A DNA stretch of 64,000 bases from Leucosporidium creatinivorum. Lineage: Eukaryota > Basidiomycota > Microbotryomycetes > Leucosporidiales > Leucosporidiaceae. Of the stretch, positions 1 to 64,000 are shown piece by piece (positions within the stretch are counted from its first letter, which is position 1; each line of letters starts with the position of its first letter). Below the pieces are notes generated by a model, which did not search any database, had not been told where the DNA came from, and was given only the letters and a program-made list of their open reading frames with translations. The translations under genes were made by a program, and so were the position numbers. The stretch lies in the NCBI GenBank assembly GCA_001600635.1, contig BCKL01000031.1, forward strand, positions 160,650 to 224,649, read 5' to 3'.

Positions 1-3000
1 CCGCTCTCACCACTCGTCAGACTCTAGGCTACTCTACCGCTTCAAGAGATCAACGTCGACGCAACAAGGCTCCGACAATCCCTCCCGGCAGAGATGCTGG
101 ATCAGGCTCACAATCGACTGGCAGTCTCAACACTGCTTCACTCAATAATACCCCTTCCACTCGCTCCAAACACTCCAACCCCGACGAGATCCTCTCGACC
201 GCTTTCGGTCAACAGGGCCAAGGAGGCTCAGCAGGTCAACTAGGAGGAGGCAACGAACCCACCCACTCTCCCACTCATTCCTCCCTCCTCGAAGGAGGCT
301 CGCAACAAGCTCATCATCCATCTCGCACCGCCGAAGGAGCCGTCGCGGCTATGTACGAGCAGCGCGCCATTCGCAAGGCCGCCAACAACCAGGAGCAAGC
401 GACCGAGGCTACTTTGGATGCGGATAAGCGGGTGACGAGGGAGAAGAAGGAGGAAGTTGAGAGGAAGGGGGGCGATAAATGGGGAGGGACTGCCAGGAAT
501 ATGGCGGATGGCCAAGGAGGGGATCGAGGGCGCGATGGCATGGGGATGAATTTGGAGGGGCTGTTGAAGCCCGTGTGGGCGAATGAGCGGTGGGAGCAAT
601 TGGTCGAGCATAAGAAGATCAAGGAGGGCCAGGATCGAGGGCCAGAGATCAACCTCGTGACCCTCTGCGGTAGGGACGACGTCCAAAAGCTCCTGGCCCT
701 CCTCGTCCAAATCATCGACCCATCAGAACAAGTCGACGCCTCGTCCACCGCTCGCTCCGATAACACCATCTCCCTCACGCTCAAATTCCCCCACTACTCG
801 GCCAACTACCGTTCCTCGCGCCGAAGGAATCGCATCCCCGTGCCCATGCGAGCCAACTCGACGACCATCAACCCCGACACTCGAGCCAACGCCTACAACT
901 CGACTGCTACCTCCAAATCCGTCTCGTCGGGATCGACGGGCGCGAGCAGCGCCGATAGCTCCATGCAGGTCGACCCAGAGTATAACCTCCAGATGGTCGC
1001 TACGTGGATGGAGGAGCAGGATTTGGTCGTCATCACTACTGTGGCGACTAATATTTTCCCGAGCTCCGCTTCGAGTAGGAGGAGGGCGAGTACCAAGGCT
1101 TCCACTACGACGGCTTCCTCGGCGCCTCATCCTCCTCCGCCCTCGAGACCGAAACTTACGGTCCACCAGCCTTCGGCCAAGGGGAGCAGCGCGAGGCCTC
1201 TCTCCTCGCCTACCGCCGAGACCCCCTCCTCCTCCTCGAGCGGTAAACCACCCACCGCGCCCTCTCCACGACATCCCACCTCGTCCTCCTCTGCTCCCTC
1301 GGCTCTAGCCCCAATCTCCGAACACGCCTCCGTCTCTACCTCCTCCCACACCTCTCCCTCCTCCTCCGAGCAGGGCTCTCGCCCCCCGCTTGCTCGACAG
1401 GCTTCGAGGGATTCCGCCTCCTCAGCTACCACGGTCCAACCTCTCGACTCCACCGGTTCTTCAGCTCCCACGCCGACGCCTTCCCACCCTGGCACTCGAG
1501 CGCCCTCTTCTCTCCCCTACATCAACTCCACCTCCACTTCCTCAAACAATTCCCCGCCCCTCCCTTCGCCGAGCATCACCGGCCTCTCCTCCACCTCGAC
1601 TCTCCGCCCTCCTCCCCCCGCTCCTGCACCCGCTCTCTCCCCCTCCCTTCCCACCGACCTAACGCCCACCCCTCTCCCCGATTATACCGGTCGCCCGACC
1701 TACGCCGAGGCCGACGCGGAAGCTGCTCGAGCCGCCGCGTTGCTGTTAGGGAGGGATGCGGAGGCGGTGGATGTTAGGAAGGCGTTTTTGGTGGAGAGGA
1801 AGAAGAGGAGGAGGGCGAGGAGGGACAGGGAGAAGAAGGATCGCGTCGAGAAGGACAAGCTCGGCGCTGGTGGAGGAGGAGCGGGAGGGCGGGGACTTGC
1901 TGGTGTGGTTGAGAGTGGGAGCGAGGGGCGGGCGGGGGTGGAGAGAGAGTTGACGTTGGAGGAGGAGAAGAATGAGGGAAAGAGGGAGAGGGAGGCGAGG
2001 AGGTGGAGGGAGGAAATGGAGGCGAGGGAGGAGCGCGAGGAGGGTGAGGGAGAGGGAGAGGGTGGGGAGGGAGAAGGGGAGGGGGAGAGCGAGAGGGAGA
2101 GAGAGGACCTCGATGAGCGGATGGATAGGGAGCTCGACGCGTTGAGGGCGGGCAGTGACCTCGAGTCTAGCACTGAGGAGGGCGGCCTTCGTCGGCGGTA
2201 CGGAGCTGGCGTTGGGAGGGGAGAGGAGGGCGAGGAAGAAGGGGACTCGGATTTCGACCCCCTCACCACTACGGGCGCTGAGGACTCCGCTTCCGACGCC
2301 GAGGTCGACGTCCCTCCCTCCCCACTCTCGACGGCCAACCTTCATGTCCAACAACGAGGTCCCGCCGACCCGTTCACCACTCCCGAGGCGTTGGAGAATT
2401 TCTTTGAGGTCATTAGGAGGACCCCGACGGGCAGGCTGATTGCGGGCCATCGCTGGGAGCATACGAGTTTGGGAGGGATTCGAGGGTGGAGTCCCGAGTT
2501 GAGGAGTATGGTGCGTTTTCGCTCGCTCTTCTCTTCTCGCTTTCTTCCTCTCGTTCTCCTCCTCGGCGCGCGCGCTTCCCCTTCCTCTCCTCTCGACCTC
2601 ACGCTAACTCAATCTTCGCCTCGTCTCGCACTCGCAGGTCATGGTCTCGCTCGCCTCGCCCTTCCGCTCCTCCCTCTGGTGGGGCGAAGACTCGGTCCTC
2701 ATCTACAACGACGAGTACGCTCGCATGCTCGGGCAGAAACATCCCCAGATGCTCGGGGTCGCTGGTGCGGTCGGGTGGAGCGAGTTGTGGGATACCCTCG
2801 GACCCTTGGCCGCGAGGGTCATGCAGGGGGAGACGGTTAGCTACTTTGATCAGTGAGTCGCGCTCGCTTCTTCTTCTCTGCTTCCTTCCTTGCCTTCCTT
2901 CTTCGAGTTCAAGCTCGAGAGCCTTGATTCGCCGAGAGCTCGGTTGCTGACCACTCGCTCCCTCGCTCCCTCGCTCCCTCGCTCGCAGCCACCTCCCGAT

Positions 3001-6000
3001 GCGCCGCAACGGCTTCCTCGAAGAGACCTACCACACCTGGAGCTTTGTCCCCTTCCGCGACCGCGACGGCACCGTCATCGGCTACGAGGTGACCTCTCAT
3101 TGCTCTCCTTTGACGCGCGGACCACTTGCTGACCGACTTCGAGCTCGCAGAACACCTCGTTCGAAACGACGGCTCGAGTCGTCGCTGAGCGAAGGTTGGC
3201 GACGATGAGGGATTTGGCGCAGATGACTCAGTTGGCTCGGACGAGCGTCGGTATGTCTTCCTCTCGCTTTCCCCTCTCCCCTCGAGCTCGAGCTGACCCC
3301 CCTCCTCGCCTTCGCCGAGCAGACTACTTCCAAAAAGCCCTCCAAATCATCGCGACCAACCCTCTCGACCTTCCCTTCGCGCTCCTCTACTCGTGCGAGA
3401 CGGCGAGCCCTACGTTTGGAAGGAGGACAGCAGGCAGTAGCGATCAGGGAGGATCCAAGTCGAGGGCCGATACCAACGCCAACTCGGCGCAGATTCGGCT
3501 CGTGCTCCAGGTTCGTTGCATCTTTCTCGCTTCCTACTTGTCGCCAGCTCGAATGCTGATCGCGTCGCGCTGTCAAATGATACAGGGCACCGTCGGCGTG
3601 CCGGACAACCACCCCTCCGCTCCCGCCGAGTTCGTCACTCGGATCGACACGACTCCTCCCTCGCAACAGGACCCCTCTCTTCACTCCACCTCCGACACCT
3701 CCTCCAACGCCTCCCATTCGGGCACTGGAACCGGCACCAACAGCGCTACCAATTCCTCCCAGCCGACCGGATCGACCGAGGGGGAACCGAGCTGGCCGTT
3801 CCATGAGGCTTGTTCTTCAAGGAAACCGGTGTTCCTTTCCGACCTTTATGGACGAGCAAAGGGGTTCCATCAGCGAGGATGGCCGAGTGAGGTGAAGCAC
3901 GGAGTGGTTATTCCGATTGTTGTGGAGGGGGATACGAGCAGCTTGCCTAAGGCTTGTTTGGTGTTGGGGTTGAACCCGAGGAGGCCGTGGAATGAGGTGT
4001 TTGCGACGTTCCTTAACTTGCTTACCAAGTCGCTCTCCACGGGGCTGCTCAACGTCACGGTAAGCTACGACTTGTGCTCGGCGCGGCGCCGGAAAGCTCT
4101 CGAGCTGACTCGTCCTCTCCTGATCGCAGATGGCCGAGACCGAGGCTCAACGCACCGAAGAGCTGCTGCAGCTGGACAAGGTACGTCGACTGCCTCGACG
4201 AGCAGCTCGCTGCATCTTCGCGAGGAGCCAAGCTGACCGCCCTCGTTACCGAATAGGCCAAGACGTCCTTCTTCGCCAACACGTCCCACGAGATCCGCAC
4301 GCCCCTCACTCTCATCCTCGGTCCCCTGGAGGACGTCCTCGCCAGCACGACTCTCCGCACCGAGGAGCGCGAGAAGCTGCTCGTCGTCCAACGGCACAGC
4401 AATCGCCTGCTCAACATGGTCAACACGCTTCTCGACTTCTGTAGGCATCGTCTCGCCGCTATCTCTCGCTTCTATCGCTTACCCCTCTGTGATGTACAGC
4501 TCGCCTCGAAGGAGGAAGGATGGACGTCGTCTTCCGCCCCGTCAAGCTCGGCTCGGTCGTCGCCGACCTCTCATCCCTCTTCCGAGCAGCCATCGAGCGC
4601 GGCGGGATCGACCTCATCGTCGACTGTCAGCCCGAACCCACAGAGGGCAAGGCCGTCTACCTCGCGTGCGTACCCTCTCTCACACCGCTCCCTCGACGTC
4701 GAGCTGACCCTTCCGCTCGCGCCGATGATAGATCCGAGCTCTTCGAGAAGGTCTTGTTCAACCTCCTCGGCAACGCCTTCAAGTATACGCTCAAGGGAAA
4801 GATCACGGTCAAGGTCTTCTACGAGGGCACGGCCAAGGCGCTCGTGCAGGTCATCGACACGGGATGCGGAATCGCCGATCATGAGCTCGCTCATATTTTC
4901 GACCGGTGAGGCTGTTCCCCGTCTCGTTAAAGAGCCGAGAACGAAGCTGACCTCCCTTCGACGATGCACAGCTTCCACCGCGTCGAGAGCAACAGCAGGA
5001 CCGCAGGAGGAACCGGCATTGGCCTCGCTCTCACGCTCGAGCTCGTCAAGACCCTCGGCGGCTCCCTCGCCGTCGAATCAGCCGTCGGCAACGGCTCGAC
5101 CTTCACCGTCACCCTCCGCCGCGGCCACGAGCACCTATCGGGCGCCAAGGTCGTCGACGAACCTCTCGAGCCAATCGAGCTTCCCCCTCGGGCGCAGAAC
5201 TCGCTCAGCATCATCGAGGACGCGGCGAGCTGGAAGATCCACCCTCAGTACTCTGCCAGCCTCACTCCCTCCACTTCTGGCCCCGCTAGCCCGTCACTAT
5301 CGACTAGGACGGCTTTCAACCCCACCCTCCCCAACTCGGAGGATCCCTTCGTCCTCTCCGCCGAGGTGCTCGACCTGCGCGATTCGACCATCCTCCTCGT
5401 GGACGATAATGCCGATCTGAGGCAGTACATCAGCGGTTTGCTCGGTCGGGCGTTCCGTGTCGTCGAGATGGAAGATGGACAAGCGGCGCTCGAGTACTGT
5501 CTTCGCGAGCCTCCTTCGCTCGTCGTGGTGAGTCTTGTCCTTGCCTTCGAGGGTCAACAGCAACTGATCCCTCTCTCGCACAGTCCGACGTCATGATGCC
5601 CCGTCTCGACGGTACTGGTCTCCTCAACGCCCTTCGCAGCAACCCCTCCACCGCCCTCATCCCCGTCATCTTCCTCTCCGCGCAAGCAGGACCCGAAGCT
5701 CGAGTCGAGGCGCTGCTCTCCGGCGTAGACGACTACCTCGTCAAACCCTTCCAAGGTAAGGAGCTCCTCGCGAGGGTCAACAGCCATCTCCAACTCGGCA
5801 AGATGCGCATGGAACTCGAGCGCCGAGTGGAGGAGAGGACAAGGGCGCTCATCGAGAGTGAGGTCAAGTATCGTGGCTTGGCCGACCGGTACTCAACTCT
5901 CAGTCTGCTCTCCCCCGTCGGCATCTTCATGGCCGATCCTTTCGGTCGAGTCAACTGTGAGTCGCTGTCGCTCATTCTCTCCCGAGCGCCGAAAGCTGAC

Positions 6001-8708
6001 CTTCCTTTCTGCCCAACAGACGCCAACCCTCGTTTCTACGACATCAGCGGCGTCGACCCAAATGGCAGCTTGGCCGACTGGCGCTCATGCATCATGGAGG
6101 AGTATCAGGCGAACGTCGAGAAGGTTTGGAGGGAGGCGACGGCGCTCAAGCCCAAGCATCACCACAAGCCGGCCGCGGTGGCGACGACGATGGAGTTCAG
6201 GTGGAAGAAGGATCAGAACTGGGTTTTGTTCGAGTGAGTGGTGCTTTCTTGCGTCGAAGCTCGACCGAGCTGACCTTGCTTCTCTCGCTTCTCCTTCTTG
6301 TTCTTCTTCGCATCAGGATCCGTCCTTTCTCCGAGGGCGGCATCCACCGAGGCTTCGTCGGCTCCATCACCGACATCTCGTCCCAGAAGCGCGTCGAGCA
6401 GCTTCACATCCAGGAGGTCGAGCGCCGAGCTGCAGATGCAGAGGAGAATCGCCGCCAAACGGATCAGTTCCTCGACATGAGCTCGCACGAGCTTCGCAAT
6501 CGTACGTGACTACCCTCTTGACTGAGCTCCGGTTACGCCCGTTTGCTGACGCGCAAGCTCGCTTTCTCCCGCCCCTCCTCCTTCCCCTTCGCCGACCTTT
6601 CGCCCACTCGCTCGTTACGCTACTCTCCCGTCCTCCTCCAACAGCCCTCAGCGGAGTGTGGCAGAACGCTCAAGTCGTCGGCGACTCGCTCGAGAAGTTC
6701 ATCGAGCTGATCGAGGATTTGCAAGAGGGCACGGTGCCCGACGAGCAAACGCTCGACTCGCTCGTCGCCGAGATGGAGGAGAATGTCGAGGCCATCGAAT
6801 CCATCATTCTTTGTGCTTCTCACCAGCAGCGTATCGCCGACGGTGGGTCCTGCCTCGCTTCTGACTCGCCGACTCTCTCGCTGACCTCGGTTCGCGGATC
6901 ATCCTACAGACATTCTGAACGTCAGCAAGCTCGTGAGTCGGATGTATGATCGCATATCGAAACGAACGCTGACTCTTCTCTCGCAGAACATGGGACTGCT
7001 CTCCATCAACCCCGTTCCCTTCGACCTCGCCGCCAAGGTGCAAGAGGTCGTGCACATGTTCATGGTGTACGTTATCTCGCTGTCTCGTTCATTGCACCTC
7101 ACTGATGGCTCTCATCAAACAGCGAATGCCAACAGAAGGCCATCAAGCTCACCCTCCGCAAGGCCGACTCGCTCAAGAAGCTCGACGCTGAGAAGGTCAT
7201 CGCCGACCCCGGTCGTCTCAACCAGTGCCTCATCAACTTTGTCACCAATGGAGTCAAGTGAGTGCTCTTCACTCCGCTCTGCTCTCTCTCGAGCACCACT
7301 GACCCTCAGCTTCCCCCGAAGGTACACCACCGAGTCGAGTCGCCGAGCCATCACAATCCACCTCGAAGCTTTCGCGACTGCTCCTCCTCAACCCGAGCAT
7401 GCCATGCGAGTCATCAACAAGAGCATCAACATCGACGCTCCCGCCGATCCCGAGACGGTGTGGATCATGTGCGGCGTTGAGGACTCGGGCAAGGGCCTCA
7501 CTCAGGAGGAGCTCAAGAAGCTCTTCGCTCGCTTCTCCCAGGCCAACCCCAAGTCGGACCAGTATGGAGGATCGGGTCTCGGCCTCTACGTGTCCAAGAA
7601 GCTCGTCGAGCTGCACAACGGCTTCATCGAGGTCGAGTCAACACCTGGCCAGGTGAGTCTACTGCTCCCCTTCATTTGCGAGCACTCGCTCATACCTCCT
7701 TCCACTACAGGGCTCAACGTTCCGCTTCGCCATCCCCACGAGGCGTCTGAGCGCTGGAGCCAAGCTCGCCCTTCCCGCGCCGGCGCCACCCTCCTCGACC
7801 AGCAGTCGTCGGGCCAAGTCGCGGCCAAACAGCGCCAGTGGACCAGTCCGACCGCCTTCGTCCTCCAGCTCGCTTCGGCCACCCTCAGCTTCGCCTGCTA
7901 TCGGTACACCACTGCAGACCGAGGAACCCGCACCGGTCGAGGCGCCAAAGCCAACGATTCCTTGCCATGTTCTCGTCGTCGAGGTAGGTGCCGGCGCCTT
8001 CCGCTCACTCGTGTCATAACTGACTCTCACTATATCGGCGCAGGACAACCTCATCAACTCTCGCGTCCTCACTCGTCAGCTCAAGATCGCCGGCCACGAA
8101 GTCACGGCTGCTTACGACGGACAGCAGGCGCTCGACCTCATCAGCAAGGACGGCGAGGATGGATGCAAGCCTTTCGACGTCTGTTTGATGGACATTGAGA
8201 TGCCCGTCATGGAGTAAGTCTACCTTATTCGGGCGACTTCCACCGGAGCCGAGCTGACCTCATCTGTCTCCTCGCGCAGCGGTCTCACGGCCATCAAGGA
8301 GCTTCGGCGGAGAGAGAAGGCGGGCGAAGTCTCTCGTCGTTACGTGAGTCCTCACACTTCGAGCTCACGCTGCCTTCGGCGCTGACTCTTGCGCCTTCTT
8401 CACAGCCGTGCATCGCCGTCACAGGTTCGTTCTCTCGTATGACTTCGGGAGCAAGCGACTGCAAGCTGACTCGTTGTATCGCACTACAGGCAACGCTCGG
8501 CAAGTGCAGATTGATCACTGCCTGGAAGCTGGGTTCGATACGGTCACCATCAAGGTGAGCAGCACATGACCTTCGTAGCCTCTTGCACTCCGCTGACTAT
8601 TCCTCTGCACAGCCGTACGACCGCGACGCTGTCCTCAATCTTATCCAAATGGCGGTCGGGGGGCGATTGAGGGAAGCGCGCCGTGGGATGAAGCCGGGCG
8701 TTGTTTGA
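1..8708 (+). CDS. Dual-module hybrid histidine kinase (5' partial), HK1
   Basis: This is a two-component sensor kinase with two complete kinase modules in one chain. The frame is open to base 1, so the start lies upstream. I place 24 introns, the first at 2512-2637 and the last before the exon at about 8613. The order is: a long Ser/Pro/Glu-rich N-terminus (to about 2500); a PAS-like region (about 2640-3240, WGEDSVLIYNDEY); a GAF-like region (about 3320-4060); HisKA 1 with H-box SHEIRTPLTL (about 4280); HATPase 1 (FNLLGNAFKYT, GTGIGLALTLE); receiver 1 (LLVDDNADLR, SDVMMPRLDG, KPFQ); a second PAS (about 5860-6390); HisKA 2 with SSHELRNPLSG split by an intron; HATPase 2 ([15 protein letters not shown]); and receiver 2 ([23 protein letters not shown]). 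Phospho-acceptor His and Asp residues are present in both modules. The stop is TGA at 8706-8708. Dual hybrid kinases are known from basidiomycetes; the ligand is unknown. It is convergent with its paralogue. Confidence 0.93.
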
Positions 8709-8987
8709 GATTCGACAAGGCATACACGATTTCCTGGTCTCGAGGGTGTTAGTTGTATAGTGTTGTACTGGGGTTTGCAAATTTAGAGACTGTATTGGGC
8801 ATCTCTCTCTCGCTCGTTTGTCGACTTACGAAAGCGCCGAGATAGTCAAGTTGAGCTCCGTTGTCTCTCGTGCAGGCTCGCTCTCATGTTACACCACGAG
8901 AGGAGCGGATAACGTCCATTCTAAAGATGCATAGGTCTACAATGAGCTACAACAGGGTGTGTGCAGGATGGCTAATCGGTGCTGTGT

Positions 8988-11900
8988 CTAGGGCGCGACG
9001 GGACCCTCGCCGGTGTGGCGCTTGACCTGCGAGAGAAGGTCTACAAAGACGTAAGGCTTGGTCGAGATGGCGGTGAAGCCGGCCTGGATACAAGTGTCGA
9101 GCTGGCCTTGTCGAGCGTTGCCTGGGAGAAGCGCAGTAAGGTTAGCTTTCGAACTTTCAGACAGCAGAACTTGGAGACGAACCGGTGACGGCGATGACGG
9201 GCTGTGCAAGGGGAACGAAGCGACGAGTACAGAGTAGCGAGAGAGTCAGCGACTCCGCTCGTAGCGCCGAAGGCGAAGGACCGAACTCACGTAATGTCGG
9301 TCGACTTGACCAGTGGTCTCCATCTCTCGAAGCAGCTTAATGGCCTCGATACCGCCCATCACAGGCATCTCGATGTCCATCAGAGCGAGCACGATGGGCG
9401 AGGTATTGGGCTGCTTGGTCTGCTCGGCGAGGAGGAGGTCGAGTCCTTCGCGGCCGTTATTGGCGACCGAGACGGCGTAGCCCGCGAGCTTGAGTTGTCG
9501 AGTAAGCACCTTCTGGTTGATGAGGTTGTCTGCGGGTGGAAGAGTGTCAGCATCTCGCTCGGCAGAGGATGCTGCGAAGCAGGCTCACCCTCGACGACGA
9601 GGATGTGCTTCGGCACGGGACTGCTGCCGTTCATCCTGTGCGCCTTGGAGCTTTCGTGGCGCTCGAAGACGGGCCGTGATGAAGCTCGTTTCGGTCGTGG
9701 GACCATCGAAAGAGGCGAAAGACTAGGAAGAGGCGGCGTAGTGACTGTGAGGGGAGCGACGGCGGCGGGGATGCTGGAGAGTCGACGAGTAAGCGGCGAG
9801 ATCTTGCGAAGGGGTGGAGTCGACTCACAGGAACGAGAACCGAGAGCCTCTGCCAGGCGTAGACTCAACCTCGATGAAGCCGTGGTGCAGCTCGACGAGA
9901 GCCTTGGAGACGTAGAGACCGAGACCCGAGCCGCCGTATTGATCAGACCTGTCGAAGGATGGTTAGTGCGCCGTACAGGAGCTGAGACGAGCGAAACTCA
10001 CTTGGGATTCGCCTGTGAGAAGCGAGCGAAGAGCTTCTTCAACTCTTCAGACGAGAGTCCCTTGCCCGAATCTTGACAGCCAACGGAGATCCACAGGCGA
10101 CCATCGTTGAGGGCGAGCTCTTCCGGCTGGGAGACGCGCATCGCGGTAGGGCTCATCGGCGGTAGGCGAGTGTAGGCATCGAGATGGACGGTAATATGGC
10201 GGCGAGGAGCGTCGGCCGTGTACTTGATGCTGTTGGAGAGGAAGTTGAGGAGGATCTGGGCTAGTCGAGACGGATCGGCGGTGATGTGCTGACAACCGAG
10301 GCGATGGATGGACTCGCCGACCGAGAGGCGCAGAGTGATCTGCTTCTGATTGCTCTCGCTGAAGGGAGGAGGATAGAGGTCAATAGTCAAGTCATCTTAC
10401 TGCGTAGCAGATGCACTTACGTCTCGAACATCCTGAGCACCTCCGCCATGCGAGCCTGGAAGTCGAAGGGGACGGGAACGACCGACAGCAGGCCCATGTT
10501 CTGTGTGGTTTTGCAGTCAGCGAGATCGCATGTGAGAGAGGTATACGAGCCGCATACGAGCTTGGAGACGTTGAGGATGTCTGCAGTGAATTCGAAAGCG
10601 TCAGCGCGGCGCCGCCGAAAGGTAGCGAGGAAGCTCACCATCAGCAATACGACCTTGATGGCTAGCGCAAATCAAAATCGATTCGACCGAGTCGAGGTTC
10701 TCCTGCATCTCCTTTTGCGCCTTGTTGAGGATCTCGCGCTCGACGTCCTTACCTTCGCCGAGGTCTACGAGCAGCTTGGCGATGTGCGTGAGCGAGTTGG
10801 CGAGCAGTTCGGCGTTTTGCCACTATAGAGAGAGGGGGTTAGTGAGCTGTTGTAAGCTAATAGGATAAGTTCGAGCGCACAACACCGCTCAAAGCTGCGA
10901 AGGAAAGCGAGTCAGCGAAGAGCGAGCGGGCAAGGGGAAGATGGCGATGTACGATTGCGAAGCTCGTGCGAGCTGAGGTCGAGGTACTGCTCAGTCTGAA
11001 TGCGGTTCTTCTCCGCCTCGGCTCGTTGAGCTTCGACCGTCTCGATGTGAAGGAACTCGGCGCGCTTTTGACGGGAGACGTCGCTCAAGCAGAGCACAAT
11101 GGCGTCCTTGCCGCCGACGTCCTGGAACGAGCGCACGTCTGGAGAACAAAAAGATGAGCTGTGTATAGACAAGCTCCGAGCTCGGCAACTCACCAAACTG
11201 GCCCCAGGCGTCGTCGCGATGGTTGAAGCGAACCTCCAAGCTCTCGAACTCGACCGTGTGATCCGTGCCGGTAGCGAGAGCAGTGTCGTAGAAGGAGTCG
11301 AGTGCTGGTCGATCGGCGGCGAGGACAGCGTCGCGCCAATCTTTGATCGCGCGACTTGGTGGATGACCGCAGATGGCGAAGAAGCGAGGGTTGACGTCTG
11401 TGCCGGGAAGGGATGTCAGCGTGCTTCAAGCCGCAAGATGATGGCCAAGGACGTACAGACGATATCGCCCTGCTCATTCGCTTGCAAGATGCCGACCGGT
11501 GAGACGCTTGAGAGAGTCGAGAACCGGTCGGCGAGAGCTCGGTTCTGCGCCTCGGACTCGATGAGGGCCTTGGTGCGCTCTTGGACTGTTTATGTGATGC
11601 GTGGTGAGCAACGCGGATACAAAGGAGACGAAGAACCAGGCGTACCTCTCTTCTCCAGCTCCATGCGCATGATGCCGAGCTGCATGTGGGTGTTGACGCG
11701 AGCGAGGAGCTCGCGGGCCTGGAACGGTTTGCAGAGGTAGTCGTCCAGTCCACGCTCGAGGGCCTCGGCGCGCACCTCTGTGCCGGATGCCGCTGAGAGC
11801 ATCAGGATGGGCACGAGCGCCGTCGCAGGGTCCGCCCGAAGAGCGGTGACGAGCTGGTAGCCGTTGAGCCTCGGCATCATTTGGTCGGTCTGGAGAAGGA

Positions 11901-14900
11901 AGATCAGCAAAGTCTTCCCGCGAGAGGAGAGCAGCACAGCCTACGAGAATGAGAGCGGGCGGATGGGCGAGAGCGTACTCGAGTCCAGCTTGACCATCGG
12001 GAACTTGAACGACGTGGTAGAACTTGCCGAGAATGCTCGAGATGTAGGCGCGAAGATCGGGCGAGTCCTCGACCACCAAGACGGTACGATTGGAGAGGTT
12101 GAGGAGACCTGCGAAGCGGAGGAAAGGTCAGCGTGTCCGCATACTCGCCTCGTCGAGGAGCAGCGTACGAGCCGAGTCGGCGAAGTCCTCGTTTGATGAG
12201 TGACCGCCCGAGTTGGAACTGGTCTCGGTAAGCGCCTCGCCACCGTGACTCGATGCAGCCGAGACGGACTCGCGATCATGTCGCCAGGATTCGGCCTCGT
12301 CGATCATGGCGAGGCTACGACCCGCTGGCAACGGCATGGCGGCCTCCTCCTCGGGCTCGTGCAGGACTTGCGCGATGGGAAGATGGGTGAAGCCTCGAGG
12401 AAGTCGAACGCTATGGGAGGAGCTCGTAAGCGGACGGGCTCTCGCACGAAGGCGAGGTCGACGCACATGAAGGTACTGCCTTGTCCTGGCTCGGACTCGA
12501 CTTCCAGTTGGCCTCCGAGGAGCTTGACGATCTCGAGGGTGTAGGCGAGACCTTGAGAAGGAGGCGAGGTCAGCTTTCGTCGACTGAGCTCGTCGACCGC
12601 CACACGCACCGATACCGGTCCCGCTCGTCGTTCTCGATGTTCCTTCCACTCGAGCAAACCGCTCGAAGATGCGAGAAAGGTCATCGGCGGCGATACCGAC
12701 TCCAGTGTCCTTGACGGAGAGCACGGCTTCGGCGATGGAGGAGCGCAGAGTAACCTCGATGGATCCCGCATGGCAGTACTTCACGGCGTTCTGTGTTGAG
12801 GTAGCAAATCGTCAGTATTGTTGACAAGCCGGCGAGACGAGATTCAAGGCGGAAGGACTCACGCCGACGATGTTGTAGATGACCTTCTCCCACAAATCCA
12901 TAGCGACGTACATCGCCTGCGTGTCGGGAGGGTCGTCATCGCAGTCGACGATGAACTGGAGTCCTCCTCGCTCGACGGCGTCGCGGAACAGCGTGGCGAG
13001 ATTCCGAGTGACTGCGCCGAGCCTGACGGGTCGGAACTTGATCTGGAGCTTGCCTCCTTCCAGCGACGAGTAGTCGAGGAGCTTGTTGACCATGTTGAGG
13101 AGTCGGATCGAGTGTCGCTGGACGAGGGTGAGCTTCTGACGATGGTCGGGTTGCAGCTGCTCCTTGCTCTTGAGGACGTCTTCGAGAGGGCCGAGGATGA
13201 GAGTGAGCGGCGTCCGGAGCTCGTGCGAGATGGACGAGAAGAAGCTGGTCTTGGCCTGAGGATCCGAGCGGTTAGTTAACGCTCTTTCGCGAGCTTGAGG
13301 AGGCGCACCTTGTCGAGGCGGACGAGGTCGTCGGCGCGCTTGGCGTCAATCTCGGCCGTCTGGATGGTGAGAGTGGTGAGCTCGAGAGTCCTGCGAGCCG
13401 GACGAAAGCTCTTGAACCCACCATGACGGCGAAGAGGCCGACCGCGATGTGTCGGGCGAGGAGTGAGAAGAAGGTGGCGTGTAAGTCGTCGTACTCGCTG
13501 CGAGGGTTGATACCCAGCACGAGGACCGCTTGAGGGATAGTCTGAGCGGCGTCGACCATAATAGGGATGACGACGGCGCGTCGCGGCGGATCCTCCCAGC
13601 CTCGAGGTTCTAGTGAGTGGGAGAGAGAGTCGAGATCTACGAGCACCGGCTCGCGGCGAAGGCATGCCTCCTCGAACGGCCATGACCAGTCGGAGGATGT
13701 ATCGTCGGCCATGGCGGTAGCTGTCGATCCCGAGCCGCTCGCCGACGACTGACGAGACATGGGCGGGGTGAGGTCGATGATGGCTTCGTCGATTCGGTAA
13801 GGGTGGTCGGCGGGAACGCCGAGAGAACCCTGCAGCGTAAGATCGGTCAGTCAAGCTCAGAGCTCGCATGAAGAGAAGTCAACACGCACGCAGCAATTGA
13901 CCTGAACTCCGAGTCGTAGCCGCTCTTCGACTCCAGTCCGAATCTCGCGCAAGCTCGGCTTGGGCTGCACAGGCTGGGCTGTATATAGGAGCGTGAAGGG
14001 AAGGTCGTAGGCGTTGGAGGAGATGCTCTCGAGAGCGAAGTCAGCAAAGTCGGAGACGGTGCGGGCGAGGGAAGTGGTTTGGACCAGGTCGCGAACGGTA
14101 GACAGTCGCCGAGCAGCGATGACGGCGGCGGTCGATCTGTTAGACGAAGGGAAAGTCAGCCGACGAGCCTTCTGAGTGAGCTGGAGATCTCCAAACCTAC
14201 TCCATGGAGAGGTTGCGAATTCCAATAACCTCGCCCGTTGCGGATGAGCGGAAAGGCTGGTAGGAGAAGGTGTGGTCTTTGAGAGGAAGAGTCAGAGGAG
14301 GGTGTCGATGGCTCGGGAAGGCAGTGATACTGACAGGTCTCCTCGATGAAGCCCTCGCGCTTCATTGGAAGGAAGTGGTCGACGAAGGAGACGGTCTCGC
14401 CTGCTCGGAATGAATCAGTCAGCATACGCAGGCCAAGAGAGGTTGAAGGCAACATACCCGCCATCACTCGGACTGCAATGGGCTCCAAACTGTCCCAGAT
14501 CTCTCCCCAGCCTACGGCGGCGGGCTGGCCGAGCAGCTCGGGGTGCTTCGAGCCAGCTGCGCCTAGATACTGCAAGTCGCAAGATCAGCAATTAGCTCGC
14601 AACGCGCCGCCGCTAGCTAAACTCACTTCGTCGTTGTAGAGGATCACACGCTTGTCTCCCCAAAGGATGCACTCGCGATACGGGCTGGCGAGGATGGACG
14701 AGACCATGGTGCGAAGCTCTGCCGGCCAGTGACTCATCGGGCCGAGTAGACCTATAGATTCGATTCGTGAGCTTCATCAGAGAGACGAGACTGCTTTGAG
14801 AACGTACTGTTGCTCCAATCGAAGTCCCGAATCATTCGGCCGAGCGTCGTCTCCCCCAAGGCGTCGAGGTAGGGATCGTGGGAGAGGAGGAGACGGTCCG

Positions 14901-15600
14901 AGGGCAGCTTCGGCGAGGTGACCATTGCTGTCGAGTTCATGGAGGGGGTGAAGAGGCGAGCCACGCCAGTCTCGGTGGAGGTGGTTTTGGCGGGAAGCGG
15001 ACTAACGCCGGTGAGGATGACGAAAGGCGGAAGGAGGGTGGCGGAAAACGACCATTGTGGTAGTTCGACGGTAGGAGGTGGTGAGTCTGGTGTACGAGGT
15101 TCGTCGGCCATCTCAATCGTGTCGAGGAGGCACGAGAGTAGGTGGTCCTGCACGGCGAGGGGAAGGCGCGAGAGGTCCAGCTGCTTCGGGTTTGACGGCT
15201 CGTCTGGCGGTGTAGCGGCTTCCATGACGGTATCCTCGCTCGACTGACTCCCTCGACGATTCCCCTCTCCCTCCTCTAGCTCCTCCCACCACTGCTCGAA
15301 CAACTGATTGCTGAAGGCGAGCTGCAGCGCAGTCGCAACTCGGTGCGGAGCTTCCGAAGCAGCGGGCCGCATGCTGAAGTAGTCCCCTGCATCATGTCCA
15401 GCTACTGCCGCTGTCGAGCTGGGTTCCGTGTCGTCCTCTCCGCCGTTCACACTGAGACGCCTCAAGGGCGCGAGTTCACGCGGCGTTTCGAGCGGCAGCT
15501 GGCGAGCGATGAGGGCCGACTGTAGTGGTGCAAGGGCGAGTATAGCTGCTGGAGCACGCGACGCCCGCAAGTACGGCAGGAGCGCCAGCTGCTCGACCAT
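8988..15600 (-). CDS. Dual-module hybrid histidine kinase paralogue, HK2
   Basis: This is a paralogue of the kinase at 1-8708, with the same domain order and largely the same intron layout. On the minus strand: PAS-like (about 14.7-14.2 kb, [32 protein letters not shown]); GAF-like (14.1-13.4 kb); HisKA 1 (about 13.25 kb, [12 protein letters not shown]); HATPase 1 (13.0-12.4 kb); receiver 1 ([13 protein letters not shown], then [10 protein letters not shown] after an intron); PAS 2 (11.6-11.05 kb); HisKA 2 (SSHELRNPLSG, about 10.95-10.87 kb); HATPase 2 ([33 protein letters not shown]); and receiver 2 ([18 protein letters not shown]), ending with TAG at 8988-8990. The N-terminus before the PAS is shorter than in HK1. 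I took ATG at 15598-15600; an ATG at 15828-15830 would need a splice I could not place. A decayed piece of this gene lies at about 33.8-34.1 kb. Confidence 0.9.
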
Positions 15601-16045
15601 GGCTGGACGAGCTCGAGGATGAAGCCGAATGCCCGGAGACGGGACAGAGGCGAGGGAGGAGCGGTCGCTGGTGACGGCTGTAGCTGACGAAGCCCTACTC
15701 CCGTGTAGAGTCGTGTGCTGTCCTGTAGAGGCGTCCGGCGTTGAGTGCTGAAACAAATCAGGAGGAAGTCGAAGGGCAACAGACCGTTCGATCGGATCGC
15801 TCGGGCGATGGCTGCGAAATCGGATGGCATCGAGACCTGTAGTGGAGTAGATTCCGAGATTGTGCAGTTGTCGCTTTCTCTGATTCAAACTGAGGTGAAG
15901 TGGAGGCGGTCGCAGGCCACCCTCCTCACCGACTCTCCTGCCATCGCCGAGCTTTCAAATCGCTGCCTTGCCTCTGATGGCTGCTTGAGCTCGTTGTTGT
16001 CAGTGTTCACGAGTCACCCTTCTATCCAACTGAACGCTAAAGACT
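15601..16045. other. 5' flank of HK2, no certain gene
   Basis: The HK2 reading frame stays open upstream to about 15888 (Ser/Thr-rich), so part of this may be coding or 5' leader. Nothing else is recognisable before the repeat that begins at 16046. Confidence 0.4.
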
Positions 16046-17024
16046 TGCTGGACCCTCCGGGGTAGTCCAGGGAGCTCAACAAGGCGTAGAAGGACGGCAC
16101 CGAGCTTCGGCGGGCGCCGTCGCCGAGCAGCTTTGGCTGTTGACTCGGGGGCCGTTGCCGTCTCGTGCTCCACAGAAGCCAGCGCAGTCTAGCGCACACT
16201 CCCTTCTATCCCTCTAGGCAACCTCTTGCAGGTCAGCAGCGAGCCTCAGCGTCGACTTCGGAGAGCAGGCTGACGCTCGCGCGCAAGTCCAGCTGTGCTG
16301 TTGTTGTGCTGCAGCGAACAGGTGAGGGCTCAAGATATACTTGCGTATCTCCTCCGACAGCTAGTCGAGTAGCGCCGTGACTAGCACTTGCTGAAGCCGT
16401 CGTCCCCTGCGAACTCCGTGCTCGGCGAAGGCTTGGCCTCGCTCTCGGCTTGCCTCTGGTCGCTTTCGAGGGCCCTGTCAACTGTGAGTGAGATGGGGAA
16501 TGCTTCACATCATCTGATCCCTACGAGATGCAAGGCTACAGCACTACAGCCCATCTGGCCGCTTTCATCGTCGCTCGTCGCTTAGCTCGGCGCTCCTCTC
16601 CACCTCGGCTCCTCACCCGGCCTTCGTCGTCAGCCCTCACACTGTCTCAATGCTGTCTGGTGTGCCGATTTGCTCTATCTCCTTGCTTGCACCCCGGATT
16701 CCTTCGCAGCAGTTTGCTCCGCCGCCAGTCTCCGGTGCCGGCGCCTGGTGCTGGATCGTCAAAATCACCGCTTTCTGAGAGGCTCGCGTCTCTGGCTTGC
16801 TCTTCTCCCGCATCCTCGACATGGTACATCAATTCGCATCGATCATTGCAGGCTGCAAACGGATCACTTGGGCAGCATTCCCGCCTGTACGGCGGCAAGA
16901 TCCCGACTCGTCGCTGGAATCGCTCTTGGTGGTGGCAACGAGGGAGTCAAGGGCGCTGGATCTTGTTGGTGGTGGCTCTATGGCTGTCTGAGCTCCTATC
17001 CAGCTCTGCTACAGCTCTACGGCA
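16046..17024 (+). repeat. 0.98-kb interspersed repeat, copy 1
   Basis: This stretch matches the reverse complement of 31662-32904 along its whole length, apart from the MITE in that copy. Identity by eye is well above 90%, so the dispersal is recent. Homology starts sharply at TGCTGGACCC and ends at CTACGGCA in both copies. TG...CA termini suggest a solo-LTR-like element, but I see no matching target-site duplication and no retroelement protein, so the class is unresolved. An open frame from 16528 to the right end is kept in both copies; it resembles no protein I know. It lies between HK2 and LEU1. Confidence 0.75.
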
Positions 17025-17295
17025 ACAACCTTGGAGCAAGATCGGGGACAGCTTAGCTGCTGTGATCTCGCTGGTCTCGCCGCGGCTTTGAGGGGGCTGG
17101 GAAGGCGGGCAGGGCGTCAGGAATGGCTAGGAGTCTGTATGGATGTCACAGTCGTGCTCGGTGCAGCTTGTGACGGCGCAGCGGACGCAGCGCTCGGCTC
17201 AGCTGCCTTACCCCTTCCGCTCGCTTCCAAGATGCTACCAAGCATCTCACTGCCTACAGAACTTCGTGGGCTGACCTCCCTTTCCTTACTCATAG
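17025..17295 (+). other. LEU1 upstream region
   Basis: This lies between the repeat and the first recognisable LEU1 exon. The right end (17271-17295) looks like an intron 3' end: GCTGACC, a pyrimidine run, then ATAG. No convincing first exon with ATG and a phase-0 donor was found. ATG at 17145 followed by a GTCGTG donor is a weak candidate. Confidence 0.45.
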
Positions 17296-20200
17296 TCTGC
17301 ACCCCGCACCCTTTACGACAAGGTATGTACCGCTGCTTGCTCGCTGATCTCTCGAGTGATGCGCCTGACTCACACGACCATTGCTTGCTCTTTCTACAGG
17401 TCTTCGACGACCACGTTGTCCGCATGGGCAGCGATGGCACCGCTACCATGTTCATCGACCGGTGAGTCTATATCGAACGGCTCGGCTTGAGCCTTTGCTC
17501 GCCGACTGCTAAATGCATTCGGCGCCGACCTTCGGAAGCTGATTCTAGCCGGATTTCACAGACACATCGTCCACGAGGTCACTTCGCCGCAGGCTTTCGA
17601 GGGTCTTCGCAAGGCTGGTCGCACCGTTCGTCGCAACGACTGCACCCTCGCTACCGTCGACCACAACGTCCCCACCGAGAGCCGCAAGGCCTTCAAGGAC
17701 TCGGCTAGCTTCATCAAGGAGTACGTTCAGATGTTGTAGACGTTGTGCGAGCTTGTTTGCTGACCTTTTTCTCCCACAGGTCCGACTCGCGCCTCCAGGT
17801 CGTCACTCTCGAGGAGAACGTTCAAAAGTTCGGTCTCAACTTCTTTGGGTGCGTACAGAGCTTATCGACATTCCTACGCATGGTCTGACCGCTTTTGCTC
17901 TCGCAGAATGACCGACAAGCGGCAGGTTCGTTCCCTTTCGACGCAGAAGGTGGTTCCCGAGACGTTCCTCAGCTGACCTTTGCCTCCGTCTCTGCGCTGC
18001 AGGGTATCGTTCACGTAAGCTAGACCTTCCCTCGCTCTTTCAATCTCTGCTGACCCCTTCCTCCTACAGGTCATCGGCCCCGAGCAAGGCTTCACCCTTC
18101 CTGGATCGACCGTCGTCTGCGGAGACTCGCACACCTCGACCCACGGAGCTTTCGGCGCTCTCGCTTTCGGAATCGGAACGTCCGAGGTTGAGCACGTCCT
18201 CGCCACTCAGACTGTCGGCCAGTCCAAGTCCCTCAACATGCGCATCCAGGTCGACGGACCCCTCGCCGAGGGCGTCACCGCTAAGGATGTCGCCCTTCAC
18301 ATCATCGGTACCATCGGAACCGCTGGAGGAACGGGGACTGTCATGGAGTTTTGCGGAACTACCATCGAGTCGCTCTCCATGGAGGGACGGTGAGTGTTTG
18401 CACGAGTTCGCCGAGTTCGAAGGGCAACGCTGACTCGTTACATTTCGGCAGCATGTCGCTTTCCAACATGTCCATCGAGGGAGGAGCTCGTGCTGGTATG
18501 GTCGCTCCCGATGAGGTCACCTTCAACTACCTCAAGGGCCGCCCTCTCGCCCCCAAGGGAGAGGACTGGGATCGCGCCGTCGCCTACTGGAAGGTGAGGA
18601 AGAAGAGGCACTTTCAGCTGAGCAAATCGCTCACTTCTCTCTCCCTACAGACCCTCAAGTCGGACGAGGGTGCCCACTTCGACCGCGTCGTCAAGATTTC
18701 GTCCTCGGAGATCGCTCCCACCGTCACTTGGGGAACCTCGCCCGAGGACACCGCTCCCATCACTGGCAACGTCCCTCGCCCCGAGGATGCCGCTTCGGAC
18801 GAGAAGCGTGGCCAGATCGAGCGCGCCCTCAAGTACATGGGTCTCGAGGCTGGCATGAAGCTCGAGGACGTCAAGATCACCAACGTGAGCTCTTTGGCAG
18901 CCTTTCACTCGCTCGCAACTAGCTGACGCTCTTACTTGACAGGTCTTCATCGGATCCTGCACCAACTCGCGTATCGAGGATCTCCGCGCCGCTGCCACCA
19001 TCGCCAACGGCCGCAAGGTCGCCGAGGGTGTCTACGCCATGATCGTCCCCGGTTCGGGTCTCGTAAAGTCGCAGGCCGAGTCGGAGGGACTCGACCGCAT
19101 TTTCACGGACGCCGGCTTCGATTGGCGCGAGGCTGGATGCTCCATGTGTCTCGGTATGAACCCCGACATGCTCGAGCCCGGACAGCGCTGCGCCTCGACC
19201 TCGAACCGCAACTTTGAGGGCAGGCAGGGACCCGGAGGAAGGACTCATCTCATGTCCCCCGCCATGGCCGCCGCCGCCGCCATCGCTGGTCACCTCACCG
19301 ACGCTCGCAAGTACGCCCCCAACTCGTCGCGCTCGGGCAGCCCCAAGCCCGTCGCCGTCACCGCCGAGGATATCGCCCCTGCTCCCGAGAACACCTCGCA
19401 GCCCGCCGATGCTGTCGGAGATGCTGTCGCCGAGTCGGCTGCCGCCCCCGCCGTCTCGGCTCCTACCGCCTCGACCGCCGCTGGCATGCCCAAGTTCGGC
19501 GTCATCAAGGCCATCGCTGCCCCCCTCGAGCGCGCCAACATTGACACCGACCTCATCATCCCCGCTCGGTCAGTTCGAAGTCCTCTACAGGCGAAGCTTG
19601 CTGCCGCCGAGCTCGAGCGACCGCTGACCGGCCTTCGCCCCTTTGCAGCTTCCTCAAGACCATCAAGCGCACCGGTCTCGGAGTCTCCCTCTTCGCCTCC
19701 CTCCGCTACAACGCCGACGGCAGCGAGAAGCCCGACTTTGTCCTCAACAAGCCCGAGTACCGCAAGTCCGAGATCCTCGTCGTCTCGGGCGGCAACTTTG
19801 GATGCGGTTCGTCCCGTGAGCACGCTCCTTGGGCTCTCCTCGACTTCGGTATTCGTACCGTGATCGCCTCTACCTTCGCCGACATGTGAGTTGACTTTTG
19901 CGCGTCGATATCGATTTTTGAGGGCGTCCACTGATTCTCCCGTTCTCGCCCCCGTTCCCTTGCTTCAGCTTCAACAACGTGAGTATACTCGACTCTTTCT
20001 CTTCGATCCACAGGCCTCTGCTATATATATCGCCGCCCTTCTGCCCCTTCTACCTCGTCCTGGCGCTCGCCTGACCCTTTCAGCTCCCTTTTCGCTCTCG
20101 GCTGACCCTTTTCGCCCCTTCTTCGCCCTCCCTTGCCCTTGCCCTTGCCATGTTCTGGGATCGTCTGGGTCGTTCTCGGTCGCAGAATATGTATAAGAAC

Positions 20201-20650
20201 GGATCGCTTCCTGTCGTTCTGCCGGAGGAGACCATCGCCAAGCTCCTGGAGGATGCTCACGCCTGCATTCCTATCGAAATCGACCTTCCCAACCAGGTCG
20301 TTCGCCGCTCCAATGGCGAGGAGTACAGCTTCCAGGTTGACGAGTTCCGCAAGCACTGCCTCATCAACGGCCTCGACGAGATCTCCCTCACCATGGAGCA
20401 CGAGAAGGACATCGCCGCCTTCGAGGAGAGGCGGACGAGGGAGTGGCCTTGGCTCGACGGTACGTTCATTCGCTGCAGGTTGAGCTTCCCTCGCTTACCT
20501 ACCTTCTTTCTCGCTCTCGCGCAGGCATCGGATACCGCGGCAAGATCCCTCTGTACGCTACAGCTCGCTCGGCGCTCACCTCGGACTTGGTCGCTGACCT
20601 CGGCTCACCTCTTCTGCAGTGCCAAGAAGGCCCCCAAGCTCGACTGGTAA
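17296..20650 (+). CDS. LEU1: 3-isopropylmalate dehydratase (isopropylmalate isomerase), LEU1
   Basis: This aconitase-family enzyme carries both subunits fused, as in fungi, and interconverts 2- and 3-isopropylmalate in leucine synthesis. The first sure exon encodes SAPRTLYDK, then [20 protein letters not shown] after an intron. The catalytic half shows [29 protein letters not shown] and [11 protein letters not shown], giving the three [4Fe-4S] cysteines, and [11 protein letters not shown] linker rich in Ala/Pro (about 19330-19480) leads to the swivel half: [11 protein letters not shown], then [16 protein letters not shown]. About a dozen short introns interrupt it; the one between FNN and NMYKNG is the longest, at about 205 bp. 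The gene ends KKAPKLDW with TAA at 20648-20650. The true start codon is upstream and not identified, because the first exon is separated by an intron whose 5' end I could not place. A repeat sits 270 bp upstream. Confidence 0.96.
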
Positions 20651-20980
20651 AGTTGTTCTTAGTGGAAGATATAGTCATGCAAAAGGACAACCGTCCATTG
20701 TACATCCTGCGCAGCTTCGTCCAGCGAACTCGGCGAGAGATCTTTGCGAGTCTAAGCTCGGCGCTATTCTTGCTTCCGACGCCTGCCTTTTCTCGTCTTC
20801 CTTTCCTCCCGTCTTCGTCTGGTCCTCGTCAGCTCCCGCCAAAGCTGTATCTTCCCACTTCATCTCTCGATCTCTCGCACCTCCCCCGCATTGCGTTTTC
20901 GGAGGGATCGAAGGCGTCGACCCTTTCGCCGCTTGTAGGTCGGCAGTGAAGCTCGGCATGGCTGGCTGCGCTCCACCACA

Positions 20981-23479
20981 ATGCTGCTCTCATCAAGTGC
21001 TTTGCTGGCGGGTCTAGTCGCTGCACCAGCAGTTCTCGCTGCCGCTTCTGCTCCTTCCCCCTCCGCTCGCCCTCCGAATGTGGTCCTCATCATTGTGGAC
21101 GACCAGGACGCTCGGCAGGACTCTATCAGCACGATGAAGAGTGTACAGAAGCTGTTGGTCGACGAAGGGACTCACTTCTCGCGCTTCTACGCTCCCAGTG
21201 AGTCTCCCCTTGCGGACGATGAGATGCGGTCTCGAGCTGAGGAAGGGAGGCGGCCGAGTCGAGCCGCCGAGCACGCTCAGATCGAACTGCAGCTACTCAC
21301 TCTACCGCTGCTCCCCCCTACAGTCTCGGTCTGCTGCCCATCGAGGACGAGCTTCCTTCGCGCTCAAGCGGGTGAGCCCAGTCGCTGCACCGGACGAGCG
21401 TTCACTGCTGATCCACTCTGCTAGCCCACAACACCAACATCACATCGGTCGTCGCACCCTGGGGAGGATGGGAGGTCTTTAACGAGAAGGGCTACAACGG
21501 ACAGTGGGTTGGCTTTCGACCTGCTCGGCGAACAGAGCTGACCCTCTTCGCGCCTCCAGCTACCTTCCCAGCTTTCTACAAGAAGCGGGATATAGTACCT
21601 ACTACACTGGAAAGCTCATGAATGGTCACACGGTCCGCAACTTCGATCAGCTCGAGCCCGAGGGCTGGACGGGTGAGGGTCCTGTTCGCCGAGCTCGTTG
21701 GGAGACACTAACTGACAGCCTGACGACTACAGAGACCGACTGGCTTCTCGACCCTCAGACCTACAACTACTGGAACGCTAGCTTCAGCCACAACGGTCGG
21801 CTCCTCCAACTGCCTCCTTCGCCGAGCTCGCGCTGAACCTCTCGTCCTGCAGGCGAGCCCGTCGTCTACCATCCCAACGAGTATTCGACCGATTTAGTAG
21901 CTGAGCGTGCTCTTAATCACATCGAGAAGGCTACAGCCAACCCCAACAAGCCTTTCTTCATCGGAGGTGAGCTCTTCGGCTGGCTCGGTCGAAATTGCGC
22001 TGACCCCTCCTGCCACTCACAGTCGCCCCCATCGCCCCTCACTCGCACATCGGCATCGTCAGCCACACCGACCAGATCCTCTTCGACATGCCCCAGTCCG
22101 CTCCTCGTCATCAGCACCTCTTCAAGGAGGTCAAGCTCGACCGCTCGCGCGCCTCGCACAACCCTAACCACCCAAGCGGAGCTTCTTGGGTCAAGAAGCT
22201 GGCAAAACTCAATGTCACGAACATCGAGTACATCGAAGAATTCTATCGCCAGCGTTTGAGGTCGCTACAGGCCGTCGATGAGCTGGTCGAGAGCGTCGTC
22301 AAGAAGCTGGAGGAGAAGGGCGTGCTGGACGAGACCATCATCATCTATACCTCGTAGGCTCCTTACATCAGTAGCTGTTCGAGCTTGACTGACTCTCCGC
22401 TCTGCAGCGACAACGGCTTCGAAGCGAATGGTTTGGCTCTTCCTCGGCGGCCGCTGTTGAGCTCTCGCTGACCGTTACTCGCTCTTAGCTGGACATCGTC
22501 GTCAACCCGGGAAGACTCTGCCTTACGAGGAGGATATCAACATCCCTCTCGGTCTGTGCTCTTGTTCTCTAGTTTTGCCGATGCTTGCTAACTCCCTCGC
22601 ATCTTCAGTCGTCCGAGGTCCCTCAGTGCCGAAAGGTCTAGTCGACTCCACCTCTGTCTACTCGCTCGCCGACCTCGGAGCTACCATCCTCCACCTCGCC
22701 GGTGCCGTCAGCGACTACGACAACGATGGAGCTCTCGTGCCCATCACCAAGGAGCTGCGCAAGAAGATCGACGCCGAGGGAGTCAAGCAACATCACCTTG
22801 CCGAGTATTGGGTCGAGGGCGTTGGAGAGGGGAAGTACGGACGTGAGTGTGGCTATTGAATGTGGCTATGAGCTCTGGCGCGAGCTTCGCGAGGCTGACC
22901 TGCTCTTGCGCAGAGGGACTCGTCCTCACGAACCAGACTTATCGCGCCGTCCGAGTCGTCGAGGGCGACGAGATCAACTTCTCCTACGCCGTGTGGTGCA
23001 CCGGCGAGCACGAGATCTACGACCTGAATGTGAGTGAATCATGTTCTCTCTCGACGCGCTGTGCTGACCTTCTTGCTCAATCAAAGGCCGACGCCGACCA
23101 GATGATCAACTTAGCCGAAGCCGAGGTTCGCTCCGAATCGCTCGTCAGTTTGCAACACCGACTCGACGCGCTACTTCTCGTGCTCAAGACCTGCGTTGGA
23201 GACGTCTGCCGTGACCCATGGAAGAGCGTCTTCCCCGATGGCAGCGTCTCGAGCCTGAAGGTAGCGCTCCAGAAGCGGTTCGACGGCTACTTTGCTCGCC
23301 TGCCCAAGGTCAAGTACTCGGTGAGCAGTTGAGGGAGTAGCCTCTTCTTCCACCCCGCTGACCGTCTCCCTCTCGTGATGCAGTACTGCGACATTGGCTA
23401 CCATCGCCGACTGGAAGCGCCATTCTGGTATGAGGAGCTCGCTTTCGAGCAGAAGAGTAGCTTCGTCATTCAGGATTAG
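20981..23479 (+). CDS. Secreted sulfatase (arylsulfatase family)
   Basis: This hydrolyses sulfate esters; the exact substrate is unknown. ATG at 20981 opens a classic signal peptide (MLLSSSALLAGLVAAPAVLA). It is followed by PPNVVLIIVDDQDA, the metal-binding N-terminus of sulfatases. After the first intron comes SVCCPSRTSFLR, holding the C-x-P-S-R core whose Cys is converted to formylglycine. Further motifs are YYTGKLMNG, VAPIAPHSH and IIIYTSDNGFEAN, then a C-terminal region ending FVIQD with TAG at 23477-23479. About ten introns of 50-125 bp, most with GCTGAC branch sites, interrupt it. Extracellular or vacuolar location is inferred from the signal peptide. It lies 330 bp after LEU1 on the same strand with no obvious functional link. 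Confidence 0.93.
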
Positions 23480-23791
23480 ACGTAGCTGTTGCTCTATTGG
23501 ACCATCATTTATCTGCCTCCGAAGGGTGAGAGCTCCACTTGCGAAGCTCGGCGGCTGGGAGCGGCCTGCAAAGCGCAGACCTTCTCTCTTCCACGACATG
23601 ATGGTGTCTCGAACATCATGTCGCTTGTTACACCACGCAGCATCGCCGCCCACCGCAACCTACTCGCCTCTCCTCTCGGCCGCTCCTTCAACTCGGTGGA
23701 CCATCTGTTCGGCGAGGAGGGCCAGAGGTCAGCTTCGGCGATTTTCGATCTAGTTCGGCCTGGGACGCACCTTGGGCTAGATCATAATCTC

Positions 23792-24872
23792 TCAAGACGG
23801 GGTGGTAGTCGACTTGGGGTTCTTCTTGCACCTGTATCGCGAGAAAGGTCAGTTTCGGCTCGGCGATGATCAAAAAAAGCGGGTGAAGGACGAACCAGCT
23901 GCGGTGGTGAGGCCAGTCCTCCTTTTGATGCGATTTGGAGCAATAGTAGTCGACCTTGCAGCCCGCGCACTGCAGTAGGTGCTTCCTCTCACCACACACG
24001 GAGCAGTAAGCTCCCGTGCGGCAAAGAATGCCCGCTGCGAATAGCACCTTGTCCTCCAGCTTCCCACTCTCCTCCAAAGCGCGCCTCTGCGACTGAGATT
24101 CCTTGACCCTCTGAATCGAATTCGACGTCGTGTCCGCCAGCAGCGACTTGGAATGGGCGGGCTTGGCTTGCTGCACCAAGGCGGCTTTGATGCCGTCTCT
24201 CGCCATGTCGGAGAGAANGGGGAGGCGCCCGATCNTTTGAGTACCNTCGTACTGGCACCAGGTCCTCGTGATCTTGCCGGTCTCCCTCGAAGCCGTGGCG
24301 ACCGCTTCGACGTTGACGACCGCCCTCAGCGCCAGGGTGCGCGTGTCGCCGAGGGGNACGAAGGTCGGGACTTGGGTGGTGGGGTAGTAGAGAATGACTT
24401 TGCCGCCGGGCTGTACCGCGAAGAGCTTGGCTTTGCCCATTTTCTCGTAGCGGTAGGTGAAGGAGAGGCGACGAGAAGCGCCGAGGATGGGCAGGGCGGC
24501 TTCGAGCGCCGGGAAGGGAGCTCCGCTTTCGTCAATCATCATCAACTCAATCTTGAGGTCCTTCTGACCGTCCACGAGGAATTCGAGCTGCTCCGCGTAT
24601 TGCTGGTTCAACACTTGGTCTACGCCGAGAAGAGAGACGCTGATGCGCCGAGTTGCCTCGCAGTAAGCGATGAGGGGGGCCGATTGGAAGAGAGAGATAA
24701 AGCTAGAGATGGGGGATGTCGGCAGGAGGAAGGCGTAGCAGTAGGAGGCGAGGACGAGGCTGTTGTGGGGGTCGACGCTGAAGCGCGCTACTTCTGGCGG
24801 GACGAAGGTAGGCGCTGGTTGCAACATAGGGTCGCCTTTTTGTACGTAGTAGTGCTCGATCGTGATAGCCAT
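23792..24872 (-). CDS. MYND zinc-finger protein, A-type (pair 1)
   Basis: A protein of about 338 residues from MAITIEHYYVQKGDPM to CKKNPKSTTTPS, with TGA at 23792-23794. The N-terminal 280 residues match no family I recognise but are shared by the other MYND genes here. The C-terminus is a MYND finger: CSVCGERKHLLQCAGC, then YYCSKSHQKEDWPHHRSW. A 63-bp intron (23833-23895) splits the Trp codon just before the final ligand Cys. The usual MYND sixth Cys is His here (SKSHQ). A likely 3' UTR intron follows the stop. Four Ns fall in the coding region. It is divergently paired with the gene at 25346. MYND fingers bind proline-rich partner motifs; the role here is unknown. Closest relatives in the window are the genes at 42110 and 49448. 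Confidence 0.82.
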
Positions 24873-25345
24873 CTGTAGGCGAGCTAGTACAGTCGAGCTG
24901 TCGAGACGAAAGCGAGCAAGATGAGGGAGGAGGACATGGGGCGAAATCCAGCTCGGCTCGCCTCTTCCCTTCCCGCTTCTCATCGCTCTCTCTCATCTCG
25001 TCGCTCTCAGCTTTCGACTCGTCTACAGGACTACACAAGCTCAGCTACAGCTCGGCTACGCTTCTACACCCTTTCACCACTTTCCCTAAAAACCCCACGC
25101 TCGGGCGCTGAAACACGTCGACGACGGACAAGTGAGCTCGAACCGCTGCTACTATTGAGAAGTCAACAAGGCGAGTCCAAGTCGAGCTTCAGGTGAGTAG
25201 TCAGGTGAGTAGAAGGAGTGAGAGAGCAGAGGAGGAGAGGTGCAGCCGAGGAGCTAACCCTCCTGCAAGCGCAGACCGAGCTTTCCCTCCTCCGAGTCCT
25301 CGCGTTCCAACTCTCTTTCCTTCGACCCTCTCCCACGCTCCCGCC
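24873..25345. promoter_or_regulatory. Shared divergent intergenic region, MYND pair 1
   Basis: 473 bp between two start codons facing away from each other. It matches the intergenic regions of pair 2 (41616-42109, inverted) and pair 3 (50554-51009) over most of its length. Conserved blocks include a segment near 25095-25135 (GCGCTGAAACACGTCGA) and a run before AAGTCAACAAG. The B side carries an apparent 5' UTR intron (GTGAGTAG near 25193 to GCGCAG near 25273). The bidirectional promoter role is inferred from position and conservation. Confidence 0.65.
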
Positions 25346-26419
25346 ATGCCCATCAAGGTAGAGCAAACTACACTCGACAAGAGTAACCCCCTCATCCGTC
25401 CTCGGCACAACTTCGACGGGGTCCGCGGCGGCGCGACCCATCTCGCCGACCTACCTCATTACTCGTTCGCGCTCATGGACGAGAGTTTCTACCGCGACGG
25501 CGTAGTCTTCAGTACCGGAGGATACCTCGTCACTACCATCGCCCACTGTGAGGAGAACAAGAGGATCAGCGTTTGCTCCGCCTCGACGAGTCTCGCCGAT
25601 TTCTCCAGCTACGCCGAGCAGCTTCGGTGGCTCTCGGAGGAGTTGCCGGCCGCTTCGGTCAACATTCTCGTCATTCACTCTTCCGACCTACCTCGAAACC
25701 TCCATCCGGGTCGTGGCACCCCCCTCGCTGAACCTCTCGTTCACCGCAAAGCCTCGGCCGACGAATTCCACTCTCATCGAGGTTCGCAAGGTCACTGCGC
25801 TCACCCGGATCTCGACCCTTCCTCCCGGATACGTCTACAACGCCGGATCCACCATTCCCTTGGACGACATGTCCTTCGTGGGGACTCGTTGGATGGCTCT
25901 CCTCGGTATCGAAGCTGCCTCGCATGAGGTGCAAGGCCAAGGCTCGCTGTCGCCTGTGATGTCGTACGATGGTACTAGGCGATCGGTACACCTTCCTCAC
26001 TTATCGGACAAGGCGCAAACGGCAGTCAAGGTTGCGTGGGAGAAGGCTCAACTTGCGAAAGGTGGGAGTAGCGGAGGGCTCGACGGCGATGGGGGCTCGG
26101 TCGACGATGCGGAGACCATTAGCATGGGCAGTGCTTACGGCCGTCTACTCGCGATGATAGATGGGCTGCAGGGCCTCGGTCCCTACTGCGCCGTGTGTGG
26201 AAGCGACGGCGGTCTTCTCAGATGCTCGGGCTGCGGTTGGGCGAGCTACTGCTCGCCGATGCACCAGCGTGACGACTGGAAGCATCACCGTAGCTGGTGA
26301 GTAGCTGTTCCCATTCATCTGGAGTCGGCTCGGCCTTCCTGTTCTCGTCATCTCGAGCTCGGCGCTGATCGTTTTCTCCGCGCAGGTGCAAGAAGAACCC
26401 CAAAAACGTCACTCAGTGA
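25346..26419 (+). pseudogene. MYND zinc-finger gene, B-type (pair 1), one frameshift
   Basis: It starts MPIKVEQTTLDKSNPL at 25346 and is strongly similar to the gene at 51010. The frame runs cleanly to about 25675 (VNILVIHSS), where it moves by one base. The second frame continues from IRVVAPPSLNLSF to the finger CAVCGSDGGLLRCSGC, YCSPMHQRDDWKHHRSW. Compared with its paralogue a few codons are also missing there. A final intron precedes CKKNPKNVTQ and TGA at 26417-26419, again splitting Trp just before the last Cys. No GT-AG intron can explain the frame change, so it is a pseudogene or a sequence error. The A partner is at 24872. Confidence 0.75.
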
Positions 26420-26835
26420 GACGGGTGTTGTGGCGCAGGATCCAGCAGGGGTGAGCTCTAGATCCCCGCCGACAAGAGACAAAGTTGACCCTCTTGCGTC
26501 CTGCAGAGTGACGGCGCTCGGCGAACGACGTGAGCAGGGGCTGGACCGAGATGGTTCACGTCGCGCTTTGAATCGACACCAGATTACTCTTCAGACTCTA
26601 AGACCAACCAGCGAGGCCGCGAGGTGGCTCTGAGTCGGCGAATGAAGCAGCGGGAGAGGCTCGACGAACCGCTCGGCGCAAGAGCAGAGGCTCGATTCAA
26701 GCTCAAGGCTCGCTGGCCCACTTGAATAGCTTCTCTCGCCTCATCAGAACGTGGATAGCACAGAACTGCATGTGTAGATATTGCGACCCTTTAATCTTAC
26801 AATACGACATCGCTCGAGATCGACTCGCCGCCCGT
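26420..26835. other. Intergenic, no gene seen
   Basis: The 3' side of the MYND B gene, including a likely 3' UTR intron (about 26452-26506, with GTTGACC before CTGCAG), then unremarkable sequence up to the convergent reductase stop. Confidence 0.4.
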
Positions 26836-28562
26836 CTAAAGCTTCGTGTCGCCGCTTCCGATCTTGACGACAATCTTGCCAGTGTTGACTCCCTCGAAAA
26901 GACCCATCAGTCCCTCCACGCAGTTCTCCATGCCGATGAGACGGTGCTCGCGGATCTTGAGCTGGCCCGAACTGACCCAGGAGGCGAGCTCGGCTTTGAG
27001 GGAGAAAGCTGGAGTCAGCCAGAGGTAGGGTAAACAGTAGTAAAGAAGGAGCTCACCATCCGCCTCGTGGTATCTCTTGGCATAATCGAACACGATGAAA
27101 CTGCTCGGCGTCGACCAATCAGCTCAAGCGGCGAGGAGAGGAAACGGCGGCTGAGCTTACCCGTGGATCTTGGCGCACTGGGAGATAAGGTTAAGGTAGC
27201 CTTGTAGGCCGCGGGGAGAAGGGTCGTTGTAGGCGCTGTGCAGGGAGGAGTGGAAGAGGACGGGAGGGAGGAGGCGAGCGAGGGGGCGAGGAGGAGGAGA
27301 GCGAGGAGTGAACAAGTCAGCGCCGCGCGATGAGAACTGACATCGCTCAAGTACACACGAGATGGCTCCGCAGACTGTTAGCAAGGCGAACGGGAGGAAG
27401 GGCGAGGCGGGTCAGCAAGACCGCTCGACGAGCACCGAAAACGAAGTCAGGACTCACGAGCAATCCTGGCGAACTTCTTCATGCGAGTAAGGGAAAAGTC
27501 GAGGATCTCTCCACCGACGTTGTCGAACATCTGCGCGCGGCAAGAACTCGGTCAGCGCTGACGAACTCGGTGAAGGCGAGCGAAGCCAAAGCCTACAGCA
27601 TCAAAGTATCCGACGGATTCCCTAAAGTTCTTCTTGAAGTCCTTGTCCTTGTAGTCGAGGGCCGCGTCAACTCCCAACTCCTCCTTGAGCCAACGGCACT
27701 TGTCGGCTCCTCCGGCGACGGCGATGACCTTGCAGCCCTTAATCTTGGCGATTTGGCAGGCCTACATGAAGCGAGGTGGTTGACATGAAGAAAAGAGCGA
27801 TGCAGAGGTTAGTGTGCTGGCCGTCTCGAGGTGAGCTAGACCCGGAAGGACTCACGACGCTACCAACAGCTCCAGCAGCTCCAGTCACCACTACAGTCTC
27901 CCCACTCTTGATCTTGCAAATATCGAGCAGCCCCCAGTACGCGGTCTGTCCAGGCATTCCGAGAGTTCCGAGGTAGTAGGAAGGCAAGACCTTGTCGGAC
28001 ACCCTGCGACGAAGCTCGGTTAGCTCGGCGACGACTTCTCCCGCTCCCTCAAACTCACTCGATCTTCTGCACCTCCTTCAAGGTGACCTTGGCGTACTCT
28101 TGCCATCCAGTGAGCGTGGAGACCCAGTCACCGACCTTCAGTCCCTTCTTCTGAGCATGAGCGGTCGACTCGGCGTCCGAGGCGATGGAGACGAGTCGGC
28201 CAACTCCTCCTGCGCGCATGACATCGTTGATAGCGACGGGAGCGATGTAGGAGCGCGTAGCATTGAGCCATCCTATTCGAGTGCAAATACGAGTAAGTCA
28301 GCTTGTGAAGCGCTAAAGACGGACATACCGTCGCCGAACCGAAAAGCGGGAGTTGAAACTTACCACGCATGGCAGGGTCCAGGCTGACCCACTCGGTCTT
28401 GACCAAGCACTCTCCCTTGGCCAAGTCCTTGTCGACGGGAGCGCTCTTCTCGAGCAGGAAGGTGCCCTTGCCCGAGTTGAGGTCGGGCGAGATAGCCGCC
28501 TTCGGTCGGTTGATGAGGACGATGCGAGATTGCGTCGAGGGAGTAGGAGGGATCGCAGGCAT
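26836..28562 (-). CDS. Medium-chain reductase, alkenal/prostaglandin-reductase (CurA) type
   Basis: An NADP(H)-dependent oxidoreductase of the zinc-free MDR branch, probably reducing activated C=C bonds of enals or enones in the cytosol. The N-terminus MPAIPPTPSTQSRIVLINRP and TEWVSLDPAMRGW match the substrate-binding domain; GTLGMPGQTAYWGLLDI and VVVTGAAGAVGSV form the nucleotide-binding start (AxxGxxGxx), followed by KIKGCKVIAVAGGADKCRW. FDNVGGEILD, FVFDYAKRYHEA and KIREHRLIGMENCVEGLMG complete the fold, ending with TAG at 26836-26838. About six introns. I chose ATG at 28560-28562 because it gives the family's usual length; an in-frame ATG at 28652-28654 would add 31 Pro/Ser-rich residues. 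It is convergent with the MYND B gene. Confidence 0.88.
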
Positions 28563-28654
28563 GTTGTCGAGGTCTGGCGATTGCGGCGGGGTGTGTAGCG
28601 AAGTAGGGGGCGGTGGGCAAGGCGACGGGAGCGGCAAAGACGATTCGTCGGACA

Positions 28655-30256
28655 TGAGGGCGTTGAAGGAAAGCAGGACGAAAGAGAAGGAAGCAAAGAG
28701 CAAAAGGTCAGCTCGATGCCCCTCTAATAGCTGTGGGCGCTGGCGCGCTCCCCGGCGCCGAACTAGAGTCTGGCCTGCGCTTTCGTCCCGGCTCCCGCTG
28801 GAGTTACGACGACCCGGCGTATATCTCATCAACCACCCTCCTGCCCGCCTGACCGATTGCTGTGCATAATAGCGAGCGATAACGAGCTCATTTCACCTTT
28901 TCGTAGGAGGTTGGGCGGAGGAGGCGACGGAGGGCTGTTGTTCTGAGGGCGCGTGGAGGGTCAGTCAGGTGCTCTAGTGGACTACAGAGCACAGCTGAGC
29001 AGCTTACCGAGATTGAGGAGCTGTAGCGAGGTAGCTACTGCTCTGTGAGATGTGCGAGACGAAGCCAAGCCTTAGGCTCTCGTCGCCAGCTCACCTCGTC
29101 GAGCCGCCTACTCGAGGAGCCGAGCCGCTTCGGGGCCAAGTCAGCGAGATGCGAAGACGGCCAGAGTCCGTCCAGTCTCGTCCACGGTACCACCCTTTCT
29201 GACTTTGAGTATGGCACCCGAGTCGCTTGAGTAGCCGGCGAAGGAGAGGTGCAGGACATGCAGAAGCAGACGTCCGAGCACTGCGCCGAGCTCCGAGCCC
29301 AAGCGCTTGCGGGCATGGGGTCTGTGTTCAGTAGTGAGATTCGGCTTGGGAAACCTAGGCGTTTTCCGCACCTTGAGAAAATGATTGGGAGGACGAGAAA
29401 CAAGCCGTCTTCCCTTGGGAAAGGGCTGAGAAGACGGCTCGCGGACTTGTCGACCTCGCTCGCTCGCTTCGCCACCACTCTCCTCCTCCCTCTTCTCTGG
29501 CTTCTCTGCTCTGCTGGCTCTTCGTGTAGGAGATTGCTCTTCTCGCCGTGTCTAGTAGAGCACTCTGCTCCCCCCTACAGATCCGCTGCCAAGGTTCCAA
29601 CTCGGTTCCTTCTCCCCTTCTCCTTCTTCTCCCTTGACCTGAGTGGCTACTGGGCGGTAAGTAGAGCTAGCTCGCGGGTCAGAAGTGAGCCAGAGTAGCT
29701 GATGAGCCCTTTGTCCAACAGCACAAATCATCGGCTCGACGTATCGAGCTAAAGGTGAGCTCGAGTGGCGCTCAGCTTCGCTTGCTGCTGCTGACTTCCT
29801 TCTCACAAGTCTGCTGCTCGTTCTCGCTTCCTGCACGTCGACGAGTACATGTAGTGGTATAGTGAGCCCCTCTTCGACTACAGCAGGGGAGCCTCAAAGG
29901 GGGAGGAGAGCCAGTGAAGCCGCGCCGAGACGAGGGAGGAGCTGCAGGGCTTCAGAGGCAGCTTTGCGCACCGAGACAGCAGGGGGTTGGAAGCGCTGGG
30001 TCGGCTGCATCAGTTCTAGATTATTTCATAGCTGTAGCTGAGTAGGGAGAGCGAGGAGAGCAGCGAGAAGCAAGCTGGGAATCGAGCTGGGATAACGGCT
30101 CGCTCCCCTTGGAAAACGGCTAGAGAACCGCTCTCTCTGCTTTCTCTTCGGTAGACTGCTCGCTTCCCAACCCGTCTGCCTAACTCAAAAACGGCTTGGA
30201 TAACATCTCTTTTCCCACCCGTTATCCCTTGGGAAAACTACCCCGTTAGCTAGCTA
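28655..30256. other. Gene-poor stretch at left edge of repeat island
   Basis: About 1.6 kb in which I find no supportable gene. Open frames on both strands (for example 29035-29478 minus and 29249-29698 plus) lack motifs or plausible splicing. A perfect 10-bp inverted repeat, AGCCGTCTTC and GAAGACGGCT, lies at 29403-29412 and 29430-29439. Short words such as CTTGGGAAA and AAAACGGCT recur between 29.4 and 30.24 kb, hinting at decayed repeats. Confidence 0.4.
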
Positions 30257-30720
30257 GCATGAGGTGCCGGTCTTGCAGCGGAGGGACTTTGTGCTGGGTA
30301 GGAGTCACTACACTATCATAGAAAGCGGGTCCCTGCCTTACTGGAAGTGCAGGTGATCCCTGAGGAGGGAGCACTGAAGGAGCAGATCACTCCTCGCTCG
30401 CCGACGCCGAGCAGGAAGCAGATTGTCTGGTTTGACAACAGCAATGGTGGCTCACGGCGAGCTTTTCAGAGATCATCTACAGTCACCGGGTGACCCTTCA
30501 GGTTGTTGTTGAAGGGAGAGCAGGAGATACGCTGGCACCAATTGAGCAGCTAAGGCAAGTCGGGTTACGAGCTCGGACCGCAATCTGACATTGCCAGCTT
30601 TGCAAGTCTAGTATGCCACTCCGGCTCGGCCTCGCAGCGCTTTTTTCGGCAAGGGCTTTGTGGCCTAGTGGCAAGGCGTCGGTTTCCGAGAACGGACAAG
30701 CCGGAGATCGCGGGTTCGAG
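30257..30720 (+). repeat. 464-bp duplicated unit, copy 1
   Basis: A direct repeat of 34330-34793 with a constant offset of 4073 bp. I find three mismatches and no gaps by eye. It begins GCATGAGGTGCCGG and ends inside the T-loop of a tRNA-Arg-like sequence (GGTTCGAG). No recognisable protein. The near identity indicates a very recent duplication or gene conversion. It may be part of a mobile element; the class is unknown. Confidence 0.85.
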
Positions 30721-30734
30721 CCCCGCCTCAGTCA
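30654..30734 (+). tRNA. tRNA-Arg(CCG)-like, intron-containing, probably pseudogene
   Basis: Box A-like TGGCCTAGTGG and box B GGTTCGAGCCC are present. The T arm GCGGG/CCCGC is perfect, and the anticodon arm TCGGT/GCCGG gives loop TTCCGA plus A, with anticodon CCG at 30686-30688 and a putative 9-nt intron at 30690-30698. A pol III T-run follows at 30736-30740. The 5' acceptor strand (GGCTTTG) pairs poorly with the 3' strand (CTCAGTC); GACTGAG would be expected. The 5' flank and acceptor belong to a repeat, so a tRNA gene seems to have been overwritten on its 5' side. Confidence 0.6.
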
Positions 30735-31661
30735 TCTTTTTGCCATTCCCACTCCTTGTACATCACCCTTTTGCACCCCCAGTCCGCCTCTTCCGTTCCC
30801 CTCCTCTTGCGCAGTCAGTCCGGAGCTCAAGGCTCCTTCTGAAGGCCTATGTGCTCCACTGAACAACTTCTATCCCACACCAAGGAGTAGAAGCTGGCAT
30901 GTTGGCTTCTCTTGCAGTACAGTACAAGCTGGCTCTGGGTAGGCCTCACCGAGCACCAGCGAGGCTGAGCTCCCCCTCCCTCCCGGGTGAGCTCTGCTAG
31001 TCCTGCTGGCTAGCGCCTGGTTTGGTGCATGGTTAGAGTGGTTCTATTAGTCACAGAGGTAGCTCTTGGACCACACCAGCTGGCTTCAGGTCTCGCCAAG
31101 TGTGGTGACCAACCCAGCTCCGAGCTATTGGCGCTCGGTCAACTCTTGCTGCTCCCCCTCTGACACTGCAGGGAGTCTGAAAGTGACACCAGTAGTCATC
31201 TCAACAACACCTAGTGGCTACCATGTTGCAGGAGCTGTCGGCGGCTCAGCAGCTTCCGTCCGCATGCCCAACGACATCCCTAAAGTTTAACCGAGCCAGG
31301 TCGCTTTCAATTCGTATCGTCGACAAGGACGCTCGCACCCGAGAACTTCCACTTGTGGTACAAGACAATGCTCAGGACCTATGTGCTCTACCTCAACTAC
31401 TACACGGGAGAGGGTGAGGGCGTAGCAAGGCCTCAAGCCAGCTCGGAGCAAGTAGGCAATTGACAAGCAAGGAAAGCTGTTCGCCGTCATCCACGGTGCC
31501 TTCACGCAGACGGCCGCCATGGCCATCCCCACCCCCGCGAGGACAGCCAAGGATGTCCTCGACACCCTCAAGAACCAGTACAATCCGGCTCCCTTGGGCA
31601 CCGTCACCGCCGAGGTCACTTGGCAACTTGCCTGCTTGACCCCAACTTCGAGGGGAGTAAC
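30735..31661. other. Repeat-island spacer, no intact gene
   Basis: Apart from the coding-like pieces at 31310-31620, I see only low-complexity and unassigned sequence here. Confidence 0.35.
31310..31620 (+). other. Coding-like exon fragments of unknown origin
   Basis: Two stretches read like real exons: one containing NFHLWYKTMLRTYVLYLNYY (about 31345-31410), and one containing GKLFAVIHGAFTQTAAMAIP followed by ARTAKDVLDTLKNQYNP (about 31470-31620). A possible GTGAGG...ACAAG intron lies between them (about 31413-31467). I do not recognise the protein. No start, stop or further exons can be joined, and the 0.98-kb repeat begins 40 bp later, so this may be a gene remnant cut by that insertion or a captured fragment. 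Confidence 0.35.
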
Positions 31662-32904
31662 TGCCGTAGCGCTGTAGCAGAGCTGGATAGGAGCTCAGAC
31701 AGCCATAGAGCCACCACCAACAAGATCCAGCGCCCTTGACTCCCTTGTTGCCACCACCAAGAGCGATTCCAGCGACGAGTCGGGATCTTGCCGCCGTACA
31801 GGTGGGAATGCTGCCCAAGTGATCCATTTGCAGCCTGCAATGATCGATGCGAATTGATGTACCATGTCGAGGATGCGGGAGAAGAGCAAGCCAGAGACGC
31901 GAGCCTCTCAGAAAGCGGTGATTTTGACGATCCAGCACCAGGCGCCGGCACCGGAGACTGGCGGCGGAGCAAACTGCTGCGAAGGAATCCGGGGTGCAAG
32001 CAAGGAGATAGAGCAAAGCGGCACACCAGACAGCATTGAGACAGTGTGAGGGCTGACGACGAAGGCCGGGTGAGGAGCCGAGGTGGAGAGGAGCGCCGAG
32101 CTAAGCGACGAGCGACGATGAAAGCGGCCAGATGGGCTGTAGTGCTGTAGCCTTGCATCTTGTAGGGATCAGATGACGTGAAGCATTCCCCATCTCACTC
32201 ACAGTTGACAGGGCCCTGGAAAGCGACCACAGGCAAGCCGAGAGCGAGGCCAAGCCTTCGCCGAGCACGGAGTTTGCAGGGGACGATGGCTTCAGCAAGT
32301 GCTAGTCACGGCGCTACTTGACTAGCTGTCGGAGGAGATACGCAAGTATATCTTGAGCCCTCACCTGTTTGCTGCAGCACAACAACAGCACAGCTGGACT
32401 TGCGCGCGAGCGTCAGCCTGCTCTCCGAAGTCGGCGTTGAGCCTCGCTGCTGACCTGCAAGGGCTGCCTAGAGGGATAGAAGGGAGTGACTGAGATGCTC
32501 CGTTGGCTTCTGTGGAGCACAAGACGGCAACGGCCCCCCGAGTCAATAGCCAAAGCTGCTCGGCTGCTCGGCGTCGGGGCCCGCCTAGAGGTGTGCGGGG
32601 GCGACCCCGGCGGGGTAAACCCCGGAAGCTCGGGGTTGACCCCATCGGGGTCCGGGGTCGGGGGTCGGGGTCACGGCCATTTCAGAAATGAGCCAAGTTT
32701 CGGAATTTCAAAGACCTGTAGGAGGGTAGGGAAGGTCTCCTGGGGTATCTTTGATGCTCTACAAGACTACACAACAAGTTTCAGCTGATTTGGTGCATGT
32801 TGAGATTTCCAGGCTGCACCCCGCATAGCTCTAGGCCCGCCGAAGCTCGGTGCCGTCCTTTCACGCCTCGTTGAGCTCTCTGCACTACACCGGAGGGTCC
32901 AGCA
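31662..32904 (-). repeat. 0.98-kb interspersed repeat, copy 2 (inverted, MITE inside)
   Basis: Reverse-complement counterpart of 16046-17024, with the same sharp ends (TGCCGTAG on the left, GGGTCCAGCA on the right). It is 1243 bp long, or about 987 bp once the 250-bp MITE and its 6-bp target duplication are removed. The two copies thus form a 15-kb-separated inverted repeat. The MITE landed after the two copies separated, because copy 1 has an empty site. Confidence 0.78.
32585..32834. mobile_element. 250-bp MITE with terminal inverted repeats and 6-bp TSD
   Basis: The ends are CTAGAGGTGTGCGGGG and, reversed, CTAGAGCTATGCGGGG: 16-bp imperfect terminal inverted repeats with two mismatches. 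It is flanked by GCCCGC at 32579-32584 and 32835-32840, a 6-bp target duplication. The other copy of the host repeat keeps the uninterrupted site (reverse complement of about 16104-16118), which confirms the insertion and its exact ends. The left third is rich in GGGGTC/GACCCC words able to fold. There is no coding capacity; it would need a transposase from elsewhere. The superfamily is not assigned. Confidence 0.82.
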
Positions 32905-33663
32905 CGCTTCCCGCCTTCAGCTAGATTGAAGGGGACTTTTGAACACCCACAACAACGAGGTCAAGCATGTCCGAGCCTGAGGCATCCCCATCTCACTACT
33001 GCACCAGCATCCCATGTACATTATCTTGACGCTCATCATCCTCCTCATTTGACCTCCCTACACTTGCTCAACATTCCCCGTATCCCTCGCTCGACCTCCC
33101 TATTGCTCGGCACTCCCTCGACCAAGCTCGGCTCAGCATCCTCTCCCTCGACAGGCTCAGGAGAGATAGATAGGACCAACTGTACGGTTGGTAGAGATGG
33201 AGTAGGACCGGTGGGATTAGGTGGAGAGAGATGGAGTTGTAGGCGAGTAGGATCGGGCAGCAGGCTCAAGGAGGGCGGAGCGGCTATCACCTGTTGGCTT
33301 CAGACTTCTCATCAGCTCTGAGCCACAGCCCAACTTGAGAGCTCCCTCTGTTAGGTTATAGGCCTCAACGAGCCACCCGACTGCCGCCTCAAGACGCTCA
33401 CATCTCAAGCGGCTCTACAGCTACAGCTAGAGATCCACCTCACTCCCAAGCAGCCCCGCTCGCTTCACCAACACCAGGACTTGTTACACCAGCCAGATCC
33501 TAGTCCTACTACAGCCAGGCTGCAGCAAGAGCACAACCAGCAGCTGGACGACGATGCGCCCGCCCCCCCGCCCTTCACTCCCCGGCCAACGCCCTGGCGC
33601 ACAGGCTTGCAAGACACCACACCAGTCGTCACTCGCCCGGGCTCGGCGTTGCGGCACTTGTTT
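32905..33663. other. Repeat-island spacer, no gene seen
   Basis: About 760 bp without a supportable reading frame or recognisable repeat boundary. Open frames on both strands are Ser/Pro-rich and show no splice structure. Confidence 0.35.
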
Positions 33664-33791
33664 GGCAAGGGCTTTGTGGCCTAGTGGCAAGGCATCGGTT
33701 TCGAGTACGGACAAGCCGGAGATCACGGGTTCGAGCTAATGCTCGGCACACTCTCAGAGCGCTGGGGCAGGCAAGGGGGATGGTCAAGCTG
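33664..33791 (+). repeat. tRNA-Arg-derived (SINE-like) repeat, copy 1
   Basis: 128 bp matching 34721-34848 at about 90% or more. The head is the tRNA-Arg-like body (box A TGGCCTAGTGG, box B start GGTTCGAGC). The tail is not tRNA: CTAATGCTCGGC followed by CACTCTCAGAGCGCTGGGGC. The same head occurs at 30660 with a proper tRNA 3' end. It is SINE-like in layout, but no poly(A) or target duplication is visible. Confidence 0.6.
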
Positions 33792-33824
33792 CTATGCTGG
33801 GATGATGCCAATGCTGGCCTTGTT

Positions 33825-34097
33825 GGTTTGGTAAGGGTGATCGCCGGTCGGCCGGGACACCACGGGGACCCTGCAGCGTAAGCTTGATCACTTGGGCTAA
33901 GAGCTTGCATATCAAAGGAGACACTCCGCACACAGCAGATGACCTGAACACCAAGCTGTAGCCGCTCTTTGATTCCTGTCTGAATCTTGCGCAAGCTCGG
34001 CTTGCGCTGCACAGGCCCAGCTAGTAAACGAGTGTGAAGGAGGGTTGCAGGTTAGAGAGGACCCTTGAGGGCAAATTCCAAGAAGTCAGAAAAGGTG
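33825..34097 (-). pseudogene. Fragment of the HK2 histidine-kinase gene
   Basis: A decayed copy of part of HK2 (about 13790-14055), in the same orientation. Shared runs include ACCCTGCAGCGTAAG, GTAGCCGCTCTT and CGCAAGCTCGGCTTG. The peptide KPSLRKIQTGIKERLQLGVQ matches HK2 [20 protein letters not shown] in the GAF-like region. The fragment includes the HK2 intron that lies between these exons, so it was copied from genomic DNA rather than mRNA. Identity is roughly 75% by eye. It lies between a tRNA-derived repeat and the second 464-bp unit. Confidence 0.78.
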
Positions 34098-34329
34098 TAA
34101 ATACTAACTGCGCTTTGGACCGGGTTAAGGCGGTGGCACTGAAGCACCACACAAATCGGGGGGCGGGGCGCGGGGCAACCTAAAAAGAGAAGGCAGGCAA
34201 CCACTACTCTGCACCTTAAAGCATTAAAGCAGAGTAGATGAGTCTGTGTCAGGGGTAGAGCATCAATGCTGAGAGCACCAAGAGAATAAGGCTCGAGCGG
34301 TGCGCCGAGCTCGAATGCCGCAAGCTGAG

Positions 34330-34793
34330 GCATGAGGTGCCGGTCTTGCAGCTGAGGGACTTTGTGCTGGGTAGGAGTCACTACACTATCATAGAAAGTG
34401 GGTCCCTGCCTTACTGGAAGTGCAGGTGATCCCTGAGGAGGGAGCACTGAAGGAGCAGATCACTCCTCGCTCGCCGACGCCGAGCAGGAAGCAGATTGTC
34501 TGGTTTGACAACAGCAATGGTGGCTCACGGCGAGCTTTTCAGAGATCATCTACAGTCACCGGGTGACCCTTCAGGTTGTTGTTGAAGGGAGAGCAGGAGA
34601 TACGCTGGCACCAATTGAGCAGCTAAGGCAAGTCGGGTTACGAGCTCGGACCGCAATCTGACATTGCCAGCTTTGCAAGTCTAGTATGCCACTCCGGCTC
34701 GGCCTCGCAGCGCTTTTTTCGGCAAGGGCTTTGTGGCCTAGTGGCAAGGCGTCGGTTTCCGAGTACGGACAAGCCGGAGATCGCGGGTTCGAG
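34330..34793 (+). repeat. 464-bp duplicated unit, copy 2
   Basis: Direct repeat of 30257-30720 (three mismatches). Its right end overlaps the tRNA-derived repeat at 34721-34848 and lies close to the REC8 3' end. Confidence 0.85.
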
Positions 34794-34848
34794 CTAATGC
34801 TCGGCGCACTCTCAGAGCGCTGGGGCAGGCGTGGGGATGGTCAAGCTG
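34721..34848 (+). repeat. tRNA-Arg-derived (SINE-like) repeat, copy 2
   Basis: Same structure as 33664-33791: a tRNA-Arg-like head, then the tail starting CTAATGCTCGGC. It ends 33 bp beyond the REC8 stop codon and so probably lies in the REC8 3' UTR region in antisense. Confidence 0.6.
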
Positions 34849-34881
34849 AGAGCGGTTTACAGAGGCACTACAGACAGTCCT

Positions 34882-37800
34882 CTACTCGTCAACAGCAAGC
34901 TGCACCGTGATCTGTGGCCCGTGATCTGTCAGCTGTCGCTCGGTCGAAGACTCTGAGAGCACTCACCTCTCCGTACGGCTCCTCCTGCGCGACCTGCACG
35001 TCTCCCCTCGTTGTAAGCGCGAGAAGGTGGTAGAATGCGGCTGCAGCAGCAGAGTTGGAAGTCGAAGCGACAGGGACGATGTCAGAGAAGAGGAGATCCT
35101 CGTTAGGTTGAGCCGAGGCGATGCGCTGGGCGAAGCTGTAGAAGCAATTGAGGGTCACTCAGAGCGGCATAGGGAGCCGATGGCAGAGAATTACGCACGT
35201 GAGGAACTTGAGCGAGTCCTGCTCGAGCTTATAGGCGATGGCCTCGGCGTTAGGCTGCGAAAGGGCTTGCGAGTCGAGTTGCTCTCCTTCGACTGAGGCG
35301 AGCGAGGCACAAGTCAGCGGTAGCTCAAGCGGAAGAAGAAGCAGTCACTTACTCTCGAGCTCCTCGAGCTCTCCAGCCTCGCCAACGCCGCCGTCAACGC
35401 CTTGCGAGCCGGCGCGTCCAGAGCCCAGCGCCGAGGGAACGAGGGAAGCGGAACGGCTGCGGTGCTTGCGGCTGCGGAAGATAAGACGATGTTAGCATGA
35501 GAGAGAAGCTGAAAGCTGAAGAGCGCACCCAGTTTTGAGAGGCGTGTCGCGAGAGAGCCTTGCCGTGCCGCCCTGACTCGAAGCGCCGCCGAGAGGTCCT
35601 GCGAGAGCGAGGTCAGCTCGGCGCAAGCGAAACGAGCGGAGAGAGCTGACCCACCGAAGCCGACGCCTTGATCACTCGAGACGATCTCGTTGTTCCAAGG
35701 GAAAGACTCCTTGCCGCGACCTTGGGTGCCGGAGCCAGCGCGACCCGCCTCGAGCTACAGTCGGGGTAACATGGTGAGCTAATAGTACACACATGGACAC
35801 TGACGAGCGGAGACGTACCTCGTCGTCGAAGCGGATCTCTTCGTCCATGCCGCCGAGATCTTGGCCTTGTCCAACTGCGCTCGGCGAAGGGGTCAGCAGC
35901 CTGCCTCCTCGAGGCCCTTAACCGCGGAGAAGGCAGCGAAAAGCTCACAATCGCCCTTGTTCGCACCTCCCATCTCATCCTGCCAGTAAAAGTCGACCTC
36001 ATCGGCGCCAATCTTGCCCCAATCGCCGCTCCTGCCGACTTGCGCCTCGCCCTCGCCCTCAACAGCACCGTCGCACATCTTGCGCTTCTTGGCGGGCTGC
36101 TTGTCGTCTTTGTCCTTGGTCGGCGATTTGCGCTTCTTCTCCTCTGTGGGAATGAGGTGGTCAGCTCGGCAGAAGCGGCGAGTGCGGGAGCAGAGAAAAC
36201 GTACTGGCGGCGCGACTCTCGCCAGGACGTGTGAGCTGAGATGTGACAGTGTCGTTCCAAACTGATTGGAGGAGCGGGTCAGCTACAGCAGCAGACGAGG
36301 AGAGCGACAGCAGCTAACAGTCGGCGAGCGCTCCTCCGACTAACGAGGACAGCGCCAGAGGTCAGCCTCTGGTCGGTTCTTGTAGCCAGAGCGACCACTC
36401 ACAACCCTCCGGAGGTCCAAAGATCAAGTCCATCGCCCTCTGCGCGCCCTCCTTCTCCTCCTTAGCGGCGGCGGCCTTCTCCCTCTCCTTCCTCATCCTC
36501 TCGGGGTAGCTGGCGCGGGCTTGCACGACTTGCTCGTCGGTGAGGGAGATGGAGGAGTCGATAGTGATGTGCTGTAGGGGTGATGCGAGGGCGGGAAGCG
36601 GGAGGGAGGCGATGAGATGGGTCAGCGAGAGCCGAGACAAGCGAGATAGAGAGCGACAATCGCACCTTGACCTTCTTGGGACTTCTCTTAGGCTTCTTGG
36701 CTTGAGCGGCGGTGGCAGCGGCGTCTTCGGTCGACTTGCGCTTGGAGCTAGCGAGCGTTCCGGTCGGCGAGCCATCCTCGAGAAGGTTCGGCTGAGGTTG
36801 GTCGACGGACGAGGCCTATGGGGAGGAATCCGTGATGGAGGAAGCAAGTCAGCTCCGAATCGCAAAACGTACGGACCGCGATGAACGAAGCAAGAACTCA
36901 CCCTCGGTCTAACAGCCTGACCCGCCCTCTGCGCCGCCGCCTCGGCCTGCTCGCGACGCACGCGATCCTCGTGGCTCTCGTCGCCCTCAAGGCCCATGAG
37001 ATGCTCGGGGAAACCGAAGTCGCCCTTGTCTTCGTACCCGTCGGGGAGCGCACTGCATGAGAAGCGAACGAAGTAAGAGAAAGAAGGGGAGGAAGCGGCA
37101 GGCGAGATCAGCGACCGAGGGCGGCAGAACAGCGCGAGTGACAGCTCACTAGTCATCCATACCCCCCATATCGTACTCGCCGCCTTGCGCACTCGAAGAA
37201 GCGCCCTTGCCGCTGTCGCCTTTGGGCAGCACGCCGAGCATCTCGTCGACCTCCCTAGAATGGCCTTCGAGGATCCCCTGTAGCGATGCGAACGGCAAAG
37301 AGTCAGCTCGCCACCTTCTGAAAGGACAGAGGGCGTCGCCCGACCGATGAGAGGCGAAAGGAAGCTGGGAATGGATCGCCGAAGCTCACAGGATCGTTCT
37401 CGCCAAAGACCATGCCGTAGCCGTCGTCCTGGTAGCCCTCCTGAAATCTTCTAGCAGGATCGTCGTAGTCTTGCAGGCGGTAGTCGTCGAGATGAGGCTC
37501 TTGCAGCGTGATGGAAGCGAGGTCCTTGACGACGTGCTTGTCCGAGACGGTGGCGCGGACTCGAGGCGAGTCGGGCGTTCCTGTAGAGTTGTAAGTATCG
37601 AGAGCAGTCAGCTAGCCACTTCTGTACCGAGTGCATCGTCTCCGAGCGTTGAAAGCCCTTCGCCGAGCCCAACTCACCTCCCACTCCACTCCCAAACTCG
37701 CTAGCCTCCTCCTCTCCCACGACTCCCTCCTCGCCCCTCATAATAGCACCCCAATCCGGCCCGACGTTCCAATCAGGGTCCCATCCGAGCACAGCGAGCG

Positions 37801-38525
37801 CAGGGTCGATGGCGAGGTCGATGCCGTGCGCTCCTCCTCCAGTCGCGCCGGCGGCAGCAGCGGGGATGGGAGCGAGGTCGATGGTCGTGGCGGCGAGAGG
37901 GCTGTAGGCGAAGAGATCGGGGGAGTGGAGAAGGCATGGTCAGCGCGAGTAGCGGAGGACGAGAGACGAGACGACCGACTTCTTGAAGACGTCGCTGATG
38001 GCCTTCTTGAGCGACTGCTGGACTTGTGTGACGTCCGAGTGGTAGATAATGTACTGGGAGATAGTTCGACGCGTGCAGGAAGAGGTGAGAGGGTGCAGCG
38101 AGAGAGGACGAGTCAGCTCCCGCTCGGCGAGCTCTGCCCCGGCGCCTGAGAAAGCTTACCTGCTGCTGATACACCCTCGCAATCCCACAAAGCAAGTTAC
38201 TCGACAACCTCAGCGCCAAAGGCTCCTCTGGACTAGCCAGTTGCTCACTGCAGGAGCGCGTCAGCTTCTCGTCCTCCCCTCCCGAGCTCGTCGCCACCAG
38301 CAGCAGCGCGAGATGTAGCTCACCAGGCAGCTTTGAGGTTGCACGCGAGCACCTCTTTCCTCGTTAGCTTCTTGATGCTCGTTCCTCCTTTCGAGCCGAT
38401 GGTGGCGGCGAGCCAGTAGAGACCGAACCCGCTCTTGCGCGAGGCGAGGATGTCCTACAGAAAGAATGGAGAGTCAGCAGTGAGCTGCAGAGGACAGCAG
38501 GGTAGCTCACCGTCGAGTAGAACAT
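34882..38525 (-). CDS. REC8: Meiotic cohesin subunit REC8 (kleisin)
   Basis: An alpha-kleisin that closes the cohesin ring on meiotic chromosomes in the nucleus. The 15-bp first exon encodes MFYST (38511-38525). The next gives DILASRKSGFGLYWLAATIG, then KKLTRKEVLACNLKAAW, then PEEPLALRLSSNLLCGIARV and YIIYHSDVTQVQQSLKKAIS. This is the Rad21/Rec8 N-domain that binds SMC3; LALRLSSNL fits Rec8 better than Rad21. The middle is acidic and Lys-rich with bipartite-like basic runs (KKPKRSPKKVK). The C-terminal winged helix is FAQRIASAQPNEDLLFSDIV, then AAAAAFYHLLALTTRGDVQV and QEEPYGEITVQLAVDE, with TAG at 34882-34884. About 14 introns. REC8 over RAD21 is a family-level judgement from the N-domain. 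Confidence 0.85.
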
Positions 38526-38713
38526 CCTGCAGAAGAGAGAAGCGAAGCGAATGAGAGGGAAGAGGGAGAGATGAGAGCGCCTTCTCGAGCGAGTCGAACG
38601 AGCGAAGGCGGACTTCGCGAGCGCCCTGTAACCTCTCGTTCAACTCAATGCAATGTACTGTAGCTGGTCTAACAACATACTAGCAATACAATACCACCCT
38701 CAAACACCACCAT

Positions 38714-40053
38714 TCACTGCATCAGCACGCCCTTGACCAGCAACTCGACGACCTTCTCCGCATCGAATCCCTCGGCCAGCATCCTCTTAAACCGTCGTGG
38801 GATCTCATCGAGCACAGCGAGAGACGCGTCGGGTATTGTGGCGCGTAATGAGGAGGAAAGGATGGGCGTTAGGGAGAGGACTGGAGCGAGTGAGCCGAGC
38901 GGGGAGGGGTCGAGGGAGTAGGTGAGGCGGAGGGAGAGGGAGCGTCTGCGAGGTGAAGTAGAGAGGTCAGCGCAGAGCCTGAGAGCGCAAGAAGGCGATC
39001 CACAGCTACTCACGATGGGTTGCTGAAGGTAAGCGACGTCGGATCCTCGACCGAGCTGTCGCCCTCCGCCGAACTGGCGCCGCCCGCCGTTGCTGATGCC
39101 ACTACAACCTCGGCGAGGTCGGCGCGCAATATCGAGAACAGCTCGACTCGCTGCGAGGCGAGCAGCGAGTACTCCCTCAGCCTCGCGAAGAGCGCTGGTG
39201 GATTCGGCCTTCTCGCGAGTTGCAGCCTGCTCAACAACGGCAGGTCAGCTCGGCTCGAGGTCTCTCAGGGTAGTGCAGGACAACTCACTCATCAACAGCC
39301 CTCTGCAGCTCTCCTCCACCACCCCAAACGACCGCCTCGGTGCTCACGACCTCATATTCCCTCCCCGGATCCGGCGCCGAAGCATCCGCCTCGTCCACTG
39401 ATCGCGGCTCACGGACCGTGAGCTGTACTCTGAATCCTATTGGTACCGTCGGAGACGGCAGAGTGCCGATCAGGGTGTGTTGGCGAAGCTGGTGGTCTGC
39501 GAGCGGGCGCGAGAGATTAGCGAGGATGCGGGGGTAGAAGGAGGATAAGTAGGGCGTACTATTCTCGACAGTAATCAACCTCGACTCTGCCTCGCTCAGC
39601 TCCAGACCGGTGAAGCTGGCGTTGGCCTGCACCTGCAATCGCGAGGGAGCGAGAGAGGCAGTCGCGTCAGTTTCTCGCTTCGTAGAGGTTGAGTAGCGAC
39701 GTACAAGCTCGTACGCCCTCTCAAGATCTATCGAGACCTGCTCCGACCCTTGGTAGTCCTTGGGCTTAGGCGGATGAGCAGCGAGAAGCGCGGAATCGTT
39801 GCTGGCGAGGAGGGCGCGTCTATAGTAGCATCGCTTGTTAGCTGTCAGACCTCAGCGGGACTTAGAAGAGCACCCACATAGTCTTTTCAATTCCCTCATC
39901 CAGCTCGTTGTCGTCGGCAGGGCGTGGTCGTTTTGCGGGAGGCGCTGGGGGTCGTTGTTTGTCGTCCGAGAAGGAGGCGATTTGCTCCTCTAGTGAAGCG
40001 ATCTCGGCTAGTAAAGCAGCTCGTTCGGCGTCCAGTAGAGGGTCAGAGTCCAT
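38714..40053 (-). CDS. Unidentified protein with N-terminal coiled coil
   Basis: It begins MDSDPLLDAERAALLAEIAS at 40053 with a short coiled coil (about residues 8-30) and a basic KRPRPADD patch. Later exons give ALLASNDSALLAAHPPKPKD, FTGLELSEAESRLITVENS, LRQHTLIGTLPSPTVPIGFR, REYSLLASQRVELFSILRAD and LDEIPRRFKRMLAEGFDAEK, ending GVLMQ with TGA at 38714-38716. About five introns of 55-80 bp; roughly 330 residues. A short N-terminal coiled coil followed by a beta-rich C-terminus recalls CENP-O/Mcm21 kinetochore proteins, but no diagnostic motif supports this. It lies 188 bp upstream of REC8 on the same strand. Confidence 0.72.
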
Positions 40054-40497
40054 CGTTCGGTTCGAGCGAGTGAAGAAACGAGGAGGTGAGCGGAGGAGCG
40101 AAGCGAGGGCGCTGACTTTCGGTGAGGTCAAGGCGAGTTTTGAGGTCCCTTCAGACGCCACTTGTAGCTTTATGGAAAGGTTGAGACTCTCATCGACCTG
40201 TCCGAGCACCTGCTCTGTGCTTCAGCGCCCTACAGCTCTCGCTTTCCGCTGCTGCACGTGACTTCAATTTCTCTCGCTCGCCGTCTCACCTCGTCCTGCA
40301 TATCACTTCGAACACCACAGTATTACAGTGAAAATGTAAGGCGAAGCGATCTCGAGCCGAGCTGGCGCCACCTCGATCCCTTGTGCGTCAAAGGGTCAGC
40401 TTCGGCGCTCGAGTCTCGGCGCTCATGAGTCATCCGAGGGTGAGAGAGCTCACCGGTCGTTCGGCATTCGTAAGGGAGTCCCAAGCTACGAGGAAGT

Positions 40498-41615
40498 CTA
40501 TTTACGGTTCTCCTTGCACCTGTTAGTGGTGGTGAGAGTGATCAGCTGTCGTCTCGGCCATGATGGAGAAGGGCGGAGACTCGCCAGTCGCGATGGTGCG
40601 GCCAATCCTGCTTTTGGTGCGCCGCCGAACAGTAAAACTCACTCATGCATGCTCCGCATTTGAAGAGCCCATCCTCCGACGCGCAGATGATGCACGCAGC
40701 GAGCCCGCCGACGTAGTTGTCGATCAGCAGCTTGACGCGTTGCCCAGCTTTTCTGATCTCGAAGCTGGTCCTCCCTCTGGAGCGCGAACTGGCGAGTGAA
40801 AAGGTCGTCAATGAAGGCCATCTCGTTGGAAGGGACGGCGCGGGTTCCGCATGAGAAGTGGGCGCGAGCTCCGCTTGCTCGGCGCGAGAGCAGCAGCGAG
40901 CGGGCGAGGGCCGAGATGACGGGGAGGGTCTGAGATTCTTGGTCTCCTTCGAATTGGCGCCAGTAGATGTACTTGTGACTGCCTGTAGCAGTCTGTACCT
41001 GCTGGTCGAGACCAAGGAGGATGCCGGCGTTGATGAACAGGGCGTCGTGGCGGTAGACTTGGAGCGATGGTCGGTCTGAGGGGCATAGGAGGATGGTGAT
41101 GGCGCCTGTTCCTTTCTGCACACTGAAGTAGTGCGCACTGGTCTTGACGAAGCAGGGGAATTTAAGTCGAAGAGTGGAATCCTCGGCTTCCATCGACTGG
41201 CGAACCGCTTGTACCAACGCCGAAGCCGCCGAGCTGGCCAGCGTGTCCACGTTTGGGACGCGGTGAATGACGACGAAGTCGACCGAAGCTCCTGTCCTTC
41301 CATTTACGATGTATCCGACTCCCACTCGGCAGACCTCAAGGAAGTTCTGAGAGGGGGGGGCACTCGCCTGAGACGAAGACGAATGACCTCGAGGTGGCGT
41401 TGCAATGAGCGACGACGGCGTTGCTGAAGAAGGTGCCGCTAATCCCTCCTACAGGAGCTGTGGGCGCCAGCAGCGCGAAGCTGTTGTGAGCGAGTGGGAG
41501 ATGATCATCGAGGGTGAGGAGGTATTAGGCCGGGGTGCCCGGCTCTCGCGGCACAGAGCTGACGACGAACTCCTTGTCACGGTCGAGAGTGCGCGAGGTG
41601 ATTTGGATGGGCATG
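40498..41615 (-). pseudogene. MYND zinc-finger gene, B-type (pair 2), multiply disrupted
   Basis: It starts MPIQITSRTLDRDKEFVVSS at 41615. A TAA at 41526-41528 follows GTPA within 30 codons, and a further frame change occurs near the G run at about 41347. The longest clean frame is 41325 to about 40740 (VDFVVIHRVPNVDTLASSAA to QFALQREDQ). Another frame change precedes the finger CIICASEDGLFKCGAC, FYCSAAHQKQDWPHHRDW. The last intron appears to use a GC donor (GCGAGT), then CKENRK and TAG at 40498-40500. It is most like the B genes at 25346 and 51010, and is divergent from the A gene at 42110, so this pair is inverted relative to the other two. Confidence 0.72.
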
Positions 41616-42109
41616 GCGAGAGCTGAGGGAGGGTCGACACGGGTGAAGAGCTCAGCGAGCGGTGCGAAATGAAGGGAAAGCTCGGCCTGCGCTGGCGAGA
41701 GGGTCAGCTACTGGATTACAGCTCTTCACCTCTGCTCGTTCTTTCAATCTACTCACCTGTAGCTCGACTTGCACTCACCTTGTTGACTTCTCAGCAGCAG
41801 CAGCGGTTCGAGCTCCCTTGTCCGTCCTCGACGTGTTTCAGCGCCCGAGCGTCGAGCTTTGGGAAGGTGGTGGAAAGGTGTAGAGCTGTAGTCGAGCTGT
41901 AGCTGTGCTTCTTTTGGTACTGTACGAGAGTCGAAAGCTGAGAGCGACGAGAAGAGCGAGAGCGATGAAGCGGGAGGGAAAGCGGCTCGAGCCGAGTTGG
42001 ATTTCGTTCTCTTGTCCTCCTCAGATCAAGCAGCAGCAGCAGCAGCAGCAGCCCTCATCTTGCTCGCTTCTCGTCTCGACAGCTCGAACCCACTAGGACT
42101 ACAGCTCTA
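41616..42109. promoter_or_regulatory. Shared divergent intergenic region, MYND pair 2 (inverted)
   Basis: 494 bp whose reverse complement aligns with 24873-25345 and 50554-51009. The block GCGCTGAAACACGTCGA and its neighbours are conserved. It has gained a CAG tract on the A side. Probable bidirectional promoter with a 5' UTR intron on the B side. Confidence 0.65.
42031..42051 (+). repeat. CAG microsatellite, 7 units
   Basis: Seven perfect CAG units in the 5' leader of the A-type MYND gene, absent from the matching leaders of the other two cassettes. Confidence 0.9.
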
Positions 42110-43199
42110 ATGAACGCTGAAGCTGCNACTAAGATCCACCACCACTACATCGAAGCAGGCGACCCTCTCCTCGCTGCCTCGACTTCGCCCGACCCAGCTG
42201 GCACGCTCGTCTTTCCCGAGTCGCTTCAGCTCAACGAGTACTGCTACGCCGTCCTCAAGCCCGAGTCAAGCATCAAGCGCATCGTAGGAAGACTGAGCTC
42301 CATCCTTATTGTCATGCACTGCAAGGAGACGAAGCGCACGACGGTCGAGCTGTTTGGCTCTGGCTACGCCTTGTCGGAGCGTTACATCGAACCAGTCAAG
42401 GAGCTCCTTGCCGCTGGGAAAGGCTCGGTGTACGCTTTGCTCGCTCAGTTGCCTGAAGGCCCCCACCCCAACAACATTCCGACCGTCCAGCAGCTCTTCA
42501 GCAAGCAGGACTTGCCCCTCACTTCCCTCGACAACGTCGACGCTAAGGGCGCTCAGATCTTTTCGGTCGAGGGTGGCACGGGAGCTGGGACTTTCTACCA
42601 CGCTACCTCGTCCCTCCCCACCCTCTCGCTTTCCACCGCCGACCGCTTCACCACCCTTTTCGACCTTCTGATAAAGCTGGAGAGGGCGACTACTGTGGCG
42701 ATGCTTGCTGGCCAAGAGCGACGCCTCTGGAACCAGTATAGTGGCGACGAGTCCCGCCGCCTTCCCACGATCTTCGACCAGGCGCACATGTACATCATGG
42801 CCGCTCGCCNTCCCACCGCCGAGGACGAGGACGACGGAGGCTTCCCCCCCTTCCCCATCACTGAGATGTTCGGAATGAGGATGGCGGCAGGCGCTCATGC
42901 GATCATCAAAATGTTTCGCGAGGACAAAAGGCCGGGAAACGCCAGCATGGCGGCCGCCGAGAAGATCGCCGAGCTGGGATTGTACTGCGCGGTGTGTGGG
43001 GAGCAGGATGACCTAATGAGGTGTTCCGGATGTAAGAAGGTGTACTTCTGCGGACAGGCGCATCAGAAGGACGCCTGGAAAGATCACGCCAACCTGTACG
43101 TGTGCCGAGCGACGGGGAAGTTCGATAGCTCGCCAATGACCTTTTCTTCAATTCGACAGGTGCAAGCAGCTTCGCAACAAGAACATCTGGAAGAAGTAG
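42110..43199 (+). CDS. MYND zinc-finger protein, A-type (pair 2)
   Basis: About 341 residues starting MNAEA, then KIHHHYIEAGDPLLAA, parallel to IEHYYVQKGDPML of the gene at 24872. The N-terminal 290 residues include LNEYCYAVLKPESSIKRIVG and LIVMHCKETKRTTVELFGSG. The finger is CAVCGEQDDLMRCSGC, then YFCGQAHQKDAWKDHANL. The last intron (GTACGT from 43096 to CAG at 43160) precedes CKQLRNKNIWKK with TAG at 43197-43199, supplying the final Cys. A 3' UTR intron is likely (about 43230-43300). Two Ns are in the frame. No disruption is seen, so it may be functional. Its divergent B partner is broken. Confidence 0.84.
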
Positions 43200-43743
43200 C
43201 TTGACAGTCGACTATCGTTGAANGCGAAGGTGAGCTCACCTTCGCGCTCCCAGCGACCGAAGCTTGATTCGGCGAAGCTAACCGAGTCTTTTCGCTTAGA
43301 CGACCAGCGGGACGCTGTGGACGACCTCGAGTAGCTTGAAGAGAAGTGTACCGTTCTGAAAGTTTTCAACCCTCCTTCGACGATTTCTACCAGTAGGGAT
43401 CGGTGGGAGCGAAAGCGAGAGCAAGCCGTCGATTTGCTACTCGGTGCTCGCGTCCGTAGCTCAGGTAGACCTTCGCGAGAGGTGTCAAACGAAATCAGAG
43501 AACTGCATGGAACCTCGCAACACCTGTAAAAATCCAGGGAAAGGCGGCGAGCGTGCAGATGGGCTCGATCTCCGAGCCCGCCGAGAGCAGGGGTAGAGGT
43601 GAGTTTTGGTAGCGGGGTATAGCTAGCGTTGCAAATGACCTGATTCATTACAGAAGCGAGTGGCGAGTCGAGAGCACGGACCACGATCTGTGCGGAGCTC
43701 AAGAGTTGCGAAGGAAGGCTGAAGCTCTTGTCTCTCTTTTACC
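43200..43743. other. Intergenic between MYND gene and ligase gene
   Basis: Contains the probable 3' UTR intron of the MYND gene at its left end. The rest shows no supportable gene; the long minus-strand frame (43148-43702) overlaps the MYND exon and carries no motif. Confidence 0.4.
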
Positions 43744-46699
43744 ATGACTCGCTCCCCACTTCCCCTCGTTCGGCTGCTGCTGTACAGCACAGTACATCGA
43801 CCACCACCTCGCCCTCCTCCGCTGTACCTCTTCAGCTCTTACAGCCGCCCTCTGAGTCGCCAGCTCTCGCAAAGCACGGCCCCACTTCAAGCTCAGGCCA
43901 AACCAGCTGTACCAGAGCAGCCAGCGCACCAAGAGATCATCTACATTCACCCTCATCTAGACTTGATGTCGCTCCCACCTTCGCTCTTACCCAACTGGCC
44001 TGTAGGGGAGCAGATGCACGTCCAAGGCTCGACCGGCTCTGCTTACGCTCTCACTCGGTGTGTGGCTTGTTCTGGTGCAGTGTAGGCGTCTTTGAGAGCT
44101 CAAGCTGACCCNCCCCTGCTGCCCTACTCCCCTACAGCCACTCCCTCAACAACTACTCGTGCTCCTGCCCCGCCTGGAAGTTTCAAAAGGGCCAGTCGAG
44201 CGAAGTGAGGACTTGCAAGCATCTGAGGGAGATGTTGGGCGATGCGTGAGTACTAGTGCGCGTGCTGGCTGGTACGGAAGCGTGGGCTTGGTCGGCTGCA
44301 GGCTCGCCGAGCTGAGATGAAGGCCGAAGAGGACGTTGACACGCGTTGGAAAAGCTGACCAGCGCGCGAGGAGAGCGCTGAGGGCTGTATAGCGACTGGT
44401 GAGGTCTAGCGACGCGTGGAGAACGGGTGGAGCGAGGTGCAGCTGAGCCAGGGCCTTCGTGGCGCGCTCGGCGAGGGCTGAAGCTCTTCGCTGGGCGGCC
44501 ACTTGTCCTCATGGGTCGGCTGCATCTCATCTCAGCAACAACAGAAGACCTGTGTTGCTCTCGATAAGGCCTAGAGCTGAGCTTCGACTCTGCGACCGAC
44601 TTGAACTGAGCTGAGCTCCGTCGGGGGCGGCTGCTCCATAGTGAGACCGACTTTGGCTACTAATGGGGTCTGAAGGTGCAGGGTGCACCATCAAGACGCC
44701 CCACCGTGCGCGTGTCATGTTGCAGAGCAGCCAGCAAGGTTGGACGAGCCAGGAAGCCGCGCTTTTGCTTGCTCGGCGCGGGCCAGCAGCTCGCCGCCGG
44801 TTGGCTGATACCATGAGGACCTGCCCTCTCGAGCTCAGACTGCCCTCGGCACTCCCTGTGACGTTGAGACGCANCGCTGACGCTCCTCTCTGCTCTCCTC
44901 CGCTTCTCTCTTGCCTCCTTCCTTCTCACCCTCGCCTCGTCTCCCCTCCCTCCTCCTTCGCGCCCTTTCACCCGCTCCTTTCGAAATAGACACGAGAACA
45001 CTCGCACCGGGACCGAGCCCCCCAAGGGAAAGAAGAAGGCGACCAAGAAGCGTCCCGCCGCCGCTGCTGGAGACGACGACGAGGTCGCTGCCCCTCCCAT
45101 CAAGAAGAAGGCCGCGCCGAGGAAGAAGAAGGTCGTTGATGAGGAGGATGGAGCTGCTACTGGAGGAGGAGCGCAGAGTGGATTCACGCCTCTGCTGCTC
45201 GCTCAGTCGTTCGANTTGGGCGGAAAGAAGGATCCCGAGGGCATGTGGGTCAGCGAGAAGCGTGAGTCGGCTGAGGTAGCGCATGTGGGCTGCTCGCTAA
45301 GTTCCATCATCTACTATCATACAGTCGACGGAGTGCGCGCTTACTGGGATGGGATCGACACCGTCTGGTCGCGTACGGGCAAGCGCTTCTCGGTGCCCAA
45401 GTTCTTCCTCGACCGTGAGTCCGGCCTCGTTCCCTTTCTGTCGCAGCTGCACGCTGACACCTTCTTTACGCCTCTGCTCCTCCTTCGCTTCCAATCAGGC
45501 CTCCCTCGCAACCACTCGCTCGACGGAGAGCTCTACCTCGGCCGCGACCGCTTCGACGAGACCTCGGGCATCGTTCGCACCACCAACACCAGCGAGGCGA
45601 GCGAGGCCAAGTGGAAGCAGATGAAGTTCATGGTGAGCTGAGAGCGTCGGCTTTGTCACCCTGGGTTTTTCAAGGCTAACCTCGGGTTTCGCTGCTTTAC
45701 CCTCCGCCTCCCTCACCTTTCGTCTCCTCGCCACCGTCACTCGTGACCCTCCTTTCCTTCCTCGCCGCGTCTCTGACAGGTCTTCGACATCCCCTCGATT
45801 GGCAATCAGTCCTTCGAAGCCCGTCTCCAACAACTCAACGCTCTCTTCCCCGCCGACAAGGAAGGACCCGTCCAAGTCGTCAAGCACGAGCTCTGCAAAG
45901 GCATCGAGGACCTCAACGAGAGGCTGACTGCGATTCAGAAGATCGACGGCGAGGGGTGAGTCGTCGAGCTGACTCGCTTCGGCGCTCGCTCCAGATCGCT
46001 GAGGCGGCGAGCCATTGTTGACTGGTTCCACCCCCCCTCTTCTCTACCTCTTCCTTCTTCTCTTCGNTCGACCACAGCCTCATGCTCCGCGTCGCCGGCT
46101 CCAAGTACGTCGGCAAGAGGGACAAGTCGCTCCTCAAGGTCAAGACGTTCTACGACGCCGAGGCCAAAGTCGTCGGCTACGAGCCTGGCAAGGTGCGCTG
46201 ATCTCCTGTCTCTTCCGCTTCGNTCNANNNCTGACNNNANTCNNCNCCNANACAGGGCAAGTANGCGCTCGTNACNGGATCCCTCATCNGCGAGATGGAG
46301 TCGGGCCAGCAGTTCAGCGTCGGCAGCGGCATGAGCGATGCGAGGAGGGCTGATCCGCCTCAGGTAGGTCCTTGTCTCCTTTTCCCAGCTTCTGCCGCTT
46401 TGCTCCCTCCTCGNNGACTCAGAACCGANCTGACCTCGTCTCCTTTGCCCTCGCCTTCTCGCCCGCCTTTCCTCCCTCGCTACTCGTCACACCGTCACCC
46501 TGCTGCCTCGCTCTCCTCCCTCGTCTGCCAAATCCCACAGCTCGGCGCCATCATCTCCTACCGCTTCCAAGAGCTCACCAAGGGCAANATCCCNCGCTTC
46601 CCCACCTTNGTCGGCGAGCGCGCCGANATGGATGCTCCCAAGGACTGCATCGTCAGGACTTCGATTGCGAGGGCCNACACGGGTGCTNGGGATGAGTGA
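43744..46699 (+). CDS. SWIM zinc finger fused to small ATP-dependent DNA ligase
   Basis: A nucleic-acid ligase that seals nicks using ATP. The Arg-rich N-terminus (MTRSPLPLVRLLLYSTVHRP) looks like a mitochondrial presequence. A SWIM finger follows: CSCPAWKFQKGQSSEVRTC then KH (C-x-C...C-x-H). After a Lys/Asp-rich linker come the ligase motifs: motif I KLDGVRAYWDG (KxDG, intron inside the Lys-Leu junction), LDGELYLGRD (motif III), EGLMLRVAGSKYVGKR (motif IV) and LLKVKTF (motif V). An OB-fold tail (SGQQFSVGSGMSDARR) ends with TGA at 46697-46699. The catalytic part resembles small bacterial-type ligases rather than fungal LIG1 or LIG4. The intron after the SWIM domain (about 44246-44988, 743 bp) is far longer than the others here. 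Many Ns occur at 46.06-46.69 kb. Confidence 0.85.
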
Positions 46700-47044
46700 G
46701 GGTTTAGGAGGAGAGGTCCTGAGGCCGCTTGTTTCGCTTGATGAGGACGTTCGCCGAGGCTCGGTCGCTTGATGTGGGTGGAGCCGAGGGGACGATGCGT
46801 GTAGATACCTGGTAGTGATCAGTAGCAGTAGCATACCCCACTCTCTAGTCGTACAGCGCTGAGCTCGCCAGCGAATGAGAGAAGCGAGCCGAGGGAGACT
46901 GTGGAGCCGAGCGCCGAACTTTACTCCGCGCGTTTCAGTAGCCTGGGAAGTCTTGCCAGCTCGCCAGCAGGCCGCGATGGCGGATTATTACTGATTGATT
47001 TAGTCGAGGCCAGCTCTAAGGTCTATCTACACCATCTCTAGGAC
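46700..47044. other. Intergenic, convergent 3' ends
   Basis: 345 bp between the ligase stop and the stop of the minus-strand gene. Nothing recognisable. Confidence 0.4.
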
Positions 47045-49149
47045 TCAGAAACTCGCTCGGCGTCGTCGCTTCGGCCCTCCCGCCAGTCTCCCAATCTCGT
47101 CCCTCTCATCTCCAGATCCACGCTTCCTCTTGCTCGCCGCCTGTTCCCTCTTCTCCACCTCTGCTCTCCAAGCCACCTTCCCCCACTTACTCCCCTCCAC
47201 CACCTCGTTCCACCTCCAAGCCTCCGCCTCGACCTCGGCGAAAGAGGGTTGCAGCTTCTCGGCGAGCATGCGCTCAAACGCTCGGACCGTCGACTCGAGA
47301 GCCGAGTAAACCAAGAGCGTCTTCCGAGAAGAGCCGCCGCCACCAGCGCCCACGAGAATTGACGGCCACTTCACGACGTCGGGGAGGAGGTTGGGCGAGA
47401 GGACGGAGGAGAGGGTCTCGTTGGCCTTGTTTAGGGGGAGAGATGGAGATGATCCGAAGGCGTCGAATTAGGGATAAGGGGAGTGGAGCGGGGTCGCTGG
47501 TGAGTGGGGAGAGAGTGCACGCCGCTCGCGCTAGCAGGGGTTCGGCGCGAGCTGCTTCGGCGGGAGGGGAGCAAGGCGGCGGCGGTGGAGGTGAGATTGC
47601 TGTGGGTGGTGGTGGAGGAGGTGGTGGTGGAGCAGCACTTGGCGGAAGGGCAGGAGGCGGTGGTGTAGAGGCGGGAGTGATTGGCAGCGAGGAAGTAATT
47701 GGCGGCGGGACGACGAGCGTGAAGGAAGGCTTGACAGCGGTGACGGATGATGTGGGCAATGGCGGAGGAGGAGGTGGTAAAATGATAAGAGGGAGTCGAG
47801 GAAGTGAGGCGGCCTGCTGAGCCGGAAGCGGGAGGCGATCACTTGACGAAGCGCCCGGCGGCGGGGCGGCGGTCGATGGGCGTTCAGGCGACGGTGCAGG
47901 ATTCAGAGGAGCTTGAGATATCGCTACAGTTCCGTAAGGTAATGCTCCGTTTGGTACATCAGTCCGTGCCGGCTTTGATTGCCTCGGCGGTGGTGAGGGT
48001 TGAGTCGGCCGCTGCCTCGGTCTCGGCGGTGAAGGCATCAACGCTTCCCGGCGTCGCTCGTCCTCGGATGGAAGGATGAGCTCGTCCAGCCTGTTACGCC
48101 TCGACGTCCACTCGCGATGAGCGAGGTATCGAGTCTTAAGGTCGTTGGAAAGGAAGGCGATGGCGGTGAGTTGAGAGGTAGAAACGCTTCGAGTGTCTGG
48201 GGGCGAGCCAGTACTTCGCCCCCCAGGTGAGAGGGATGTCCTCCGAGGTCAAATGCTGTGTGTGAGATGTGGGAACGGTCAGCAGTCGTCTAAGAGGGTC
48301 TACGATGCTCGGACCCGGCTCACCTCGAAGCGGGTCAAGCGAGGATCCGAAGGACGAGGAGCTTTGAGTCGCAGCTGCTTGTACCCGTACACGTTCTGCA
48401 GCAGCTCTACGATATGACAGTCCTCTGCTTCTTCCAGGTAGTCCGTCAGGCTTTCAAAGCCGAGGTTCCGCCAATCCTTGCCGAAATCCAAAATCTGGTT
48501 GCTCGTATCCCTCCAGGATGGATCCTTGTCGCCTTCTTTCCATAGCTTGTCTAACGCGAGAGTAAGCGGTCGCCATTTGGGGCCGAGAAGGAAGTTCCGG
48601 TAACTGTAGGCTGCCTGCCTGGCCGAGAAAGTTGCATAGGCCGCATCGCGCTTGTCGGCCGTACAGTCGGGATGGAAAGGAGTAAGAACGAGTTGCAGGG
48701 TGGTGAGTTGAGCCCAGTCTTTCGACCAAGTAGGCAGAGCCCAGTTGAAGCGAGTGCGAAGGAAGTCGAGAGGGGGAGAGGTCGGAGGGGAGTTTGGATG
48801 GCAGCAGCTCCCTCTGCAGTCGAACCGAGGCATGGAGGTAGTTATTTCGGCGCCTGCGATACAAGATGATCAGCAGTGACTCGCGAAAGAGAACGGACCT
48901 CGAGGGCCCGCACTTGCTTCCTGCTCATGGAGGGCGAGGAGAAGGTGCAGAGCGTACCCAGCTCCTCAAGCTGCTGAAAAGTCTTCCGGACTTTGGTCCT
49001 GCTCAAGCGAGGCGAGAAAGGGAAGACAAAGAGCAGCACACAAACGAGGAAGAAGGGCAAAAGGCGCAAGCTTCGCCTGAGCGGGGGTCGAGCCGCTTGA
49101 GGAGTAGTGGGAGGAGTGCCGGAGTAGAGGAGAGGGCGTTCACATGCAT
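47045..49149 (-). CDS. Unrecognised protein with proline-rich middle region
   Basis: Coding is clear in pieces: MHVNALSSTPALLPLLLKRL (start chosen at 49149), TKVRKTFQQLEEL, FNWALPTWSKDWAQLTTLQL, YRNFLLGPKWRPLTLALDKL, SLTDYLEEAEDCHIVELLQN, then EDIPLTWGAKYWLAP, LSNDLKTRYLAHREWTSRRN, a stretch of more than 100 residues of Pro/Ser (47.5-48.0 kb), and VRAFERMLAEKLQPSFAEVE with a basic tail ending RRRRASF and TGA at 47045-47047. I place introns near 48856-48960 and 48255-48328. Two frame changes (about 48.17 kb and before the last exon at about 47.43 kb) are not explained by splices I can place. The protein family is unknown; the basic tail suggests a nuclear protein. It could be a pseudogene if the frame changes are real. 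Confidence 0.6.
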
Positions 49150-49447
49150 CTGATGGCGTGCTAAGTCAGCTCTGGCGAGCGCTGCTGCTTTGTTCGCAAT
49201 TCTCGGCGATGACTTCGGCGCCTTCAATTCTCGGACGACGAGCTCGATGGTCTCAACAGCGCACACACACCGTTTCAGCGTGTCAGAAGCCTCCGCAGCA
49301 TCAAAAGCAAGCTCTTCGTCCGCTGCAGCAGCTTCTCGACTCGGTCGACCATCTGCTCGGCGAAGACGTTGAGAGCCGAGAGGGTCAGCTTCGGCTCGAG
49401 TCCTTCTCTTTGCGCGGGAGACGTACCTTTAGCTAAGCTCAGAGATC
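49150..49447. other. Spacer between unknown gene and MYND pair 3
   Basis: Contains the 3' flank of the A-type gene, homologous to 23690-23790. This includes a likely 3' UTR intron (donor side near 49427, CAG side near 49360), so the duplicated MYND unit extends past the stop codons. Confidence 0.45.
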
Positions 49448-50553
49448 TCAGATGGAAGCGGTAGTCGACTTCGGGTTCTTCTTGCACCTGTGCAGCGAGG
49501 AGGCGGGAAGGAAGGTCAGCTTTGGCGATCAAGGAAGGCAGGCGAGGAACGAACCAGCTGCGATGGCCCTTCCAGTCCTCCTTCTGATGCTCACGGCTAC
49601 AGTAGTACTCCCATCCGCATCCCGAGCACGTCAACAGTCCCTCGCGCTTCCCACAAATCGCACAAGCGTTCCCCGTCACAATCAGAGCGTTAGCCATGTC
49701 GATGGCTGTACTGGTGACGGGGGGAGCAGGAAGTCCCGCAGGCTCGAGAGCCCACTGCATCGCTTGCATGCGGTCCGCGAGGGTGCCTCCTTTCGTCCTC
49801 TTGCGACGGGTGAGCAACGCCGAGCGAGCTTCATCGCAGAGAGGCGGCAGGACCTTCGTCTCGTGGTCTCCACAATACTGCTCCCAGTAGAACGGTCGGA
49901 GGAACGCGTTGTCATCTTTCTCCCTTCGGATTCTCCCTTCGGACGTAGAGGTCGAAGCAGAGACGGGTGACGGTGAGCAAGGAGAAGGGGTCGAGGTTGG
50001 TGATGTAGACGACCGAGACGTGCGATGGGCCGTGGAGCAAGGCGATCGCGCCGGTGGCTTTGCTGAGGGTGAAAGCGAGAGGTCCTTTTGCCGGGCTGGG
50101 GAGGACTTGGATGTGCGACGAGCTGAGCTGCTGCTCGAGGAGCGGGATGGGAGTCTGCCTCAAGTCGCCCGGGAAGTTGACCAAAGTCATCGAGCCGACG
50201 AGGACCACAATGTCCAGAGCGCTCCCGCTGTTGTCGATGCAGTACTTGCCTCGTTCGATACACGCTTTGAGAAGCTCGGGGGTGACAAAGGCGAGGTTGT
50301 GCCCCGGCGAGAGGAAGAAGGAGCGCCTCGTCTCGGAGCAATGGCCGATGATGACTCCCGACATGAGCGTACCACTGAAGCCTAGCACGGGAGCATCGGG
50401 CGAAAGCTTACCCCAGCATCCATCTCCTACAGGCTAGTAGCCGGGCAGCGAGATCTGGTTGGTCTGCCCGCTGAACAGAGGACTGTCGGGAAGGGGCGCG
50501 ATGGAGGAGAAGGTGCTGCTAGGCAGAGTACGATGCTCGATGATAATTCTCAT
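49448..50553 (-). pseudogene. MYND zinc-finger gene, A-type (pair 3), two disruptions
   Basis: It starts MRIIIEHRTLPSSTFSSIAP at 50553. An in-frame TAG follows ISLPGY (about 50432-50434). The frame then continues VLGFSGTLMSGVIIGHCSET to LCFDLYVRREN. A 13-bp tandem duplication (TTCTCCCTTCGGA, 49918-49930 and 49931-49943) shifts the frame by one. The rest reads LTRRKRTKGGTLADRMQAMQ to the finger CAICGKREGLLTCSGC, YYCSREHQKEDWKGHRSW. A last intron splits Trp before CKKNPKSTTASI with TGA at 49448-49450. It is the A counterpart of the gene at 24872 and divergent from the gene at 51010. Confidence 0.77.
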
Positions 50554-51009
50554 CCTGTGCTTTTTCCTGTAGCGAAGCGGGCGAGTCGAGAGAAAGCTTG
50601 AGACGACAGCGAGCAGGATGATGAAAAAACAACTCGGCTCGGCTTTCTTTCCCGCTTCATTGCTCTTGTCTCGTCTCGCCGCTCTCAGCTTTCGATTCGC
50701 CTACAGGACTACAGAAGCAAAGCTACAGCTCGACTACAGCTCTACACCCTCCCATCACCTCCCTCAAAGCTCGACGCTCAGGCGCTGAAACACGTCGAGG
50801 ACGGACGAAGGAGCTCGAACCGCTGCTGCTGCTGAGAAGCAACAAGGCGAGTCAAGGCTGAGTTACAGGTGAGTAGAAGGAAATGATTGAGCAGAGCTGG
50901 AGAGCTGTAGGGGAGTAGCTGACCGTCTCGCAAGCGCCGACCGAGCTTCCCCTCTCCCGAGCCCTCCTTCGCCTTTCCCTTCTTGCGACCCTCTCCTCCG
51001 CTTCCCACT
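50554..51009. promoter_or_regulatory. Shared divergent intergenic region, MYND pair 3
   Basis: 456 bp aligning with 24873-25345 in the same orientation. Shared blocks include CTACAGGACTACA, GCGCTGAAACACGTCGA and AGCTCGAACCGCTGCT. A 5' UTR intron is likely on the B side (GTGAGTAG near 50870, GCTGACC near 50919). Confidence 0.65.
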
Positions 51010-52111
51010 ATGCCCATCACCGTCGAGCGAGCTACACTGGACGAAACGGACCCCCTCCTTTGCTCCCGCCACAATACCGACGGACGTCGCGGCGGCGCGA
51101 CCCATCTCGCCAACCTCCCCCTCCACTCCTTCGCTCTCATGGACGAGAGCTTCTATCGCGACGGCGTGGTATTTGCCACCGGAAAAGCTCTCTTCACTAC
51201 TATCGCTTACTGCGAGGAGTCAAAGCGGATCAGCGTGTGCAACCTCTCGACAACCATCGCCGATTTTTCGAGCTACGCCGAGCAGCTGGCTTGGCTTTCG
51301 AAAGAATCGGATGCGCCCTCGGTTGAGATGCTGGTCATACACTCGTCTGTGAAACCCCCTCCTGCGAGCTTTCAGAACTCGGTCCGCGCTGTAGCGCCCC
51401 CATCCCTTCGTCTCTCCTTCGCCATCGAGCTTCGACCGCCGAGCGCAACGCTCATCCAAGTTCGCAAGATCACCGCGCTCACCCGGCTTTTCCCCATCCC
51501 TCCCGGATACATCTACAACGCCGGATCCACCATCCTCCCGGACGACCTCTTCTCTGTCGGGACTCGGGGGATCGGGCTGCTCGCTATCGAATCTGCCTCG
51601 CGTGAGGTACATGGCCAAGGCGCTCTATCACCCATCATGGCGTAAGATGGTACCAGGCCATCGGCTCGTCTCCCGCAGCTGTCAAACGAAGCGCAGACGG
51701 CCGTCAAGCTCGCTTGGGAGAGAGCTCAGCGTGCGAAGGGTGGGAATTGTGAAGGGCTCCACAGCGACGGTGTGGTCGACAACGCGGGCACCAGCACTGC
51801 CTCTCGTAGTATAATCGCTCTGACCGATGGGATGCAGCGCCTTGGCCCTTTTTGTGCTGTGTGCGGCAACGATACTGAGCCTCTCCGATGCTCGGGCTGC
51901 GGGTGGGCGACGTACTGCACGCCGATGCATCAGCGCGAGGACTGGGAACATCACCGTGGCTGGTGAGATAATGTCTTGAAGCGAGCTGGACTCGGCTTAG
52001 CGGTCGTCTCGTCACTTCTCGGCGAGTTGGACTTGGAGCTCGGTGCTGACCCCTCCGTTTCTTCGGCGCGTCTGCAGGTGCAAGAAGAACCGCAATCAGA
52101 GCTCGTCGTAG
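51010..52111 (+). pseudogene. MYND zinc-finger gene, B-type (pair 3), premature stop
   Basis: It starts MPITVERATLDETDPLLCSR at 51010 and is the closest relative of the gene at 25346 (shared HSFALMDESFYRDGVVFATG). TAA at 51643-51645 follows ALSPIMA; the paralogue has TAC (Tyr) there. The same frame then continues DGTRPSARLPQLSNEAQTAV to the finger CAVCGNDTEPLRCSGC, YCTPMHQREDWEHHRGW. The last intron splits Trp before CKKNRNQSSS with TAG at 52109-52111. A single base change explains the break, so decay is recent. Confidence 0.77.
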
Positions 52112-52720
52112 TCTCTCTCAGCTAGCGTATATGCCGAAAACGAAGCAGGTGAGTCGAGCAAACGCTCGTATACTTGCCTTTTTGAGTGTCGAGCGCCGAG
52201 CACCGAGCGTTCGAAGCTGACTTCCGACCTCCGACTGACAGAGCAAGTGGAGGCGAAGCGTGAATGCGAGATAGATGGAGTCTGCGAAGCTGTAGCTTGT
52301 AGACTTGCTAATCCTCTGTGCTTCTCGGCTCGTCCGCGACCCGAGAGCTCGGCGAAGGGGTTCTCGAGCTGCAAACGGCCTGCTTGAGCTGCTGCCGTAC
52401 AGCGCTTTCTCTGGCGGGTCTCGCAGGAGGAACCCAACGTCGATTTTCTGACCTCGGATGAGAGAGAGGGCCGCAGGGAGGTCTTAGAGCAGCTGAGCCT
52501 TTCATCGCCGAGCTCGGCGCGCCCTTCTCTGTGCTCCCTTTGCTCTCTGCGCTCTCTGCGCTCGGTGCTCTCAGCTCTGGCTCTTGCTCGAAGTAAAGGT
52601 ACATCGGCATCGTATTGGCGGCACGCCTCCCGAACGCTATGCTCCAGCATTATCGCTCCGCCCAGATCACGATCTCCTCGGCTCGTCGTTCTCCTCTCAT
52701 CTCTCTCCTCCTTACTGCAG
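52112..52720. other. Intergenic, no gene seen
   Basis: 3' region of the MYND B gene, then spacer. Long minus-strand frames at 52308-52809 are Arg/Ser-rich shadows without splice signals. Confidence 0.35.
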
Positions 52721-53251
52721 CTACTGCACCGTCTCGAGGCCTCCACCACCCTTGCCCGCCTCGCCCTGTCCCGCCCCACCTCCAGCAGCCGGCGCAGGCT
52801 CTCCCGCACCGCCCTTCTGCGCCTCCTTCTCCCTCCTCGCCGCCACCTTCCCCGATGTCCTCCTCACCTCACCTTGCTTCTCCAATCCGGGCTTATGAGC
52901 CAACTTGCCGAGCGTGCGCTCAACGGAGCCGAGAAGGCGGTCGCTGAAGGTAGGGCTCGAAGGCGAGGACGGGGCTGTGGAGTCGAGTCGAGTCGAGACC
53001 CAGAGAGCTCGGTCAGCTAGCTATGTCAAGGGGTGGGGAGGAGATGGAACAGGGGGACGGTGGGAGATGTACGGGAAGAGGCGGGATCAGCCGTGGGAGG
53101 CGCTAGGAGGGGGCGCCGAGCGCGCGAAGGTCAGCTCGACTCGAGCTCGGCGATAGCCTTCTGAGGGAGCGAGAGACCTACAAGTAGCGGTGCCTCCTTG
53201 TCCAGAAGACAGAGCAGTAGCAGCGGTAGTGGAAGCGGGTGCGGTGGTCAT
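52721..53251 (-). CDS. CsbD-like small stress protein
   Basis: A small two-exon protein. Exon 1 (from ATG at 53249-53251) encodes MTTAPASTTAATALSSGQGG plus a few residues. An intron of about 190-210 bp holds several GCTGACC sites and ends CCACAG near 52966. Exon 2 gives SDRLLGSVERTLGKLAHKPG, LEKQGEVRRTSGKVAARREK, and a Gly/Ala-rich tail ending GLETVQ, with TAG at 52721-52723. The pattern GSxxxxxGKLxxxxxLExxGxxxxxxGK matches CsbD-like proteins, which are induced by stress in bacteria and fungi. The exact donor is uncertain. Confidence 0.68.
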
Positions 53252-53611
53252 CCTTTTGCTTGTCGAGCTGTAGTCGAGTTGGCCGAGCCGAGCGTTTGGG
53301 AGGAAGGAGAGAGAGAGAGAGGTTGACGAGTTGGGCTCGGAGGAGCGCGAGAGGAGAGGGGTTTCGATTTTCGATTCGAGTGAGTGAGAGAAGAGATTGA
53401 ACTACAGCGCTCTGTAGCTCTGTACAGGCTACGCTCGGATCTCCAACAGCTGACGCGCGAGCTGAGTTCCCTTTGATCGTTCGCCGGCCGCCATGAGCTC
53501 GAGAGCAGCTCTCCCTCTCCCTCCTTCCACATCGTCGCTCCCACCTTAGCAGGCAAGTTAGCTGTCTATTACAGCTCTGTAGTGCCTGCTAACCCTTCAC
53601 TATACATACAG

Positions 53612-54331
53612 ATGCTCATCAGCCCTAGCGATCCCAGCGCCAAACAACACAGCTCGAGCAGCTCGCGCCCCTTCCGCGCGCGATTGGAGCCGCCTACAGC
53701 TCAGCCCAAGCAGAAGCAGAGGAGGACCTCCTTCAGCTCTGCTACCTCTTCCTCTAGCGGATCAGGCCACAGGTCCGACTCAGCCTCAGCCAACGCGAGC
53801 ACGAGCCCGAGCACGAGCGCATCGTCCGCCGCTTCCACCTCGAGCTCGTCGTCGCCTCCGCCTCTCTCCTCTAAGAACCAACACAAGACTCTTCCACCCT
53901 CGACCTTCCTCCCCCGCTCCGGCTCCATCGCTTCCACTCCCTCAGCCACAGCAGCTCCTCCTCAGGCCGCTCCCCCCACTTCAACCAACTCCTCCCGCCG
54001 ACGCGCCCTAGCAGCCCGCCGTCGTGCCGAAGCCGACGCCGTCCGCTCTGCAATCCAATCAGGCCAGATCAACGCGCATACGTACGATGAGGGGTGGGTC
54101 GAGGGGTTGATTCGGAGGGTCGGGAGGGGGTGGGAGGTTGAGGCGCTGGTGAAGGGTGAGCCTGGGGGGCAGAGGGGGAAGAAGGAGGGAGTCGAGGGTA
54201 AGAGGAAGAGGGAGAAATTGCGAGAGGAGGAGGAGGACGTGGAATTGAAGGAGGCCTTGTTGTTGAGGAGGATGGTCAAGAAGAGGTTGAAGGAGCAGCA
54301 GCAGAGGGAGCAGAGTGGGGCTCAGCCGTAA
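53612..54331 (+). CDS. Serine-rich protein of unknown function
   Basis: About 239 residues. ATG at 53612 directly follows a likely 5' UTR intron end (ATACATACAG). Residues 1-130 are Ser/Pro-rich and low complexity. The C-terminal half has an Arg-rich helix (RRRALAARRRAEADAVRSAI), a segment NAHTYDEGWVEGLIRRVGRG, and a Lys/Glu coiled region ending EQSGAQP with TAA at 54329-54331. No domain recognised. It is divergent from the CsbD-like gene. Confidence 0.65.
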   Translation: MLISPSDPSAKQHSSSSSRPFRARLEPPTAQPKQKQRRTSFSSATSSSSGSGHRSDSASANASTSPSTSASSAASTSSSSSPPPLSSKNQHKTLPPSTFLPRSGSIASTPSATAAPPQAAPPTSTNSSRRRALAARRRAEADAVRSAIQSGQINAHTYDEGWVEGLIRRVGRGWEVEALVKGEPGGQRGKKEGVEGKRKREKLREEEEDVELKEALLLRRMVKKRLKEQQQREQSGAQP

Positions 54332-55008
54332 GAGAGGGAAGGAAGGATGCGCTTGATTGCTTTGTTGTGTAGTACCCTCGTTTTGCTTTGATTTGTCTCT
54401 GTCAGTAACCCCCCCTCGGTTTCCCAGCTTTGTCGACGGCTGAGAGAAGCGAGAGAGAGAGAGCAAGAGAGCCGAAAAGTCAAAGGTGGCAAAGCTCCAG
54501 ATGAGGGGCTCATCAGGTCATGCAGGAGCAGGGGAGGCTGCTTCCTAAGTTTAGATATGTAGTCCGAGCTCTGCCGTCCGGGTTGGTACCCTACATCTCG
54601 CTAGCCAGCTCAAAGAAGAGGAGACGAAGCCGAGCGCCGGCGCCGAACTCTTGACCTGCTACATCCGATCCTCGAGCTTGCTAGTCAGAATCCCGGACTT
54701 TGTTAAGAGATGCTTAGCATCGCTTCCTATCAAGCTACAAACTTCCCCGCAGTTCGCCTCATCTCGCGATTTCGAACTTCGTCTCGCCCGTCTCACTCCT
54801 CTACCTCGTCTCCTCGTCGCATCACCTCCGCCCAGCGTAAACCTGTACTAGTGTACACCTCCGCCTCTCTGGTCTCTCAGCATCGTCGTATCGCCTTTCT
54901 CTCGCTCGCTGTTCAACAAGCTGCCTAAGCGCCGCCACTCTTAGAGCTCGCCTGTCCCTTCTCGCTCTTGCTTTGCTCCAGGCGGGCGGCCCAGCTAGAT
55001 AGCAGAGG
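54332..55008. other. Intergenic upstream of RBR ligase gene
   Basis: About 680 bp. Pyrimidine-rich sequence near 54740-54930 fits a promoter and 5' leader. No gene seen. Confidence 0.4.
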
Positions 55009-57543
55009 ATGAACGAGCAACAAACGGACGAGCTGACCGCTCTTTCTGTGCGTCCCATCTCTCTCGCTCTCGTTCTCTTCTCCAGCAACGACGAGCTGAC
55101 TCGATGCCCCGGCGCAGGCGATTTTCGAAGATGGTGTCTCTTGGTCGCAGACAAAGGAGGGGGAGGTGGAAGTAAGGATCAAGGTCGAGGTCGATTGGGA
55201 GGAGGAGAGAGATGTTGAAGTTTGGGATTGGGAGGAGGTTGGCGCCGAAGGGCCCGCCGAGGATGGGGTGAGGGCGGTGGTTGAGGGTGTCAAGACGATG
55301 GAGGTTAGAGAGAAGAGCAAGAAGGAGGGACCGGTGGGAGAAGGGGCGGGGAAGAGCAGGAAGAGACCTCGGCGCCGAGGGGGGAAAGGTCCAGCTCGGC
55401 CTCTTGACTCGCCTTCCTCGCCCTCAACTCCAGCAGCACCACCTCGGAATCGACCACCGCCCTCCTGTTCCTCAGCACCACGCTCGCCTCAACCTCGTTC
55501 ACCCCCACCCCCACCAGCATCTCACGCCGCCGCTCCTCCAACGCCGAGGTCATCATCAGTCCTCACCCTCTCTCTCACCAAACACGGCGTCGCCACGCCC
55601 GAAGGCCATACCCTCATCCACCTCACCCCCTCACCACCACCCCCCTCTCTGCTCTCCCTCCCCGCCGAGCCAGAAGAGAAGGAGAAAGAGCGAGGACCGA
55701 AGAAGCTGAGCTTGCGGTATATGCCGCCGTTCGAATTGGTCGTCAAGCTGGGAGGAGGATATCCGGAGAAAGAGGCGCCGCGGGTGAGCGTGAGAGATAG
55801 TGTAGGCTGGCTTGGAAGTGAGAGGGTGCGGGAGCTGGAGAAGGTGCTCGGCGAGGGTTCGTACCCTTCTCTTCTTTTTTTTTTGGCTTCTCGTGCGGTG
55901 GGCTGACTGGGTTGTGGGATGATGAACAGTCTGGCAACCCGGCGAGGAGTGCCTCTGGATGATGCACGACCTCATCGCCCACTCTTCGCTCATCTCGGCC
56001 CTCTCCCTCACGTTCCCTCTCGTCCTTCGCCAGTCCACTCCCTCCTCCGCACGGCTCTCCACCACTCTCCTTTCCCACCAACAAGCAACCAGCGGCCTCT
56101 CCTTCGCCCTCCAAACCTTCTCCTGCCCCCTCTGCCTCTCTCCGCACAAAGGCTCTTCCTGCACTCGCCTCGCCTCCTGCTCCCACGTCTTCTGTCTCCC
56201 CTGCCTCCGGGACTACTTCACCCTCCTCATCACCGAAGGCCTAGTCCGGGGGGTCGCTTGCCCCGATACTGAGTGCACGGCGAAGAGGGTTAAATGGGAG
56301 AGGGAGTGGTTGGGGAAAGAGGGGGAGGGAGGGATGAGGCCGGGAGAAGTGGGGGAGGGGGAGTTGGAGAGTATTGTTGGGAGGGAGATGAGGGGGAGGT
56401 GGAAGACGATGGGGGAGAAACAGAGGGTGGAGAGTGGTGAGTTTTGGCTGTCTTTTCGAGGGGGAGGAGAGGGGAGGGGGAGGCGATCGTGGTGAATGGG
56501 GCGGGGGGGAGGGCGGCTAGAGCGATAGCGATGCAGGCCCCGAGCGGGAAACAGGTCGATCACGATCAGAGGGATCATGACCGCCCCGAGGTCGCTACAG
56601 CCCCTTCACTAGCTAGCTGGGCTTCGCCGCTGGTCGAAGTTCGGCGCTCGCTCGGCGCACGAGACGACTGCACGGTCGCGACGATTACCAGCGATAGTAC
56701 AATTTGACCTTTATCTCGCTGCTGCTGAGGCTACAGCGTCTTCTCTGCCTGCCAAGCTCGCTCCCGTCGGTCGGAGCTCGGCGCTGACCACTTCTGCTCT
56801 CTCTCTTTTCTCCCTCACCTCCACCAGACCCATCCATCGCCTTCTGCCCCCGCCCTTCCTGTCTCACGCCCATCCCACCCCCAACAGACGACCCCACCAC
56901 CAACCTGCGCCTCTGCCCCCGCTGCTCCAACGCCTTCTGCCAACTCTGCCGCTTCACCTGGCACGGCGTGGCCCCTTGCTCCCTCCCTCAATCCGGTGCT
57001 ATCGTTACTGCATGGCTCGAAGGCGGGGATAGTGAGAAGGAGGCGTTGGAGAGGAGGTATGGGAGGGGAAATGTCAGACGGTTGGTCGAGAGGTGGGAGG
57101 AGGAGAGAGGGAATAGGGAGTGGTTGGAGGGCAGTACCAAGGCGTGTCCTGGTTGTCGTGTGAATGTGGAGCGTAGCGCCGGTTGTGCGCATATGGCATG
57201 TCAGTTCGGCTTGCTACAGAGTCGCTGTTCCTCGATTCGCTCGTTCTCGGCGCTGACCCTGATTGATTGACGATCTACAGGCTCAAGATGCTCCACCCAC
57301 TTCTGCTTCCGCTGTGGCTCCCGAATCTCAGCTACAGAGCCTTACAAGCACTTCTCCACGCCGGGCTTGCCGTGCTTCAACAAGCTCTTCGATTTCCGAG
57401 CGGGTGAAGAGCCGCCCGTGGAGGAGTGGTTGGGAGAGCTGTTGGAGGAAGATGTGAGAGAGGCGGATCGACTTGCTGGCGGTGCAGGTGCAGGGGGAGC
57501 AGAGGGAGAGTGGCATGGAGAGAGGTGGAACCCATTCGTTTAG
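55009..57543 (+). CDS. RWD-RBR E3 ubiquitin ligase (RNF14/Itt1 type)
   Basis: Transfers ubiquitin through a RING2 cysteine thioester. The RWD domain starts MNEQQTDELTALS|AIFEDG, with an intron at the bar, and includes LRYMPPFELVVKLGGGYPEK. RING1 is CPLCLSPHKGSSCTRLASCS then HVFCLPCLRDYF. The IBR part has CPRPSCLTP, LCPRCSNAFCQLCRFTWHG. RING2 is CPGCRVNVERSAGCAHMAC then SRCSTHFCFRCGS; the Cys of GCAHM is the expected catalytic residue. The C-terminus ends ERWNPFV with TAG at 57541-57543. The order RWD-RING1-IBR-RING2 matches RNF14 (ARA54) and yeast Itt1, linked to transcription-factor binding and translation quality control. The intron at about 56436-56826 (about 390 bp) is unusually long. Confidence 0.9.
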
Positions 57544-57670
57544 CTTATTAGTCATCGCCGAGCCGAGGCGCATTTTGCAAGGTCTCTTATCTTCGCATAT
57601 CATTCATCGTAGCGCGTGATGAACATTGAGAGTACTGTACTAGAGAGCTCAATGACGAGCCTATACGACG

Positions 57671-59227
57671 CTACTCCAACTTCCTAACATAGCGCTTAGC
57701 GCTCGCAGGACTACTCTTCCTCGACACATTGGGGCTCGCGCCCTGCTGCACCTTCTTCACGGGGGTCTCGACATCCCTCGACATCGCCTCACGGTGCACC
57801 TCGACCTTCTCCAACTGCTCTTCCTCCCGCTCGACCTTCTCCTTGACCCTCTCCCCGGCTGCGCCTCCCTCCTGATTCCAACTCGCAATCATCTGCGCCC
57901 CAATAACCCCATTCAACAGTGCCCCGAGGGCGAATCCCCACCAAAGTACGCTATCGCCTGTCTCCGTACTAGTGGTATACACCCTCGCCAAACACCCAGC
58001 CAGAGAGTTGAACACCAGGAAGGCGGAGAGTTGACCGGTCGAGCCGAGGCGGAAGTTGGAGATGATTTGGGGGAGCTTGGAGGAGAGGGAGAGGGGGATG
58101 GAGGCGGAGAGGAGGAGCTTGAGGGTTGGGAGGGTGAGGAGGGGGGAGGAGAGCAGGTAGGTGGCGAGACCGAGGGCGCCGAGAATTAGGGCGAGCGTGA
58201 GGGGAGAGGAGCGGGGAGTGTAGAGGACGATGAGGGTGATGATGACGACCTGTTGACGAGGAGAGCGTTAGCGAGAGCGTCGTAAGTGCTGACGACCGAG
58301 ACTCACATTCTGAACCAAAAGGAACACGCTCTCCCCATAAGTCGACCACGGGAACTCATTCCTTATGTTGTACGCCACCGTAATTCCCGTCGCCGCCGTG
58401 TCCAAGAGGTAGCTACTCAAGCTCAAGCCTCGCGCCGAGCGGTTCGAGACGATCTTGATGATCTGAGGGACTTTGACGATGGATCCGCCGAGGACGATGC
58501 CGAACCCGAGGGCTTTGGAGATGGAGTATTGGATGCAGGTGGAGTCGGAGAGGTTGGTGTTGTAGATTAGGGAGGTGTAGCATTCCTGTGAGCCGAGCGA
58601 GGGGAGGTCAGCGAGAGGCTCGGCGCAGCGGGAGCAGGAGCAGGGCTAAGGTTCGAGAAGAGAACTGGCAAGCAGCAGCTCAAGCTGTACGGTCGACGAG
58701 CGCACAGTAATGAGATGCAAGTCGACCAACAGCTCCTGCGAGCTGCTTCAGTTGAACTGCGAGGCGAGCAGAGCGCACGCTCCACCTGGTCCGGAGCAGC
58801 AGCTGTGGTTCTCTCTAGCAGCAGTACTGCCAGCACACCGCGGCTTCAAGGTGAAGAGTCTCCACTACCAGCCCACTCGAGCCAGCAAGCGGAACGTCGT
58901 CGAAGCGAAGTCGCGCTGCTAGCAGCCAGCGCAGACCTTGAGCTCCTCTGTAGGCGAGCGCACCCGAGCTCAGATCCAGCCGACAGCGTTTAGTAGCACA
59001 GGCCCGCCCTCTGCGCGAGAGCGAGCTCCGAGCAGCAAGGACGCGTCGTCTGAAGCTGAGCTCCATCTTCGGCTCCCCAGCAACATTGCTGTGCCTCCTC
59101 GACCTGTCGAGCTCTTTCTATAGTCCAGTAGACCCATCCCAAGCTCTGCACTCGCACTCACCTCTCCGATGAGGGCGACAAAAGGCTGGGCTGGCAGACG
59201 GCGAGTGATGACCTGAAGGGCGTCCAT
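57671..59227 (-). CDS. MPDU1: Mannose-P-dolichol utilisation protein MPDU1/Lec35 (PQ-loop)
   Basis: An ER membrane protein needed for use of dolichol-linked mannose and glucose in N-glycan and GPI assembly. Exon 1 (59161-59227) encodes MDALQVITRRLPAQPFVALI plus GE; exon 2 begins ECYTSLIYNTNLSDSTCIQY. The first PQ loop is GIVLGGSIVKVPQIIKIVSN, the second SLSSKLPQIISNFRLGSTGQ. Hydrophobic segments between and after give about seven TM helices, with a charged cytosolic tail (EKVEREEEQLEKVEVHREAM) ending AKRYVRKLE and TAG at 57671-57673. The first intron is about 570 bp, against one other of about 55 bp. Confidence 0.92.
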
Positions 59228-59610
59228 CTTGCAGAGCTACTGTAGAGTTGTAGGGCGATAGAGCGAGCTGTAGTCGATCCTCTGTAGCAGCTGACGAGTG
59301 ACGAGCCAGTCGACGAGAAATGTAGCGGGAGGCAGAAGGGCTCGAGCGCGAACTTACTCCTTTCCCTTCTGCCAAATCGCTCCTCCCCGTCTCAGCTCGA
59401 CTACAGCTCTCGTAATGGACTACACATAGCGCCATGTACCACTCGCTGCTACCACACTACATTACGCTCGACCCCTGACTTCAGCACATCATTTCGATCA
59501 ACTCGTCGCCTTCCCAAGCGGTGTGCGCTCCCAAGGCCGAGCACAGGAAGCTTTTGCTCCGTTCCCACGCCTTGCCTTGATTCCAAAACGCCCCTACGAC
59601 CCTACAGGAC
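59228..59610. other. Divergent promoter region, MPDU1 and MFS gene
   Basis: 383 bp between two start codons on opposite strands. No other gene seen. Confidence 0.4.
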
Positions 59611-61851
59611 ATGGCCAGCAGCGAACGCTCCCCACTGCTCGCATCGACCGGACCGACTGCTCCCCAGCCGCCTCGCGACTTCAGCGGGCAGTCGAGCGAG
59701 ACAACCACTTTGGCGGGAGATGAAGCGGGCAAGGGAGAAAGCGTGTCTGCTCTGGATCTACCGTCGAGGAAGAAGGTCATCATCCTCGCTGGCACCTTTC
59801 TCGCCGTCTTCCTGAGTGTGAGCTATCTCGCTCAGCACTTCCCGGCCAAAACGAGTGCTAATCAGCTCTCTATTCTCTACAGGCCATCGACATGACCATC
59901 ACTGCAGCCCGTACGCTCCTCCCATGCCACTCTCTCGCGCCTCGCTAACCCACCTCGGCCCTCGGCAGTAATCCAACCCATCGCCGCCTCCTTCCACGCC
60001 TCTCACGAATCCTCCTGGCTCGGCACCTCCTTCCTCCTCGCCAACATAACCTTCACGCCCCTCTACGGCCGGCTGTGCGACATAGTCGGCCGACGAGCAG
60101 CCAACGCTTCTGCCATCTTTCTCTTTACGCTGGGGACAGCTTTGTGCGCCCTGGCGCCGAGTATGACGTGGTTGATTGTGGCTAGATTTATTGCTGGTGC
60201 GGGAGGAGGAGGGATCATGACGACGGGGAGCATCGTCGTCAGCGATTTGTTTCCGTTGAAGCAGAGGGGGTTGGTCGGCTCGGTTTCGGGAGCTGTCTGG
60301 GCGGTGAGTTGGTCTTTGTTCTCCTATCGCTAACAGAGCTGATCTTACTCTGACTCGCAGCTCGGCGGAGCCCTTGGCGGCCCACTCGGCGGGTTCGTGA
60401 CGGATGCTTTCGGCTGGCGCTCGGCTTTCATCTTCCAAGTCCCTCTCCTCATTCTCGCCCTCCTCTCTGGCCTGCGCAACATCAACTACTCGGCGATCGG
60501 AGCTCGCAGTGGAGAGACGGTCAAGCAGAAGCTGAGGAGGATCGACTTTGCTGGCTGCTTCCTGATCTTTATCGCGTTCGGGAGCTTCCTCATTAGCTTG
60601 AGTCTGAGGAATAACGAGCAGTTGCCGGTGAGTGAAGGCTCAAGTAGATGCAGAGTAGCGCTAACTCTGCACACTGAACAGTGGTCGAACCCTTGGGTCA
60701 TCGCTTCGACCGCCATCGCTCCCGCTTTCATCGTCGCTTTCGTCGTGGTGGAAGCCAAGTTTGCCGTCGAGCCCATCCTCCCTCTCAAGCTCCTCTCTCA
60801 ACGCACTCCATTCTTCGCCATGGCCGTCACCATTGTACGTCTCCTCCCTCCCATTTCCGTCGCTCAGCCGAAGCTGATCTTTCTCCCCTCCCTGACAGTT
60901 CGTGGCCGTCTGCAATTTCGGCATCATGTACCACCTGCCCATCTTTTTCCTCGCTATCAAAGGAGCTACTGCTGGCGAGGCTGGAGCCCATCTACTTCCC
61001 ACTTCCATCGGAAACGTCATCGGCGGCTTCGTTGCTGGCTTCGTGCTTCATCGGACGGGGAAGTACTACGTCCCGAGTGCGGTCGCTGGACTCGGATCGG
61101 GTGAGCGATTTGTCTTCTACCACTTCGCAATCGCCATCACACTGAACCGCCCTCGGCCCCCCTCCTTTTCTCTCCGTTCGGCTCGCTAACCTCCCCTCTC
61201 CCCAGTCCTCGCCGTCCTCCTCATCTCCACCCTCACCTCCGCCTCCTCCCCAGCCCACCAATGGCTCTCCGTCTTCCCCATGGGCTTCGGCTTCGTCTAC
61301 ATGCTCAACTCATCCTTCATCGCCCTCCTCGCTGCCACCGACAATGCCGCCGTACCAGCTTTGACGGGTGCCTTGTGGTTGTTTAGGTCGGCGGGACAGG
61401 TCGTTGGGGTGGCTAGTACTAGTGCTATTATGCAGGGGGTGTTGGTTAGGGCGCTGGAGGAGAGGATCACGGGAAAGGGCGCGGGAAAGGTGAGTTGTGC
61501 TTTCGCCGAGCTTGGCTTTTGGCCTTTCGCATCTTCGAAAGACGCTGACAATTCGCTTACGATTTGTAGATCATCAAGCTCATCCGCGAGGACTCGAGCA
61601 AGATCGCTACCCTCTCCCCCGAGCTTCGACAAGCCGCTCGAGAAGGGTACGCCGTCGCCCTCCGCTGGGTCTTCCTCTTCTGCGCGCTCTTTGCGTTCCT
61701 TGCGTGGTTGTCCAATCTGTTTGTGAGTCCGTTTCCTCTCTTTTCTGAGCGAGTTGAGAGCTGATTGCCCTGAGCTGAGCAGATCCCACCCCTTTCGGTC
61801 GAGGAGAAGGAGACGAAGGTGGCTGCTTCTGCTGCTGCTGAGGAAGCGTAG
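59611..61851 (+). CDS. MFS transporter, DHA2-like (vacuolar basic amino-acid or drug exporter type)
   Basis: A proton-coupled carrier of about 560 residues. The cytosolic N-terminus starts MASSERSPLLASTGPT. TM1 is VIILAGTFLAVFLS, then AIDMTITAA after an intron. MFS motif A is GRLCDIVGRR; the segment FIAGAGGGGIMTTGSIVVSD and GGALGGPLGGFVTDAFGWRS are typical of Vba/Fnx1-type DHA2 carriers. Later helices include GGFVAGFVLHRTGKYYVPSA and GFVYMLNSSFIALLAATDNA. It ends AAAEEA with TAG at 61849-61851. About nine introns. Substrate is unknown; vacuolar amino-acid uptake or drug efflux are both possible for this branch. Confidence 0.9.
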
Positions 61852-62156
61852 ATGTGTAGAAGTGGGTGGTGTAGATCTGAGAGCGTATTTGGGTGTCCAT
61901 CTGCTGTTATACAGGTACTTCGTAGACCCAATATGTAGTTCGGCGCTCGGCTCAGGCGAGGGAGAGAGAGACTCTCAGCTCCTTTGTACTCAAAACCTCT
62001 TTCTGTAGTCCATTCATTAGATGAAGATATGTACTCTACTCGCGCCGACGACAGGAGGTCGACCAATTCAGCGAATGTGGGGCGGCTGGCTCTTGCCTCC
62101 GCCATCTCCTCGCTCCTCACCTCGACTTCGACAGCCTACACTCAAGCACGAGCATA
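61852..62156. other. Intergenic, no gene seen
   Basis: 305 bp between the MFS stop and the solitary MYND gene. It does not resemble the conserved MYND pair intergenic region. Confidence 0.4.
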
Positions 62157-63110
62157 ATGCCCATTGAGCTCACAACCCGCAAAGCACCTGCCAGCGACCC
62201 ACTTTCCTGCAGAGACCCAGTTGGCCCGCTGGGGACGAGCCCTCATCTCGTCGAGGTCACCAGCCATTCGTACGGCAAGCTCGAGCCCGAGTCGGGCGGG
62301 AAGGAGGGAATCGCCGTCAAGATCTCGGGCATGTACGATGTAATCGTCTGCCACTGCCCTGCCACAAGGCGGACCCACGTTAGCGCCCTCACCGTCGGGA
62401 AACCTCCCAAAAGCTACTACCAGCAGCTCCTGTGGGTCCTTGATGGACAGAAGACCTCGATGGAGGTTCTCGTGATCGCTCCACGGGACCAGTACAGCAC
62501 GATGGCGCTCGAGGACGTCTTTCGTCAGGTCGGCGAGCACCTCGACATCCCCGTCTCCTTCACCGCTCAAGTCGGCGCTATCGACACCAAGACACATCCT
62601 TCCGTCGTCATCGTCGAGCGCGGAACGGCCAAGACTGCCATCGTTGACCTCGGGAAAGGGAGGAACTTCAACTCGGACGGCACCGTCACCACTCGCGCCG
62701 AGCAAGCCATTCGTAGTCGCTGGACCATGCTCGTCGGGCTCAACCAGGTTGTCCAGGAAGCGTACGATCAAGTTCCAGCGGAGCTGTTTGAGCAATACAA
62801 CGGCAAGAATATCCCCAGCCGACTACCAATTCTCGGCGATTCGGCTCGCGCTCTGCTCATCAACGCGCGGCTGGGGACCTCGGTGCAGGACTTCGTGGAC
62901 AAGATCAAGCCTGGACGGGTAGACATGATGGGGATGATGAGGTTGAATATGTTGGTGGGCATGCTGCTGAGGATGCCGGCGTTTTGCAAGGTCTGCGGTC
63001 AGGAGGAGCGCGATGGGACAAAGATACTACGGTGCTCGGGGTGCAAGGCGGAGGAGTATTGTGGAGCAGCTCATCAGAAGGAGGATCGCCCTTACCATAA
63101 ACGGATTTGA
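62157..63110 (+). CDS. MYND zinc-finger protein, solitary member
   Basis: 317 residues, MPIELTTRKAPASDPL to AAHQKEDRPYHKRI, with TGA at 63108-63110. The N-terminal region follows the family (VIVCHCPATRRTHVSALTVG parallels HCKETKRTTVELFG). The finger is CKVCGQEERDGTKILRCSGC, then EEYCGAAHQKEDRPYHKRI. In all paralogues Trp and an intron follow, then the last Cys. Here TGA stands where TGG is expected, just before a normal intron (GTGAAT to TCGCAG, 63111-63193) and an exon reading CKDVARQWSAAKVAGLT with TAA at 63246-63248. The protein as read therefore lacks its last zinc ligand, and HQKEDW has become HQKEDR. It is probably a damaged or altered finger. No divergent partner. Confidence 0.75.
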   Translation: MPIELTTRKAPASDPLSCRDPVGPLGTSPHLVEVTSHSYGKLEPESGGKEGIAVKISGMYDVIVCHCPATRRTHVSALTVGKPPKSYYQQLLWVLDGQKTSMEVLVIAPRDQYSTMALEDVFRQVGEHLDIPVSFTAQVGAIDTKTHPSVVIVERGTAKTAIVDLGKGRNFNSDGTVTTRAEQAIRSRWTMLVGLNQVVQEAYDQVPAELFEQYNGKNIPSRLPILGDSARALLINARLGTSVQDFVDKIKPGRVDMMGMMRLNMLVGMLLRMPAFCKVCGQEERDGTKILRCSGCKAEEYCGAAHQKEDRPYHKRI

Positions 63111-63792
63111 GTGAATTTGAGGCTCGTCATTTCGCCAGCTCGAGCGCCGAGAGCACCGAGCGCCGAGGCTGACTTTCCTCTGCTCTCTCGCAGGTGCAAG
63201 GATGTTGCGCGACAATGGAGCGCTGCTAAGGTAGCAGGTTTGACTTAACTTAGACTAAACAGCATCTGCTCTTGCTTGTGAGCCTGTCGAGAGCGGTTGC
63301 GAAGAGCTCGGCGCTCCGTACTCGGCGAAGGAGGTCGCTGCCGGCAGAGTACGCAAACAGCCCTCAAACAACACTGTCAAAGTTTGTGGAGATGTACACC
63401 AGCTTGCGGCTCCCTCCTGCCCAACTGCAGAGTGTATGCAAGCTTGGACCGCACTCCTCGGACCCCCTCCCAGCTTGAACCGCCGCTCTTCTTCTGTTTC
63501 GTCGTTCACAGCTCTCGCTTCTCTTATACTCCTACATCAAGCTGCTACTACGACGCGCCGTCAGACTCGTAAGTCTCCTCACCCTGCTCCCTCAACCTCG
63601 CTCGTTTTGGCTCGCGAGCGACCCAACGTCTCGCTCGTCTTGCTGCTCACTGGCTGACACTTCTGCTCGTCTTTAGCTGCCACACTATCCTCATTTGACC
63701 TACTCTGCACCTCGACTTCACCACCTTTCGCCTTCACTTCCCTCGCTCACCAGTCACCTAACTCGCCCGCGCTCGCTTCGCATTATCGCACC
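63111..63792. other. Intergenic, MYND last exon remnant and promoter of next gene
   Basis: 63111-63248 holds the family's usual last intron and final exon, downstream of the TGA. The rest is pyrimidine-rich near 63600-63790, as expected of a promoter and leader for the next gene. Confidence 0.45.
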
Positions 63793-64000
63793 ATGACCAC
63801 ACAGCCCAACTTCCTCACCATCCCGCTCAACTTCACCCCTACGTCTATACCCAAACTTCACCCAGTCCAGCTCGTACTTCTCCCTTTCCATCCCACGGCA
63901 AACGCCGTTACAGTGGAGCTCGGCCGTATCGAGTACGTTCGGCGGCGCAGCGCCCTCGTTCGAAAACAGGAAGGAATCCTGAGCAGCTACAAACCTCTGC
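63793..64000 (+). CDS. Unknown protein, 3' partial
   Basis: ATG at 63793 in a good context (CGCACCATGA) opens a frame that stays clear to the window end: MTTQPNFLTIPLNFTPTSIP, then KLHPVQLVLLPFHPTANAVT and ELGRIEYVRRRSALVRKQEG. I do not recognise it. Confidence 0.55.
   Translation, partial: MTTQPNFLTIPLNFTPTSIPKLHPVQLVLLPFHPTANAVTVELGRIEYVRRRSALVRKQEGILSSYKPL

What the first reader, a model, noticed from the sequence alone, without database searches (positions are those of the whole stretch)
23792..52111. Three divergent MYND-gene cassettes sharing one intergenic module
Pairs at 24872/25346, 41615/42110 and 50553/51010 are head to head. Each has one A-type (HYY..GDPML start) and one B-type (MPI..TLD start) gene. 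The 456-494 bp between the starts is conserved across all three, including non-coding blocks such as GCGCTGAAACACGTCGA. The middle pair is inverted. Co-duplication of two genes with their shared control region suggests that the pair is the unit and that A and B may work together. The N-terminal domain of about 280 residues is not a family I know.
Basis: partly seen in the sequence, partly recalled or inferred. Interest (0 to 1): 0.78.

Follow-up and report, generated by a model that had tools for sequence, protein, structure and literature searches.

The report
Fungal twin-gene cassettes that swap partners
A fungal chromosome carries many back-to-back pairs of related zinc-finger genes that share one switch region, and the two halves of the pairs appear to have been repeatedly swapped at that switch, much as in gene systems that diversify recognition proteins.

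Summary
The three window pairs belong to 10 head-to-head pairs (8 on this contig, 2 on another; ATG-to-ATG gap 448-494 bp) of one family of at least 33 genes. The roughly 330-bp intergenic core is polar and 78-92% identical among the eight pairs of this contig. Its 14-mer CGCTSAAACACGTC occurs 14 times in 27.7 Mb, every time upstream of a family gene. Half-cassettes have been exchanged at the shared intergenic region. B genes are not one clade. The unknown N-terminal domain is predicted, for an A-type and a B-clade gene separately, to have the fold of N-terminal asparagine amidohydrolase NTAN1 and the bacterial deamidase CheD, but the NTAN1 nucleophile Cys is absent in 20 of 20 proteins examined. 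Thirteen of 32 copies carry apparent frameshifts or stops. Best reading: a diversifying array of NTAN1-fold/MYND proteins; a recognition role is inferred. A second MYND family on another contig shows similar divergent pairing.

The parts
23792..24872 (-). A1 (pair P3, HYY type): NTAN1-fold domain + C-terminal MYND; big exon then ~40-nt last exon (CKKNPKSTTTPS*). Open; has N bases
   Evidence: MYND
24948..25288 (.). shared polar intergenic core of pair P3 (A side left)
25106..25119 (+). family-exclusive element CGCTGAAACACGTC
   Evidence: C31:185755-185768
25346..26419 (+). B1 (pair P3, alpha type), one frameshift near residue 115
40498..41615 (-). B2 (pair P4, gamma type), one stop and at least two frameshifts
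41671..42000 (.). shared core of pair P4 (inverted relative to P3 and P5)
41687..41756 (-). inferred 5'-UTR intron of the B-side transcript (donor GTGAGT, branch GCTGAC, acceptor GCAG)
   Evidence: sequence only; no RNA evidence
41830..41843 (-). family-exclusive element CGCTGAAACACGTC
   Evidence: C31:202479-202492
42110..43199 (+). A2 (pair P4, HHHY type), open reading frame; lies in a 4.5-kb stretch 96% identical to P6 (C31:230490-234968)
49448..50553 (-). A3 (pair P5, delta type), one stop and one frameshift; near copy in P7
50630..50953 (.). shared core of pair P5
50783..50796 (+). family-exclusive element CGCTGAAACACGTC
   Evidence: C31:211432-211445
51010..52111 (+). B3 (pair P5, alpha type), one in-frame stop near residue 212
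62157..63104 (+). solitary family member (B clade), open through the MYND; its last exon was not identified; used for the full-length structure model

Best explanation
This is an array of half-cassettes. Each cassette is two divergent genes of one family around a polar core of about 330 bp that holds a family-exclusive element (CGCTSAAACACGTC) and, on the B side, an apparent 5'-UTR intron. Shown by sequence: the pairing, the polarity, the exclusivity of the element, and the exchange of A and B halves around the core. Inferred: the core is a shared bidirectional promoter whose sequence identity also lets ectopic crossover, inversion or gene conversion join any A half to any B half; that keeps every gene under the same control while reshuffling partners. 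Shown by prediction: the proteins have an NTAN1/CheD-like domain without the NTAN1 catalytic Cys, then a MYND finger. Inferred: they are non-enzymatic (or altered) binding modules plus a MYND docking finger, co-expressed as a varied repertoire, perhaps for recognition such as allorecognition.
Against: Thirteen of 32 copies carry apparent lesions and only 2 of 10 pairs have both genes open, which suits plain birth-and-death better than obligate A-B function. Thirteen of 33 genes are not in pairs and seven of these show no clear core. In P2/P3 the HYY copies share the gene but not a near-identical leader or core, and the best single breakpoints of P1/P2, P3/P6 and P2/P3 lie at columns 168, 212 and 498, so not every exchange maps to the middle of the core. 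The C-terminal piece of alpha P3/P6 has dN/dS 0.70. No RNA, population or relative genomes were available, so bidirectional promoter, co-expression, recombination rate and recognition are inferred. Models have moderate confidence (pLDDT 68 and 70), and sequence profiles did not find NTAN1.
Confidence: 0.6

Rival explanations
1. Ordinary birth-and-death of a tandem family. The promoter is conserved by purifying selection, partner changes are accidental by-products of ectopic recombination, and the two genes of a pair have no joint function.
For: Many apparently broken copies (13 of 32); solitary members keep the core (5 solitary genes aligned, and a sixth, 181887, by the element); partners are exchangeable.
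Against: The tight gap (448-494 bp in 10 of 10 pairs) and the constant side of each repeated gene type, and a different family on C6 with similar A/B pairing in the six pairs fetched, suggest that the arrangement itself is kept.
Confidence: 0.3
2. One reading: A and B are obligate partners duplicated together with their control region.
For: Ten pairs with conserved intergenic regions.
Against: Near-identical A genes have unrelated B genes and the reverse; the B side is not a clade (AU p 7e-41).
Confidence: 0.05
3. Assembly artefact: collapsed repeats and misjoins inside the core made false partners, and indel errors made the frameshifts.
For: N bases at the same places in near-identical copies; breakpoints lie in repeated DNA.
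Against: A misjoin can exchange the two copies but cannot easily give one A type two different partners, because both copies are present and differ (P4/P6 96% over 4.5 kb). Several gene types on two contigs show it.
Confidence: 0.06
4. The N-terminal domain is still an active amidase with a displaced catalytic Cys: the near-invariant C-x-x-T-x-R motif.
For: Cys of that motif in 19 of 20; its Thr and Arg are invariant and its Cys nearly so in the 15 sequences of alignment A2.
Against: The motif lies about 6-7 residues from where NTAN1 Cys75 is expected; no Cys in the two candidate windows in 20 of 20; one open member has Ser in the motif.
Confidence: 0.1

Closest known systems
ves1-alpha/ves1-beta divergent pairs of Babesia bovis (PMC4066756, passages read)
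   Same: multi-copy family in divergent pairs, shared intergenic promoter, exchange between copies by gene conversion
   Different: surface antigens of a parasite thought to be expressed one locus at a time; here NTAN1-fold/MYND proteins in a fungus, a family-exclusive 14-mer, no evidence on expression
HD1/HD2 homeodomain pairs of basidiomycete mating loci (PMC5100862, passages read)
   Same: divergent pairs, several redundant copies; in that paper one sublocus has only an Hd2 gene
   Different: the only Homeobox_KN match and the STE3 matches of this genome are on other contigs; that paper saw no recombination between Hd1 and Hd2 inside a pair, whereas here exchange inside pairs is the main feature
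NTAN1, N-terminal asparagine amidohydrolase (PMC7022378, passages read; PDB 6a0e-6a0i)
   Same: predicted fold over nearly the whole NTAN1 chain for the full-length model
   Different: no Cys75 equivalent, no PF14736 match, fused to MYND
het-Va/het-Vb allorecognition genes of Podospora anserina (PMC9262711, passages read)
   Same: two-gene incompatibility locus in which one product ends in a C-terminal MYND
   Different: het-Va has a SET methyltransferase domain; no homology or function shown here
MYND copy-number variation in Microbotryomycetes (PMC4469406, PMC10662464, passages read)
   Same: PF01753 copy number varies widely; Rhodotorula mean 24.7, SD 15.1
   Different: the passages I read give counts only, no pairing or domain architecture

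Membership tests
zf-MYND | Pfam PF01753 over its cut-off and full set of ligands | tested here: met
   (all 32 used copies listed as over the cut-off); the last Cys comes from the small second exon (all six genes of the window pairs). Exception: P6 B has lost a ligand
NTAN1 amidohydrolase | NTAN1 fold incl. appended C-terminal region | tested here: met
NTAN1 amidohydrolase | catalytic Cys75 | tested here: not met
   no Cys at -5..-8 or -16..-20 of the family motif in 20 of 20 proteins; registers by hand and by MAFFT, not from a residue-level structural alignment
NTAN1 amidohydrolase | catalytic His92 | tested here: inconclusive
   depends on register; His of the HC motif in 14 of 20 under one register, no conserved His under the other
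NTAN1 amidohydrolase | Pfam PF14736 match | tested here: not met
   no PF14736 among the matches at E<=1; no match in the genome
Bidirectional-promoter gene pair | head-to-head starts under 1 kb apart | tested here: met
   10 pairs, 448-494 bp
Bidirectional-promoter gene pair | both genes transcribed from it | not testable with these tools
   no RNA data
HD mating-type locus | homeodomain genes in the pairs | tested here: not met
   the one Homeobox_KN match at E<=0.001 is on C24 and the STE3 matches are on C25, none on C31
ves1-like diversifying locus | mosaicism by exchange between copies | tested here: met
ves1-like diversifying locus | heterodimer and single active expression site | not testable with these tools
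   needs protein and RNA work

The most novel reading that the evidence does not exclude
The core is at once a bidirectional promoter and a dedicated exchange joint: recombination starts at or beside the family-exclusive CGCTSAAACACGTC element, so that any A half can be joined to any B half without loss of regulation. This would give the fungus a combinatorial repertoire of paired pseudo-deamidase/MYND recognition proteins, a fungal counterpart of parasite antigen-pair diversification.
Probability: 0.2. Interest if true: 0.87.

Novelty: new variant of a known kind. Interest (0 to 1): 0.62.

Why it matters
MYND gene number varies widely in the Rhodotorula group (mean 24.7, SD 15.1 in PMC10662464), and my searches listed no explanation. 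This gives the N-terminal domain of such a family a predicted fold, shows how the family is organised and how it changes, and offers a case where partner exchange can be followed base by base. If the exchanges are recent and differ between strains, it would be a new fungal recognition or diversification system; if not, it is still a clear case of recombination around a shared intergenic region in a gene family.

Tried and rejected
Rejected: (1) mating-type locus: HD and STE3 matches are on C24 and C25. (2) A hidden bZIP exon in the core of P9/P10, suggested by a basic stretch in one frame: no Pfam match at E<=1 for the P10 and P1 upstream frames; indels in the C31 cores are not all multiples of three. 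(3) A known RNA in the core: no Rfam match at E<=1 in window 24700-25500. (4) Ste12-type site TGAAACA (a label recalled, from no call) as the functional motif: present in the eight C31 pair cores and in solitary 106614 and 76123, absent in P9, P10, 154365, 197848 and 168370. (5) Predicted ORFs beside solitary genes as partners: of those looked at, only the bZIP gene beside 168370 (with its copy beside 181887) proved a recognisable protein, and it lies on the same strand, not head to head.

Led nowhere: sequence-profile search of the PDB with the N-terminal domain, profile alignment to NTAN1, the search for related loci. Rows dropped: the alpha N-piece row had a frame error and is not used; C31:272437, C31y:76123 and C31:201236 were left out of the N-domain list, and 15 of the 29 listed sequences went into A2. 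C10:282813 and most MYND hits on other contigs were not examined. One search labelled 20 copies intact; one search showed that 246070 is not, so 19. Lesions of 272437 and 76123 rest on weak alignments (scores 186 and 210). My notebook note says the 5'-UTR intron is in 8 of 8 B sides; the script found it in 6 of 8, P3 has it by eye, and P5 has lost the acceptor AG. A Foldseek PDB search with the second model was not run; only VIA-align's second look was.
Full report
What is there. The window is C31:160650-224649 of a 27.7-Mb fungal genome in 63 contigs. A scan for zf-MYND gave 88 matches. I examined 32 of them in full as one family with MYND at the C-terminus: all 21 on C31, all 7 on C11, 2 of 3 on C10 and 2 of 2 on C44. 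A 33rd member, whose MYND end is not among the 88, lies at C31:228400-229293. The usual gene model is one exon of about 320 codons, a phase-2 intron inside the last MYND motif, and a tiny last exon that begins with the final zinc-ligand Cys (CKKNRK-like, then stop); this last exon is found in all six genes of the window pairs and in many other copies.

Pairs. Twenty of the 33 genes form 10 head-to-head pairs: P1-P8 on C31 (P3, P4, P5 are the finding's pairs) and P9, P10 on C11. ATG-to-ATG gaps are 480, 451, 473, 494, 456, 489, 469, 448, 466 and 475 bp. Of the 13 solitary genes, six carry the core or its element upstream, on the A side: 106614, 154365, 76123, 197848 and 168370 by the core, and 181887 by the 14-mer with a weak core match (E 0.001). 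The other seven show no clear core.

The core. Aligned with the A gene to the left, the eight C31 intergenic regions share a block of about 330 bp; mean pairwise identity per 60 columns is 0.80-0.83 in four windows, 0.67-0.68 in the next two towards B, and 0.34-0.55 in the flanks and coding ends. Pair-by-pair core identity is 0.78-0.92. The block is polar: each gene type that occurs in more than one pair (HYY, HHHY, delta, alpha, beta, gamma) always sits on the same side of it; the A-side gene of P8 is assigned by position only. A DNA search of the whole genome with the P4 core found 11 places: the eight C31 pairs, two solitary genes and P9. The 14-mer CGCTSAAACACGTC has 14 exact matches in the genome, all upstream of family genes; the reversed control pattern has 4. 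P8 and 168370 carry near forms. On the B side there is a plausible 5'-UTR intron: donor, GCTRAY branch and acceptor found by script in 6 of 8 pairs with length 69-71; P3 shows it by eye and P5 has lost the acceptor AG. This rests on sequence alone.

Partner exchange. The protein tree and DNA comparison give these combinations, A side x B side: P1 delta' x beta; P2 HYY x beta; P3 HYY x alpha; P4 HHHY x gamma; P5 delta x alpha; P6 HHHY x alpha; P7 delta x gamma; P8 a divergent gene x alpha'; P9 58947 x 61273; P10 101116 x 98775. Repeats of one A type are 84-96% identical over the aligned DNA (97% in the HYY and HHHY coding parts), but the match ends in the core, at its far edge, or at the partner's first codons. 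P4/P6: 96% over 4.5 kb, ending at the partner's start codon; in the alignment they are identical for 428 columns, which ends 8 columns after the GCGCTGAAACACGTCGA block, then 58%. P5/P7: 99% up to column 478, then 48%. P1/P2 and P3/P6 show the mirror image: near-identity on the B side with unrelated A genes; their best single breakpoints (columns 168 and 212) lie just outside the A end of the core, because the core is alike in any case, and for P2/P3 the best breakpoint is column 498 although the leader next to the HYY start is already different. So the middle of the core is well supported as joint only for P4/P6 and P5/P7. Trees of the two halves of the core reject each other (AU p 3e-50 and 1e-7); with eight short sequences the exact numbers should not be leaned on. 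P9 and P10 repeat the pattern on another contig: sister B genes, unrelated A genes, cores 90% identical. The solitary genes 197848 and 168370, which are not close relatives, have cores 81% identical. Among pairs, core similarity therefore follows location, not gene descent (82% within C31, 58% between C31 and C11 pairs); solitary C31 cores are 50-77% identical to the C31 pairs. Side and descent also part: 101116, 106614 and 197848 belong to the B clade but sit on the A side, and 154365 is sister to the B-side beta genes yet sits on the A side. Crossover between two inverted cores would invert the stretch between them and exchange partners, which would also account for the mixed orientations (P2, P4, P8 inverted); this is a model, not a result.

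Broken copies. Frameshift-aware alignment found stops or frameshifts in 12 of 32 copies, at different places; four control copies showed none. Two of the 12 (272437, 76123) rest on weak alignments. A 13th, gamma of P7, is open but its middle third is read in another frame. Both genes are open in 2 of 10 pairs (P2, P10), one in 6, none in 2. Near-identical A copies have dN/dS 0.29 (HHHY) and 0.26 (HYY); beta has 0.52 with 0.14 in the MYND; the C-terminal piece of alpha has 0.70. Some lesions may be sequencing errors, so these counts are upper bounds on decay.

Function. The step from anatomy to function is inference. Shared promoter, varied N-terminal domains, a conserved docking finger, exchange of halves and many decaying copies together suggest a repertoire that binds varied targets. 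Podospora het-Va, an incompatibility protein with a C-terminal MYND, is a loose parallel (PMC9262711, passages). The HD mating loci argue against a strict analogy: there exchange within a pair was not seen (PMC5100862, passages). Babesia ves1 pairs are the closest in layout and in mosaicism (PMC4066756, passages).

A second case. On C6 a different MYND family, with MYND at the N-terminus, forms six head-to-head pairs among those I fetched, each with one MEAFK-type and one MATAA-type gene; the gap is 108-112 bp in four, and in Q2 and Q3 one start codon is unsure. The intergenic stretches, taken with 40 nt of coding on each side, are 86-92% identical, and each orientation occurs three times. Divergent A/B pairing thus exists in two MYND families of this genome.

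In print. Searches for MYND with head-to-head, with basidiomycete expansion, with Rhodotorula, with allorecognition, with gene clusters and with NTAN1 and for divergent pairs with gene conversion listed no report that I recognised as this arrangement or domain fusion; the library lacks most subscription journals, and I saw listings and, for seven papers, passages, plus passages of PMC7022378.

Noticed in passing
G000:C6 about 1.04-1.21 Mb (L035-L040): A second MYND family (N-terminal MYND) in six head-to-head pairs, each MEAFK-type plus MATAA-type, with 86-92% identical intergenic stretches (40 nt of coding on each side included); three pairs in each orientation.
   Followed up: partly
L031:4149-4679 (-) and L029:1728-2258 (+), contig C11: Two 99% identical bZIP genes, each upstream of and on the same strand as a solitary MYND gene (168370, 181887).
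   Followed up: partly
C31:228290-229293 (L015): A 33rd family member, about 34% identical to the HYY type, not among the 88 listed MYND matches and without a clear core.
   Followed up: no
A-side gene 3' ends on C31, e.g. window 23568-23909: 3' ends (last intron, tiny exon, 3'-UTR) of different A types (delta', HYY, delta) are 67-77% identical over 240-290 bp although the protein bodies are far less alike; an apparent 3'-UTR intron recurs, judged by eye.
   Followed up: partly
window about 2999-13424: Genes that look like hybrid histidine kinases or response regulators, judged only by reading the predicted proteins.
   Followed up: no
L032 (C10:298001-306000): Two near-identical family members facing each other (299311+, 304387-), one broken: an inverted duplication without a clear core.
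   Followed up: no
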